From Tetraselmis striata (lineage: Eukaryota > Chlorophyta > Chlorodendrophyceae > Chlorodendrales > Chlorodendraceae): 64,000 nucleotides of DNA. The position numbers and the translations under genes are program-made. The DNA lies in assembly GCA_006384855.1 (NCBI GenBank), contig VCJN01002948.1, positions 62,001 to 126,000 of the forward strand. The letters run 5' to 3'. The notes under the pieces were generated by a model. It made no database searches. It was not told the origin of the DNA and saw only the letters and a program-made list of their open reading frames with translations. Below, in pieces: positions 1-64,000 of the stretch. Numbering within the stretch: position 1 is the stretch's first letter; every line of letters begins with the position of its first letter.

Positions 1-66
1 CATCGGCGCCTCTTCCCCCGTGAGTGCGTTCCACACCCGCACCGTCTTGTCCTCCGACGCACTAAC

Positions 67-612
67 TTACCGTGTGCGCCTGCCCCCCCAAAGCCGTTGC
101 GCCTCCCCCCTTGTGAGCGCGTTCCGCACCCGCACCGTCTTGTCCTCCGACGCACTGACATGTTGCTTGCCGTCCGGACTGAAGGCCACGCTAGTGACAA
201 CCTTAGTGTGCCCCCGCAGCGGCTGCGGCAGCACTTCTTCCCCCGTGAGCGCGTTCCACACCCGTAGTAATTTGTCCCTCGACGCACTGACCAGCCGCGG
301 GCCGTCCGGGCTGAAGGCCACGCTGGTGACCACCTCAGTGTGCCCCTTCGGGGGGCGCGGCTGCGCCTCAGCCCCCGTGAGCGCGTTCCGCACCCGCACC
401 GTCTTGTCCTCCGACGCACTGGCCAGGTGCTTGCCGTCCGGACTAGAGGCCACGCTGGTGACCATCCCAGTGTGCCCCCGCAGCGGCTGCGGCAGCACTT
501 CCCCCGTGATCGCGTTCCACACCCGCACCGTCTTGCCCTCCGACGCACATGCCAGACGCGTGCCGTCCGGGCTGAAGGCCACCCTCGTGATCACCTCGGT
601 GTGCCCCCGCAT
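67..612 (-). pseudogene. WD40 blades of unit A1 between two TAA codons
   Basis: 181 residues, about four blades ([40 protein letters not shown]) plus a partial short Arg-rich blade. The first Met lies two codons after TAA at 616-618, which replaces the CAG (Gln) codon of the APMQPMRGH linker. The end is TAA at 67-69, which replaces the Leu of RRTRLVSAS. Both codons are intact in sister blades, so this is an internal fragment, not a gene. Copies lie at 2271, 4475, 6680, 22286, 24490 and 26694. Confidence 0.75.
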
Positions 613-615
613 CGG

Positions 616-918
616 TTACATCGGCGCCTCTTCCCCCGTGAGCGCGTTCCACACCCGCACCGTCTTGTCCTCCGACGCACTCCCTAGCCGTGTGCCGTCT
701 GGGTTGAAGGCCACGCTGGTGACCACCTCAGTGGGCCGCTGCAGCGGCCGTGGCAGCGCCTCCCCCCCCCCGTCACCTCGCTCCACACACCGCACCGTCT
801 TGTCTTCCAACGCACTGACCAGTTGCTTGCGGTTCGGACTGAAGGCCACGCTGGTGACCATCTTAGTGTGCCCCCGCAATGGCAGCGGCTGCACCTCCCC
901 CCCGTGAGCGCGTTCCAC
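616..918 (-). pseudogene. WD40 blades with C-V-E in place of V-W-N, unit A1
   Basis: Two blades. The first reads [16 protein letters not shown]: a frame slip inside the RVWNALTG strand converts it and is then closed through the C tract at 762-771 into EALPRPLQRPTEVV, so the WD40 frame resumes. The second blade ([17 protein letters not shown]) is canonical and ends at TAA 616-618. Upstream the frame is lost in the C tract near 896-902. Equivalents lie at 2820, 7229, 22835, 25039 and 27243. Confidence 0.65.
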
Positions 919-1391
919 ACCCGCACCGTCTTGTTCTCCGACGCACAGGCCAGCCGCTTGCCGTCCGGGCTGAAGGCCACGCTAGTGACCACTTCGGTGT
1001 GCCGCCGCAGCTGCTGCGGGAGCGCCTCTTCCCCCGTGAGCGCGTTCCACACCCGCACCGTCTTGTCCTCCGCTGCACAGGCCAGCCGCGTGCCGTCGGG
1101 GCTGAAGGCCAAGCGGTTGACCACCTCAATGTACCCCCGCAGCGGGTGCGGCTGCGCCTCCCCCCCCCCGTGAGTGCGTTCCGCGCCCGCGCCGTGTTGT
1201 CCTCCGACGCACTGACATGTTGCTTGCCGTCCGGGCTGAAGGCCACGCTGGTGACCACCTCAGTTTGCCCCCGCAGCGGCTGCGGCAGCACTTCTTCCCC
1301 CGTGATCGCGTTCCACAGCCGTAGTGTCTTGTCCCTCGACGCACTAGCCAGCCGCGTGCCGTCCGGGCTGAAGGCCACGCTGGTGACCACC

Positions 1392-1784
1392 TCAGTGTGC
1401 CCCTTCAGAGGCTGCATCGGCGCCCTTTCCCCCGTGAGCGCGTCCCACACCCGTAGTGTTGTCATAGAACGCACATGCCAATCGCTTGTTGTCCGGGCTG
1501 CAGGCCATGCTAGTGACCACCTCAGTGTGCCCCCGCATCGGATGCAGCAGCGCCTCCTCCCCCGTGAGCGCGTTCCACACCCGCACCGTCCAGTCTGCCG
1601 ACGCACGGGCTTGCTGCGTGCCGTACGGACTGAAGGCCGCGCTGGTGACCACCTCAGTGTGCCCCTTCAGCGGCTGCGGTAGCGCCTCCTCCCCCGTTAG
1701 CGCGTCCCACACCCGCAGTGTCTTGTCATAGGACGCATTGGTCAGCCGGTTGCCGTCCGGGCTGAAGGCCACGCTAGTAAACAC
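1392..1784 (-). pseudogene. W-D type WD40 blades, unit A1
   Basis: 130 residues, three blades: [29 protein letters not shown] and a third losing frame at ACAFYDNT, where GTCTTGTC of sister blades has become GTTGTC (two bases lost near 1459). It is in the same frame as 1839-2048, separated only by TAG at 1839-1841. It recurs at 3596, 5801, 8405, 11799, 23611, 25815, 28419, 33682, 37085, 44431 and 54623. Confidence 0.7.
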
Positions 1785-1838
1785 CTCAGTGTGCCGCCGC
1801 AGCGGATGCGGGAGCGCCTCTTCCCCCGTGAGCGCGTT

Positions 1839-2048
1839 CTATTCCCCCACCGTCTTGTCCTCCGACGCATAGGCCAGCCGTGTGCCGTCCGGGCTGAAGG
1901 CCACGCTGGTGACCACCTCACTGTGCCCCTTCAGCGGGTGCGGCAGCGCCTCCTCCCCCGTTAGCGCGTCCCACACCCGTAGTGTCTTGTCATAGGACGC
2001 ACTAGTCAGCCGCTTGCCGTCCGGGCTGAAGGCCACGCTAGTAAACAC
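1839..2048 (-). pseudogene. Two-blade unit ending at amber in the Trp position
   Basis: Open interval of 69 residues: [16 protein letters not shown] followed by [12 protein letters not shown] and TAG. Sister blades read KTVGVWNALTG here, so GTGTGG has become GAATAG. The apparent start is an internal GTG (Val of TEVFTSV). This is the monomer of the 264-bp arrays. Confidence 0.75.
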
Positions 2049-2204
2049 CTCAGTGTGCCGCCGCAGCGGATGCGGGAGCGCCTCTTCCCCCGTGAGCGCG
2101 TTCTATTCCCCCACCGTCTTGTCCTCCGACGCATAGGCCAGCCGTGTGCCGTCCGGGCTGAAGGCCACGCTGGTGACCACCTCACTGTGCCCCCGCATGG
2201 GCTG

Positions 2205-4408
2205 CATCGGCGCCTCTTCCCCCGTGAGTGCGTTCCACACCCGCACCGTCTTGTCCTCCGACGCACTAACTTACCGTGTGCGCCTGCCCCCCCAAAGCCG
2301 TTGCGCCTCCCCCCTTGTGAGCGCGTTCCGCACCCGCACCGTCTTGTCCTCCGACGCACTGACATGTTGCTTGCCGTCCGGACTGAAGGCCACGCTAGTG
2401 ACAACCTTTGTGTGCCCCCGCAGCGGCTGCGGCAGCACTTCTTCCCCCGTGAGCGCGTTCCACACCCGTAGTAATTTGTCCCTCGACGCACTGACCAGCC
2501 GCGGGCCGTCCGGGCTGAAGGCCACGCTGGTGACCACCTCAGTGTGCCCCTTCGGGGGGCGCGGCTGCGCCTCAGCCCCCGTGAGCGCGTTCCGCACCCG
2601 CACCGTCTTGTCCTCCGACGCACTGGCCAGGTGCTTGCCGTCCGGACTAGAGGCCACGCTGGTGACCATCCCAGTGTGCCCCCGCAGCGGCTGCGGCAGC
2701 ACTTCCCCCGTGATCGCGTTCCACACCCGCACCGTCTTGCCCTCCGACGCACATGCCAGACGCGTGCCGTCCGGGCTGAAGGCCACCCTCGTGATCACCT
2801 CGGTGTGCCCCCGCATCGGTTACATCGGCGCCTCTTCCCCCGTGAGCGCGTTCCACACCCGCACCGTCTTGTCCTCCGACGCACTCCCTAGCCGTGTGCC
2901 GTCTGGGTTGAAGGCCACGCTGGTGACCACCTCAGTGGGCCGCTGCAGCGGCCGTGGCAGCGCCTCCCCCCCCCCGTCACCTCGCTCCACACACCGCACC
3001 GTCTTGTCTTCCAACGCACTGACCAGTTGCTTGCGGTTCGGACTGAAGGCCACGCTGGTGACCATCTTAGTGTGCCCCCGCAATGGCAGCGGCTGCACCT
3101 CCCCCCCGTGAGCGCGTTCCACACCCGCACCGTCTTGTTCTCCGACGCACAGGCCAGCCGCTTGCCGTCCGGGCTGAAGGCCACGCTAGTGACCACTTCG
3201 GTGTGCCGCCGCAGCTGCTGCGGGAGCGCCTCTTCCCCCGTGAGCGCGTTCCACACCCGCACCGTCTTGTCCTCCGCTGCACAGGCCAGCCGCGTGCCGT
3301 CGGGGCTGAAGGCCAAGCGGTTGACCACCTCAATGTACCCCCGCAGCGGGTGCGGCTGCGCCTCCCCCCCCCCGTGAGTGCGTTCCGCGCCCGCGCCGTG
3401 TTGTCCTCCGACGCACTGACATGTTGCTTGCCGTCCGGGCTGAAGGCCACGCTGGTGACCACCTCAGTTTGCCCCCGCAGCGGCTGCGGCAGCACTTCTT
3501 CCCCCGTGATCGCGTTCCACAGCCGTAGTGTCTTGTCCCTCGACGCACTAGCCAGCCGCGTGCCGTCCGGGCTGAAGGCCACGCTGGTGACCACCTCAGT
3601 GTGCCCCTTCAGAGGCTGCATCGGCGCCCTTTCCCCCGTGAGCGCGTCCCACACCCGTAGTGTTGTCATAGAACGCACATGCCAATCGCTTGTTGTCCGG
3701 GCTGCAGGCCATGCTAGTGACCACCTCAGTGTGCCCCCGCATCGGATGCAGCAGCGCCTCCTCCCCCGTGAGCGCGTTCCACACCCGCACCGTCCAGTCT
3801 GCCGACGCACGGGCTTGCTGCGTGCCGTACGGACTGAAGGCCGCGCTGGTGACCACCTCAGTGTGCCCCTTCAGCGGCTGCGGTAGCGCCTCCTCCCCCG
3901 TTAGCGCGTCCCACACCCGCAGTGTCTTGTCATAGGACGCATTGGTCAGCCGGTTGCCGTCCGGGCTGAAGGCCACGCTAGTAAACACCTCAGTGTGCCG
4001 CCGCAGCGGATGCGGGAGCGCCTCTTCCCCCGTGAGCGCGTTCTATTCCCCCACCGTCTTGTCCTCCGACGCATAGGCCAGCCGTGTGCCGTCCGGGCTG
4101 AAGGCCACGCTGGTGACCACCTCACTGTGCCCCTTCAGCGGGTGCGGCAGCGCCTCCTCCCCCGTTAGCGCGTCCCACACCCGTAGTGTCTTGTCATAGG
4201 ACGCACTAGTCAGCCGCTTGCCGTCCGGGCTGAAGGCCACGCTAGTAAACACCTCAGTGTGCCGCCGCAGCGGATGCGGGAGCGCCTCTTCCCCCGTGAG
4301 CGCGTTCTATTCCCCCACCGTCTTGTCCTCCGACGCATAGGCCAGCCGTGTGCCGTCCGGGCTGAAGGCCACGCTGGTGACCACCTCACTGTGCCCCCGC
4401 ATGGGCTG
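2205..4408 (-). repeat. Higher-order unit A2 (2204 bp)
   Basis: Near-identical to A1, with only scattered single-base differences; for example 2405-2415 reads CCTTTGTGTG where A1 reads CCTTAGTGTG. It carries the same stops, the same 10-C tract near 2966-2975 and the same CT deletion in the W-D blade. Such uniformity implies recent amplification or homogenisation by unequal crossing-over or gene conversion. Confidence 0.9.
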
Positions 4409-6613
4409 CATCGGCGCCTCTTCCCCCGTGAGTGCGTTCCACACCCGCACCGTCTTGTCCTCCGACGCACTAACTTACCGTGTGCGCCTGCCCCCCCAAA
4501 GCCGTTGCGCCTCCCCCCTTGTGAGCGCGTTCCGCACCCGCACCGTCTTGTCCTCCGACGCACTGACATGTTGCTTGCCGTCCGGACTGAAGGCCACGCT
4601 AGTGACAACCTTAGTGTGCCCCCGCAGCGGCTGCGGCAGCACTTCTTCCCCCGTGAGCGCGTTCCACACCCGTAGTAATTTGTCCCTCGACGCACTGACC
4701 AGCCGCGGGCCGTCCGGGCTGAAGGCCACGCTGGTGACCACCTCAGTGTGCCCCTTCGGGGGGCGCGGCTGCGCCTCAGCCCCCGTGAGCGCGTTCCGCA
4801 CCCGCACCGTCTTGTCCTCCGACGCACTGGCCAGGTGCTTGCCGTCCGGACTAGAGGCCACGCTGGTGACCATCCCAGTGTGCCCCCGCAGCGGCTGCGG
4901 CAGCACTTCCCCCGTGATCGCGTTCCACACCCGCACCGTCTTGCCCTCCGACGCACATGCCAGACGCGTGCCGTCCGGGCTGAAGGCCACCCTCGTGATC
5001 ACCTCGGTGTGCCCCCGCATCGGTTACATCGGCGCCTCTTCCCCCGTGAGCGCGTTCCACACCCGCACCGTCTTGTCCTCCGACGCACTCCCTAGCCGTG
5101 TGCCGTCTGGGTTGAAGGCCACGCTGGTGACCACCTCAGTGGGCCGCTGCAGCGGCCGTGGCAGCGCCTCCCCCCCCCCCGTCACCTCGCTCCACACACC
5201 GCACCGTCTTGTCTTCCGACGCACTGACCAGTTGCTTGCGGTTCGGACTGAAGGCCACGCTGGTGACCATCTTAGTGTGCCCCCGCAATGGCAGCGGCTG
5301 CACCTCCCCCCCGTGAGCGCGTTCCACACCCGCACCGTCTTGTTCTCCGACGCACAGGCCAGCCGCTTGCCGTCCGGGCTGAAGGCCACGCTAGTGACCA
5401 CTTCGGTGTGCCGCCGCAGCTGCTGCGGGAGCGCCTCTTCCCCCGTGAGCGCGTTCCACACCCGCACCGTCTTGTCCTCCGCTGCACAGGCCAGCCGCGT
5501 GCCGTCGGGGCTGAAGGCCAAGCGGTTGACCACCTCAATGTACCCCCGCAGCGGGTGCGGCTGCGCCTCCCCCCCCCCGTGAGTGCGTTCCGCGCCCGCG
5601 CCGTGTTGTCCTCCGACGCACTGACATGTTGCTTGCCGTCCGGGCTGAAGGCCACGCTGGTGACCACCTCAGTTTGCCCCCGCAGCGGCTGCGGCAGCAC
5701 TTCTTCCCCCGTGATCGCGTTCCACAGCCGTAGTGTCTTGTCCCTCGACGCACTAGCCAGCCGCGTGCCGTCCGGGCTGAAGGCCACGCTGGTGACCACC
5801 TCAGTGTGCCCCTTCAGAGGCTGCATCGGCGCCCTTTCCCCCGTGAGCGCGTCCCACACCCGTAGTGTTGTCATAGAACGCACATGCCAATCGCTTGTTG
5901 TCCGGGCTGCAGGCCATGCTAGTGACCACCTCAGTGTGCCCCCGCATCGGATGCAGCAGCGCCTCCTCCCCCGTGAGCGCGTTCCACACCCGCACCGTCC
6001 AGTCTGCCGACGCACGGGCTTGCTGCGTGCCGTACGGACTGAAGGCCGCGCTGGTGACCACCTCAGTGTGCCCCTTCAGCGGCTGCGGTAGCGCCTCCTC
6101 CCCCGTTAGCGCGTCCCACACCCGCAGTGTCTTGTCATAGGACGCATTGGTCAGCCGGTTGCCGTCCGGGCTGAAGGCCACGCTAGTAAACACCTCAGTG
6201 TGCCGCCGCAGCGGATGCGGGAGCGCCTCTTCCCCCGTGAGCGCGTTCTATTCCCCCACCGTCTTGTCCTCCGACGCATAGGCCAGCCGTGTGCCGTCCG
6301 GGCTGAAGGCCACGCTGGTGACCACCTCACTGTGCCCCTTCAGCGGGTGCGGCAGCGCCTCCTCCCCCGTTAGCGCGTCCCACACCCGTAGTGTCTTGTC
6401 ATAGGACGCACTAGTCAGCCGCTTGCCGTCCGGGCTGAAGGCCACGCTAGTAAACACCTCAGTGTGCCGCCGCAGCGGATGCGGGAGCGCCTCTTCCCCC
6501 GTGAGCGCGTTCTATTCCCCCACCGTCTTGTCCTCCGACGCATAGGCCAGCCGTGTGCCGTCCGGGCTGAAGGCCACGCTGGTGACCACCTCACTGTGCC
6601 CCCGCATGGGCTG
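4409..6613 (-). repeat. Higher-order unit A3 (2205 bp)
   Basis: Same blade order as A1. It is one base longer because the C tract at 5170-5180 has 11 C where A1, A2 and A4 have 10. That base moves the following blade into a different frame, so the open interval 5024-5533 here has no equivalent in the sister units. Confidence 0.9.
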
Positions 6614-9217
6614 CATCGGCGCCTCTTCCCCCGTGAGTGCGTTCCACACCCGCACCGTCTTGTCCTCCGACGCACTAACTTACCGTGTGCGCCTGCCCCC
6701 CCAAAGCCGTTGCGCCTCCCCCCTTGTGAGCGCGTTCCGCACCCGCACCGTCTTGTCCTCCGACGCACTGACATGTTGCTTGCCGTCCGGACTGAAGGCC
6801 ACGCTAGTGACAACCTTAGTGTGCCCCCGCAGCGGCTGCGGCAGCACTTCTTCCCCCGTGAGCGCGTTCCACACCCGTAGTAATTTGTCCCTCGACGCAC
6901 TGACCAGCCGCGGGCCGTCCGGGCTGAAGGCCACGCTGGTGACCACCTCAGTGTGCCCCTTCGGGGGGCGCGGCTGCGCCTCAGCCCCCGTGAGCGCGTT
7001 CCGCACCCGCACCGTCTTGTCCTCCGACGCACTGGCCAGGTGCTTGCCGTCCGGACTAGAGGCCACGCTGGTGACCATCCCAGTGTGCCCCCGCAGCGGC
7101 TGCGGCAGCACTTCCCCCGTGATCGCGTTCCACACCCGCACCGTCTTGCCCTCCGACGCACATGCCAGACGCGTGCCGTCCGGGCTGAAGGCCACCCTCG
7201 TGATCACCTCGGTGTGCCCCCGCATCGGTTACATCGGCGCCTCTTCCCCCGTGAGCGCGTTCCACACCCGCACCGTCTTGTTCTCCGACGCACTCCCTAG
7301 CCGTGTGCCGTCTGGGTTGAAGGCCACGCTGGTGACCACCTCAGTGGGCCGCTGCAGCGGCCGTGGCAGCGCCTCCCCCCCCCCGTCACCTCGCTCCACA
7401 CACCGCACCGTCTTGTCTTCCGACGCACTGACCAGTTGCTTGCGGTCCGGACTGAAGGCCACGCTGGTGACCATCTTAGTGTGCCCCCGCAATGGCAGCG
7501 GCTGCACCTCCCCCCCGTGAGCGCGTTCCACACCCGCACCGTCTTGTTCTCCGACGCACAGGCCAGCCGCTTGCCGTCCGGGCTGAAGGCCACGCTAGTG
7601 ACCACTTCGGTGTGCCGCCGCAGCTGCTGCGGGAGCGCCTCTTCCCCCGTGAGCGCGTTCCACACCCGCACCGTCTTGTCCTCCGCTGCACAGGCCAGCC
7701 GCGTGCCGTCGGGGCTGAAGGCCAAGCGGTTGACCACCTCAATGTACCCCCGCAGCGGGTGCGGCTGCGCCCCCCCCCCCCCCGTGAGTGCGTTCCGCGC
7801 CCGCGCCGTGTTGTCCTCCGACGCACTGACATGTTGCTTGCCGTCCGGGCTGAAGGCCACGCTGGTGACCACCTCAGTTTGCCCCCGCAGCGGCTGCGGC
7901 AGCACTTCTTCCCCCGTGATCGCGTTCCACAGCCGTAGTGTCTTGTCCCTCGACGCACTAGCCAGCCGCGTGCCGTCCGGGCTGAAGGCCACGCTGGTGA
8001 CCACCTCAGTGTGCCCCTTCAGCGGCTGCATCGGCGCCTCTTCCCCCGTGAGCGCGTTCCACACCCGCACCGTCTTGTCCTCCGACGCATTGACCAGCCG
8101 CGTGCTGTCTGGGCTGAAGGACAAGCGGTTGACCACCTCAATGAACCCCCGCAGCGGGTGCGGCTGCGCCTCCCCCCCCCCCGTGAGTGCGTTCCGCGCC
8201 CGCGCCGTCTTGTCCTCCGACGCACTGACATGTTGCTTGCCGTCCGGGCTGAAGGCCACGCTGGTGACCACCTCAGTTTGCCCCCGCAGCGGCTGCGGCA
8301 GTACTTCTTCCCCCGTGATCGCGTTCCACAGCCGTAGTGTCTTGTCCCTCGACGCACTAGCCAGCCGCGTGCCGTCCGGGCTGAAGGCCACGCTGGTGAC
8401 CACCTCAGTGTGCCCCTTCAGAGGCTGCATCGGCGCCCTTTCCCCCGTGAGCGCGTCCCACACCCGTAGTGTTGTCATAGAACGCACATGCCAATCGCTT
8501 GTTGTCCGGGCTGCAAGCCATGCTAGTGACCACCTCAGTGTGCCCCCGCATCGGATGCAGCAGCGCCTCCTCCCCCGTGAGCGCGTTCCACACCCGCACC
8601 GTCCAGTCTGCCGACGCACGGGCTTGCTGCGTGCCGTCCGGACTGAAGGCCGCGCTGGTGACCACCTCAGTGTGCCCCTTCAGCGGCTGCGGTAGCGCCT
8701 CCTCCCCCGTTAGCGCGTCCCACACCCGCAGTGTCTTGTCATAGGACGCATTGGTCAGCCGGTTGCCGTCCGGGCTGAAGGCCACGCTAGTAAACACCTC
8801 AGTGTGCCGCCGCAGCGGATGCGGGAGCGCCTCTTCCCCCGTGAGCGCGTTCTATTCCCCCACCGTCTTGTCCTCCGACGCATAGGCCAGCCGTGTGCCG
8901 TCCGGGCTGAAGGCCACGCTGGTGACCACCTCACTGTGCCCCTTCAGCGGGTGCGGCAGCGCCTCCTCCCCCGTTAGCGCGTCCCACACCCGTAGTGTCT
9001 TGTCATAGGACGCACTAGTCAGCCGCTTGCCGTCCGGGTTAAAGGCCACGCTAGTAAACACCTCAATGTGCCGCCGCAGCGGCTGCGGGAGCGCCTCTTC
9101 CCCCGTGAGCGCGTTCTATTCCCCCACCGTCTTGTCCTCCGACGCATAGGCCAGCCGTGTGACGTCCGGGCTGAAGGCCACGCTGGTGACCACCTCTATG
9201 TCCCCCCGCAGGGGCTG
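6614..9217 (-). repeat. Higher-order unit A4 with three-blade insertion
   Basis: Matches A1-A3 up to about 8010. It then contains about 399 extra bases (about 8011-8409, three blades including the [11 protein letters not shown] blade) before rejoining the unit at the W-D blade. The C tract at about 7770-7783 has 14 C with the usual interrupting T lost, which keeps the WD40 frame open through it. After about 9218 the sequence leaves the A pattern (KTLRVWN blade with a short LACASEGK loop). Confidence 0.85.
7297..8619 (-). CDS. WD40-repeat fragment, about seven blades in frame (unit A4)
   Basis: 440 codons without a stop. It begins in the Arg/Cys-rich alternative frame, enters the WD40 frame near 8468 where the CT-deleted blade reads [11 protein letters not shown], and stays there through seven blades and two G-tracts of 11 and 14 nt (poly-Gly TGGGEAQ and TGGGGAQ). 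It leaves the frame at the seven-C tract near 7510-7516. There is no start or domain other than WD40. It is the longest open stretch of block 1, repeated at 27311-28633. Confidence 0.55.
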   Translation of the reverse strand: MRRQTGRCGCGTRSRGRRRCCIRCGGTLRWSLAWLAARTTSDWHVRSMTTLRVWDALTGERAPMQPLKGHTEVVTSVAFSPDGTRLASASRDKTLRLWNAITGEEVLPQPLRGQTEVVTSVAFSPDGKQHVSASEDKTARARNALTGGGEAQPHPLRGFIEVVNRLSFSPDSTRLVNASEDKTVRVWNALTGEEAPMQPLKGHTEVVTSVAFSPDGTRLASASRDKTLRLWNAITGEEVLPQPLRGQTEVVTSVAFSPDGKQHVSASEDNTARARNALTGGGGAQPHPLRGYIEVVNRLAFSPDGTRLACAAEDKTVRVWNALTGEEALPQQLRRHTEVVTSVAFSPDGKRLACASENKTVRVWNALTGGRCSRCHCGGTLRWSPAWPSVRTASNWSVRRKTRRCGVWSEVTGGGRRCHGRCSGPLRWSPAWPSTQTAHG

Positions 9218-9370
9218 CATCGGCGCCTCTTCCCCCGTGAGTGCGTTCCACACCCGTAGTGTCTTGCCCTCCGACGCACATGCCAGCACATGGTTAAAGG
9301 CCACGCTAGTAAACACCTTCGTGTGTCGCCGCAGCGACTGCGGGAGCGCCTCTTCCCCCGTGAGCGCGTT

Positions 9371-9976
9371 CTATTCCCCCACCGTCATGACCTCCGACGC
9401 ATAGGCCAGCCGTGTGACGTCCGGGCTGAAGGCCACGCTGGTGACCACCTCAGTTTGCCCCCGCAGCGGCTGCGGCAGCACTTCTTCCCCCGTGAGCACG
9501 TTCCACACCCGCACCGTCTTGTTCTCCGACGCACAGGCCTGCCGCGTGCCGTCCGGGCTGAAGGCCACGCTAGTGACCACTTCGGTGTGCCGCCGCAGCT
9601 GCTGCGGGAGCGCCTCTTCCCCCGTGATCGCGTTCCACACCCGTAGTGTCTTGCCCTCCCACGCACATGCCAGGCGCGTGCCGTCTGGGCTGAAGGCCAC
9701 GCTGGTGACAACCTCAATGTCCCCCCGCAGGGGCTGCATCGGCGCCTCTTCCCCCGTGAGTGCGTTCCACACCCGCACCGTCTTGATCTCCGTCGCACTG
9801 ACTAGCCGCGGGCCGTCGGGGCTGAAGGCCACGCTAGTGACCACCTCAGTGTGCCCCTTCAGCGGCTGCGGTAGCGCCTCCTCCCCCGTTAGCGCGTCCC
9901 ACACCCGTAGTGTTTTGTCATAGGCCGCACTAGTCAGCCGCTTGCCGTCCGGGCTGAAGGCCACGCTAGTAAACAC
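9371..9976 (-). pseudogene. WD40 fragment, five blades in one frame
   Basis: 201 residues wholly in the WD40 frame: [48 protein letters not shown] and YASEVMTVGE, then TAG. The EIKTV and WEGKTL blades are variants of the SEDKTV strand with different surface residues. Its copy at 29385-29990 differs by E-to-K in the fourth linker. Confidence 0.65.
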
Positions 9977-11352
9977 CTCAGTGTGCCGCCGCAGCGGATG
10001 CGGGAGCGCCTCTTCCCCCGTGAGCGCGTTCTATTCCCCCACCGTCTTGTCCTCCGACGCATAGGCCAGCCGTGTGCCGTCCGGGCTGAATGCCACGCTG
10101 GTGACCACCTCACTGTGCCCCCGCATGGGCTGCATCGGCGCCTCTTCCCCCGTGAGTGCGTTCCACACCCGCACCGTCTTGTCCTCCGACGCACTGACCA
10201 ACCGCGTGCGCCTAACCCCCCAAAGCCGTTGCGCCTCCCCCCTTGTGAGCGCGTTCCGCACCCGCACCGTCTTGTCCTCCGACGCACTGGCCAGTTGCTT
10301 GCCGTCCGGACTGAAGGCCACGCTAGTGACAACCTTAGTGTGCCCCCGCAGCGGCTGCGGCAGCACTTCTTCCCCCGTGATCGCGTTCCACACCCGTAGT
10401 AATTTGTCCCTCGACGCACTGACCAGCCGCGGGCCGTCCGGGCTGAAGGAAACGCTGGTGACCACCTCAGTGTGCCCCTGCGGGGGGCGCGGCTGCGCCT
10501 CAGCCCCTGTGAGCGCGTTCCACACCCGCACCGTCTTGCCTCCGACGCATTGACCAGCCGCGCGCTGTCTGGGCTGAAGGACAAGCGGTTGACCACCTCA
10601 ATGTACCCCCGCAGCGGGTGCGGCTGCGCCTCCCCCCCCCCCCCTGTGAGTGCGTTCCGCGCCCGCGCCGTCTTGTCCTCCGACGCACTGACATGTTGCT
10701 TGCCGTCCGGGCTGAAGGCCACGCTGGTGACCACCTCAGTTTGCCCCCGCAGCGGCTGCGGCAGTACTTCTTCCCCCGTGATCGCGTTCCACAGCCGTAG
10801 TGTCTTGTCCCTCGACGCACTAGCCAGCCGCGTGCCGTCCGGGCTGAAGGCCACGCTGGTGACCACCTCAGTGTGCCCCTTCAGAGGCTGCATCGGCGCC
10901 CTTTCCCCCGTGAGCGCGTTCCACACCCGCACCGTCTTGTTCTCCGACGCACAGGCCAGCCGCTTGCCGTCCGGGCTGAAGGCCACGCTAGTGACCACTT
11001 CGGTGTGCCGCCGCAGCTGCTGCGGGAGCGCCTCTTCCCCCGTGAGCGCGTTCCACACCCGCACCGTCTTGTCCTCCGCTGCACAGGCCAGCCGCGTGCC
11101 GTCGGGGCTGAAGGCCAAGCGGTTGACCACCTCAATGTACCCCCGCAGCGGGTGCGGCTGCGCCTCCCCCCCCCCCCGTGAGTGCGTTCCGCGCCCGCGC
11201 CGTGTTGTCCTCCGACGCACTGACATGTTGCTTGCCGTCCGGGCTGAAGGCCACGCTGGTGACCACCTCAGTTTGCCCCCGCAGCGGCTGCGGCAGCACT
11301 TCTTCCCCCGTGATCGCGTTCCACAGCCGTAGTGTCTTGTCCCTCGACGCAC
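9934..11352 (-). CDS. WD40-repeat fragment with mixed frame, block 1
   Basis: 472 codons open, of which roughly 10550-11165 is in the WD40 frame (about 4.5 blades: [29 protein letters not shown], then a partial one ending NASEA). Entry is through the 12-C tract at 11166-11177 and exit through TTGCCTCC near 10547, a two-base deletion relative to CTTGTCCTCC. The remainder is the Arg-rich frame. Counterpart: 29948-31363. Confidence 0.45.
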   Translation of the reverse strand: MRRGTRHYGCGTRSRGKKCCRSRCGGKLRWSPAWPSARTASNMSVRRRTTRRGRGTHSRGGGEAQPHPLRGYIEVVNRLAFSPDGTRLACAAEDKTVRVWNALTGEEALPQQLRRHTEVVTSVAFSPDGKRLACASENKTVRVWNALTGERAPMQPLKGHTEVVTSVAFSPDGTRLASASRDKTLRLWNAITGEEVLPQPLRGQTEVVTSVAFSPDGKQHVSASEDKTARARNALTGGGGEAQPHPLRGYIEVVNRLSFSPDSARLVNASEARRCGCGTRSQGLRRSRAPRRGTLRWSPAFPSARTARGWSVRRGTNYYGCGTRSRGKKCCRSRCGGTLRLSLAWPSVRTASNWPVRRRTRRCGCGTRSQGGRRNGFGGLGARGWSVRRRTRRCGCGTHSRGKRRRCSPCGGTVRWSPAWHSARTAHGWPMRRRTRRWGNRTRSRGKRRSRIRCGGTLRCLLAWPSARTASG

Positions 11353-12509
11353 TAGCCAGCCGCGTGCCGTCCGGGCTGAAGGCCACGCTGGTGACCACCT
11401 CAGTGTGCCCCTTCAGCGGCTGCATCGGCGCCTCTTCCCCCGTGAGCGCGTTCCACACCCGCACCGTCTTGTCCTCCGACGCATTGACCAGCCGCGTGCT
11501 GTCTGGGCTGAAGGACAAGCGGTTGACCACCTCAATGAACCCCCGCAGCGGGTGCGGCTGCGCCTCCCCCCCCCCCGTGAGTGCGTTCCGCGCCCGCGCC
11601 GTCTTGTCCTCCGACGCACTGACATGTTGCTTGCCGTCCGGGCTGAAGGCCACGCTGGTGACCACCTCAGTTTGCCCCCGCAGCGGCTGCGGCAGTACTT
11701 CTTCCCCCGTGATCGCGTTCCACAGCCGTAGTGTCTTGTCCCTCGACGCACTAGCCAGCCGCGTGCCGTCCGGGCTGAAGGCCACGCTGGTGACCACCTC
11801 AGTGTGCCCCTTCAGAGGCTGCATCGGCGCCCTTTCCCCCGTGAGCGCGTCCCACACCCGTAGTGTTGTCATAGAACGCACATGCCAATCGCTTGTTGTC
11901 CGGGCTGCAAGCCATGCTAGTGACCACCTCAGTGTGCCCCCGCATCGGATGCAGCAGCGCCTCCTCCCCCGTGAGCGCGTTCCACACCCGCACCGTCCAG
12001 TCTGCCGACGCACGGGCTTGCTGCGTGCCGTCCGGACTGAAGGCCGCGCTGGTGACCACCTCAGTGTGCCCCTTCAGCGGCTGCGGTAGCGCCTCCTCCC
12101 CCGTTAGCGCGTCCCACACCCGCAGTGTCTTGTCATAGGACGCATTGGTCAGCCGGTTGCCGTCCGGGCTGAAGGCCACGCTAGTAAACACCTCAGTGTG
12201 CCGCCGCAGCGGATGCGGGAGCGCCTCTTCCCCCGTGAGCGCGTTCTATTCCCCCACCGTCTTGTCCTCCGACGCATAGGCCAGCCGTGTGCCGTCCGGG
12301 CTGAATGCCACGCTGGTGACCACCTCACTGTGCCCCTTCAGCGGGTGCGGCAGCGCCTCCTCCCCCGTTAGCGCGTCCCACACCCGTAGTGTCTTGTCAT
12401 AGGACGCACTAGTCAGCCGCTTGCCGTCCGGGCTGAAGGCCACGCTAGTAAACACCTCAGTGTGCCGCCGCAGCGGATGCGGGAGCGCCTCTTCCCCCGT
12501 GAGCGCGAT

Positions 12510-13349
12510 CTATTCCCCCACCGTCTTGTCCTCCGACGCATAGGCCAGCCGTGTGCCGTCCGGGCTGAATGCCACGCTTGTGACCACCTCACTGTGCCCC
12601 CGCATGGGCTGCATCGGCGCCTCTTCCCCCGTGAGTGCGTTCCACACCCGCACCGTCTTGTCCTCCGACGCACTGACCAACCGCGTGCGCCTACCCCCCC
12701 AAAGCCGTTGCGCCTCCCCCCTTGTGAGCGCGTTCCGCACCCGCACCGTCTTGTCCTCCGACGCACTGGCCAGTTGCTTGCCGTCCGGACTGAAGGCCAC
12801 GCTAGTGACAACCTTAGTGTGCCCCCGCAGCGGCTGCGGCAGCACTTCTTCCCCCGTGATCGCGTTCCACACCCGTAGTAATTTGTCCCTCGACGCACTG
12901 ACCAGCCGCGGGCCGTCCGGGCTGAAGGAAACGCTGGTGACCACCTCAGTGTGCCCCTGCGGGGGGCGCGGCTGCGCCTCAGCCCCCGTGAGCGCGTTCC
13001 ACACCCGCACCGTCTTGTCCTCCGACGCATTGACCAGCCGCGTGCTGTCTGGGCTGAAGGACAAGCGGTTGACCATCCCAATGTACCCCCGCAGCGGGTG
13101 CGGGTGCGCCTCCCCCCCCCCCCGTGAGTGCGTTCCGCGCCCGCGCCGTCTTGTCCTCCGACGCACTGACATGTTGCTTGCCGTCCGGGCTGAAGGCCAC
13201 GCTGGTGACCACCTCAGTTTGCCCCCGCAGCGGGTGCGGCAGTACTTCTTCCCCCGTGATCGCGTTCCACAGCTGTAGTGTCTTGTCCCTCGACGCACTA
13301 GCCAGCCGCGTGCCGTCCGGGCTGAAGGCCACGCTGGTGACCACCTCAC
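12510..13349 (-). CDS. WD40 fragment carrying the intact short Arg-rich blade
   Basis: 279 codons. It enters the WD40 frame at the 12-C tract (about 13112-13123) and then holds six blades to an amber at 12510: [24 protein letters not shown], the short blade ([18 protein letters not shown]), and the APMQPMRGH and KTVGE blades. Here Leu of RRTRLVSAS is intact, proving that the TAA in the A units is derived. Counterpart: 34393-34959. Confidence 0.5.
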   Translation of the reverse strand: MRWSPAWPSARTARGWLVRRGTRHYSCGTRSRGKKYCRTRCGGKLRWSPAWPSARTASNMSVRRRTRRRGRGTHSRGGGEAHPHPLRGYIGMVNRLSFSPDSTRLVNASEDKTVRVWNALTGAEAQPRPPQGHTEVVTSVSFSPDGPRLVSASRDKLLRVWNAITGEEVLPQPLRGHTKVVTSVAFSPDGKQLASASEDKTVRVRNALTRGEAQRLWGGRRTRLVSASEDKTVRVWNALTGEEAPMQPMRGHSEVVTSVAFSPDGTRLAYASEDKTVGE

Positions 13350-13887
13350 TGTGCCCCTTCAGAGGCTGCATCGGCGCCCTTTCCCCCGTGAGCGCGTTCC
13401 ACACCCGCACCGTCTTGTTCTCCGACGCACAGGCCAGCCGCTTGCCGTCCGGGCTGAAGGCCACGCTAGTGACCACTTCGGTGTGCCGCCGCAGCTGCTG
13501 CGGGAGCGCCTCTTCCCCCGTGAGCGCGTTCCACACCCGCACCGTCCTGTCCTCCGCTGCACAGGCCAGCCGCGTGCCGTCGGGGCTGAAGGCCAAGCGG
13601 TTGACCACCTCAATGTACCCCCGCAGCGGGTGCGGCTGCACCTCCCCCCCCCGTGAGTGCGTTCCGCGCCCGCGCCGTGTTGTCCTCCGACGCACTGACA
13701 TGTTGCTTGCCGTCCGGGCTGAAGGCCACGCTGGTGACCACCTCAGTTTGCCCCCGCAGCGGCTGCGGCAGCACTTCTTCCCCCGTGATCGCGTTCCACA
13801 GCCGTAGTGTCTTGTCCCTCGACGCACTAGCCAGCCGCGTGCCGTCCGGGCTGAAGGCCACGCTGGTGACCACCTCACTGTGCCCCT

Positions 13888-14619
13888 TCAGCGGCTGCAT
13901 CGGCGCCTCTTCCCCCGTGAGCGCGTTCCACACCCGCACCGTCTTGTCCTCCGACGCATTGACCAGCCGCGTGCTGTCTGGGCTGAAGGACAAGCGGTTG
14001 ACCACCTCAATGAACCCCCGCAGCGGGTGCGGCTGCGCCTCCCCCCCCCCGTGAGTGCGTTCCGCGCCCGCGCCGTCTTGTCCTCCGACGCACTGACATG
14101 TTGCTTGCCGTCCGGGCTGAAGGCCACGCTGGTGACCACCTCAATGTACCCCCGAAGTTGGTGCGGCTGCGCCTCCCCACCCGTGAGCGCGTTCCGCGCC
14201 CGCATCGCCTTGTCCTCCGACGCACTGACCAGTTGCACGCCGTCCGGGCTGAAGGCCACGCTGGTGACCATCCCAGTTGGCCCCCGCAGCGGGTGCGGCA
14301 GCACTTCTTCCCCCGTGATCGCGTTCCACACCCGTAGTGTCTTGTCCCTCGACGCACTAGCCAGCCGCGTGCCGTCCGGGCTGAAGGCCACGCTGGTGAC
14401 CACCTCAGTGTGCCCCTTCAGGGGCTGCATCGGCGCCTCTTCCCCCGTGAGCGCGTCCCATACCCGTAGTGGTGTCATAGAACGCACATGCCAATCGCTT
14501 GCCGTCCGGGCTGCAGGCCATGCTAGTGACCACCTCAGTGTGCCCCCGCATCGGATGCAGCTGCGCCTCCTCCCCCGAGAGCGCGTTCCACACCCGCACC
14601 GTCCAGTCTGCCGACGCAC
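13888..14619 (-). pseudogene. WD40 fragment at the end of segmental duplication copy 1
   Basis: 243 codons. The WD40 frame runs from the [11 protein letters not shown] blade through [19 protein letters not shown] and [10 protein letters not shown], then is lost in the 10-C tract near 14041-14050. The SEDKAMRARN blade with a PHQLRGY linker occurs only once in the window, consistent with lying just outside the duplicated block. Confidence 0.55.
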
Positions 14620-14754
14620 TAGCCAGCCGCGTGCCGTCCGGGCTGAAGGCCACGCTGGTGACCACCTCAGTTTGCCCCCGCAGCGGCTGCGGCAGCGCCT
14701 TGTCTCCCGTTAGCGCGTCCCAAACCCGTAGTTGCTTGTCATAGGACGCACTGG

Positions 14755-15417
14755 TCAGCCGCTTGCCGTCCGGTCTTGCCGCTTGCGGTCCGGACTGAAG
14801 GCCACGCTGGTGACCATCCCAGTGTGCCCCCGCAATGGCAGCGGCTGCACCTCCCCCCCCCCCCCCCCCCCCGTGAGCGCGTTCCACACCCGCGCCGTCT
14901 TGTTCTCCGACGCACTGACTAGCAGCGTGCCGTCTGGGTTAAAGGCCACGCTGTTGATCACCTTTGTGTGCCCCCGCAGCGGCTGCGGCAGCACATCTTC
15001 CCTTGTTAGCGCGTTCCACACCCGTAGTGTGTTTTCCCTTGACTCACTAGCCAGCCGCTTGCCGTCCAGGCTGAAGGCCATGCTGGTGGCCACCTCAGTG
15101 TGCCCCCGCATCGGCCGCAACAGCGCCTCCTCCCATGCAAGCGCGTCCCACACCCGTAGTGTCTTGTCCCTCGACGCACTAGCCAGCCGCGTGCCGTCCG
15201 GGCTGAAGGCCACGCTGGTGACCACCTCAGTGTGCCCCCGCAGCGGCTGCGGCAGCGCCTTGTCTCCCGTTAGCGCGTCCCACACCCGTAGTGTCTTGTC
15301 ATAGCACGCACTGGGCAGCCGCTTGCCGTCCAGGCTAAAGGCCATGCTGGTGGCCACCCCAGTGTGCCCCCGCATCGGCCGCAACAGCGCCTCCTCCCAT
15401 GCAAGCGCGTTCCACAC
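14755..15417 (-). CDS. Diverged WD40 fragment, five blades in frame
   Basis: 220 residues in one frame. Linkers [16 protein letters not shown] and [13 protein letters not shown] and loops SMAFSLDGKRL and NPDGTLLVSAS are not found elsewhere in the window. The 20-C tract at 14853-14872 is crossed in frame (20 is 2 modulo 3) as poly-Gly. It ends in a blade truncated at SPDRKR, where two blade remnants are joined by a deletion near 14770. It lies in the least homogenised region and may be closest to the ancestral gene. Confidence 0.5.
   Translation of the reverse strand: MWNALAWEEALLRPMRGHTGVATSMAFSLDGKRLPSACYDKTLRVWDALTGDKALPQPLRGHTEVVTSVAFSPDGTRLASASRDKTLRVWDALAWEEALLRPMRGHTEVATSMAFSLDGKRLASESRENTLRVWNALTREDVLPQPLRGHTKVINSVAFNPDGTLLVSASENKTARVWNALTGGGGGGEVQPLPLRGHTGMVTSVAFSPDRKRQDRTASG
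14853..14872 (-). repeat. Mononucleotide tract, 20 C
   Basis: In the [10 protein letters not shown] linker of the diverged region; read in frame as Gly residues. Sister sites have 7 C (for example 7510-7516). Confidence 0.9.
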
Positions 15418-15442
15418 CCGTAGTGTCTTGTCCCTCGACGCA

Positions 15443-15970
15443 CTAGCCAGCCGCGTCCAGCGGCTGCGGCAGCGCCTTGTCTCCCGTTAGCGCGTCCCAC
15501 ACCCGTAGTGTCTTGTCATAGGACGCATTGGTCAGCCGCTTGCCGCCCGGGCTAAAGGCCACGCTAGTGACCACTTCGGTGTGCCCCCGCAGCGGCTGCG
15601 GGAGCGCCTCTTCCCCCGTGAGCGCGTTCCACACCCCTACCGTCTTGTCCTCCGACACACATGCCAGCCGTTTGCCGTCCGGGCTGAAGGCCACGCTGGT
15701 GACCACCTCAATGTGCCCCCGCATGGGCTGCATCGGCGCCTCTTCCCCCGTGAGTGCGTTCCACACCAGCACCGTCTTGATCTCCGTCGCACTGACTAGC
15801 CGTGTGCCGTCGGGGCTGAAGGCCACGCTGGTGACCACCTCAGTGTGCCCCTTCAGCGGCTGCGGCAGCGCCTCCTCCCCCGTTAGCGCGTCCCACACCC
15901 GTAGAGTCTTGTCATAGGACGCACTAGTCAGCCGCTTGCCGTCCGGGCTGAAGGCCACGCTAGTAAACAC
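15443..15970 (-). CDS. Diverged WD40 fragment with intact KTVGVWN blade
   Basis: 175 residues, four blades: [41 protein letters not shown]. The third shows the unmutated form of the KTVGE-amber blade. The frame ends after PLDAAG because part of a blade is deleted at about 15455, where CCGCGT is joined directly to CCAGCGG. Confidence 0.55.
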   Translation of the reverse strand: MFTSVAFSPDGKRLTSASYDKTLRVWDALTGEEALPQPLKGHTEVVTSVAFSPDGTRLVSATEIKTVLVWNALTGEEAPMQPMRGHIEVVTSVAFSPDGKRLACVSEDKTVGVWNALTGEEALPQPLRGHTEVVTSVAFSPGGKRLTNASYDKTLRVWDALTGDKALPQPLDAAG

Positions 15971-16024
15971 CTCAGTGTGCCGCCGCAGCGGCCGCGGGAG
16001 CGCCTCTTCCCCCGTGAGCGCGTT

Positions 16025-16516
16025 CTATTCCCCCACCGTCTTGTCCTTCGACGCATAGGCCAATTGCTTGCCGTCCGGACTGAATGCCACGCTAGTGACA
16101 ACCTTAGTGTGCCCCCGCAGCGGCTGCGGCAGCACTTCTTCCCCCGTGATCGCGTTCCACACCCGTAGTAATTTGTCCCTCGACGCACCGACCAGCCGCG
16201 GGCCGTCCGGGCTGAAGGAAACGCTGGTGACCACTTTAGTGTGCCCCTTCGGGAAGCGCGGCTGCGCCTCAGCCCCCGTGAGCGCGTTCCGCACCCGCAC
16301 CGTCTTGTCCTCCGACGCACTGGCCAGGTGCTTGCCGTCCGGACTAGAGGCCACGCTGGTGACCATCCCAGTGTGCCCCCGCAACGGCTGCGGCAGCACT
16401 TCTTCCCCCGTGATCGCGTTCCACACCCGCACCGCCTTGCCCTCCGACGCACATGCCAGACGCGTGCCGTCCGGGCTGAAGGCCACCCTCGTGATCACCT
16501 CGGTGTGCCCCCGCAT
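16025..16516 (-). pseudogene. WD40 fragment, four blades, TAA to TAG
   Basis: 163 residues corresponding to 67-612 but without the short Arg-rich blade: [30 protein letters not shown], then [14 protein letters not shown] and TAG. The last blade is a chimera of the KQL and AYAS types, so a crossover occurred inside a blade. Confidence 0.6.
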
Positions 16517-17228
16517 CGGTTACATCGGCGCCTCTTCCCCCGTGAGCGCGTTCCACACCCGCACCGTCTTGTTCTCCGACGCACTGCCTAGCCGTGTGCC
16601 GTCTGGGTTGAAGGCCACGCTGGTGACCATATCAGTGTGCCGCTGCAGCGGCCGTGGCAGCGCCTCCCCCCCCCGTCACCTCGTTCCACACACCGCGCCG
16701 TCTTGTCTTCCGACGCACTGGCCAGTTGCTTGCGGTCCGGACTGAAGGCCACGCTGGTGACCATCTTAGTGTGCCCCCGCAATGGCAGCGGCTGCACCTC
16801 CCCCCGTGAGCGCGTTCCACACCCGCACCGTCTTGTTCTCCGACGCACAGGCCAGCCGTTTGCCGTCCGGGCTGAAGGCCACGCTAGTGACCACTTCGGT
16901 GTGCCGCCGCATCTGCTGCGGGAGCGCCTCTTCCCCCGTGAGCGCGTTCCACACCCGCACCGTCTTGTCCTCCACTGCACAGGCCAGCCGCGTGCCGTCG
17001 GGGCTGAAGGCCACGCTGGTGACCACCTCAATGTGCCCCCGCATGGGTTGCATCGGCGCCGCTTCCCCCGTGAGTGCGTTCCACACCCGCACCGTCTTGT
17101 CCTCCGACGCACCGACCAGCCGCGTGCTGTCTGGGCTGAAGGCCAAGCGGTTGACCACCTCAATGTACCCCCGCAGCGGGTGCGGCTGCGCCTCCCCCCG
17201 TGAGCGCATTCCGCGCCCGCACCGTCTT

Positions 17229-17236
17229 GTCCTCCG
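17229..17236. repeat. Target-site duplication, left
   Basis: GTCCTCCG immediately before the element, a segment found in most blades (coding the SED of SASEDKTV), so the insertion hit the commonest blade motif. Confidence 0.85.
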
Positions 17237-17253
17237 TAGGGCTCCGCATCAAG
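17237..17253 (+). repeat. Left terminal inverted repeat
   Basis: TAGGGCTCCGCATCAAG, directly after the target duplication. It mismatches the right end at one position (G versus A, fourth base). Confidence 0.88.
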
Positions 17254-17364
17254 CCTTAGGAGATAAATATCAAGAATTGGTGCATGACGGAAAAAAAGAT
17301 CAAGATTTGATGCATGATTTAGTTGATCCGATCTTTAATCGATTTAATTGGGTTGCTAAACATT

Positions 17365-17477
17365 GGTGCACCGGTGCACCGGTGCACCAGTAAATTGTGT
17401 CTAAATATCGGTGCACCAGTAAATTCCGTGTGTAAATATTGGTGCACCCGAAAATTATGCGAAAATATTGGTGCACC
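17365..17477. repeat. Left subterminal GGTGCACC palindrome cluster
   Basis: Six copies of the palindrome GGTGCACC at 17365, 17373, 17381, 17410, 17441 and 17470. The first three are abutting; the rest are 29-31 bp apart within the context AAATATYGGTGCACCAG. By analogy with hAT elements these are likely transposase-binding sites. The interval 17254-17364 holds no gene. Confidence 0.75.
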
Positions 17478-17596
17478 AGAGGTGATATATGCAGTATTAA
17501 TCGATTTTACTCCGCGAATTTGAAGTTAATCTGGAAGAAAGGAAATTGTGTCAAGTTCATGCGATGAAAATGAGCCTCAATTAACATCATCATATT

Positions 17597-17839
17597 ATGA
17601 TTACTCGTACAAGTACGAGGAGGTTTTATTACATAAGGGCTTTCATCATCATATCATTATTACACTTTGATCCATGCATCAAGTGGACAGGACGCACACC
17701 ACATTACTGCAGCATGTGTGATGCGCTAAGTACTAAGAAGCATGTATGGGACCAATCCCATACAACTTGGGAAAAAGATTGCGGCCACTGCCCTCCCCCT
17801 TCGTCCGCGGGAATCATCAATGAGTACAACCCTGTCTAA
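17597..17839 (+). CDS. Small ORF inside the hAT-like element (80 aa), unknown
   Basis: Not recognised. Residues 10-24 are hydrophobic (FYYIRAFIIISLLHF). Residues 38-55 have the spacing Cys-x2-Cys-x7-His-x5-His, resembling a U1/matrin-type or C2H2 zinc finger, followed by a Cys62-x2-Cys65 pair. It ends after NEYNPV. It is not a hAT transposase: there is no dimerisation region and the length is far too short. It may be a captured host fragment, a transposase remnant or chance. The ATG is the first in frame; no promoter was identified. Confidence 0.3.
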   Translation: MITRTSTRRFYYIRAFIIISLLHFDPCIKWTGRTPHYCSMCDALSTKKHVWDQSHTTWEKDCGHCPPPSSAGIINEYNPV

Positions 17840-17930
17840 GCATCGTCACGACCGAAGCCGTCGATGACACATGTCTCCCACTGTGGTTGATTCTCGGTTG
17901 ATTCTTGGTGATTCAATTACGCAGATAAAT

Positions 17931-18158
17931 ATTGGTGCATCGGTAAACTATGCGGTTAAATGTTGGTGCATCAGTTAATGTCGGCACCGAAGTATCGGTG
18001 CACCAGTAAATACCGGTATCTTAATATCGGTGCACCAGTAAATTCCGCGCCTAAATATCGGTGCACCGAATATTACAGCCCAATAAATATCGGTGCACCA
18101 GTAAATTCCGCGCCTAAATATTGATTCTTGGTGCGATTCACGATCTGTCTGGTGCACC
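17931..18158. repeat. Right subterminal GGTGCACC palindrome cluster
   Basis: Degenerate copies (GGTGCATC) near 17934 and 17965, exact copies at 17997, 18029, 18060 and 18092 spaced 31-32 bp apart, and an isolated one at 18151. Flanks read AATATCGGTGCACCAGTAA as at the left end. The stretch 17840-18180 has no gene. Confidence 0.75.
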
Positions 18159-18180
18159 ATGATTCGATCTTTTATTGATT

Positions 18181-18197
18181 CTTGATGCGGAGCCTTA
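18181..18197 (-). repeat. Right terminal inverted repeat
   Basis: CTTGATGCGGAGCCTTA on the plus strand, the inverse complement of the left end with one mismatch. Its last three bases supply an in-frame TAA to the interrupted WD40 blade on the minus strand. Confidence 0.88.
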
Positions 18198-18782
18198 GTC
18201 CTCCGACGCACTGACATGTTGCTTGCCGTCCGGGCTGAAGGCCACGCTGGTGACCATCCCAGTTTTCCCCCGCAGCGGCTGCGGCAGCACTTCTTCCCCC
18301 ATGATCGCGTTCCACACCCGTAGTGTCTTGTCCCTCGACGCACTAGCCAGCCGCGTGCCATCCGGGCTGAAGGCCACGCTGGTGACCACCTCAGTGTGCC
18401 CCTTCAGGGGCTGCATCGGCGCCTCAGCCCCCGTGAGCGCGTCCCATACCCGTAGTGTTGTAATAGGACGCTTTGGCCAGCCGCTTGCCGTCCGGGCTGC
18501 AGGCCATGCTAGTGACCACCTCAGTGTGCCCCCGCATCGGATGCAGCTGCGCCTCCTCCCCCGAGAGCGCGTTCCACACCCGCACCGTCCAGTCTGCCGA
18601 CGCACGGGCTTGCTGCGTGCCGTCCGGACTGAAGGCCACGCTGGTGACCACTTCGGTGTGCCCCGGCATCGGATGCAGCAGCGCCTCCTCCCCGTTAGCG
18701 CGTCCCACACCCGCAGTGTCTTGTCATAGGACGCACTAGTCAGCCGCTTGCCGTCCGGGCTGAAGGCCACGCTAGTAAACAC
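18195..18782 (-). pseudogene. WD40 fragment truncated by the hAT-like insertion
   Basis: 195 codons. It starts in the WD40 frame ([20 protein letters not shown]), shifts frame at a lost C near 18692 (CTCCCCGTTAGC versus CTCCCCCGTTAGC), returns at [12 protein letters not shown], passes [13 protein letters not shown] and ends at KQHVSASED followed by TAA. That TAA is the terminal TTA of the transposon read on the minus strand. Confidence 0.6.
18198..18205. repeat. Target-site duplication, right
   Basis: GTCCTCCG immediately after the element, followed by the uninterrupted continuation ACGCACTGACATG. Confidence 0.85.
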
Positions 18783-19004
18783 CTCAGTGTGCCGCCGCAG
18801 CGGCCGCGGGAGCGCCTCTTCCCCCGTGAGCGCGATCTATTCCCCCACCGTCTTGTCCTCCGACGCATAGGCCAGCCGTGTGCCGTCCGGGCTGAAGGCC
18901 ATGCTGGTGACCACCTTAATGCGCCCCCGCATGGGCTGCATTGGCGCCTCTTCCCCCGTGAGTGCGTTCCACACCCGCACCGTCTTGTCCTCCGACGCAC
19001 TAAC

Positions 19005-19499
19005 TTACCGTGTGCGCCTGCCCCCCCAAAGCCGTTGCGCCTCCCCCCTTGTGAGCGCGTTCCGCACCCGCACCGTCTTGTCCTCCGACGCACTGACATG
19101 TTGCTTGCCGTCCGGACTGAAGGCCACGCTAGTGACAACCTTAGTGTGCCCCCGCAGCGGCTGCGGCAGCACTTCTTCCCCCGTGATCGCGTTCCACACC
19201 CGTAGTAATTTGTCCCTCGACGCACTGACCAGCCGCGAGCCGTCCGGGCTGAAGGCCACGCTGGTGACCACCTCAGTGTGCCCCTTCGGGGGGCGCGGCT
19301 GCGCCTCAGCCCCCGTGAGCGCGTTCCGCACCCGCACCGTCTTGTCCTCCGACGCACTGGCCAGGTGCTTGCCGTCCGGACTAGAGGCCACGCTGGTGAC
19401 CATCCCAGTGTGCCCCCGCAGCGGCTGCGGCAGCACTTCTTCCCCCGTGATCGCACCGGCAGCACTTCCACACCCGCACCGTCTTGCCCTCCGACGCAC
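19005..19499 (-). pseudogene. WD40 blades with a 10-bp templated insertion
   Basis: Equivalent of 67-612 (ends at the same Leu-to-TAA), but the upstream blade is disrupted near 19455-19465, where GTGATCGCGTTCC has become GTGATCGCACCGGCAGCACTTCC. The extra bases resemble the GGCAGCACTTC found 40 bp upstream and shift the frame. Confidence 0.6.
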
Positions 19500-19935
19500 A
19501 TGCCAGACGCGTGCCGTCCGGGCTGAAGGCCACCCTCGTGATCACCTCGGTGTGCCCCCGCATCGGTTACATCGGCGCCTCTTCCCCCGTGAGCGCGTTC
19601 CACACCCGCACCGTCTTGTTCTCCGACGCACCGCCTAGCCGTGTGCCGTCTGGGTTGAAGGCCACGCTGGTGACCACCTCAGTGGGCCGCTACAGCGGCC
19701 CTGGTAGCGCCCCCCCCCCCCCCCCGTCACCTCGCTCCACACACCGCACCGTCTTGTCTTCCGACGCACTGACCAGTTGCTTGCGGTCCGGACTGAAGGC
19801 CACGCTAGTGACCATCTTAGTGTGCCCCCGCAATGGCAGCGGCTGCACCTCCCCCCCGTGAGCGCGTTCCACACCCGCACCGTCTTGTTCTCCGACGCAC
19901 AGGCCAGCCGTTTGCCGTCCGGGCTGAAGGCCACG

Positions 19936-20481
19936 CTAGTGACCACTTCGGTGTGCCGCCGCAGGGGGTGCGGCTGCGCCCCCCCCCCCCCCTCCCGTGA
20001 GTGCGTTCCGCGCCCGCGCCGTGTTGTCCTCCGACGCACTGACATGTTGCTTGCCGTCCGGGCTGAAGGCCACGCTGGTGACCATCCCAGTTGGCCCCCG
20101 CAGCGGGTGCGGCAGCACTTCTTCCCCCGTGATCGCGTTCCACAGCCGTAGTGTCTTGTCCCTCGACGCACTAGCCAGCCGCGTGCCATCCGGGCTGAAG
20201 GCCACGCTGGTGACCACCTCAGTGTGCCCCTTCAGAGGCTGCATCGGCGCCCTTTCCCCCGTGAGCGCGTTCCACACCCGCACCGTCTTGATCTCCGTCG
20301 CACGGATTAGCCGCGTGCCGTCTGGGCTGAAGGCCACGCTGGTGACCACCTCAGTGTGCCCCTTCAGCGGCTGCGGTAGCGCCTCCTCCCCCGTTAGCGC
20401 GTCCCACACCCGCAGTGTCTTGTCATAGGACGCATTGGTCAGCCGGTTGCCGTCCGGGCTGAAGGCCACGCTAGTAAACAC
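19936..20481 (-). pseudogene. WD40 fragment, four blades in frame
   Basis: 181 residues: [35 protein letters not shown] (linker [11 protein letters not shown]) and [10 protein letters not shown]. It then runs into the C tract at 19979-19992, which is interrupted by T at 19993, and is lost in a Gly/Ala-rich tail ending AHRSGH. The RLIRAT loop is private to this copy. Confidence 0.55.
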
Positions 20482-21277
20482 CTCAGTGTGCCGCCGCAGC
20501 GGATGCGGGAGCGCCTCTTCCCCCGTGAGCGCGTTCTATTCCCCCACCGTCTTGTCCTCCGACGCATAGGCCAGCCGTGTGCCGTCCGGGCTGAAGGCCA
20601 CGCTGGTGACCACCTCACTGTGCCCCTTCAGCGGGTGCGGCAGCGCCTCCTCCCCCGTTAGCGCGTCCCACACCCGTAGTGTCTTGTCATAGGACGCACT
20701 AGTCAGCCGCTTGCCGTCCGGGCTGAAGGCCACGCTAGTAAACACCTCAGTGTGCCGCCGCAGCGGATGCGGGAGCGCCTCTTCCCCCGTGAGCGCGTTC
20801 TATTCCCCCACCGTCTTGTCCTCCGACGCATAGGCCAGCCGTGTGCCGTCCGGGCTGAATGCCACGCTGGTGACCACCTCAGTGTGCCCCTTCAGAGGCT
20901 GCATCGGCGCCCTTTCCCCCGTGAGCGCGTCCCACACCCGTAGTGTTGTCATAGAACGCACATGCCAATCGCTTGTTGTCCGGGCTGCAAGCCATGCTAG
21001 TGACCACCTCAGTGTGCCCCCGCATCGGATGCAGCAGCGCCTCCTCCCCCGTGAGCGCGTTCCACACCCGCACCGTCCAGTCTGCCGACGCACGGGCTTG
21101 CTGCGTGCCGTCCGGACTGAAGGCCGCGCTGGTGACCACCTCAGTGTGCCCCTTCAGCGGCTGCGGTAGCGCCTCCTCCCCCGTTAGCGCGTCCCACACC
21201 CGCAGTGTCTTGTCATAGGACGCATTGGTCAGCCGGTTGCCGTCCGGGCTGAAGGCCACGCTAGTAAACACCTCAGT

Positions 21278-22069
21278 GTGCCGCCGCAGCGGATGCGGGA
21301 GCGCCTCTTCCCCCGTGAGCGCGTTCTATTCCCCCACCGTCTTGTCCTCCGACGCATAGGCCAGCCGTGTGCCGTCCGGGCTGAAGGCCACGCTGGTGAC
21401 CACCTCACTGTGCCCCTTCAGCGGGTGCGGCAGCGCCTCCTCCCCCGTGAGTGCGTCCCACACCCGTAGTGTCTTGTCATAGGACGCACTAGTCAGCCGC
21501 TTGCCGTCCGGGCTGAAGGCCACGCTAGTAAACACCTCAGTGTGCCGCCGCAGCGGATGCGGGAGCGCCTCTTCCCCCGTGAGCGCGTTCTATTCCCCCA
21601 CCGTCTTGTCCTCCGACGCATAGGCCAGCCGTGTGCCGTCCGGGCTGAAGGCCACGCTGGTGACCACCTCACTGTGCCCCTTCAGCGGGTGCGGCAGCGC
21701 CTCCTCCCCCGTTAGCGCGTCCCACACCCGTAGTGTCTTGTCATAGGACGCACTAGTCAGCCGCTTGCCGTCCGGGCTGAAGGCCACGCTAGTAAACACC
21801 TCAGTGTGCCGCCGCAGCGGATGCGGGAGCGCCTCTTCCCCCGTGAGCGCGTTCTATTCCCCCACCGTCTTGTCCTCCGACGCATAGGCCAGCCGTGTGC
21901 CGTCCGGGCTGAAGGCCACGCTGGTGACCACCTCACTGTGCCCCTTCAGCGGGTGCGGCAGCGCCTCCTCCCCCGTGAGTGCGTCCCACACCCGTAGTGT
22001 CTTGTCATAGGACGCACTAGTCAGCCGCTTGCCGTCCGGGCTGAAGGCCACGCTAGTAAACACCTCAGT
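21278..22069 (-). repeat. Two-blade (264 bp) tandem array, three copies
   Basis: Three exact-length 264-bp units start at 21278, 21542 and 21806, with a further start at 22070. Each codes two blades: a W-D blade ([20 protein letters not shown]) and a blade ending KTVGE followed by amber (TAG) where Trp is expected. One unit differs in GTTAGC versus GTGAGT in the linker. The array abuts the start of the A2' unit. Confidence 0.92.
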
Positions 22070-22219
22070 GTGCCGCCGCAGCGGATGCGGGAGCGCCTCT
22101 TCCCCCGTGAGCGCGTTCTATTCCCCCACCGTCTTGTCCTCCGACGCATAGGCCAGCCGTGTGCCGTCCGGGCTGAATGCCACGCTGGTGACCACCTCAC
22201 TGTGCCCCCGCATGGGCTG

Positions 22220-24423
22220 CATCGGCGCCTCTTCCCCCGTGAGTGCGTTCCACACCCGCACCGTCTTGTCCTCCGACGCACTAACTTACCGTGTGCGCCT
22301 GCCCCCCCAAAGCCGTTGCGCCTCCCCCCTTGTGAGCGCGTTCCGCACCCGCACCGTCTTGTCCTCCGACGCACTGACATGTTGCTTGCCGTCCGGACTG
22401 AAGGCCACGCTAGTGACAACCTTAGTGTGCCCCCGCAGCGGCTGCGGCAGCACTTCTTCCCCCGTGATCGCGTTCCACACCCGTAGTAATTTGTCCCTCG
22501 ACGCACTGACCAGCCGCGGGCCGTCCGGGCTGAAGGCCACGCTGGTGACCACCTCAGTGTGCCCCTTCGGGGGGCGCGGCTGCGCCTCAGCCCCCGTGAG
22601 CGCGTTCCGCACCCGCACCGTCTTGTCCTCCGACGCACTGGCCAGGTGCTTGCCGTCCGGACTAGAGGCCACGCTGGTGACCATCCCAGTGTGCCCCCGC
22701 AGCGGCTGCGGCAGCACTTCCCCCGTGATCGCGTTCCACACCCGCACCGTCTTGCCCTCCGACGCACATGCCAGACGCGTGCCGTCCGGGCTGAAGGCCA
22801 CCCTCGTGATCACCTCGGTGTGCCCCCGCATCGGTTACATCGGCGCCTCTTCCCCCGTGAGCGCGTTCCACACCCGCACCGTCTTGTCCTCCGACGCACT
22901 CCCTAGCCGTGTGCCGTCTGGGTTGAAGGCCACGCTGGTGACCACCTCAGTGGGCCGCTGCAGCGGCCGTGGCAGCGCCTCCCCCCCCCCGTCACCTCGC
23001 TCCACACACCGCACCGTCTTGTCTTCCAACGCACTGACCAGTTGCTTGCGGTTCGGACTGAAGGCCACGCTGGTGACCATCTTAGTGTTCCCCCGCAATG
23101 GCAGCGGCTGCACCTCCCCCCCGTGAGCGCGTTCCACACCCGCACCGTCTTGTTCTCCGACGCACAGGCCAGCCGCTTGCCGTCCGGGCTGAAGGCCACG
23201 CTAGTGACCACTTCGGTGTGCCGCCGCAGCTGCTGCGGGAGCGCCTCTTCCCCCGTGAGCGCGTTCCACACCCGCACCGTCTTGTCCTCCGCTGCACAGG
23301 CCAGCCGCGTGCCGTCGGGGCTGAAGGCCAAGCGGTTGACCACCTCAATGTACCCCCGCAGCGGGTGCGGCTGCGCCTCCCCCCCCCCGTGAGTGCGTTC
23401 CGCGCCCGCGCCGTGTTGTCCTCCGACGCACTGACATGTTGCTTGCCGTCCGGGCTGAAGGCCACGCTGGTGACCACCTCAGTTTGCCCCCGCAGCGGCT
23501 GCGGCAGCACTTCTTCCCCCGTGATCGCGTTCCACAGCCGTAGTGTCTTGTCCCTCGACGCACTAGCCAGCCGCGTGCCGTCCGGGCTGAAGGCCACGCT
23601 GGTGACCACCTCAGTGTGCCCCTTCAGAGGCTGCATCGGCGCCCTTTCCCCCGTGAGCGCGTCCCACACCCGTAGTGTTGTCATAGAACGCACATGCCAA
23701 TCGCTTGTTGTCCGGGCTGCAGGCCATGCTAGTGACCACCTCAGTGTGCCCCCGCATCGGATGCAGCAGCGCCTCCTCCCCCGTGAGCGCGTTCCACACC
23801 CGCACCGTCCAGTCTGCCGACGCACGGGCTTGCTGCGTGCCGTACGGACTGAAGGCCGCGCTGGTGACCACCTCACTGTGCCCCTTCAGCGGCTGCGGTA
23901 GCGCCTCCTCCCCCGTTAGCGCGTCCCACACCCGCAGTGTCTTGTCATAGGACGCATTGGTCAGCCGGTTGCCGTCCGGGCTGAAGGCCACGCTAGTAAA
24001 CACCTCAGTGTGCCGCCGCAGCGGATGCGGGAGCGCCTCTTCCCCCGTGAGCGCGTTCTATTCCCCCACCGTCTTGTCCTCCGACGCATAGGCCAGCCGT
24101 GTGCCGTCCGGGCTGAAGGCCACGCTGGTGACCACCTCACTGTGCCCCTTCAGCGGGTGCGGCAGCGCCTCCTCCCCCGTTAGCGCGTCCCACACCCGTA
24201 GTGTCTTGTCATAGGACGCACTAGTCAGCCGCTTGCCGTCCGGGCTGAAGGCCACGCTAGTAAACACCTCAGTGTGCCGCCGCAGCGGATGCGGGAGCGC
24301 CTCTTCCCCCGTGAGCGCGTTCTATTCCCCCACCGTCTTGTCCTCCGACGCATAGGCCAGCCGTGTGCCGTCCGGGCTGAAGGCCACGCTGGTGACCACC
24401 TCACTGTGCCCCCGCATGGGCTG
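22220..24423 (-). repeat. Higher-order unit A2'
   Basis: Equivalent of A2 at an offset of 20015 bp. It keeps TAA in the short Arg-rich blade, TAA in the APM-P linker and the CT-deleted W-D blade. It differs by GTGATC for GTGAGC at about 22466 and by CTCACTGTG at 23873, and has a private G-to-T near 23089 (GTGTTCCCC). Confidence 0.88.
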
Positions 24424-26627
24424 CATCGGCGCCTCTTCCCCCGTGAGTGCGTTCCACACCCGCACCGTCTTGTCCTCCGACGCACTAACTTACCGTGTGC
24501 GCCTGCCCCCCCAAAGCCGTTGCGCCTCCCCCCTTGTGAGCGCGTTCCGCACCCGCACCGTCTTGTCCTCCGACGCACTGACATGTTGCTTGCCGTCCGG
24601 ACTGAAGGCCACGCTAGTGACAACCTTAGTGTGCCCCCGCAGCGGCTGCGGCAGCACTTCTTCCCCCGTGATCGCGTTCCACACCCGTAGTAATTTGTCC
24701 CTCGACGCACTGACCAGCCGCGGGCCGTCCGGGCTGAAGGCCACGCTGGTGACCACCTCAGTGTGCCCCTTCGGGGGGCGCGGCTGCGCCTCAGCCCCCG
24801 TGAGCGCGTTCCGCACCCGCACCGTCTTGTCCTCCGACGCACTGGCCAGGTGCTTGCCGTCCGGACTAGAGGCCACGCTGGTGACCATCCCAGTGTGCCC
24901 CCGCAGCGGCTGCGGCAGCACTTCCCCCGTGATCGCGTTCCACACCCGCACCGTCTTGCCCTCCGACGCACATGCCAGACGCGTGCCGTCCGGGCTAAAG
25001 GCCACCCTCGTGATCACCTCGGTGTGCCCCCGCATCGGTTACATCGGCGCCTCTTCCCCCGTGAGCGCGTTCCACACCCGCACCGTCTTGTCCTCCGACG
25101 CACTCCCTAGCCGTGTGCCGTCTGGGTTGAAGGCCACGCTGGTGACCACCTCAGTGGGCCGCTGCAGCGGCCGTGGCAGCGCCTCCCCCCCCCCGTCACC
25201 TCGCTCCACACACCGCACCGTCTTGTCTTCCAACGCACTGACCAGTTGCTTGCGGTTCGGACTGAAGGCCACGCTGGTGACCATCTTAGTGTGCCCCCGC
25301 AATGGCAGCGGCTGCACCTCCCCCCCGTGAGCGCGTTCCACACCCGCACCGTCTTGTTCTCCGACGCACAGGCCAGCCGCTTGCCGTCCGGGCTGAAGGC
25401 CACGCTAGTGACCACTTCGGTGTGCCGCCGCAGCTGCTGCGGGAGCGCCTCTTCCCCCGTGAGCGCGTTCCACACCCGCACCGTCTTGTCCTCCGCTGCA
25501 CAGGCCAGCCGCGTGCCGTCGGGGCTGAAGGCCAAGCGGTTGACCACCTCAATGTACCCCCGCAGCGGGTGCGGCTGCGCCTCCCCCCCCCCGTGAGTGC
25601 GTTCCGCGCCCGCGCCGTGTTGTCCTCCGACGCACTGACATGTTGCTTGCCGTCCGGGCTGAAGGCCACGCTGGTGACCACCTCAGTTTGCCCCCGCAGC
25701 GGCTGCGGCAGCACTTCTTCCCCCGTGATCGCGTTCCACAGCCGTAGTGTCTTGTCCCTCGACGCACTAGCCAGCCGCGTGCCGTCCGGGCTGAAGGCCA
25801 CGCTGGTGACCACCTCAGTGTGCCCCTTCAGAGGCTGCATCGGCGCCCTTTCCCCCGTGAGCGCGTCCCACACCCGTAGTGTTGTCATAGAACGCACATG
25901 CCAATCGCTTGTTGTCCGGGCTGCAGGCCATGCTAGTGACCACCTCAGTGTGCCCCCGCATCGGATGCAGCAGCGCCTCCTCCCCCGTGAGCGCGTTCCA
26001 CACCCGCACCGTCCAGTCTGCCGACGCACGGGCTTGCTGCGTGCCGTACGGACTGAAGGCCGCGCTAGTGACCACCTCAGTGTGCCCCTTCAGCGGCTGC
26101 GGTAGCGCCTCCTCCCCCGTTAGCGCGTCCCACACCCGCAGTGTCTTGTCATAGGACGCATTGGTCAGCCGGTTGCCGTCCGGGCTGAAGGCCACGCTAG
26201 TAAACACCTCAGTGTGCCGCCGCAGCGGATGCGGGAGCGCCTCTTCCCCCGTGAGCGCGTTCTATTCCCCCACCGTCTTGTCCTCCGACGCATAGGCCAG
26301 CCGTGTGCCGTCCGGGCTGAAGGCCACGCTGGTGACCACCTCACTGTGCCCCTTCAGCGGGTGCGGCAGCGCCTCCTCCCCCGTTAGCGCGTCCCACACC
26401 CGTAGTGTCTTGTCATAGGACGCACTAGTCAGCCGCTTGCCGTCCGGGCTGAAGGCCACGCTAGTAAACACCTCAGTGTGCCGCCGCAGCGGATGCGGGA
26501 GCGCCTCTTCCCCCGTGAGCGCGTTCTATTCCCCCACCGTCTTGTCCTCCGACGCATAGGCCAGCCGTGTGCCGTCCGGGCTGAAGGCCACGCTGGTGAC
26601 CACCTCACTGTGCCCCCGCATGGGCTG
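24424..26627 (-). repeat. Higher-order unit A3'
   Basis: Equivalent of A3 at 20015 bp, but its C tract near 25185-25194 has 10 C, not the 11 seen in A3, so that extra base is private to A3. A GGGCTAAAGG variant at about 24993 is also private. Confidence 0.88.
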
Positions 26628-29231
26628 CATCGGCGCCTCTTCCCCCGTGAGTGCGTTCCACACCCGCACCGTCTTGTCCTCCGACGCACTAACTTACCGT
26701 GTGCGCCTGCCCCCCCAAAGCCGTTGCGCCTCCCCCCTTGTGAGCGCGTTCCGCACCCGCACCGTCTTGTCCTCCGACGCACTGACATGTTGCTTGCCGT
26801 CCGGACTGAAGGCCACGCTAGTGACAACCTTAGTGTGCCCCCGCAGCGGCTGCGGCAGCACTTCTTCCCCCGTGAGCGCGTTCCACACCCGTAGTAATTT
26901 GTCCCTCGACGCACTGACCAGCCGCGGGCCGTCCGGGCTGAAGGCCACGCTGGTGACCACCTCAGTGTGCCCCTTCGGGGGGCGCGGCTGCGCCTCAGCC
27001 CCCGTGAGCGCGTTCCGCACCCGCACCGTCTTGTCCTCCGACGCACTGGCCAGGTGCTTGCCGTCCGGACTAGAGGCCACGCTGGTGACCATCCCAGTGT
27101 GCCCCCGCAGCGGCTGCGGCAGCACTTCCCCCGTGATCGCGTTCCACACCCGCACCGTCTTGCCCTCCGACGCACATGCCAGACGCGTGCCGTCCGGGCT
27201 GAAGGCCACCCTCGTGATCACCTCGGTGTGCCCCCGCATCGGTTACATCGGCGCCTCTTCCCCCGTGAGCGCGTTCCACACCCGCACCGTCTTGTTCTCC
27301 GACGCACTCCCTAGCCGTGTGCCGTCTGGGTTGAAGGCCACGCTGGTGACCACCTCAGTGGGCCGCTGCAGCGGCCGTGGCAGCGCCTCCCCCCCCCCGT
27401 CACCTCGCTCCACACACCGCACCGTCTTGTCTTCCGACGCACTGACCAGTTGCTTGCGGTCCGGACTGAAGGCCACGCTGGTGACCATCTTAGTGTGCCC
27501 CCGCAATGGCAGCGGCTGCACCTCCCCCCCGTGAGCGCGTTCCACACCCGCACCGTCTTGTTCTCCGACGCACAGGCCAGCCGCTTGCCGTCCGGGCTGA
27601 AGGCCACGCTAGTGACCACTTCGGTGTGCCGCCGCAGCTGCTGCGGGAGCGCCTCTTCCCCCGTGAGCGCGTTCCACACCCGCACCGTCTTGTCCTCCGC
27701 TGCACAGGCCAGCCGCGTGCCGTCGGGGCTGAAGGCCAAGCGGTTGACCACCTCAATGTACCCCCGCAGCGGGTGCGGCTGCGCCCCCCCCCCCCCCGTG
27801 AGTGCGTTCCGCGCCCGCGCCGTGTTGTCCTCCGACGCACTGACATGTTGCTTGCCGTCCGGGCTGAAGGCCACGCTGGTGACCACCTCAGTTTGCCCCC
27901 GCAGCGGCTGCGGCAGCACTTCTTCCCCCGTGATCGCGTTCCACAGCCGTAGTGTCTTGTCCCTCGACGCACTAGCCAGCCGCGTGCCGTCCGGGCTGAA
28001 GGCCACGCTGGTGACCACCTCAGTGTGCCCCTTCAGCGGCTGCATCGGCGCCTCTTCCCCCGTGAGCGCGTTCCACACCCGCACCGTCTTGTCCTCCGAC
28101 GCATTGACCAGCCGCGTGCTGTCTGGGCTGAAGGACAAGCGGTTGACCACCTCAATGAACCCCCGCAGCGGGTGCGGCTGCGCCTCCCCCCCCCCCGTGA
28201 GTGCGTTCCGCGCCCGCGCCGTCTTGTCCTCCGACGCACTGACATGTTGCTTGCCGTCCGGGCTGAAGGCCACGCTGGTGACCACCTCAGTTTGCCCCCG
28301 CAGCGGCTGCGGCAGTACTTCTTCCCCCGTGATCGCGTTCCACAGCCGTAGTGTCTTGTCCCTCGACGCACTAGCCAGCCGCGTGCCGTCCGGGCTGAAG
28401 GCCACGCTGGTGACCACCTCAGTGTGCCCCTTCAGAGGCTGCATCGGCGCCCTTTCCCCCGTGAGCGCGTCCCACACCCGTAGTGTTGTCATAGAACGCA
28501 CATGCCAATCGCTTGTTGTCCGGGCTGCAAGCCATGCTAGTGACCACCTCAGTGTGCCCCCGCATCGGATGCAGCAGCGCCTCCTCCCCCGTGAGCGCGT
28601 TCCACACCCGCACCGTCCAGTCTGCCGACGCACGGGCTTGCTGCGTGCCGTCCGGACTGAAGGCCGCGCTGGTGACCACCTCAGTGTGCCCCTTCAGCGG
28701 CTGCGGTAGCGCCTCCTCCCCCGTTAGCGCGTCCCACACCCGCAGTGTCTTGTCATAGGACGCATTGGTCAGCCGGTTGCCGTCCGGGCTGAAGGCCACG
28801 CTAGTAAACACCTCAGTGTGCCGCCGCAGCGGATGCGGGAGCGCCTCTTCCCCCGTGAGCGCGTTCTATTCCCCCACCGTCTTGTCCTCCGACGCATAGG
28901 CCAGCCGTGTGCCGTCCGGGCTGAAGGCCACGCTGGTGACCACCTCACTGTGCCCCTTCAGCGGGTGCGGCAGCGCCTCCTCCCCCGTTAGCGCGTCCCA
29001 CACCCGTAGTGTCTTGTCATAGGACGCACTAGTCAGCCGCTTGCCGTCCGGGTTAAAGGCCACGCTAGTAAACACCTCAATGTGCCGCCGCAGCGGCTGC
29101 AGGAGCGCCTCTTCCCCCGTGAGCGCGTTCTATTCCCCCACCGTCTCGTCCTCCGACGCATAGGCCAGCCGTGTGACGTCCGGGCTGAAGGCCACGCTGG
29201 TGACCACCTCTATGTCCCCCCGCAGGGGCTG
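26628..29231 (-). repeat. Higher-order unit A4'
   Basis: Equivalent of A4 at 20014 bp, including the three-blade insertion (about 28025-28423) and the 14-C tract near 27784-27797. That this longer form ends the tandem run in both blocks shows the insertion predates the 20-kb duplication. Confidence 0.88.
27311..28633 (-). CDS. WD40-repeat fragment, about seven blades (unit A4')
   Basis: Counterpart of 7297-8619 in segmental copy 2, with the same entry, the same seven blades and the same 14- and 11-nt G-tracts. Conservation of the tract lengths in this pair contrasts with their variability elsewhere. Confidence 0.55.
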   Translation of the reverse strand: MRRQTGRCGCGTRSRGRRRCCIRCGGTLRWSLAWLAARTTSDWHVRSMTTLRVWDALTGERAPMQPLKGHTEVVTSVAFSPDGTRLASASRDKTLRLWNAITGEEVLPQPLRGQTEVVTSVAFSPDGKQHVSASEDKTARARNALTGGGEAQPHPLRGFIEVVNRLSFSPDSTRLVNASEDKTVRVWNALTGEEAPMQPLKGHTEVVTSVAFSPDGTRLASASRDKTLRLWNAITGEEVLPQPLRGQTEVVTSVAFSPDGKQHVSASEDNTARARNALTGGGGAQPHPLRGYIEVVNRLAFSPDGTRLACAAEDKTVRVWNALTGEEALPQQLRRHTEVVTSVAFSPDGKRLACASENKTVRVWNALTGGRCSRCHCGGTLRWSPAWPSVRTASNWSVRRKTRRCGVWSEVTGGGRRCHGRCSGPLRWSPAWPSTQTAHG

Positions 29232-29384
29232 CATCGGCGCCTCTTCCCCCGTGAGTGCGTTCCACACCCGTAGTGTCTTGCCCTCCGACGCACATGCCAG
29301 CACATGGTTAAAGGCCACGCTAGTAAACACCTTCGTGTGCCGCCGCAGCGACTGCGGGAGCGCCTCTTCCCCCGTGAGCGCGTT

Positions 29385-29990
29385 CTATTCCCCCACCGTC
29401 ATGACCTCCGACGCATAGGCCAGCCGTGTGACGTCCGGGCTGAAGGCCACGCTGGTGACCACCTCAGTTTGCCCCCGCAGCGGCTGCGGCAGCACTTCTT
29501 TCCCCGTGAGCACGTTCCACACCCGCACCGTCTTGTTCTCCGACGCACAGGCCTGCCGCGTGCCGTCCGGGCTGAAGGCCACGCTAGTGACCACCTCGGT
29601 GTGCCGCCGCAGCTGCTGCGGGAGCGCCTCTTCCCCCGTGATCGCGTTCCACACCCGTAGTGTCTTGCCCTCCCACGCACATGCCAGGCGCGTGCCGTCT
29701 GGGCTGAAGGCCACGCTGGTGACCACCTCAATGTCCCCCCGCAGGGGCTGCATCGGCGCCTCTTCCCCCGTGAGTGCGTTCCACACCCGCACCGTCTTGA
29801 TCTCCGTCGCACTGACTAGCCGCGGGCCGTCGGGGCTGAAGGCCACGCTGGTGACCACCTCAGTGTGCCCCTTCAGCGGCTGCGGTAGCGCCTCCTCCCC
29901 CGTTAGCGCGTCCCACACCCGTAGTGTTTTGTCATAGGCCGCACTAGTCAGCCGCTTGCCGTCCGGGCTGAAGGCCACGCTAGTAAACAC
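29385..29990 (-). pseudogene. WD40 fragment, five blades (copy of 9371-9976)
   Basis: Differs from its counterpart by LTGKEV for LTGEEV (TTCTTTCCCC at about 29496) and a few silent changes. The preceding short interval near 29130 also shows CTCGTCC for CTTGTCC. The same terminal amber is present. Confidence 0.62.
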
Positions 29991-31363
29991 CTCAGTGTGC
30001 CGCCGCAGCGGATGCGGGAGCGCCTCTTCCCCCGTGAGCGCGTTCTATTCCCCCACCGTCTTGTCCTCCGACGCATAGGCCAGCCGTGTGACGTCCGGGC
30101 TGAATGCCACGCTGGTGACCACCTCACTGTGCCCCCGCATGGGCTGCATCGGCGCCTCTTCCCCCGTGAGTGCGTTCCACACCCGCACCGTCTTGTCCTC
30201 CGACGCACTGACCAACCGCGTGCGCCTACCCCCCCAAAGCCGTTGCGCCTCCCCCCTTGTGAGCGCGTTCCGCACCCGCACCGTCTTGTCCTCCGACGCA
30301 CTGGCCACTTGCTTGCCGTCCGGACTGAAGGCCACGCTAGTGACAACCTTAGTGTGCCCCCGCAGCGGCTGCGGCAGCACTTCTTCCCCCGTGATCGCGT
30401 TCCACACCCGTAGTAATTTGTCCCTCGACGCACTGACCAGCCGCGGGCCGTCCGGGCTGAAGGAAACGCTGGTGACCACCTCAGTGTGCCCCTGCGGGGG
30501 GCGCGGCTGCGCCTCAGCCCCTGTGAGCGCGTTCCACACCCGCACCGTCTTGCCTCCGACGCATTGACCAGCCGCGCGCTGTCTGGGCTGAAGGACAAGC
30601 GGTTGACCACCTCAATGTACCCCCGCAGCGGGTGCGGCTGCGCCTCCCCCCCCCCCCCTGTGAGTGCGTTCCGCGCCCGCGCCGTCTTGTCCTCCGACGC
30701 ACTGACATGTTGCTTGCCGTCCGGGCTGAAGGCCACGCTGGTGACCACCTCAGTTTGCCCCCGCAGCGGGTGCGGCAGTACTTCTTCCCCCGTGATCGCG
30801 TTCCACAGCTGTAGTGTCTTGTCCCTCGACGCACTAGCCAGCCGCGTGCCGTCCGGGCTGAAGGCCACGCTGGTGACCACCTCAGTGTGCCCCTTCAGAG
30901 GCTGCATCGGCGCCCTTTCCCCCGTGAGCGCGTTCCACACCCGCACCGTCTTGTTCTCCGACGCACAGGCCAGCCGCTTGCCGTCCGGGCTGAAGGCCAC
31001 GCTAGTGACCACTTCGGTGTGCCGCCGCAGCTGCTGCGGGAGCGCCTCTTCCCCCGTGATCGCGTTCCACACCCGCACCGTCTTGTCCTCCGCTGCACAG
31101 GCCAGCCGCGTGCCGTCGGGGCTGAAGGCCAAGCGGTTGACCACCTCAATGTACCCCTGCAGCGGGTGCGGCTGCACCTCCCCCCCCCGTGAGTGCGTTC
31201 CGCGCCCGCGCCGTGTTGTCCTCCGACGCACTGACATGTTGCTTGCCGTCCGGGCTGAAGGCCACGCTGGTGACCACCTCATTTTGCCCCCGCAGCGGCT
31301 GCGGCAGCACTTCTTCCCCCGTGATCGCGTTCCACAGCCGTAGTGTCTTGTCCCTCGACGCAC
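29948..31363 (-). CDS. WD40-repeat fragment with mixed frame, block 2
   Basis: Counterpart of 9934-11352, three bases shorter overall: the C tract in the cacctC-run near 31179-31187 has 9 C here against 12 in block 1. Frame entry therefore produces [14 protein letters not shown] instead of [13 protein letters not shown]. The WD40-frame part has RDKTLQL and PHPLRGQ in place of RDKTLRL and PQPLRGQ. Confidence 0.45.
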   Translation of the reverse strand: MRRGTRHYGCGTRSRGKKCCRSRCGGKMRWSPAWPSARTASNMSVRRRTTRRGRGTHSRGGEVQPHPLQGYIEVVNRLAFSPDGTRLACAAEDKTVRVWNAITGEEALPQQLRRHTEVVTSVAFSPDGKRLACASENKTVRVWNALTGERAPMQPLKGHTEVVTSVAFSPDGTRLASASRDKTLQLWNAITGEEVLPHPLRGQTEVVTSVAFSPDGKQHVSASEDKTARARNALTGGGGEAQPHPLRGYIEVVNRLSFSPDSARLVNASEARRCGCGTRSQGLRRSRAPRRGTLRWSPAFPSARTARGWSVRRGTNYYGCGTRSRGKKCCRSRCGGTLRLSLAWPSVRTASKWPVRRRTRRCGCGTRSQGGRRNGFGGVGARGWSVRRRTRRCGCGTHSRGKRRRCSPCGGTVRWSPAWHSARTSHGWPMRRRTRRWGNRTRSRGKRRSRIRCGGTLRCLLAWPSARTASG

Positions 31364-31415
31364 TAGCCAGCCGCGTGCCGTCCGGGCTGAAGGCCACGCT
31401 GGTGACCACCTCAGT

Positions 31416-32356
31416 GTGCCCCTTCAGCGGCTGCATCGGCGCCTCTTCCCCCGTGAGCGCGTTCCACACCCGCACCGTCTTGTCCTCCGACGCATTGACC
31501 AGCCGCGCGCTGTCTGGGCTGAAGGACAAGCGGTTGACCACCTCAATGTACCCCCGCAGCGGGTGCGGCTGCGCCTCCCCCCCCCCCCTGTGAGTGCGTT
31601 CCGCGCCCGCGCCGTCTTGTCCTCCGACGCACTGACATGTTGCTTGCCGTCCGGGCTGAAGGCCACGCTGGTGACCACCTCAGTTTGCCCCCGCAGCGGG
31701 TGCGGCAGTACTTCTTCCCCCGTGATCGCGTTCCACAGCTGTAGTGTCTTGTCCCTCGACGCACTAGCCAGCCGCGTGCCGTCCGGGCTGAAGGCCACGC
31801 TGGTGACCACCTCACTGTGCCCCTTCAGAGGCTGCATCGGCGCCCTTTCCCCCGTGAGCGCGTTCCACACCCGCACCGTCTTGTTCTCCGACGCACAGGC
31901 CAGCCGCTTGCCGTCCGGGCTGAAGGCCACGCTAGTGACCACTTCGTTGTGCCGCCGCAGCTGCTGCGGGAGCGCCTCTTCCCCCGTGAGCGCGTTCCAC
32001 ACCCGCACCGTCTTGTCCTCCGCTGCACAGGCCAGCCGCGTGCCGTCGGGGCTGAAGGCCAAGCGGTTGACCACCTCAATGTACCCCCGCAGCGGGTGCG
32101 GCTGCGCCCCCCCCCCCCCCCCCCCCCCCGTGAGTGCGTTCCGCGCCCGCGCCGTGTTGTCCTCCGACGCACTGACATGTTGCTTGCCGTCCGGGCTGAA
32201 GGCCACGCTGGTGACCACCTCAGTTTGCCCCCGCAGCGGCTGCGGCAGCACTTCTTCCCCCGTGATCGCGTTCCACAGCCGTAGTGTCTTGTCCCTCGAC
32301 GCACTAGCCAGCCGCGTGCCGTCCGGGCTGAAGGCCACGCTGGTGACCACCTCAGT
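31416..32356 (-). repeat. Seven-blade module, extra copy 1
   Basis: Extra tandem module of 941 bp present in copy 2 of the segmental duplication and absent from copy 1. On the coding strand it holds seven blades: three beginning with GFIEVVNRL or GYIEVVNRL followed by APMQPLKGH and RGQTEVV blades, and four including AAEDKTV, SENKTV, RDKTLQL and SEDKTARAR. It carries the longest homopolymer in the window, 23 C at 32107-32129. Seven blades is the usual size of one WD40 propeller. Confidence 0.85.
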
Positions 32357-33235
32357 GTGCCCCTTCAGCGGCTGCATCGGCGCCTCTTCCCCCGTGAGCG
32401 CGTTCCACACCCGCACCGTCTTGTCCTCCGACGCATTGACCAGCCGCGTGCTGTCTGGGCTGAAGGACAAGCGGTTGACCACCTCAATGAACCCCCGCAG
32501 CGGGTGCGGCTGCGCCTCCCCCCCCCCCGTGAGTGCGTTCCGCGCCCGCGCCGTCTTGTCCTCCGACGCACTGACATGTTGCTTGCCGTCCGGGCTGAAG
32601 GCCACGCTGGTGACCACCTCAGTTTGCCCCCGCAGCGGCTGCGGCAGTACTTCTTCCCCCGTGATCGCGTTCCACAGCCGTAGTGTCTTGTCCCTCGACG
32701 CACTAGCCAGCCGCGTGCCGTCCGGGCTGAAGGCCACGCTGGTGACCACCTCAGTGTGCCCCTTCAGAGGCTGCATCGGCGCCCTTTCCCCCGTGAGCGC
32801 GTTCCACACCCGCACCGTCTTGTTCTCCGACGCACAGGCCAGCCGCTTGCCGTCCGGGCTGAAGGCCACGCTAGTGACCACTTCGGTGTGCCGCCGCAGC
32901 TGCTGCGGGAGCGCCTCTTCCCCCGTGAGCGCGTTCCACACCCGCACCGTCTTGTCCTCCGCTGCACAGGCCAGCCGCGTGCCGTCGGGGCTGAAGGCCA
33001 AGCGGTTGACCACCTCAATGTACCCCCGCAGCGGGTGCGGCTGCGCCTCCCCCCCCCCCCGTGAGTGCGTTCCGCGCCCGCGCCGTGTTGTCCTCCGACG
33101 CACTGACATGTTGCTTGCCGTCCGGGCTGAAGGCCACGCTGGTGACCACCTCAGTTTGCCCCCGCAGCGGCTGCGGCAGCACTTCTTCCCCCGTGATCGC
33201 GTTCCACAGCCGTAGTGTCTTGTCCCTCGACGCAC
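31424..33235 (-). CDS. Longest open WD40 stretch, about 11 blades in frame
   Basis: 603 codons without a stop. The WD40-frame part is about 31590-33048 (roughly 486 residues, 11 blades grouped 4+3+4), entered through the 12-C tract at 33049-33060 and left through a 12-C tract near 31577-31588. Inside, tracts of 11 and 23 C are both 2 modulo 3 and are crossed as poly-Gly. The 23-C tract codes seven consecutive Gly between propeller-sized groups. This would fold as more than one seven-blade propeller if expressed. No initiation region is visible. Confidence 0.55.
   Translation of the reverse strand: MRRGTRHYGCGTRSRGKKCCRSRCGGKLRWSPAWPSARTASNMSVRRRTTRRGRGTHSRGGGEAQPHPLRGYIEVVNRLAFSPDGTRLACAAEDKTVRVWNALTGEEALPQQLRRHTEVVTSVAFSPDGKRLACASENKTVRVWNALTGERAPMQPLKGHTEVVTSVAFSPDGTRLASASRDKTLRLWNAITGEEVLPQPLRGQTEVVTSVAFSPDGKQHVSASEDKTARARNALTGGGEAQPHPLRGFIEVVNRLSFSPDSTRLVNASEDKTVRVWNALTGEEAPMQPLKGHTEVVTSVAFSPDGTRLASASRDKTLRLWNAITGEEVLPQPLRGQTEVVTSVAFSPDGKQHVSASEDNTARARNALTGGGGGGGAQPHPLRGYIEVVNRLAFSPDGTRLACAAEDKTVRVWNALTGEEALPQQLRRHNEVVTSVAFSPDGKRLACASENKTVRVWNALTGERAPMQPLKGHSEVVTSVAFSPDGTRLASASRDKTLQLWNAITGEEVLPHPLRGQTEVVTSVAFSPDGKQHVSASEDKTARARNALTGGGGRRSRTRCGGTLRWSTACPSAQTARGWSMRRRTRRCGCGTRSRGKRRRCSR
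32107..32129 (-). repeat. Mononucleotide tract, 23 C (poly-G on coding strand)
   Basis: Longest homopolymer in the window. The T that interrupts this tract in most copies (CGCCTCCC) is absent, merging two runs. In the WD40 frame it codes a run of Gly between RNALTG and AQPHPLRGY. Confidence 0.9.
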
Positions 33236-33287
33236 TAGCCAGCCGCGTGCCGTCCGGGCTGAAGGCCACGCTAGTGACCACCTCAGT
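32357..33287 (-). repeat. Seven-blade module, extra copy 2
   Basis: Second extra module, 931 bp. The 10-bp difference from the previous one is accounted for largely by C-tract length (11 at about 32518-32528 and 12 at 33049-33060 here). The next copy starts at 33288 and corresponds to 11405 in copy 1. The copy number at this locus is therefore one in block 1 and three in block 2. Confidence 0.85.
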
Positions 33288-33896
33288 GTGCCCCTTCAGC
33301 GGCTGCATCGGCGCCTCTTCCCCCGTGAGCGCGTTCCACACCCGCACCGTCTTGTCCTCCGACGCATTGACCAGCCGCGTGCTGTCTGGGCTGAAGGACA
33401 AGCGGTTGACCACCTCAATGAACCCCCGCAGCGGGTGCGGCTGCGCCTCCCCCCCCCCCGTGAGTGCGTTCCGCGCCCGCGCCGTCTTGTCCTCCGACGC
33501 ACTGACATGTTGCTTGCCGTCCGGGCTGAAGGCCACGCTGGTGACCACCTCAGTTTGCCCCCGCAGCGGCTGCGGCAGTACTTCTTCCCCCGTGATCGCG
33601 TTCCACAGCCGTAGTGTCTTGTCCCTCGACGCACTAGCCAGCCGCGTGCCGTCCGGGCTGAAGGCCACGCTGGTGACCACCTCAGTGTGCCCCTTCAGAG
33701 GCTGCATCGGCGCCCTTTCCCCCGTGAGCGCGTCCCACACCCGTAGTGTTGTCATAGAACGCACATGCCAATCGCTTGTTGTCCGGGCTGCAAGCCATGC
33801 TAGTGACCACCTCAGTGTGCCCCCGCATCGGATGCAGCAGCGCCTCCTCCCCCGTGAGCGCGTTCCACACCCGCACCGTCCAGTCTGCCGACGCAC
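33015..33896 (-). CDS. WD40-repeat fragment, seven blades (copy of 11132-12013)
   Basis: 293 codons. The WD40 frame runs from the [11 protein letters not shown] blade through [24 protein letters not shown] (GFIEVVNRL), RDKTLRL and SEDNTARAR, and is lost in the 12-C tract at 33049-33060. It is indistinguishable in translation from 11132-12013. Confidence 0.5.
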   Translation of the reverse strand: MRRQTGRCGCGTRSRGRRRCCIRCGGTLRWSLAWLAARTTSDWHVRSMTTLRVWDALTGERAPMQPLKGHTEVVTSVAFSPDGTRLASASRDKTLRLWNAITGEEVLPQPLRGQTEVVTSVAFSPDGKQHVSASEDKTARARNALTGGGEAQPHPLRGFIEVVNRLSFSPDSTRLVNASEDKTVRVWNALTGEEAPMQPLKGHTEVVTSVAFSPDGTRLASASRDKTLRLWNAITGEEVLPQPLRGQTEVVTSVAFSPDGKQHVSASEDNTARARNALTGGGGGAAAPAAGVH

Positions 33897-34295
33897 GGGC
33901 TTGCTGCGTGCCGTCCGGACTGAAGGCCGCGCTGGTGACCACCTCAGTGTGCCCCTTCAGCGGCTGCGGTAGCGCCTCCTCCCCCGTTAGCGCGTCCCAC
34001 ACCCGCAGTGTCTTGTCATAGGACGCATTGGTCAGCCGGTTGCCGTCCGGGCTGAAGGCCACGCTAGTAAACACCTCAGTGTGCCGCCGCAGCGGATGCG
34101 GGAGCGCCTCTTCCCCCGTGAGCGCGTTCTATTCCCCCACCGTCTTGTCCTCCGACGCATAGGCCAGCCGTGTGCCGTCCGGGCTGAATGCCACGCTGGT
34201 GACCACCTCACTGTGCCCCTTCAGCGGGTGCGGCAGCGCCTCCTCCCCCGTTAGCGCGTCCCACACCCGTAGTGTCTTGTCATAGGACGCACTAG

Positions 34296-35711
34296 TCAGC
34301 CGCTTGCCGTCCGGGCTGAAGGCCACGCTAGTAAACACCTCAGTGTGCCGCCGCAGCGGATGCGGGAGCGCCTCTTCCCCCGTGAGCGCGATCTATTCCC
34401 CCACCGTCCTGTCCTCCGACGCATAGGCCAGCCGTGTGCCGTCCGGGCTGAATGCCACGCTTGTGACCACCTCACTGTGCCCCCGCATGGGCTGCATCGG
34501 CGCCTCTTCCCCCGTGAGTGCGTTCCACACCCGCACCGTCTTGTCCTCCGACGCACTGACCAACCGCGTGCGCCTACCCCCCCAAAGCCGTTGCGCCTCC
34601 CCCCTTGTGAGCGCGTTCCGCACCCGCACCGTCTTGTCCTCCGACGCACTGGCCAGTTGCTTGCCGTCCGGACTGAAGGCCACGCTAGTGACAACCTTAG
34701 TGTGCCCCCGCAGCGGCTGCGGCAGCACTTCTTCCCCCGTGATCGCGTTCCACACCCGTAGTAATTTGTCCCTCGACGCACTGACCAGCCGCGGGCCGTC
34801 CGGGCTGAAGGAAACGCTGGTGACCACCTCAGTGTGCCCCTGCGGGGGGCGCGGCTGCGCCTCAGCCCCCGTGAGCGCGTTCCACACCCGCACCGTCTTG
34901 TCCTCCGACGCATTGACCAGCCGCGTGCTGTCTGGGCTGAAGGACAAGCGGTTGACCACCTCAATGTACCCCCGCAGCGGGTGCGGGTGCGCCTCCCCCC
35001 CCCCCCCGTGAGTGCGTTCCGCGCCCGCGCCGTCTTGTCCTCCGACGCACTGACATGTTGCTTGCCGTCCGGGCTGAAGGCCACGCTGGTGACCACCTCA
35101 GTTTGCCCCCGCAGCGGCTGCGGCAGTACTTCTTCCCCCGTGATCGCGTTCCACAGCTGTAGTGTCTTGTCCCTCGACGCACTAGCCAGCCGCGTGCCGT
35201 CCGGGCTGAAGGCCACGCTGGTGACCACCTCAGTGTGCCCCTTCAGAGGCTGCATCGGCGCCCTTTCCCCCGTGAGCGCGTTCCACACCCGCACCGTCTT
35301 GTTCTCCGACGCACAGGCCAGCCGCTTGCCGTCCGGGCTGAAGGCCACGCTAGTGACCACTTCGGTGTGCCGCCGCAGCTGCTGCGGGAGCGCCTCTTCC
35401 CCCGTGAGCGCGTTCCACACCCGCACCGTCTTGTCCTCCGCTGCACAGGCCAGCCGCGTGCCGTCGGGGCTGAAGGCCAAGCGGTTGACCACCTCAATGT
35501 ACCCCCGCAGCGGGTGCGGCTGCACCTCCCCCCCCCGTGAGTGCGTTCCGCGCCCGCGCCGTGTTGTCCTCCGACGCACTGACATGTTGCTTGCCGTCCG
35601 GGCTGAAGGCCACGCTGGTGACCACCTCATTTTGCCCCCGCAGCGGCTGCGGCAGCACTTCTTCCCCCGTGATCGCGTTCCACAGCCGTAGTGTCTTGTC
35701 CCTCGACGCAC
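34296..35711 (-). CDS. WD40-repeat fragment with mixed frame, 471 codons
   Basis: The WD40-frame part (about 35000-35525) has AAEDKTV, SENKTV, RDKTLQL and SEDKTARAR blades, then shifts at the 13-C tract near 34995-35007 into the Arg-rich frame (RRTRTRCGG). The remainder shadows 34393-34959, which carries the WD40 frame there. Confidence 0.4.
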
Positions 35712-36639
35712 TAGCCAGCCGCGTGCCGTCCGGGCTGAAGGCCACGCTGGTGACCACCTCAGTGTGCCCCTTCAGCGGCTGCATCGGCGCCTCTTCCCCC
35801 GTGAGCGCGTTCCACACCCGCACCGTCTTGTCCTCCGACGCATTGACCAGCCGCGTGCTGTCTGGGCTGAAGGACAAGCGGTTGACCACCTCAATGAACC
35901 CCCGCAGCGGGTGCGGCTGCGCCTCCCCCCCCCCCGTGAGTGCGTTCCGCGCCCGCGCCGTCTTGTCCTCCGACGCACTGACATGTTGCTTGCCGTCCGG
36001 GCTGAAGGCCACGCTGGTGACCACCTCAGTTTGCCCCCGCAGCGGGTGCGGCAGTACTTCTTCCCCCGTGATCGCGTTCCACAGCTGTAGTGTCTTGTCC
36101 CTCGACGCACTAGCCAGCCGCGTGCCGTCCGGGCTGAAGACCACGCTGGTGACCACCTCAGTGTGCCCCTTCAGAGGCTGCATCGGCGCCCTTTCCCCCG
36201 TGAGCGCGTTCCACACCCGCACCGTCTTGTTCTCCGACGCACAGGCCAGCCGCTTGCCGTCCGGGCTGAAGGCCACGCTAGTGACCACTTCGGTGTGCCG
36301 CCGCAGCTGCTGCGGGAGCGCCTCTTCCCCCGTGAGCGCGTTCCACACCCGCACCGTCCTGTCCTCCGCTGCACAGGCCAGCCGCGTGCCGTCGGGGCTG
36401 AAGGCCAAGCGGTTGACCACCTCAATGTACCCCCGCAGCGGGTGCGGCTGCGCCTCCCCCCCCCCGTGATGCGTTCCGCGCCCGCGCCGTGTTGTCCTCC
36501 GACGCACTGACATGTTGCTTGCCGTCCGGGCTGAAGGCCACGCTGGTGACCACCTCAGTTTGCCCCCGCAGCGGCTGCGGCAGCACTTCTTCCCCCGTGA
36601 TCGCGTTCCACAGCCGTAGTGTCTTGTCCCTCGACGCAC
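35494..36639 (-). CDS. WD40-repeat fragment, about seven blades
   Basis: 381 codons. The WD40 frame is entered near 36457-36470, where the 10-C tract is followed by GTGATGCG (one G lost from GTGAGTGCG), and continues through seven blades with one 11-C tract crossed in frame (about 35927-35937). It leaves at the 9-C tract near 35529-35537. One blade has VVFSPDG from a private G-to-A near 36140 (CTGAAGACC). Confidence 0.5.
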   Translation of the reverse strand: MRRGTRHYGCGTRSRGKKCCRSRCGGKLRWSPAWPSARTASNMSVRRRTTRRGRGTHHGGGEAQPHPLRGYIEVVNRLAFSPDGTRLACAAEDRTVRVWNALTGEEALPQQLRRHTEVVTSVAFSPDGKRLACASENKTVRVWNALTGERAPMQPLKGHTEVVTSVVFSPDGTRLASASRDKTLQLWNAITGEEVLPHPLRGQTEVVTSVAFSPDGKQHVSASEDKTARARNALTGGGEAQPHPLRGFIEVVNRLSFSPDSTRLVNASEDKTVRVWNALTGEEAPMQPLKGHTEVVTSVAFSPDGTRLASASRDKTLRLWNAITGEEVLPQPLRGQNEVVTSVAFSPDGKQHVSASEDNTARARNALTGGGGAAAPAAGVH

Positions 36640-36699
36640 TAGCCAGCCGCGTGCCGTCCGGGCTGAAGGCCACGCTGGTGACCACCTCAGTGTGCCCCT

Positions 36700-37299
36700 T
36701 CAGGGGCTGCATCGGCGCCTCTTCCCCCGTGAGCGCGTTCCACACCCGCACCGTCTTGTCCTCCGACGCATTGACCAGCCGCGTGCTGTCTGGGCTGAAG
36801 GACAAGCGGTTGACCACCTCAATGAACCCCCGCAGCGGGTGCGGCTGCGCCTCCCCCCCCCCGTGAGTGCGTTCCGCGCCCGCGCCGTCTTGTCCTCCGA
36901 CGCACTGACATGTTGCTTGCCGTCCGGGCTGAAGGCCACGCTGGCGACCACCTCAGTTTGCCCCCGCAGCGGGTGCGGCAGTACTTCTTCCCCCGTGATC
37001 GCGTTCCACAGCTGTAGTGTCTTGTCCCTCGACGCACTAGCCAGCCGCGTGCCGTCCGGGCTGAAGGCCACGCTGGTGACCACCTCAGTGTGCCCCTTCA
37101 GAGGCTGCATCGGCGCCCTTTCCCCCGTGAGCGCGTCCCACACCCGTAGTGTTGTCATAGAACGCACATGCCAATCGCTTGTTGTCCGGGCTGCAGGCCA
37201 TGCTAGTGACCACCTCAGTGTGCCCCCGCATCGGATGCAGCAGCGCCTCCTCCCCCGTGAGCGCGTTCCACACCCGCACCGTCCAGTCTGCCGACGCAC
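36700..37299 (-). pseudogene. WD40 fragment in the transition region
   Basis: 199 codons entering the WD40 frame at the CT-deleted TTLRVWD blade, with RDKTLQL and SEDKTARAR blades, lost at the 10-C tract near 36853-36862. TSVAF reads ASVAF because of GCGACC for GTGACC at about 36945, a variant shared with 44291, 46865, 54483 and 57053 in the B units. Confidence 0.5.
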
Positions 37300-37795
37300 G
37301 GGCTTGCTGCGTGCCGTCCGGACTGAAGGCCGCGCTGGTGACCACCTCAGTGTGCCCCTTCAGCGGCTGCGGTAGCGCCTCCTCCCCCGTTAGCGCGTCC
37401 CACACCCGCAGTGTCTTGTCATAGGACGCATTGGTCAGCCGGTTGCCGTCCGGGCTGAAGGCCACGCTAGTAAACACCTCAGTGTGCCGCCGCAGCGGAT
37501 GCGGGAGCGCCTCTTCCCCCGTGAGCGCGTTCTATTCCCCCACCGTCTTGTCCTCCGACGCATAGGCCAGCCGTGTGCCGTCCGGGCTGAAGGCCACGCT
37601 GGTGACCACCTCACTGTGCCCCTTCAGCGGGTGCGGCAGCGCCTCCTCCCCCGTTAGCGCGTCCCACACCCGTAGTGTCTTGTCATAGGACGCACTAGTC
37701 AGCCGCTTGCCGTCCGGGCTGAAGGCCACGCTAGTAAACACCTCAGTGTGCCGCCGCAGCGGATGCGGGAGCGCCTCTTCCCCCGTGAGCGCGTT

Positions 37796-38416
37796 CTATT
37801 CCCCCACCGTCTTGTCCTCCGACGCATAGGCCAGCCGTGTGCCGTCCGGGCTGAATGCCACGCTGGTGACCACCTCTATGTGCCCCCGCATGGGCTGCAT
37901 CGGCGCCTCTTCCCCCGTGAGTGCGTTCCGCACCCGCACCGTCTTGTCCTCCGACGCAATGGCCAGTTGCTTGCCGTCCGGACTGAAGGCCACGCTAGTG
38001 ACATCCTTAGTGTGCCCCCGCAGCGGCTGCGGCAGCACTTCTTCCCCCGTGATCGCGTTCCACACCCGTAGTAATTTGTCCCTCGACGCACTGACCAGCC
38101 GCGGGCAGTCCGGGCTGAAGGAAACGCTGGTGACCACCTCAGTGTGCCCCTGCGGGGGGCGCGGCTGCGCCTCAGCCCCCGTGAGCGCGTTCCGCACCCG
38201 CACCGTCTTGTCCTCCGACGCACTGGCCAGGTGCTTGCCGTCCGGACTAGAGGCCACGCTGGTGACCATCCCAGTGTGCCCCCGCAGCGGCTGCGGCAGC
38301 ACTTCCCCCGTGATCGCGTTCCACACCCGCACCGTCTTGCCCTCCGACGCACATGCCAGACGCGTGCCGTCCGGGCTGAAGGCCACCCTCGTGATCACCT
38401 CGGTGTGCCCCCGCAT
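37796..38416 (-). pseudogene. WD40 fragment at the start of B1
   Basis: 206 residues, five blades from the codon after the Gln-to-TAA site to the KTVGE amber: [45 protein letters not shown]. The short Arg-rich blade present in A units is absent here. A private CAGTCC for CCGTCC gives SPDCPRL. Copies at 47983-48603 and 58171-58791. Confidence 0.65.
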
Positions 38417-39861
38417 CGGTTACATCGGCGCCTCTTCCCCCGTGAGCGCGTTCCACACCCGCACCGTCTTGTTCTCCGACGCACTGCCTAGCCGTGTGCC
38501 GTCTGGGTTGAAGGCCACGCTGGTGACCACCTCAGTGGGCCGCTGCAGCGGCCGTGGCAGCGCCTCCCCCCCCCGTCACCTCGTTCCACACACCGCACCG
38601 TCTTGTCTTCCGACGCACTGACCAGTTGCTTGCGGTTCGGACTGAAGGCCACGCTGGTGACCATCTTAGTGTGCCCCCGCAATGGCAGCGGCTGCACCTC
38701 CACCCCCGTGAGCGCGTTCCACACCCGCACCGTCTTGTTCTCCGACGCACAGGCCAGCCGCTTGCCGTCCGGGCTGAAGGCCACGCTAGTGACCACTTCG
38801 GTGTGCCGCCGCAGCTGCTGCGGGAGCGCCTCTTCCCCCGTGAGCGCGTTCCACACCCGCACCGTCTTGTCCTCCGCTGCACAGGCCAGCCGCGTGCCGT
38901 CGGGGCTGAAGGCCAAGCAGATGACCACCTCAATGTACCCCCGCAGCGGGTGCGGCTGCGCCTCCCCCCCCCCCCCGTGAGTGCGTTCCGCGCCCGCGCC
39001 GTCTTGTCCTCCGACGCACTGACATGTTGCTTGCCGTCCGGGCTGAAGGCCACGCTGGTGACCACCTCAGTTTGCCCCCGCAGCGAATGCGGCAGCACTT
39101 CTTCCCCCGTGATCGCGTTCCACAGCTGTAGTGTCTTGTCCCTCGACGCACTAGCCAGCCGCGTGCCGTCCGGGCTGAAGGCCACGCTGGTGACCACCTC
39201 AGTGTGCCCCTTCAGAGGCTGCATCGGCGCCCTTTCCCCCGTGAGCGCGTTCCACACCCGCACCGTCTTGTTCTCCGACGCACAGGCCAGCCGCTTGCCG
39301 TCCGGGCTGAAGGCCACGCTAGTGACCACTTCGGTGTGCCGCCGCAGCTGCTGCGGCAGCGCCTCTTCCCCCGTGAGCGCGTTCCACACCCGCACCGTCT
39401 TGTCCTCCGCTGCACAGGCCAGCCGCGTGCCGTCGGGGCTGAAGGCCAAGCGGTTGACCACCTCAATGTACCCCCGCAGCGGGTGCGGCTGCGCCTCCCC
39501 CCCCCCGTGAGTTCGTTCCGCGCCCGCGCCGTCTTGTCCTCCGACGCACTGACATGTTGCTTGCCGTCCGGGCTGAAGGCCACGCTGGTGACCACCTCAG
39601 TTTGCCCCCGCAGCGGCTGCGGCAGCACTTCTTCCCCCGTGATCGCGTTCCACAGCCGTAGTGTCTTGTCCCTCGACGCACTAGCCAGCCGCGTGCCGTC
39701 CGGGCTGAAGGCCACGCTGGTGACCACCTCAGTGTGCCCCTTCAGGGGCTGCATCGGCGCCTCTTCCCCCCGTGAGCGCGTTCCACACCCGCACCGTCTT
39801 GTCCTCCGACGCATTGACCAGCCGCGTGCTGTCTGGGCTGAAGGACAAGCGGTTGACCACC

Positions 39862-40515
39862 TCAATGTACCCCCGCAGCGGGTGCGGCTGCGCCTCCCCC
39901 CTCCCCCGTGAGCGCGTTCCACACCCGCACCGTCCAGTCTGCCCGCGCACTGGCTTGCTGCGTGCCGTCCGGACTGAAGGCCACGCTGGTGACCACCTCA
40001 CTGTGCCCCTTCAGCGGCTGCGGTAGCGCCTCCTCCCCCGTTAGCGCGTCCCACACCCGCAGTGTCTTTTCATAGGACGCATTGGTCAGCCGGTTGCCGT
40101 CCGGGCTGAAGGCCACGCTAGTAAACACCTCAGTGTGCCGCCGCAGCGGATGCGGGAGCGCCTCTTCCCCTACCCCTACCCCTACCGTCTTGTTCTCCGA
40201 CACACAGGCCAGCCGTTTGCCGTCCGGGCTGAAGGCCACGCTAGTGACCACCTCAATGTGCCCCCGCAGGGGCTGCATCGGCGCCTCCTCCCCCGTGAGT
40301 GCGTTCCACACCCGCACCGTCCAGTCTGCCGACGCACGGGCTTGCCGCGTGCCGTCCGGGCTGAAGGCCACGCTGGTGACCACCTCAGTGTGCCCCTTCA
40401 GCGGCTGCGGTAGCGCCTCGTCCCCCGTTAGCGCGTCCTTAACCTGTAGTGTCTTGTCATAGGACGCACTGGTCAGCCGCTTGCCGTCCGGGCTGAAGGC
40501 CAAGCTAGTGACCAC
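39862..40515 (-). CDS. WD40 fragment with Gly-Val-Gly-Val blade (B1)
   Basis: 217 residues, five blades in the WD40 frame from [10 protein letters not shown] (W replaced by K-D) to [16 protein letters not shown], then lost in Gly/Ala. The third blade reads [22 protein letters not shown]: three TAGGGG units replace the VWNALTG segment, shortening the blade by nine bases but keeping the frame. Copies: 50053-50706, and 60239-60847 (truncated by an extra G at 60841). Confidence 0.6.
40167..40184 (-). repeat. TAGGGG triplet (telomere-like) in a blade, B1
   Basis: Three CCCCTA units on the plus strand, TAGGGG on the coding strand, replacing the VWNALTG segment of a KTVGVWN-type blade. Two more copies lie at 50358-50375 and 60544-60561, one per 10.19-kb unit. 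Three repeats are too few to call an interstitial telomere. Confidence 0.8.
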
Positions 40516-40569
40516 TTCGGTGTGCCCCCGCAGCGGCTGCGGGAGCGCCTCTTCCCCCGTGAGCGAGTT

Positions 40570-41475
40570 CTATTCCCCCACCGACTTGTCCTCCGACGCA
40601 TAGGCCAGCCGTGTGCCGTCCGGGCTGAAGGCCACGCTGGTGACCACCTCAATGTGCCCCCGCAGGGGCTGCATCGGCGCCTCTTCCCCCGTGAGTGCGT
40701 TCCACACCCGCACCGTCTTGTCCTCCGACGCACGGGCTTGCCGCGTGCCGTCCGGGCTGAAGGCCACGCTAGTGACCACTTCGGTGTGCCGCCGCAGCTG
40801 CTGCGGCAGCGCCTCTTCCCCCGTGAGCGCGTTCCACACCCGCACCGTCTTGTCCTCCGCTGCACAGGCCAGCCGCGTGCCGTCGGGGCTGAAGGCCAAG
40901 CGGTTGACCACCTCAATGTACCCCCGCAGCGGGTGCGGCTGCGCCTCCCCCCCCCCCGTGAGTGCGTTCCGCACCCGCACCGTCTTGTCCTCCGACGCAC
41001 TGACATGTTGCTTGCCGTCCGGACTGAAGGCCACGCTAGTGACAACCTTAGTGTGCCCCCGCAGATGCTGCGGCAGCACTTCTTCCCCCGTGAGCGCGTT
41101 CCACACCCGTAGTAATTTGTCCCTCGACGCACTGACCAGCCGCGGGCCGTCCGGGCTGAAGGCCACGCTGGTGACCACCTCAGTGTGCCCCTGCGGGGGG
41201 CGCGGCTGCGCCTCCCCCCCCCCCCCCGTGAGCGCGTCCCGCACCCGCACCGTCTTGTCCTCCGACGCACTGGCTAGGTGCTTGCCGTCCGGACTGAAGG
41301 CCGCGCTGGTGACCATCCCAGCGTGCCCCCGCAGCGGGTTCGGCGGCACTTCTTCCCCCGTGATCGCGTTCCAAACCCGTAGTGTCTTGCCCTCCCACGC
41401 ACATGCCAGGCGCGTGCCGTCTGGGCTGAAGGCCACGCTGGTGACCACCTCAATGTGCCCCCGCAGGGGCTGCAT
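40570..41475 (-). CDS. Exactly seven WD40 blades between two ambers (B1)
   Basis: 301 residues entirely in the WD40 frame: [61 protein letters not shown] and SEDKSVGE, then TAG. The upstream limit is TAG at 41503-41505, where GTGTGGAAC became GTGTAGAAC. The 14-C tract at 41214-41227 is crossed in frame. In B2 and B3 the same tract has 15 C and the interval is split. It is a full propeller length but has no proper start. Confidence 0.6.
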   Translation of the reverse strand: MQPLRGHIEVVTSVAFSPDGTRLACAWEGKTLRVWNAITGEEVPPNPLRGHAGMVTSAAFSPDGKHLASASEDKTVRVRDALTGGGGEAQPRPPQGHTEVVTSVAFSPDGPRLVSASRDKLLRVWNALTGEEVLPQHLRGHTKVVTSVAFSPDGKQHVSASEDKTVRVRNALTGGGEAQPHPLRGYIEVVNRLAFSPDGTRLACAAEDKTVRVWNALTGEEALPQQLRRHTEVVTSVAFSPDGTRQARASEDKTVRVWNALTGEEAPMQPLRGHIEVVTSVAFSPDGTRLAYASEDKSVGE

Positions 41476-41766
41476 CGGCGCCTCTTCCCCCGTTAGTGCG
41501 TTCTACACCCGCACCGTCTTGATCTCCGTCGCACTGACCTGCCGCGGGCCGTCGGGGCTGAAGGCCACGCTGGTGACCACCTCACTGTGCCCCTTCAGCG
41601 GCTGCGGCAGCGCCTCCTCCCCCGTTAGCGCGTCCCACATCCGTAGTGTCTGGTCATAGGAGGCACTAGTCAGCCGCTTGCCGTCCGGGCTGAAGGCCAC
41701 GCTAGTAAACACCTCAGTGTGCCGCCACAGCGGCTGCGGGAGCGCCTCTTCCCCCGTGAGCGCGTT

Positions 41767-42516
41767 CTATTCCCCCACCGTCTTGTCCTTTGACGCATAG
41801 GCCAGCCGTGTGCCGTCCGGGCCGAAGGCCACGCTGGTGACCACCTCAATGTGCCCCCGCAGCGGCTGCATCGGCGCCTCTTCCCCGTGAGTGCGTTCCA
41901 CACCCGCACCGTCTTGTCCTCCGACGCACTGACCAACCGCGAGCGCCTGCCCCCCCGACGCCGCTGCGCCTCCCCCCCCGTGAGCGCGTTCCGCACCCGC
42001 ACCGTCTTGTCCTCCGACGCACTGACCAACCGCGAGCGCCTGCCCCCCCGACGCCGCTGCGCCTCCCCCCCCCGTGAGCGCGTTCCACACCCGCACCGTC
42101 TTGTCCTCCGACGCACTGACCAACCGCGTGCGCGTGCCCCCCCGAAGCCGCCGCGCCTCCGCCCCCGTGAGCGCGTTCCGCACCCCTACCGTCTTGTCCG
42201 ACACACAGGCCAGGCGTTTGCCGTCCGGGCTGAAGGCCACGCTGGTGACCACCTCAATGTGCCCCCGCAGGGGCTGCATCGGCGCCTCTTCCCCCGTGAG
42301 GGCGTGCCACACCCGCACCGTCTTGTCCTCCGCTGCACTGACCTGCCGCGGGCCGTCGGGGCTGAAGGCCACGCTGGTGACCACCTCAGTGTGCCCCTTC
42401 AGCGGCTGCGGCAGCGCCTCCTCCCCCGTTAGCGCGTCCCACATCCGTAGTGTCTGGTCATAGGAGGCACTAGTCAGCCGCTTGCCGTCCGGGCTGAAGG
42501 CCACGCTAGTAAACAC
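41767..42516 (-). CDS. WD40 fragment with tandem short blades (B1)
   Basis: 249 residues. Canonical [13 protein letters not shown] and VSDKTVGVRN blades (the last lacking one residue) are followed by short blades of about 31 residues, in which an Arg-rich segment ([17 protein letters not shown]) replaces the whole [15 protein letters not shown] strand. The short blades are read partly in another frame here because tracts differ by one C. It ends at a KTVGE amber. Counterpart: 51959-52708. Confidence 0.5.
   Translation of the reverse strand: MFTSVAFSPDGKRLTSASYDQTLRMWDALTGEEALPQPLKGHTEVVTSVAFSPDGPRQVSAAEDKTVRVWHALTGEEAPMQPLRGHIEVVTSVAFSPDGKRLACVSDKTVGVRNALTGAEARRLRGGTRTRLVSASEDKTVRVWNALTGGGGAAASGGQALAVGQCVGGQDGAGAERAHGGGGAAASGGQALAVGQCVGGQDGAGVERTHGEEAPMQPLRGHIEVVTSVAFGPDGTRLAYASKDKTVGE
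41911..42100 (-). repeat. Tandem short Arg-rich blades (93-94 bp period)
   Basis: The blade anchor GTCTTGTCCTCC recurs at 41911, 42004 and 42098. Between anchors the CGACGCCGCTGCGCCTCC segment replaces the GH strand and the SVAFSPDG strand, leaving about 31 residues. A blade lacking its outer strands would not close a normal propeller. B2 and B3 carry the same array near 52100-52300 and 62290-62490. Confidence 0.8.
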
Positions 42517-42522
42517 CTCAGT

Positions 42523-45093
42523 GTGCCGCCACAGCGGCTGCGGGAGCGCCTCTTCCCCCGTGAGCGCGTTCTATTCCCCCACCGTCTTGTCCTTTGACGC
42601 ATAGGCCAGCCGTGTGACGTCCGGGCTGAAGGCCACGCTGGTGACCACCTTAATGTGCCCCCGCATGGGCTGCATCGGCGCCTCTTCCCCGTGAGTGCGT
42701 TCCACCCGCACCGTCTTGTCCTCCGACGCACTGACCAACCGCGTGCGCCTGCCCCCCCGACGCCGCTGCGCCTCCCCCCCCGTGAGCGCGTTCCGCACCC
42801 GCACCGTCTTGTCCTCCGACGCACTGGCCAGGTGCTTGCCGTCCGGACTAGAGGCCACGCTGGTGACCACCTTAGTGTGCCCCCGCAGCGGCTGCGGGAG
42901 CGCCTCTTCCCCCGTGAGCGCGTTCCACACCCCTACCGTCTTGTCCTCCGACGCACAAGCCAGCCGTTTGCCGTCCGGGCTGAAGGCCACAATGGCGACC
43001 ACCTCAATGTGTTCCCGCATGGGCTGCATCGGCGCCGCTTTCCCCGTGAGTGCGTTCCACACCCGCACCGTCTTGTCCTCCGACGCACTGACCAGCCGCC
43101 TGCGCGTGCCCCCCCGACGCCGCTGCGCCTCCCCCCGTGTGAGCGCAAACCGCAGCCGCACCGTCTTGTCCTGGCCTCGCGGACGCACGGGCCAGTTGCT
43201 TGCCGTCCGGACTGAAGGCCACGCTAGTGACAACCTTAGTGTGCCCCCGCAGCGGCTGCGGCAGCACTTCTTCCCCTGTGACCGCGTTCCACACCCGTAG
43301 TAATTTGTCCCTCGACGCACCGACCAGCCGCGGGCCGTCCGGGCTGAAGGAAACGCTGGTGACCACCTCAGTAGGCCCGGGCGGGGGGCGCGGCAGCGCT
43401 TCCCCCCCGTCAGCGCGTTCCGCACCCGCACCGTCTTGTCCTCCGACGCACTGGCCAGGTGCTTGCCGTCCGGACTAGAGGCCACGCAGGTGACCATCCC
43501 AGTGTGCCCGCGCAGCGTGTGCGGCGACACTTCTTCCCCCGAGATCGCGTTCCACACCCGTAGTGTCTTGTCATAGGACGCACATGCCAGCCGCGTGCCG
43601 TCCGGGCTGAAGGCCACGCTGGTGACCACCTTAGTGTGCCCCGCAGCGGCTGCATCGGCGCCCTTTCCCCCGTGAGCGCGTTCCACACCCGCACCGTCTT
43701 GTTCTCCGACGCACAGGCCAGCCGCGTGCCGTCGGGGCTGAAGGCCAAGCGGTTGACCACCTCAATGTACCCCCGCAGCGGGTGCGGCTGCGCCTCCCCC
43801 CCCCCCCCGTGAGTGCGTTCCGCGCCCGCGCCGTGTTGTCCTCCGACGCACTGACATGTTGCTTGCCGTCCGGGCTGAAGGCCACGCTGGTGACCACCTC
43901 AGTTTGCCCCCGCAGCGGCTGCGGCAGCACTTCTTCCCCCGTGATCGCGTTCCACAGCCGTAGTGTCTTGTCCCTCGACGCACTAGCCAGCCGCGTGCCG
44001 TCCGGGCTGAAGGCCACGCTGGTGACCACCTCAATGTGCCCCTTCAGGGGCTGCATCGGCGCCTCTTCCCCCGTGAGCGCGTTCCACACCCGCACCGTCT
44101 TGTCCTCCGACGCATTGACCAGCCGCGTGCTGTCTGGGCTGAAGGACAAGCGGTTGACCACCTCAATGAACCCCCGCAGCGGGTGCGGCTGCGCCTCCCC
44201 CCCCCCCCGTGAGTGCGTTCCGCGCCCGCGCCGTGTTGTCCTCCGACGCACTGACATGTTGCTTGCCGTCCGGGCTGAAGGCCACGCTGGCGACCACCTC
44301 AGTTTGCCCCCGCAGCGGGTGCGGCAGTACTTCTTCCCCCGTGATCGCGTTCCACAGCTGTAGTGTCTTGTCCCTCGACGCACTAGCCAGCCGCGTGCCG
44401 TCCGGGCTGAAGGCCACGCTGGTGACCACCTCAGTGTGCCCCTTCAGAGGCTGCATCGGCGCCCTTTCCCCTGTGAGCGCGTCCCACACCCGTAGTGTTG
44501 TCATAGAACGCACATGCCAATCGCTTGTTGTCCGGGCTGCAGGCCATGCTAGTGACCACCTCAGTGTGCCCACCCATCGGATGCAGCAGCGCCTCCTCCC
44601 CCGTGAGCGCGTTCCACACCCGCACCGTCCAGTCTGCCGACGCACGGGCTTGCTGCGTGCCGTCCGGACTGAAGGCCGCGCTGGTGACCACCTCAGTGTG
44701 CCCCTTCAGCGGCTGCGGTAGCGCCTCCTCCCCCGTTAGCGCGTCCCACACCCGCAGTGTCTTGTCATAGGACGCATTGGTCAGCCGGTTGCCGTCCGGG
44801 CTGAAGGCCACGCTAGTAAACACCTCAGTGTGCCGCCGCAGCGGATGCGGGAGCGCCTCTTCCCCCGTGAGCGCGTTCTATTCCCCCACCGTCTTGTCCT
44901 CCGACGCATAGGCCTGCCGCGGGCCGTCGGGGCTGAAGGCCACGCTGGTGACCACCTCAGTGTGCCCCTTCAGCGGCTGCGGCAGCGCCTCCTCCCCCGT
45001 TAGCGCGTCCCACATCCGTAGTGTCTGGTCATAGAACGCACTAGTCAGCCGCTTGCCGTCCTGGCTGAAGGCCACGCTAGTAAACACCTCAGT
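42523..45093 (-). repeat. Internal 2571-bp repeat of B1, first copy
   Basis: Starts at GTGCCGCCACAGCGGC and recurs at 45094. It carries the [14 protein letters not shown] blade, the PRGQDKTVRLRF blade and the VERTHGEEA blade that appear only in B units. The length is a multiple of three. Confidence 0.88.
42571..43686 (-). CDS. WD40-repeat fragment of the 2571-bp internal repeat (B1)
   Basis: 371 codons. It begins out of frame, enters WD40 at [15 protein letters not shown], has two blades ([23 protein letters not shown]), shifts at KRCRAPRPG, and returns at PRGQDKTVRLRF. It then stays in frame for six blades, including the intact KTVGVWN blade and a VERTHGEEA blade formed by two compensating deletions, to a KTVGE amber. 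Copies at 45221-46258, 52842-53879 and 55413-56450, each split by one extra C in the short-blade tract. Confidence 0.5.
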   Translation of the reverse strand: MERAHGGKGADAAAAGHTKVVTSVAFSPDGTRLACASYDKTLRVWNAISGEEVSPHTLRGHTGMVTCVASSPDGKHLASASEDKTVRVRNALTGGKRCRAPRPGLLRWSPAFPSARTARGWSVRRGTNYYGCGTRSQGKKCCRSRCGGTLRLSLAWPSVRTASNWPVRPRGQDKTVRLRFALTRGEAQRRRGGTRRRLVSASEDKTVRVWNALTGKAAPMQPMREHIEVVAIVAFSPDGKRLACASEDKTVGVWNALTGEEALPQPLRGHTKVVTSVASSPDGKHLASASEDKTVRVRNALTGGEAQRRRGGRRTRLVSASEDKTVRVERTHGEEAPMQPMRGHIKVVTSVAFSPDVTRLAYASKDKTVGE

Positions 45094-45220
45094 GTGCCGC
45101 CACAGCGGCTGCGGGAGCGCCTCTTCCCCCGTGAGCGCGTTCTATTCCCCCACCGTCTTGTCCTTTGACGCATAGGCCAGCCGTGTGACGTCCGGGCTGA
45201 AGGCCACGCTGGTGACCACC

Positions 45221-46258
45221 TTAATGTGCCCCCGCATGGGCTGCATCGGCGCCTCTTCCCCGTGAGTGCGTTCCACCCGCACCGTCTTGTCCTCCGACGC
45301 ACTGACCAACCGCGTGCGCCTGCCCCCCCGACGCCGCTGCGCCTCCCCCCCCCGTGAGCGCGTTCCGCACCCGCACCGTCTTGTCCTCCGACGCACTGGC
45401 CAGGTGCTTGCCGTCCGGACTAGAGGCCACGCTGGTGACCACCTTAGTGTGCCCCCGCAGCGGCTGCGGGAGCGCCTCTTCCCCCGTGAGCGCGTTCCAC
45501 ACCCCTACCGTCTTGTCCTCCGACGCACAAGCCAGCCGTTTGCCGTCCGGGCTGAAGGCCACAATGGCGACCACCTCAATGTGTTCCCGCATGGGCTGCA
45601 TCGGCGCCGCTTTCCCCGTGAGTGCGTTCCACACCCGCACCGTCTTGTCCTCCGACGCACTGACCAGCCGCCTGCGCGTGCCCCCCCGACGCCGCTGCGC
45701 CTCCCCCCGTGTGAGCGCAAACCGCAGCCGCACCGTCTTGTCCTGGCCTCTCGGACGCACGGGCCAGTTGCTTGCCGTCCGGACTGAAGGCCACGCTAGT
45801 GACAACCTTAGTGTGCCCCCGCAGCGGCTGCGGCAGCACTTCTTCCCCTGTGACCGCGTTCCACACCCGTAGTAATTTGTCCCTCGACGCACCGACCAGC
45901 CGCGGGCCGTCCGGGCTGAAGGAAACGCTGGTGACCACCTCAGTAGGCCCGGGCGGGGGGCGCGGCAGCGCTTCCCCCCCGTCAGCGCGTTCCGCACCCG
46001 CACCGTCTTGTCCTCCGACGCACTGGCCAGGTGCTTGCCGTCCGGACTAGAGGCCACGCAGGTGACCATCCCAGTGTGCCCGCGCAGCGTGTGCGGCGAC
46101 ACTTCTTCCCCCGAGATCGCGTTCCACACCCGTAGTGTCTTGTCATAGGACGCACATGCCAGCCGCGTGCCGTCCGGGCTGAAGGCCACGCTGGTGACCA
46201 CCTTAGTGTGCCCCGCAGCGGCTGCATCGGCGCCCTTTCCCCCGTGAGCGCGTTCCAC
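45221..46258 (-). CDS. WD40-repeat fragment, second internal repeat of B1
   Basis: 345 codons. Same blade order as 42571-43686, but the eight-C tract of the short blade has nine C near 45348-45356, so the reading passes into the GGGGAAASGG frame and the last two blades continue separately at 45142-45396. A private GGCCTCTCGG for GGCCTCGCGG gives RASERPG. Confidence 0.48.
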   Translation of the reverse strand: MERAHGGKGADAAAAGHTKVVTSVAFSPDGTRLACASYDKTLRVWNAISGEEVSPHTLRGHTGMVTCVASSPDGKHLASASEDKTVRVRNALTGGKRCRAPRPGLLRWSPAFPSARTARGWSVRRGTNYYGCGTRSQGKKCCRSRCGGTLRLSLAWPSVRTASNWPVRPRGQDKTVRLRFALTRGEAQRRRGGTRRRLVSASEDKTVRVWNALTGKAAPMQPMREHIEVVAIVAFSPDGKRLACASEDKTVGVWNALTGEEALPQPLRGHTKVVTSVASSPDGKHLASASEDKTVRVRNALTGGGGAAASGGQAHAVGQCVGGQDGAGGTHSRGRGADAAHAGAH

Positions 46259-46765
46259 ACCCGCACCGTCTTGTTCTCCGACGCACAGGCCAGCCGCGTG
46301 CCGTCGGGGCTGAAGGCCAAGCGGTTGACCACCTCAATGTACCCCCGCAGCGGGTGCGGCTGCGCCTCCCCCCCCCCGTGAGTGCGTTCCGCGCCCGCGC
46401 CGTGTTGTCCTCCGACGCACTGACATGTTGCTTGCCGTCCGGGCTGAAGGCCACGCTGGTGACCACCTCAGTTTGCCCCCGCAGCGGCTGCGGCAGCACT
46501 TCTTCCCCCGTGATCGCGTTCCACAGCCGTAGTGTCTTGTCCCTCGACGCACTAGCCAGCCGCGTGCCGTCCGGGCTGAAGGCCACGCTGGTGACCACCT
46601 CAGTGTGCCCCTTCAGGGGCTGCATCGGCGCCTCTTCCCCCGTGAGCGCGTTCCACACCCGCACCGTCTTGTCCTCCGACGCATTGACCAGCCGCGTGCT
46701 GTCTGGGCTGAAGGACAAGCGGTTGACCACCTCAATGAACCCCCGCAGCGGGTGCGGCTGCGCCT

Positions 46766-46783
46766 CCCCCCCCCCCCCCCCCC
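46766..46783 (-). repeat. Mononucleotide tract, 18 C
   Basis: In the AQPHPLRGF linker of B1. The homologous tract in B2 (about 56959-56971) has 13 C. Both lengths break the WD40 frame but shift it differently. Confidence 0.9.
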
Positions 46784-47142
46784 GTGAGTGCGTTCCGCGC
46801 CCGCGCCGTGTTGTCCTCCGACGCACTGACATGTTGCTTGCCGTCCGGGCTGAAGGCCACGCTGGCGACCACCTCAGTTTGCCCCCGCAGCGGGTGCGGC
46901 AGTACTTCTTCCCCCGTGATCGCGTTCCACAGCCGTAGTGTCTTGTCCCTCGACGCACTAGCCAGCCGCGTGCCGTCCGGGCTGAAGGCCACGCTGGTGA
47001 CCACCTCAGTGTGCCCCTTCAGAGGCTGCATCGGCGCCCTTTCCCCTGTGAGCGCGTCCCACACCCGCAGTGTCTTGTCATAGGACGCATTGGTCAGCCG
47101 GTTGCCGTCCGGGCTGAAGGCCACGCTAGTAAACACCTCAGT

Positions 47143-47934
47143 GTGCCGCCGCAGCGGATGCGGGAGCGCCTCTTCCCCCGTGAGCGCGTTCTATTCCCCC
47201 ACCGTCTTGTCCTCCGACGCATAGGCCAGCCGTGTGCCGTCCGGGCTGAAGGCCACGCTGGTGACCACCTCAGTGTGCCCCTTCAGCGGGTGCGGCAGCG
47301 CCTCCTCCCCCGTTAGCGCGTCCCACACCCGTAGTGTCTTGTCATAGGACGCACTAGTCAGCCGCTTGCCGTCCGGGCTGAAGGCCACGCTAGTAAACAC
47401 CTCAGTGTGCCGCCGCAGCGGATGCGGGAGCGCCTCTTCCCCCGTGAGCGCGTTCTATTCCCCCACCGTCTTGTCCTCCGACGCATAGGCCAGCCGTGTG
47501 CCGTCCGGACTGAAGGCCGCGCTGGTGACCACCTCAGTGTGCCCCTTCAGCGGCTGCGGTAGCGCCTCCTCCCCCGTTAGCGCGTCCCACACCCGCAGTG
47601 TCTTGTCATAGGACGCATTGGTCAGCCGGTTGCCGTCCGGGCTGAAGGCCACGCTAGTAAACACCTCAGTGTGCCGCCGCAGCGGATGCGGGAGCGCCTC
47701 TTCCCCCGTGAGCGCGTTCTATTCCCCCACCGTCTTGTCCTCCGACGCATAGGCCAGCCGTGTGCCGTCCGGGCTGAAGGCCACGCTGGTGACCACCTCA
47801 GTGTGCCCCTTCAGCGGGTGCGGCAGCGCCTCCTCCCCCGTTAGCGCGTCCCACACCCGTAGTGTCTTGTCATAGGACGCACTAGTCAGCCGCTTGCCGT
47901 CCGGGCTGAAGGCCACGCTAGTAAACACCTCAGT
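47143..47934 (-). repeat. Two-blade (264 bp) tandem array at B1/B2 junction
   Basis: Units start at 47143, 47407 and 47671, with the next at 47935, each exactly 264 bp. The middle one has the NRLTNAS and [14 protein letters not shown] variant, the outer two the KRLTSAS variant. Each ends in the same in-frame TAG. Confidence 0.92.
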
Positions 47935-47982
47935 GTGCCGCCGCAGCGGATGCGGGAGCGCCTCTTCCCCCGTGAGCGCGTT

Positions 47983-48603
47983 CTATTCCCCCACCGTCTT
48001 GTCCTCCGACGCATAGGCCAGCCGTGTGCCGTCCGGGCTGAATGCCACGCTGGTGACCACCTCTATGTGCCCCCGCATGGGCTGCATCGGCGCCTCTTCC
48101 CCCGTGAGTGCGTTCCGCACCCGCACCGTCTTGTCCTCCGACGCAATGGCCAGTTGCTTGCCGTCCGGACTGAAGGCCACGCTAGTGACATCCTTAGTGT
48201 GCCCCCGCAGCGGCTGCGGCAGCACTTCTTCCCCCGTGATCGCGTTCCACACCCGTAGTAATTTGTCCCTCGACGCACTGACCAGCCGCGGGCCGTCCGG
48301 GCTGAAGGAAACGCTGGTGACCACCTCAGTGTGCCCCTGCGGGGGGCGCGGCTGCGCCTCAGCCCCCGTGAGCGCGTTCCGCACCCGCACCGTCTTGTCC
48401 TCCGACGCACTGGCCAGGTGCTTGCCGTCCGGACTAGAGGCCACGCTGGTGACCATCCCAGTGTGCCCCCGCAGCGGCTGCGGCAGCACTTCCCCCGTGA
48501 TCGCGTTCCACACCCGCACCGTCTTGCCCTCCGACGCACATGCCAGACGCGTGCCGTCCGGGCTGAAGGCCACCCTCGTGATCACCTCGGTGTGCCCCCG
48601 CAT
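47983..48603 (-). pseudogene. WD40 fragment at the start of B2
   Basis: Copy of 37796-38416 with SPDGPRL where B1 has SPDCPRL, showing that the B1 Cys is a private mutation. Confidence 0.65.
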
Positions 48604-48674
48604 CGGTTACATCGGCGCCTCTTCCCCCGTGAGCGCGTTCCACACCCGCACCGTCTTGTTCTCCGACGCACTGC

Positions 48675-50141
48675 CTAGCCGTGTGCCGTCTGGGTTGAAG
48701 GCCACGCTGGTGACCACCTCAGTGGGCCGCTGCAGCGGCCGTGGCAGCGCCTCCCCCCCCCCGTCACCTCGTTCCACACACCGCACCGTCTTGTCTTCCG
48801 ACGCACTGACCAGTTGCTTGCGGTCCGGACTGAAGGCCACGCTGGTGACCATCTTAGTGTGCCCCCGCAATGGCAGCGGCTGCACCTCCACCCCCGTGAG
48901 CGCGTTCCACACCCGCACCGTCTTGTTCTCCGACGCACAGGCCAGCCGCTTGCCGTCCGGGCTGAAGGCCACGCTAGTGACCACTTCGGTGTGCCGCCGC
49001 AGCTGCTGCGGGAGCGCCTCTTCCCCCGTGAGCGCGTTCCACACCCGCACCGTCTTGTCCTCCGCTGCACAGGCCAGCCGCGTGCCGTCGGGGCTGAAGG
49101 CCAAGCAGATGACCACCTCAATGTACCCCCGCAGCGGGTGCGGCTGCGCCTCCCCCCCCCCCCCCCCGTGAGTGCGTTCCGCGCCCGCGCCGTCTTGTCC
49201 TCCGACGCACTGACATGTTGCTTGCCGTCCGGGCTGAAGGCCACGCTGGTGACCACCTCAGTTTGCCCCCGCAGCGGGTGCGGCAGTACTTCTTCCCCCG
49301 TGATCGCGTTCCACAGCTGTAGTGTCTTGTCCCTCGACGCACTAGCCAGCCGCGTGCCGTCCGGGCTGAAGGCCACGCTGGTGACCACCTCAGTGTGCCC
49401 CTTCAGAGGCTGCATCGGCGCCCTTTCCCCCGTGAGCGCGTTCCACACCCGCACCGTCTTGTTCTCCGACGCACAGGCCAGCCGCTTGCCGTCCGGGCTG
49501 AAGGCCACGCTAGTGACCACCTTAGTGTGCCGCCGCAGCTGCTGCGGCAGCGCCTCTTCCCCCGTGAGCGCGTTCCACACCCGCACCGTCTTGTCCTCCG
49601 CTGCACAGGCCAGCCGCGTGCCGTCGGGGCTGAAGGCCAAGCGGTTGACCACCTCAATGTACCCCCGCAGCGGGTGCGGCTGCGCCTCCCCCCCCCCCGT
49701 GAGTTCGTTCCGCGCCCGCGCCGTCTTGTCCTCCGACGCACTGACATGTTGCTTGCCGTCCGGGCTGAAGGCCACGCTGGTGACCACCTCAGTTTGCCCC
49801 CGCAGCGGCTGCGGCAGCACTTCTTCCCCCGTGATCGCGTTCCACAGCCGTAGTGTCTTGTCCCTCGACGCACTAGCCAGCCGCGTGCCGTCCGGGCTGA
49901 AGGCCACGCTGGTGACCACCTCAGTGTGCCCCTTCAGGGGCTGCATCGGCGCCTCTTCCCCCGTGAGCGCGTTCCACACCCGCACCGTCTTGTCCTCCGA
50001 CGCATTGACCAGCCGCGTGCTGTCTGGGCTGAAGGACAAGCGGTTGACCACCTCAATGTACCCCCGCAGCGGGTGCGGCTGCGCCTCCCCCCTCCCCCGT
50101 GAGCGCGTTCCACACCCGCACCGTCCAGTCTGCCCGCGCAC
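48675..50141 (-). CDS. WD40-repeat fragment, about seven blades in frame (B2)
   Basis: 488 codons. The WD40 frame runs from the CCCCCCTCCCCC junction near 50088 to the 16-C tract at 49152-49167 (about 305 residues, seven blades) and crosses an 11-C tract at 49688-49698 in frame. The equivalent B1 interval is split at 39497-39506, where the tract has 10 C. This is a direct example of tract length determining continuity. Confidence 0.52.
   Translation of the reverse strand: MRGQTGRCGCGTRSRGRGEAQPHPLRGYIEVVNRLSFSPDSTRLVNASEDKTVRVWNALTGEEAPMQPLKGHTEVVTSVAFSPDGTRLASASRDKTLRLWNAITGEEVLPQPLRGQTEVVTSVAFSPDGKQHVSASEDKTARARNELTGGGEAQPHPLRGYIEVVNRLAFSPDGTRLACAAEDKTVRVWNALTGEEALPQQLRRHTKVVTSVAFSPDGKRLACASENKTVRVWNALTGERAPMQPLKGHTEVVTSVAFSPDGTRLASASRDKTLQLWNAITGEEVLPHPLRGQTEVVTSVAFSPDGKQHVSASEDKTARARNALTGGGGGRRSRTRCGGTLRWSSAWPSAPTARGWPVQRRTRRCGCGTRSRGKRRSRSSCGGTPKWSLAWPSARTASGWPVRRRTRRCGCGTRSRGWRCSRCHCGGTLRWSPAWPSVRTASNWSVRRKTRRCGVWNEVTGGGRRCHGRCSGPLRWSPAWPSTQTAHG
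49152..49167 (-). repeat. Mononucleotide tract, 16 C
   Basis: B2 member of a three-way comparison: 13 C in B1 (38964-38976), 16 here, 14 in B3 (59340-59353), with near-identical flanks. Confidence 0.9.
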
Positions 50142-50760
50142 GGGCTTGCTGCGTGCCGTCCGGACTGAAGGCCACGCTGGTGACCACCTCAGTGTGCCCC
50201 TTCAGCGGCTGCGGTAGCGCCTCCTCCCCCGTTAGCGCGTCCCACACCCGCAGTGTCTTTTCATAGGACGCATTGGTCAGCCGGTTGCCGTCCGGGCTGA
50301 AGGCCACGCTAGTAAACACCTCAGTGTGCCGCCGCAGCGGATGCGGGAGCGCCTCTTCCCCTACCCCTACCCCTACCGTCTTGTTCTCCGACACACAGGC
50401 CAGCCGTTTGCCGTCCGGGCTGAAGGCCACGCTAGTGACCACCTCAATGTGCCCCCGCAGGGGCTGCATCGGCGCCTCCTCCCCCGTGAGTGCGTTCCAC
50501 ACCCGCACCGTCCAGTCTGCCGACGCACGGGCTTGCCGCGTGCCGTCCGGGCTGAAGGCCACGCTGGTGACCACCTCAGTGTGCCCCTTCAGCGGCTGCG
50601 GTAGCGCCTCGTCCCCCGTTAGCGCGTCCTTAACCTGTAGTGTCTTGTCATAGGACGCACTGGTCAGCCGCTTGCCGTCCGGGCTGAAGGCCAAGCTAGT
50701 GACCACTTCGGTGTGCCCCCGCAGCGGCTGCGGGAGCGCCTCTTCCCCCGTGAGCGAGTT

Positions 50761-51462
50761 CTATTCCCCCACCGACTTGTCCTCCGACGCATAGGCCAGC
50801 CGTGTGCCGTCCGGGCTGAAGGCCACGCTGGTGACCACCTCAATGTGCCCCCGCAGGGGCTGCATCGGCGCCTCTTCCCCCGTGAGTGCGTTCCACACCC
50901 GCACCGTCTTGTCCTCCGACGCACGGGCTTGCCGCGTGCCGTCCGGGCTGAAGGCCACGCTAGTGACCACTTCGGTGTGCCGCCGCAGCTGCTGCGGCAG
51001 CGCCTCTTCCCCCGTGAGCGCGTTCCACACCCGCACCGTCTTGTCCTCCGCTGCACAGGCCAGCCGCGTGCCGTCGGGGCTGAAGGACAAGCGGTTGACC
51101 ACCTCAATGTACCCCCGCAGCGGGTGCGGCTGCGCCTCCCCCCCCCCCGTGAGTGCGTTCCGCACCCGCACCGTCTTGTCCTCCGACGCACTGACATGTT
51201 GCTTGCCGTCCGGACTGAAGGCCACGCTAGTGACAACCTTAGTGTGCCCCCGCAGCGGCTGCGGCAGCACTTCTTCCCCCGTGAGCGCGTTCCACACCCG
51301 TAGTAATTTGTCCCTCGACGCACTGACCAGCCGCGGGCCGTCCGGGCTGAAGGCCACGCTGGTGACCACCTCAGTGTGCCCCTGCGGGGGGCGCGGCTGC
51401 GCCTCCCCCCCCCCCCCCCGTGAGCGCGTCCCGCACCCGCACCGTCTTGTCCTCCGACGCAC
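50761..51462 (-). CDS. WD40 fragment, five blades in frame (B2)
   Basis: 233 codons. Counterpart of the downstream part of 40570-41475, beginning after the 15-C tract near 51405-51419 that breaks the seven-blade stretch. It ends at the SEDKSVGE amber. Copy at 60947-61648. Confidence 0.55.
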   Translation of the reverse strand: MRRRTRRCGCGTRSRGGGGEAQPRPPQGHTEVVTSVAFSPDGPRLVSASRDKLLRVWNALTGEEVLPQPLRGHTKVVTSVAFSPDGKQHVSASEDKTVRVRNALTGGGEAQPHPLRGYIEVVNRLSFSPDGTRLACAAEDKTVRVWNALTGEEALPQQLRRHTEVVTSVAFSPDGTRQARASEDKTVRVWNALTGEEAPMQPLRGHIEVVTSVAFSPDGTRLAYASEDKSVGE

Positions 51463-52714
51463 TGGCTAGGTGCTTGCCGTCCGGACTGAAGGCCGCGCTG
51501 GTGACCATCCCAGCGTGCCCCCGCAGCGGGTGCGGCGGCACTTCTTCCCCCGTGATCGCGTTCCACACCCGTAGTGTCTTGCCCTCCCACGCACATGCCA
51601 TGCGCGTGCCGTCTGGGCTGAAGGCCACGCTGGTGACCACCTCAATGTGCCCCCGCAGGGGCTGCATCGGCGCCTCTTCCCCCGTTAGTGCGTTCTACAC
51701 CCGCACCGTCTTGATCTCCGTCGCACTGACCTGCCGCGGGCCGTCGGGGCTGAAGGCCACGCTGGTGACCACCTCACTGTGCCCCTTCAGCGGCTGCGGC
51801 AGCGCCTCCTCCCCCGTTAGCGCGTCCCACATCCGTAGTGTCTGGTCATAGGAGGCACTAGTCAGCCGCTTGCCGTCCGGGCTGAAGGCCACGCTAGTAA
51901 ACACCTCAGTGTGCCGCCACAGCGGCTGCGGGAGCGCCTCTTCCCCCGTGAGCGCGTTCTATTCCCCCACCGTCTTGTCCTTTGACGCATAGGCCAGCCG
52001 TGTGCCGTCCGGGCTGAAGGCCACGCTGGTGACCACCTCAATGTGCCCCCGCAGCGGCTGCATCGGCGCCTCTCCCCCGTGAGTGCGTTCCACACCCGCA
52101 CCGTCTTGTCCTCCGACGCACTGACCAACCGCGAGCGCCTGCCCCCCCGACGCCGCTGCGCCTCCCCCCCCGTGAGCGCGTTCCGCACCCGCACCGTCTT
52201 GTCCTCCGACGCACTGACCAACCGCGAGCGCCTGCCCCCCCGACGCCGCTGCGCCTCCCCCCCCCGTGAGCGCGTTCCACACCCGCACCGTCTTGTCCTC
52301 CGACGCACTGACCAACCGCGTGCGCGTGCCCCCCCGAAGCCGCTGCGCCTCCGCCCCCGTGAGCGCGTTCCGCACCCCTACCGTCTTGTCCGACACACAG
52401 GCCAGGCGTTTGCCGTCCGGGCTGAAGGCCACGCTGGTGACCACCTCAATGTGCCCCCGCAGGGGCTGCATCGGCGCCTCTTCCCCCGTGAGGGCGTGCC
52501 ACACCCGCACCGTCTTGTCCTCCGCTGCACTGACCTGCCGCGGGCCGTCGGGGCTGAAGGCCACGCTGGTGACCACCTCAGTGTGCCCCTTCAGCGGCTG
52601 CGGCAGCGCCTCCTCCCCCGTTAGCGCGTCCCACATCCGTAGTGTCTGGTCATAGGAGGCACTAGTCAGCCGCTTGCCGTCCGGGCTGAAGGCCACGCTA
52701 GTAAACACCTCAGT

Positions 52715-55285
52715 GTGCCGCCACAGCGGCTGCGGGAGCGCCTCTTCCCCCGTGAGCGCGTTCTATTCCCCCACCGTCTTGTCCTTTGACGCATAGGCCA
52801 GCCGTGTGACGTCCGGGCTGAAGGCCACGCTGGTGACCACCTTAATGTGCCCCCGCATGGGCTGCATCGGCGCCTCTTCCCCGTGAGTGCGTTCCACCCG
52901 CACCGTCTTGTCCTCCGACGCACTGACCAACCGCGTGCGCCTGCCCCCCCGACGCCGCTGCGCCTCCCCCCCCCGTGAGCGCGTTCCGCACCCGCACCGT
53001 CTTGTCCTCCGACGCACTGGCCAGGTGCTTGCCGTCCGGACTAGAGGCCACGCTGGTGACCACCTTAGTGTGCCCCCGCAGCGGCTGCGGGAGCGCCTCT
53101 TCCCCCGTGAGCGCGTTCCACACCCCTACCGTCTTGTCCTCCGACGCACAAGCCAGCCGTTTGCCGTCCGGGCTGAAGGCCACAATGGCGACCACCTCAA
53201 TGTGTTCCCGCATGGGCTGCATCGGCGCCGCTTTCCCCGTGAGTGCGTTCCACACCCGCACCGTCTTGTCCTCCGACGCACTGACCAGCCGCCTGCGCGT
53301 GCCCCCCCGACGCCGCTGCGCCTCCCCCCGTGTGAGCGCAAACCGCAGCCGCACCGTCTTGTCCTGGCCTCGCGGACGCACGGGCCAGTTGCTTGCCGTC
53401 CGGACTGAAGGCCACGCTAGTGACAACCTTAGTGTGCCCCCGCAGCGGCTGCGGCAGCACTTCTTCCCCTGTGACCGCGTTCCACACCCGTAGTAATTTG
53501 TCCCTCGACGCACCGACCAGCCGCGGGCCGTCCGGGCTGAAGGAAACGCTGGTGACCACCTCAGTAGGCCCGGGCGGGGGGCGCGGCAGCGCTTCCCCCC
53601 CGTCAGCGCGTTCCGCACCCGCACCGTCTTGTCCTCCGACGCACTGGCCAGGTGCTTGCCGTCCGGACTAGAGGCCACGCAGGTGACCATCCCAGTGTGC
53701 CCGCGCAGCGTGTGCGGCGACACTTCTTCCCCCGAGATCGCGTTCCACACCCGTAGTGTCTTGTCATAGGACGCACATGCCAGCCGCGTGCCGTCCGGGC
53801 TGAAGGCCACGCTGGTGACCACCTTAGTGTGCCCCGCAGCGGCTGCATCGGCGCCCTTTCCCCCGTGAGCGCGTTCCACACCCGCACCGTCTTGTTCTCC
53901 GACGCACAGGCCAGCCGCGTGCCGTCGGGGCTGAAGGCCAAGCGGTTGACCACCTCAATGTACCCCCGCAGCGGGTGCGGCTGCGCCTCCCCCCCCCCGT
54001 GAGTGCGTTCCGCGCCCGCGCCGTGTTGTCCTCCGACGCACTGACATGTTGCTTGCCGTCCGGGCTGAAGGCCACGCTGGTGACCACCTCAGTTTGCCCC
54101 CGCAGCGGCTGCGGCAGCACTTCTTCCCCCGTGATCGCGTTCCACAGCCGTAGTGTCTTGTCCCTCGACGCACTAGCCAGCCGCGTGCCGTCCGGGCTGA
54201 AGGCCACGCTGGTGACCACCTCAGTGTGCCCCTTCAGGGGCTGCATCGGCGCCTCTTCCCCCGTGAGCGCGTTCCACACCCGCACCGTCTTGTCCTCCGA
54301 CGCATTGACCAGCCGCGTGCTGTCTGGGCTGAAGGACAAGCGGTTGACCACCTCAATGAACCCCCGCAGCGGGTGCGGCTGCGCCTCCCCCCCCCCCCCC
54401 GTGAGTGCGTTCCGCGCCCGCGCCGTGTTGTCCTCCGACGCACTGACATGTTGCTTGCCGTCCGGGCTGAAGGCCACGCTGGCGACCACCTCAGTTTGCC
54501 CCCGCAGCGGGTGCGGCAGTACTTCTTCCCCCGTGATCGCGTTCCACAGCTGTAGTGTCTTGTCCCTCGACGCACTAGCCAGCCGCGTGCCGTCCGGGCT
54601 GAAGGCCACGCTGGTGACCACCTCAGTGTGCCCCTTCAGAGGCTGCATCGGCGCCCTTTCCCCTGTGAGCGCGTCCCACACCCGTAGTGTTGTCATAGAA
54701 CGCACATGCCAATCGCTTGTTGTCCGGGCTGCAGGCCATGCTAGTGACCACCTCAGTGTGCCCCCGCATCGGATGCAGCAGCGCCTCCTCCCCCGTGAGC
54801 GCGTTCCACACCCGCACCGTCCAGTCTGCCGACGCACGGGCTTGCTGCGTGCCGTCCGGACTGAAGGCCGCGCTGGTGACCACCTCAGTGTGCCCCTTCA
54901 GCGGCTGCGGTAGCGCCTCCTCCCCCGTTAGCGCGTCCCACACCCGCAGTGTCTTGTCATAGGACGCATTGGTCAGCCGGTTGCCGTCCGGGCTGAAGGC
55001 CACGCTAGTAAACACCTCAGTGTGCCGCCGCAGCGGATGCGGGAGCGCCTCTTCCCCCGTGAGCGCGTTCTATTCCCCCACCGTCTTGTCCTCCGACGCA
55101 TAGGCCAGCCGTGTGCCGTCCGGGCTGAAGGCCACGCTGGTGACCACCTCAGTGTGCCCCTTCAGCGGGTGCGGCAGCGCCTCCTCCCCCGTTAGCGCGT
55201 CCCACACCCGTAGTGTCTTGTCATAGGACGCACTAGTCAGCCGCTTGCCGTCCGGGCTGAAGGCCACGCTAGTAAACACCTCAGT
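52715..55285 (-). repeat. Internal 2571-bp repeat of B2, first copy
   Basis: B2 counterpart of 42523-45093, 10192 bp downstream. The C tract at about 53990-53999 has 10 C where the B1 counterpart has 13; the frame effect is the same because the difference is three. Confidence 0.88.
53824..54837 (-). CDS. WD40-repeat fragment, six blades in frame (B2)
   Basis: 337 codons. The WD40 frame is entered at [11 protein letters not shown] and carries [31 protein letters not shown] and SEDNTARAR blades, crossing a 14-C tract (54387-54400) as TGGGGE. It is lost at the 10-C tract 53989-53998. In B1 the first tract has 12 C and the two halves are separate (43631-44383 and 44163-44645). Confidence 0.52.
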   Translation of the reverse strand: MRRQTGRCGCGTRSRGRRRCCIRCGGTLRWSLAWPAARTTSDWHVRSMTTLRVWDALTGERAPMQPLKGHTEVVTSVAFSPDGTRLASASRDKTLQLWNAITGEEVLPHPLRGQTEVVASVAFSPDGKQHVSASEDNTARARNALTGGGGEAQPHPLRGFIEVVNRLSFSPDSTRLVNASEDKTVRVWNALTGEEAPMQPLKGHTEVVTSVAFSPDGTRLASASRDKTLRLWNAITGEEVLPQPLRGQTEVVTSVAFSPDGKQHVSASEDNTARARNALTGGGRRSRTRCGGTLRWSTAWPSAPTARGWPVRRRTRRCGCGTRSRGKGRRCSRCGAH

Positions 55286-57256
55286 GTGCCGCCACAGCGG
55301 CTGCGGGAGCGCCTCTTCCCCCGTGAGCGCGTTCTATTCCCCCACCGTCTTGTCCTTTGACGCATAGGCCAGCCGTGTGACGTCCGGGCTGAAGGCCACG
55401 CTGGTGACCACCTTAATGTGCCCCCGCATGGGCTGCATCGGCGCCTCTTCCCCGTGAGTGCGTTCCACCCGCACCGTCTTGTCCTCCGACGCACTGACCA
55501 ACCGCGTGCGCCTGCCCCCCCGACGCCGCTGCGCCTCCCCCCCCCGTGAGCGCGTTCCGCACCCGCACCGTCTTGTCCTCCGACGCACTGGCCAGGTGCT
55601 TGCCGTCCGGACTAGAGGCCACGCTGGTGACCACCTTAGTGTGCCCCCGCAGCGGCTGCGGGAGCGCCTCTTCCCCCGTGAGCGCGTTCCACACCCCTAC
55701 CGTCTTGTCCTCCGACGCACAAGCCAGCCGTTTGCCGTCCGGGCTGAAGGCCACAATGGCGACCACCTCAATGTGTTCCCGCATGGGCTGCATCGGCGCC
55801 GCTTTCCCCGTGAGTGCGTTCCACACCCGCACCGTCTTGTCCTCCGACGCACTGACCAGCCGCCTGCGCGTGCCCCCCCGACGCCGCTGCGCCTCCCCCC
55901 GTGTGAGCGCAAACCGCAGCCGCACCGTCTTGTCCTGGCCTCGCGGACGCACGGGCCAGTTGCTTGCCGTCCGGACTGAAGGCCACGCTAGTGACAACCT
56001 TAGTGTGCCCCCGCAGCGGCTGCGGCAGCACTTCTTCCCCTGTGACCGCGTTCCACACCCGTAGTAATTTGTCCCTCGACGCACCGACCAGCCGCGGGCC
56101 GTCCGGGCTGAAGGAAACGCTGGTGACCACCTCAGTAGGCCCGGGCGGGGGGCGCGGCAGCGCTTCCCCCCCGTCAGCGCGTTCCGCACCCGCACCGTCT
56201 TGTCCTCCGACGCACTGGCCAGGTGCTTGCCGTCCGGACTAGAGGCCACGCAGGTGACCATCCCAGTGTGCCCGCGCAGCGTGTGCGGCGACACTTCTTC
56301 CCCCGAGATCGCGTTCCACACCCGTAGTGTCTTGTCATAGGACGCACATGCCAGCCGCGTGCCGTCCGGGCTGAAGGCCACGCTGGTGACCACCTTAGTG
56401 TGCCCCGCAGCGGCTGCATCGGCGCCCTTTCCCCCGTGAGCGCGTTCCACACCCGCACCGTCTTGTTCTCCGACGCACAGGCCAGCCGCGTGCCGTCGGG
56501 GCTGAAGGCCAAGCGGTTGACCACCTCAATGTACCCCCGCAGCGGGTGCGGCTGCGCCTCCCCCCCCCCCGTGAGTGCGTTCCGCGCCCGCGCCGTGTTG
56601 TCCTCCGACGCACTGACATGTTGCTTGCCGTCCGGGCTGAAGGCCACGCTGGTGACCACCTCAGTTTGCCCCCGCAGCGGCTGCGGCAGCACTTCTTCCC
56701 CCGTGATCGCGTTCCACAGCCGTAGTGTCTTGTCCCTCGACGCACTAGCCAGCCGCGTGCCGTCCGGGCTGAAGGCCACGCTGGTGACCACCTCAGTGTG
56801 CCCCTTCAGGGGCTGCATCGGCGCCTCTTCCCCCGTGAGCGCGTTCCACACCCGCACCGTCTTGTCCTCCGACGCATTGACCAGCCGCGTGCTGTCTGGG
56901 CTGAAGGACAAGCGGTTGACCACCTCAATGAACCCCCGCAGCGGGTGCGGCTGCGCCTCCCCCCCCCCCCCGTGAGTGCGTTCCGCGCCCGCGCCGTGTT
57001 GTCCTCCGACGCACTGACATGTTGCTTGCCGTCCGGGCTGAAGGCCACGCTGGCGACCACCTCAGTTTGCCCCCGCAGCGGGTGCGGCAGTACTTCTTCC
57101 CCCGTGATCGCGTTCCACAGCTGTAGTGTCTTGTCCCTCGACGCACTTGCCAGCCGCGTGCCGTCCGGGCTGAAGGCCACGCTGGTGACCACCTCAGTGT
57201 GCCCCTTCAGAGGCTGCATCGGCGCCCTTTCCCCTGTGAGCGCGTCCCACACCCGC
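55286..57256 (-). repeat. Internal 2571-bp repeat of B2, second copy (shortened)
   Basis: B2 counterpart of 45094-47068 with the same switch point. Identical internal breakpoints in B1 and B2 show that the 2.57-kb duplication happened before the 10.19-kb amplification. Confidence 0.82.
56174..56923 (-). CDS. WD40-repeat fragment, second internal repeat of B2
   Basis: 249 codons. Five blades in frame across an 11-C tract (about 56560-56570). The frame is then lost at [12 protein letters not shown] because one C is missing in GTGTGCCCCGCAG near 56403, a deletion shared by all 2571-bp repeats. In B1 the homologous tract has 10 C, so the same blades are disconnected. Confidence 0.5.
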   Translation of the reverse strand: MVNRLSFSPDSTRLVNASEDKTVRVWNALTGEEAPMQPLKGHTEVVTSVAFSPDGTRLASASRDKTLRLWNAITGEEVLPQPLRGQTEVVTSVAFSPDGKQHVSASEDNTARARNALTGGGEAQPHPLRGYIEVVNRLAFSPDGTRLACASENKTVRVWNALTGERAPMQPLRGTLRWSPAWPSARTARGWHVRPMTRHYGCGTRSRGKKCRRTRCAGTLGWSPAWPLVRTASTWPVRRRTRRCGCGTR

Positions 57257-57330
57257 AGTGTCTTGTCATAGGACGCATTGGTCAGCCGGTTGCCGTCCGG
57301 GCTGAAGGCCACGCTAGTAAACACCTCAGT

Positions 57331-58122
57331 GTGCCGCCGCAGCGGATGCGGGAGCGCCTCTTCCCCCGTGAGCGCGTTCTATTCCCCCACCGTCTTGTAA
57401 TCCGACGCATAGGCCAGCCGTGTGCCGTCCGGGCTGAAGGCCACGCTGGTGACCACCTCAGTGTGCCCCTTCAGCGGGTGCGGCAGCGCCTCCTCCCCCG
57501 TTAGCGCGTCCCACACCCGTAGTGTCTTGTCATAGGACGCACTAGTCAGCCGCTTGCCGTCCGGGCTGAAGGCCACGCTAGTAAACACCTCAGTGTGCCG
57601 CCGCAGCGGATGCGGGAGCGCCTCTTCCCCCGTGAGCGCGTTCTATTCCCCCACCGTCTTGTCCTCCGACGCATAGGCCAGCCGTGTGCCGTCCGGACTG
57701 AAGGCCGCGCTGGTGACCACCTCAGTGTGCCCCTTCAGCGGCTGCGGTAGCGCCTCCTCCCCCGTTAGCGCGTCCCACACCCGCAGTGTCTTGTCATAGG
57801 ACGCATTGGTCAGCCGGTTGCCGTCCGGGCTGAAGGCCACGCTAGTAAACACCTCAGTGTGCCGCCGCAGCGGATGCGGGAGCGCCTCTTCCCCCGTGAG
57901 CGCGTTCTATTCCCCCACCGTCTTGTCCTCCGACGCATAGGCCAGCCGTGTGCCGTCCGGGCTGAAGGCCACGCTGGTGACCACCTCAGTGTGCCCCTTC
58001 AGCGGGTGCGGCAGCGCCTCCTCCCCCGTTAGCGCGTCCCACACCCGTAGTGTCTTGTCATAGGACGCATTGGTCAGCCGGTTGCCGTCCGGGCTGAAGG
58101 CCACGCTAGTAAACACCTCAGT
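57331..58122 (-). repeat. Two-blade (264 bp) tandem array at B2/B3 junction
   Basis: Units start at 57331, 57595 and 57859, with the next at 58123. They have the same alternation as at 47143-47934, except that the last W-D blade has been converted to the NRLTNAS variant, a visible small conversion event. Confidence 0.92.
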
Positions 58123-58170
58123 GTGCCGCCGCAGCGGATGCGGGAGCGCCTCTTCCCCCGTGAGCGCGTT

Positions 58171-58791
58171 CTATTCCCCCACCGTCTTGTCCTCCGACGC
58201 ATAGGCCAGCCGTGTGCCGTCCGGGCTGAATGCCACGCTGGTGACCACCTCACTGTGCCCCCGCATGGGCTGCATCGGCGCCTCTTCCCCCGTGAGTGCG
58301 TTCCGCACCCGCACCGTCTTGTCCTCCGACGCAATGGCCAGTTGCTTGCCGTCCGGACTGAAGGCCACGCTAGTGACATCCTTAGTGTGCCCCCGCAGCG
58401 GCTGCGGCAGCACTTCTTCCCCCGTGATCGCGTTCCACACCCGTAGTAATTTGTCCCTCGACGCACTGACCAGCCGCGGGCCGTCCGGGCTGAAGGAAAC
58501 GCTGGTGACCACCTCAGTGTGCCCCTGCGGGGGGCGCGGCTGCGCCTCAGCCCCCGTGAGCGCGTTCCGCACCCGCACCGTCTTGTCCTCCGACGCACTG
58601 GCCAGGTGCTTGCCGTCCGGACTAGAGGCCACGCTGGTGACCATCCCAGTGTGCCCCCGCAGCGGCTGCGGCAGCACTTCCCCCGTGATCGCGTTCCACA
58701 CCCGCACCGTCTTGCCCTCCGACGCACATGCCAGACGCGTGCCGTCCGGGCTGAAGGCCACCCTCGTGATCACCTCGGTGTGCCCCCGCAT
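58171..58791 (-). pseudogene. WD40 fragment at the start of B3
   Basis: Copy of 37796-38416 with the GHSEVV variant in its last blade. The upstream stop context differs: GGTTACTTTGGCGCC gives APK-stop where all other copies give APM-stop. Confidence 0.62.
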
Positions 58792-58794
58792 CGG

Positions 58795-59529
58795 TTACTT
58801 TGGCGCCTCTTCCCCCGTGAGCGCGTTCCACACCCGCACCGTCTTGTTCTCCGACGCACTGCCTAGCCGTGTGCCGTCTGGGTTGAAGGCCACGCTGGTG
58901 ACCACCTCAGTGGGCCGCTGCAGCGGCCGTGGCAGCGCCTCCCCCCCCCCGTCACCTCGTTCCACACACCGCACCGTCTTGTCTTCCGACGCACTGACCA
59001 GTTGCTTGCGGTCCGGACTGAAGGCCACGCTGGTGACCATCTTAGTGTGCCCCCGCAATGGCAGCGGCTGCACCTCCACCCCCGTGAGCGCGTTCCACAC
59101 CCGCACCGTCTTGTTCTCCGACGCACAGGCCAGCCGCTTGCCGTCCGGGCTGAAGGCCACGCTAGTGACCACTTCGGTGTGCCGCCGCAGCTGCTGCGGG
59201 AGCGCCTCTTCCCCCGTGAGCGCGTTCCACACCCGCACCGTCTTGTCCTCCGCTGCACAGGCCAGCCGCGTGCCGTCGGGGCTGAAGGCCAAGCAGATGA
59301 CCACCTCAATGTACCCCCGCAGCGGGTGCGGCTGCGCCTCCCCCCCCCCCCCCGTGAGTGCGTTCCGCGCCCGCGCCGTCTTGTCCTCCGACGCACTGAC
59401 ATGTTGCTTGCCGTCCGGGCTGAAGGCCACGCTGGTGACCACCTCAGTTTGCCCCCGCAGCGGGTGCGGCAGTACTTCTTCCCCCGTGATCGCGTTCCAC
59501 AGCTGTAGTGTCCTTGTCCCTCGACGCAC
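58795..59529 (-). CDS. WD40-repeat fragment, about six blades in frame (B3)
   Basis: 244 codons. WD40 frame from LQLWNAITG through [16 protein letters not shown] (linker VVICLAF), [21 protein letters not shown] and SENKTV blades, to TAA. The 14-C tract at 59340-59353 is crossed in frame; the same site has 13 C in B1 and 16 in B2, both frame-breaking. It starts at an extra C near 59513 (GTGTCCTTGTCC) private to B3. Confidence 0.5.
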   Translation of the reverse strand: MRRGTRTLQLWNAITGEEVLPHPLRGQTEVVTSVAFSPDGKQHVSASEDKTARARNALTGGGGEAQPHPLRGYIEVVICLAFSPDGTRLACAAEDKTVRVWNALTGEEALPQQLRRHTEVVTSVAFSPDGKRLACASENKTVRVWNALTGVEVQPLPLRGHTKMVTSVAFSPDRKQLVSASEDKTVRCVERGDGGGEALPRPLQRPTEVVTSVAFNPDGTRLGSASENKTVRVWNALTGEEAPK

Positions 59530-60238
59530 TAGCCAGCCGCGTGCCGTCCGGGCTGAAGGCCACGCTGGTGACCACCTCAGTGTGCCCCTTCAGAGGCTGC
59601 ATCGGCGCCCTTTCCCCCGTGAGCGCGTTCCACACCCGCACCGTCTTGTTCTCCGACGCACAGGCCAGCCGCTTGCCGTCCGGGCTGAAGGCCACGCTAG
59701 TGACCACTTCGGTGTGCCGCCGCAGCTGCTGCGGCAGCGCCTCTTCCCCCGTGAGCGCGTTCCACACCCGCACCGTCTTGTCCTCCGCTGCACAGGCCAG
59801 CCGCGTGCCGTCGGGGCTGAAGGCCAAGCGGTTGACCACCTCAATGTACCCCTGCAGCGGGTGCGGCTGCGCCTCCCCCCCCCCGTGAGTGCGTTCCGCG
59901 CCCGCGCCGTCTTGTCCTCCGACGCACTGACATGTTGCTTGCCGTCCGGGCTGAAGGCCACGCTGGTGACCACCTCAGTTTGCCCCCGCAGCGGCTGCGG
60001 CAGCACTTCTTCCCCCGTGATCGCGTTCCACAGCCGTAGTGTCTTGTCCCTCGACGCACTAGCCAGCCGCGTGCCGTCCGGGCTGAAGGCCACGCTGGTG
60101 ACCACCTCAGTGTGCCCCTTCAGGGGCTGCATCGGCGCCTCTTCCCCCGTGAGCGCGTTCCACACCCGCACCGTCTTGTCCTCCGACGCATTGACCAGCC
60201 GCGTGCTGTCTGGGCTGAAGGACAAGCGGTTGACCACC

Positions 60239-60847
60239 TCAATGTACCCCCGCAGCGGGTGCGGCTGCGCCTCCCCCCTCCCCCGTGAGCGCGTTCCACA
60301 CCCGCACCGTCCAGTCTGCACGCGCACGGGCTTGCTGCGTGCCGTCCGGACTGAAGGCCACGCTGGTGACCACCTCAGTGTGCCCCTTCAGCGGCTGCGG
60401 TAGCGCCTCCTCCCCCGTTAGCGCGTCCCACACCCGCAGTGTCTTTTCATAGGACGCATTGGTCAGCCGGTTGCCGTCCGGGCTGAAGGCCACGCTAGTA
60501 AACACCTCAGTGTGCCGCCGCAGCGGATGCGGGAGCGCCTCTTCCCCTACCCCTACCCCTACCGTCTTGTTCTCCGACACACAGGCCAGCCGTTTGCCGT
60601 CCGGGCTGAAGGCCACGCTAGTGACCACCTCAATGTGCCCCCGCAGGGGCTGCATCGGCGCCTCCTCCCCCGTGAGTGCGTTCCACACCCGCACCGTCCA
60701 GTCTGCCGACGCACGGGCTTGCCGCGTGCCGTCCGGGCTGAAGGCCACGCTGGTGACCACCTCAGTGTGCCCCTTCAGCGGCTGCGGTAGCGCCTCGTCC
60801 CCCGTTAGCGCGTCCTTAACCTGTAGTGTCTTGTCATAGGGACGCAC
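60239..60847 (-). pseudogene. WD40 fragment with Gly-Val-Gly-Val blade (B3)
   Basis: Third copy of 39862-40515. An extra G at 60841 removes the first blade from the frame. A GCACGC for GCCCGC variant at about 60319 is private. Confidence 0.5.
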
Positions 60848-62628
60848 TGGTCAGCCGCTTGCCGTCCGGGCTGAAGGCCAAGCTAGTGACCACTTCGGTG
60901 TGCCCCCGCAGCGGCTGCGGGAGCGCCTCTTCCCCGTGAGCGAGTTCTATTCCCCCACCGACTTGTCCTCCGACGCATAGGCCAGCCGTGTGCCGTCCGG
61001 GCTGAAGGCCACGCTGGTGACCACCTCAATGTGCCCCCGCAGGGGCTGCATCGGCGCCTCTTCCCCCGTGAGTGCGTTCCACACCCGCACCGTCTTGTCC
61101 TCCGACGCACGGGCTTGCCGCGTGCCGTCCGGGCTGAAGGCCACGCTAGTGACCACTTCGGTGTGCCGCCGCAGCTGCTGCGGCAGCGCCTCTTCCCCCG
61201 TGAGCGCGTTCCACACCCGCACCGTCTTGTCCTCCGCTGCACAGGCCAGCCGCGTGCCGTCGGGGCTGAAGGCCAAGCGGTTGACCACCTCAATGTACCC
61301 CCGCAGCGGGTGCGGCTGCGCCTCCCCCCCCCCCGTGAGTGCGTTCCGCACCCGCACCGTCTTGTCCTCCGACGCACTGACATGTTGCTTGCCGTCCGGA
61401 CTGAAGGCCACGCTAGTGACAACCTTAGTGTGCCCCCGCAGCGGCTGCGGCAGCACTTCTTCCCCCGTGAGCGCGTTCCACACCCGTAGTAATTTGTCCC
61501 TCGACGCACTGACCAGCCGCGGGCCGTCCGGGCTGAAGGCCACGCTGGTGACCACCTCAGTGTGCCCCTGCGGGGGGCGCGGCTGCGCCTCCCCCCCCCC
61601 CCCCCGTGAGCGCGTCCCGCACCCGCACCGTCTTGTCCTCCGACGCACTGGCTAGGTGCTTGCCGTCCGGACTGAAGGCCGCGCTGGTGACCATCCCAGC
61701 GTGCCCCCGCAGCGGGTGCGGCGGCACTTCTTCCCCCGTGATCGCGTTCCACACCCGTAGTGTCTTGCCCTCCCACGCACATGCCATGCGCGTGCCGTCT
61801 GGGCTGAAGGCCACGCTGGTGACCACCTCAATGTGCCCCCGCAGGGGCTGCATCGGCGCCTCTTCCCCCGTTAGTGCGTTCTACACCCGCACCGTCTTGA
61901 TCTCCGTCGCACTGACCTGCCGCGGGCCGTCGGGGCTGAAGGCCACGCTGGTGACCACCTCACTGTGCCCCTTCAGCGGCTGCGGCAGCGCCTCCTCCCC
62001 CGTTAGCGCGTCCCACATCCGTAGTGTCTGGTCATAGGAGGCACTAGTCAGCCGCTTGCCGTCCGGGCTGAAGGCCACGCTAGTAAACACCTCAGTGTGC
62101 CGCCACAGCGGCTGCGGAGCGCCTCTTCCCCCGTGAGCGCGTTCTATTCCCCCACCGTCTTGTCCTTTGACGCATAGGCCAGCCGTGTGCCGTCCGGGCT
62201 GAAGGCCACGCTGGTGACCACCTTAATGTGCCCCCGCAGCGGCTGCATCGGCGCCTCTCCCCCGTGAGTGCGTTCCACACCCGCACCGTCTTGTCCTCCG
62301 ACGCACTGACCAAACCGCGAGCGCCTGCCCCCCCGACGCCGCTGCGCCTCCCCCCCCGTGAGCGCGTTCCGCACCCGCACCGTCTTGTCCTCCGACGCAC
62401 TGACCAACCGCGAGCGCCTGCCCCCCGACGCCGCTGCGCCTCCCCCCCCGTGAGCGCGTTCCACACCCGCACCGTCTTGTCCTCCGACGCACTGACCAAC
62501 CGCGTGCGCGTGCCCCCCCGAAGCCGCTGCGCCTCCGCCCCCGTGAGCGCGTTCCGCACCCTACCGTCTTGTCCGACACACAGGCCAGGCGTTTGCCGTC
62601 CGGGCTGAAGGCCACGCTGGTGACCACC

Positions 62629-63754
62629 TCAATGTGCCCCCCGCAGGGGCTGCATCGGCGCCTCTTCCCCCGTGAGGGCGTGCCACACCCGCACCGTCTT
62701 GTCCTCCGCTGCACTGACCTGCCGCGGGCCGTCGGGGCTGAAGGCCACGCTGGTGACCACCTCAGTGTGCCCCTTCAGCGGCTGCGGCAGCGCCTCCTCC
62801 CCCGTTAGCGCGTCCCACATCCGTAGTGTCTGGTCATAGGAGGCACTAGTCAGCCGCTTGCCGTCCGGGCTGAAGGCCACGCTAGTAAACACCTCAGTGT
62901 GCCGCCACAGCGGCTGCGGGAGCGCCTCTTCCCCGTGAGCGCGTTCTATTCCCCCACCCGTCTTGTCCTTTGACGCATAGGCCAGCCGTGTGACGTCCGG
63001 GCTGAAGGCCACGCTGGTGACCACCTTAATGTGCCCCCGCATGGGCTGCATCGGCGCCTCTTCCCCGTGAGTGCGTTCCACCCGCACCGTCTTGTCCTCC
63101 GACGCACTGACCAACCGCGTGCGCCTGCCCCCCGACGCCGCTGCCGCCTCCCCCCCCGTGAGCGCGTTTCCGCACCCGCACCGTCTTGTCCTCCGACGCA
63201 CTGGCCAGGTGCTTGCCGTCCGGACTAGAGGCCAACGCTGGTGTGACCACCTTAGTGTGCCCCCGCAGCGGCTGCGGGAGCGCCTCTTCCCCCGTGAGCG
63301 CGTTCCACACCCCTACCGTCTTGTCCTCCGACGCACAAGCCAGCCGTTTGCCGTCCGGGGGCTGAAGGGCCACAATGGCGACCGACCTCAATGTGTTCCC
63401 CCGCATGGGCTGCATCGGGCGCCGCTTTCCCCGTGAGTGCGTTCCACACCCGCACCGTCTTGTCCTCCGACGCACTGACCAGCCGCCTGCGCGTGCCCCC
63501 CCGACGCCGCTTGCGCCTCCCCCCGTGTGAGCGCAAACCGCAGCCGCACCGTCTTGTCCTGGCCTCGCGGACGCACGGGCCAGTTGCTTGCCGTCCGGAC
63601 TGAAGGCCACGCTAGTGACAACCTTAGTGTGCCCCCGCAGCGGCTGCGGCAGCACTTCTTCCCCTGTGACCGCGTTCCACACCCGTAGTAATTTGTCCCT
63701 CGACGCACCGACCAGCCGCGGGCCGTCCGGGCTGAAGGAAACGCTGGTGACCAC
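62629..63754 (-). pseudogene. WD40 blades of the 2571-bp repeat in the indel-rich tail
   Basis: Corresponds to 52500-53559 in B2, but the frame is broken many times by one-base indels (for example extra C near 62642 and 62958, extra T near 63170, extra A and GT near 63235-63245, several extra G between 63355 and 63420). Blade order is unchanged. The pattern is more like sequencing or assembly error than biological decay. Confidence 0.55.
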
Positions 63755-64000
63755 CTCAGTAGGCCCGGGCGGGGGGCGCGGCAGCGCTTCCCCCCCGTCA
63801 GCGCGTTCCGCACCCGCACCGTCTTGTCCTCCGACGCACTGGCCAGGTGCTTGCCGTCCGGACTAGAGGCCCACGCAGGTGACCATCCCAGTGTGCCCGC
63901 GCAGCGTGTGCGGCGACACTTCTTCCCCCGAGATCGCGTTCCACACCCGTAGTGTCTTGTCATAGGACGCACATGCCAGCCGCGTGCCGTCCGGGCTGAA

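What the first reader, a model, noticed from the sequence alone, without database searches (positions are those of the whole stretch)
1..64000. A 63-kb, single-orientation WD40 array with at least five nested repeat periods
Blades of about 132 bp are grouped into 264-bp dimers, seven-blade modules of about 935 bp, units of 2204 bp, 2571 bp and 10188 bp, and a 12-14 kb segmental duplication at a 20-kb offset. This is the hierarchical organisation of satellite DNA, but built from a protein-domain sequence whose key residues are still recognisable in nearly every blade. Coding arrays of this size are unusual. The individual periods are read directly from repeating landmarks; calling it a WD40-derived satellite is inference.
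Basis: partly seen in the sequence, partly recalled or inferred. Interest (0 to 1): 0.85.

Follow-up and report, generated by a model that had tools for sequence, protein, structure and literature searches.

The report
Satellite DNA from immune-receptor repeats
A very long block of repeated DNA in what looks like a green alga's genome appears to be the broken, massively copied remains of the repeat part of an immune-receptor-like gene family whose intact-looking genes sit elsewhere in the same genome.

Summary
Apart from one 0.96-kb transposon, nearly the whole window is single-orientation WD40-type repeat (486 blade matches). The array continues over contig 22,149-177,037 (155 kb), with further stretches up to the contig end. 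Periods of 264, 2204, 2571, about 10,188 and 20,014/20,015 bp are real; 935 bp is weak.

The parent family was found. Eight loci elsewhere have open frames of 1374-1489 aa with a NACHT ATPase. The three I read end in 14, 14 and 15 near-identical 44-residue WD40 blades; the array consensus matches theirs at 128 of 132 bases. Those blades vary mainly at 8 codons (pN/pS 3.7 there, 0.31 elsewhere), much as in fungal HET-D/HET-E.

The array does not look coding. 217 of 990 blade spacings shift frame, 102 of 469 gap-free blades hold stops, most indels between copies break frame, and variation ignores the 8 sites. Stops and frameshifts were themselves amplified. A mild third-position excess remains between copies.

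Best reading: satellite DNA born from the WD40 part of an NLR-like receptor gene, grown after the sequence died. The host is probably a chlorophyte. No read or RNA data were available.

The parts
1..17236 (-). WD40-derived satellite, first stretch in the window (continues leftwards on the contig to contig 22,149)
   Evidence: TRF 132/264/396-bp rows; blade matches on one strand
17229..17236 (.). Target-site duplication GTCCTCCG, left copy
   Evidence: read from sequence
17237..18197 (.). hAT-like non-autonomous element, 961 bp, GC 42%, terminal inverted repeats about 17 bp (TAGGGCTCCGCATCAAG / TAAGGCTCCGCATCAAG). A second copy, 99.7% identical with the same duplication, lies at contig 55,826-56,787
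   Evidence: the hAT label is from memory of 8-bp target duplications
18198..18205 (.). Target-site duplication GTCCTCCG, right copy
18198..64000 (-). WD40-derived satellite, second stretch in the window (continues rightwards to contig 177,037)
2303..6711 (-). Two of the 2204-bp higher-order units (starts 2303, 4507; the next begins at 6712); 2204 is not a multiple of 3
   Evidence: TRF row starts; 2204-bp offset 6551 exact 40-mer pairs
22318..26725 (-). Second set of 2204-bp units (starts 22318, 24522), part of the segmental duplication at 20,014/20,015 bp offset
41883..62574 (-). About 10.19-kb units marked by 92-93-bp truncated blades (41,883-42,199; 52,066-52,391; 62,251-62,574)
   Evidence: TRF rows with period 92-93; 10,186-10,193 bp offsets
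31424..33235 (-). Longest minus-strand ORF in the window: 603 aa with WD40 blades (Pfam WD40 E 6e-116, 11 stretches). A plus-strand ORF of 599 aa lies opposite, and the longest ORF in the window (729 aa, 58,214-60,403) is on the plus strand, so length alone is no sign of coding

Best explanation
The window is the middle of a large satellite array. Shown: the array is related to the C-terminal WD40 region, and shares no detected sequence with the upstream part, of a NACHT-WD40 (NLR-like, STAND) receptor family whose intact-looking members survive elsewhere in the genome. Shown: the blades no longer keep a reading frame and no longer carry the receptor family's pattern of variation. Inferred: in the intact genes near-identical blades are kept alike by unequal crossing-over or conversion, as proposed for fungal HET-D/HET-E, which predisposes them to copy-number change. 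One such blade tract lost its upstream NACHT part and its frame. It then grew without protein-level selection by tandem and segmental duplication (264 bp, then 2.2 kb, then 10 kb, then 20 kb), carrying its stops, frameshifts and one hAT insertion along. As a locus it most likely does nothing as a protein; it behaves as ordinary satellite DNA that also collects retrotransposons.
For: Parent: 8 loci with a NACHT region 95-100% identical, each in an open frame of 1374-1489 aa, all with WD40 hits in that frame. Three were read and have 14, 14 and 15 blades. Consensus blades agree at 128 of 132 bases. 35-61% of the 21-mers of the three WD40 parts occur exactly in the array, against 0 of 2363-2585 in the part of each locus upstream of it; no NACHT on this contig (best E 7.8). 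Death: 217 of 990 blade spacings are not a multiple of 3 (83 of 419 in the window), against open frames through all 8 loci. 102 of 469 gap-free blades (of 1188) contain a stop; 81 blades have it at Trp30. Indels between copies that are multiples of 3: 5 of 59 (>=99% identity), 2 of 58 (97-99%), 6 of 18 (94-97%), 18 of 150 (<94%). The 8 codons holding 79% of variation in intact blades hold 17% in the array (18% if even). With sites chosen from one gene only, the other two genes put 67-75% there (pN/pS 2.4-4.8) and the array 17-24%. pN/pS at the 8 sites is 3.74 intact and 0.79 array. Amplified after death: 485 window blades fall into 87 types in a recurring order. On C1949 a 783-bp unit is 99.8% identical at that offset in the 2000 bases read and carries stops and frame breaks. 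The two hAT copies share their target site and are 99.7% identical.
Against: Codon positions are not neutral-looking throughout. Third-position share of substitutions is 0.36 at >=99% identity (69/61/74, p 0.53 against even), but 0.42 at 97-99% (45/49/69), 0.39 at 94-97% (134/161/190) and 0.40 below 94% (848/937/1192). The >=99% class is too small to be told from these. The constrained codons of the intact blades show 0.56 (0.37-0.80 by gene). Array pN/pS is 0.67, not 1. So part of the divergence arose under constraint or under mutation bias. In-frame runs remain (603 aa in the window; five 496-aa minus-strand ORFs on the contig), and no RNA data were available. Sequencing error could add to differences between near-identical copies. 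Only 3 of 8 intact genes were read. The order of units rests on an assembly whose reads I could not see.
Confidence: 0.83

Rival explanations
1. A giant expressed gene or gene cluster of WD40 proteins, with introns or frameshifting hiding the continuity.
For: Blades still score as WD40; minus-strand ORFs up to 603 aa in the window and 687 aa in the array; open-frame relatives exist; a mild third-position excess between most copy classes.
Against: Plus-strand ORFs in the array are as long (732 aa against 687 aa minus). Of the higher-order units, 2204, 10,192 and 20,014 bp are not multiples of 3, though 2571 and 10,188 bp are. Blade spacings mostly change by 1-4 nt inside blade-like sequence, and 217 of 990 shift frame. 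Most indels between copies break frame.
Confidence: 0.06
2. A donor archive: blades from the array are moved into the intact receptors by gene conversion, generating new recognition specificities, in the manner of silent cassettes.
For: In Podospora, repeats are proposed to exchange between active genes and pseudogenes of the same family (PMC1805685, passages). The array holds over a thousand related blades.
Against: None of 469 gap-free array blades lies within 8 mismatches of any of 43 intact blades (minimum 9, median 16), while intact blades have neighbours in the other two genes at 3-12 mismatches. The array is mostly Glu-Val at codons 4-5 (387 of 469), a pair found in 0 of 43 intact blades. 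Only 3 of 8 intact genes were compared.
Confidence: 0.04
3. Assembly artefact: a short WD40 array inflated by mis-assembly of near-identical reads.
For: Contigs end inside the array (this contig ends in it at 220,482; two other contigs carry the marker from near one end to near the other), so the assembler struggled.
Against: Copies differ by many substitutions and indels; 597 distinct inter-blade segments in 1367. Transposon insertions with their own target duplications interrupt it. The satellite recurs on other contigs, on C1949 with a different higher-order unit.
Confidence: 0.06

Closest known systems
Fungal HNWD/NWD genes of Podospora anserina (het-d, het-e, het-r): NACHT plus WD40 repeats of high internal conservation
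   Same: The intact genes here have a NACHT ATPase, near-identical WD40 repeats and a few codons with excess amino-acid change, all features reported for HNWD (PMC12222747 section 5; PMC1805685 passages).
   Different: Host is probably a green alga. The N-terminal part matches no Pfam family, blades are 44 residues instead of 42, and the three genes read have 14-15 blades. The window itself is not such a gene: it lacks NACHT, frame and the variation pattern.
NWD pseudogenes of Podospora (nwdp-1, nwdp-2)
   Same: Dead members of a NACHT-WD40 family.
   Different: There the pseudogenes keep 7 and 5 blades with one and no stop in the sequenced strain, thought to be refreshed from active genes; here over a thousand blades and no sign of exchange with the three genes compared.
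NACHT-WD40 proteins of Chlamydomonas reinhardtii
   Same: A chlorophyte NACHT with C-terminal WD40 repeats (PMC4773052 abstract and passages).
   Different: No array or satellite is described in the passages I saw; repeat identity is not discussed there.
Satellite DNA with higher-order repeats
   Same: Long head-to-tail array, nested periods, homogenised units, transposon insertions, contig ends inside it.
   Different: A review names rDNA spacers and transposable elements as seeds of satellites (PMC5615363 passages); here the seed is a protein-domain repeat inside a receptor gene.

Membership tests
Satellite DNA with higher-order repeat structure | Head-to-tail tandem array far longer than a gene | tested here: met
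   155 kb, interrupted by two hAT-like copies, plus further stretches on the contig
Satellite DNA with higher-order repeat structure | Nested higher-order units, more alike between units than within | tested here: met
   2204, about 10,188 and 20,014/5 bp offsets; mean ungapped identity at 132 bp 0.62; 783-bp offset 0.998 against 0.52 at 132 bp in 2000 bases of C1949
Satellite DNA with higher-order repeat structure | Non-coding evolution | tested here: met
   Frame, stops, indels and site pattern; but pN/pS 0.67 and a mild third-position excess remain
Satellite DNA with higher-order repeat structure | Heterochromatic or centromeric location | not testable with these tools
   no chromatin or cytogenetic data
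High-internal-conservation NLR (HNWD type), applied to the intact genes | NACHT plus C-terminal WD40 repeats in one protein | tested here: met
   NPHP3_N E 1e-16, NACHT E 4e-6 (27.2 bits, cut-off 26.7); 14-15 blades in 3 genes read
High-internal-conservation NLR (HNWD type), applied to the intact genes | Repeats near-identical except for a few codons with excess amino-acid change | tested here: met
   within-gene difference 6.6-10.3%; pN/pS 3.74 at 8 codons, 0.31 at 36; cross-checked between genes; no site model run
[quoted passage not shown]
   249-aa N-terminal piece: 0 Pfam families
High-internal-conservation NLR (HNWD type), applied to the intact genes | Recognition function and repeat-number polymorphism | not testable with these tools
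   one genome only
High-internal-conservation NLR (HNWD type), applied to the window | Open frame with NACHT | tested here: not met

The most novel reading that the evidence does not exclude
The satellite is not inert. It makes RNA, and small RNAs cut from it restrain the intact receptor family through the shared WD40 exon, much as plant small RNAs restrain NLR genes (recalled). In each of three intact genes 691-1123 of 1849-1982 21-mers of the WD40 part occur exactly in the array, and none of those upstream of it.
Probability: 0.1. Interest if true: 0.78.

Novelty: new variant of a known kind. Interest (0 to 1): 0.56.

Why it matters
Receptors of this kind need unstable, near-identical repeats to diversify. 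This locus looks like the other side of that instability: a sensor tract that escaped selection and grew into satellite DNA. It comes with its living relatives in the same genome, so the step from coding repeat to satellite can be followed blade by blade. The intact genes also suggest that the high-internal-conservation, site-diversifying design best known from fungi exists in a green alga. The paper searches listed no satellite built from NLR WD40 repeats; they cover open-licence papers only, I saw titles and starts of abstracts, and three of the lists were cut at 12-15 of 67-263 papers.

Tried and rejected
Considered and rejected: an expressed giant WD40 gene (frame, stops, indels); an archive exchanging blades with the intact genes (three genes); sequencing error as the cause of the frame breaks (open frames of 1374-1489 aa in 8 homologous loci and a 1015-aa pol ORF on the same contig).

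Weakened on checking: codon-position flatness as proof of neutrality. It holds only for the >=99% class; the other three classes have a third-position excess.

Led nowhere: naming the organism by 18S rRNA. The Rfam family search did not complete and three pattern searches found nothing; the green-lineage label rests on LHC proteins. A DNA search with a 2.2-kb unit was not scored. One search was my slip: the reverse complement, giving the same places. A consensus 33-mer that I expected in the array occurs 0 times on the contig although it is the column-wise consensus, a reminder that the array consensus is a composite. The script stopped with an index error after printing; its codon-position labels were shifted by one column and are not used.

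Rows dropped: for per-codon counts only the 469 of 1188 main-array blades without gaps were used, or the 173 distinct ones among them. For copies, only the best partner of each 2-kb tile, after removing duplicate pairs (75 of 77 tiles had a partner; 71 pairs counted).
Full report
Where the window lies. The window is bases 62,001-126,000 of a 220,482-base contig (C2379) in a 224-Mb, 2903-contig assembly. The genome has 63 matches to the chlorophyll a/b-binding family. One of the proteins (translated) matches chlorophyll a-b binding chains of solved structures very strongly (best single-domain match 7d0j_S, 443 bits over 221 residues; that 7d0j is from Chlamydomonas is recalled). I therefore take the host to be a chlorophyte. 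18S patterns found nothing, so it is not named.

The array. A blade model finds 486 matches in the window; a both-strand search gives 488, all minus. There are 1188 between contig 22,149 and 177,037. Smaller stretches lie at 18.2-18.6, 183.6-187.0 and 200.7-220.5 kb. The main array has only 30,673 distinct 40-mers in 154,849 positions. Offsets of 264, 2204, 2571, about 10,188 and 20,014/20,015 bp carry 1861-6551 exact 40-mer pairs in the window; 935 bp carries 27. When blades are clustered at 97%, 485 window blades give 87 types, whose order repeats in long runs. A marker 23-mer, absent from the three intact genes read, has 597 exact places genome-wide and 0 for its control. Of these, 404 are on this contig. 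The listing, cut at 100 places, shows 28 on C372 (31,397 bp), 66 on C1949 (54,689 bp) and 6 on C2345 (41,402 bp); 93 further places elsewhere are not listed. On C372 and C1949 the marker runs nearly end to end, so they are probably largely satellite; I read only 400 and 2000 bases of them.

The parent genes. A search with three blades hit, besides this contig, open frames of 1374-1489 aa on C2068, C116, C2552, C551, C544, C2711 and C237. Three were read (L029, L030, L031). Each has an N-terminal part, which in the one tested (L030) has no Pfam match while the next part matches NPHP3_N and NACHT, and 14, 14 and 15 blades. Searching with the NACHT part gave 8 loci at 95-100% identity, 5 at 41-43% (one of them, C1221, read as L026, has 42-residue blades), and decayed or weak pieces on C69, C1946, C2106 and C2410, but none on C2379. 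The C1946 piece, read, is a broken member with diverged blades.

Living blades versus array blades. In 43 intact blades, 8 of 44 codons (4, 5, 7, 14, 16, 23, 25, 44) hold 79% of amino-acid variation; in 469 gap-free array blades they hold 17%. Because these sites were picked on the same blades, I also chose sites from one gene and tested the other two: 67-75% of variation, pN/pS 2.4-4.8 there and 0.47-0.50 elsewhere, against 17-24% of variation in the array. On all 43 blades pN/pS is 3.74 at the 8 codons and 0.31 at the other 36; in 173 distinct array blades 0.79 and 0.65. These are simple counts, not a site model. In Podospora HNWD genes four codons are reported under diversifying selection with strong homogenisation elsewhere (PMC12222747 section 5; PMC1805685 passages). 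[quoted passage not shown]

Death and growth. In the main array 217 of 990 blade spacings are not multiples of three. 102 of 469 gap-free blades carry stops, 81 blades at the same tryptophan. Between copies, indels that are multiples of three number 5 of 59 (>=99% identical; 40 pairs, 79,573 aligned bases), 2 of 58 (97-99%), 6 of 18 (94-97%) and 18 of 150 (<94%). Substitutions on codon positions 1/2/3 are 69/61/74, 45/49/69, 134/161/190 and 848/937/1192 in the same four classes, that is third-position shares of 0.36, 0.42, 0.39 and 0.40. Only the first is compatible with evenness (p 0.53), and it is too small to be told from the others. The constrained 36 codons of the intact blades have a share of 0.56, with 0.37-0.80 by gene. 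With array pN/pS at 0.67, part of the divergence may predate loss of function or reflect mutation bias. The weight therefore rests on frame, stops, indels and the lost site pattern. Stops and frame breaks are shared by many copies, and on C1949 the sequence is 99.8% identical at a 783-bp offset while containing several of them. So the sequence was amplified after it died.

Insertions as time marks. A 961-bp hAT-like element with 8-bp target duplications sits at window 17,237-18,197. A copy with the same duplication, 99.7% identical, lies 23.4 kb away, so one insertion was later duplicated with its surroundings. At contig 187,018-200,689 an LTR element (LTRs 98.4% identical, target duplication CGTAG) sits in a blade and contains a second LTR pair (98.1%) flanking a 1015-aa pol ORF.

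How it works. Shown: kinship with the WD40 part of NACHT-WD40 genes, loss of frame and of the site pattern, amplification of dead units. Inferred: unequal crossing-over as the motor, the order of growth, and the absence of function. No exchange with living genes was seen: none of 469 array blades is within 8 mismatches of the 43 intact blades, though five further intact genes were not read. A regulatory role through RNA is untested; exact sharing of 35-61% of 21-mers of the intact WD40 parts makes it possible.

Novelty. Satellites with nested units are well known, and so are repeat-conserved NLRs in fungi. I found no report of a satellite seeded by NLR WD40 repeats in the searches listed under Why it matters. 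Of papers I saw listings only, except passages of PMC12222747 (and its section 5 in full), PMC4986451, PMC4773052, PMC8891106, PMC5615363 and PMC1805685.

Noticed in passing
window 17237-18197 and contig 55,826-56,787: hAT-like non-autonomous element, two copies 99.7% identical at the same target site, 23.4 kb apart: inserted once, then segmentally duplicated.
   Followed up: yes
contig 187,018-200,689 (outside window): LTR element with a second LTR pair and a 1015-aa Ty3-type pol ORF inside it, inserted in a blade; Ty3 label by eye.
   Followed up: partly
L029, L030, L031 (C2068, C551, C116): Open-frame NACHT-WD40 genes of a probable green alga with 14-15 near-identical blades and a few codons rich in amino-acid change; 14 would suit two seven-bladed propellers.
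   Followed up: partly
L028 (C2725, about 85-155 kb): Another WD40 family with 141-bp blades, in copies about 10.7 kb apart, with open frames of 196-578 aa: a tandem gene cluster that may still be coding.
   Followed up: no
L051 (C1949:32,001-34,000): 783-bp higher-order unit, 99.8% identity at that offset, with stops and frame breaks.
   Followed up: partly
contig 13,463-14,632 and 6,373-7,446 (outside window): ORFs with a glycosyltransferase 29 (sialyltransferase-like) domain and a phage-integrase-type recombinase, beside the array.
   Followed up: no
L030, N-terminal 249 aa: N-terminal part of an intact NACHT-WD40 protein without a Pfam match; it looks TIR-like to me by eye, untested.
   Followed up: no
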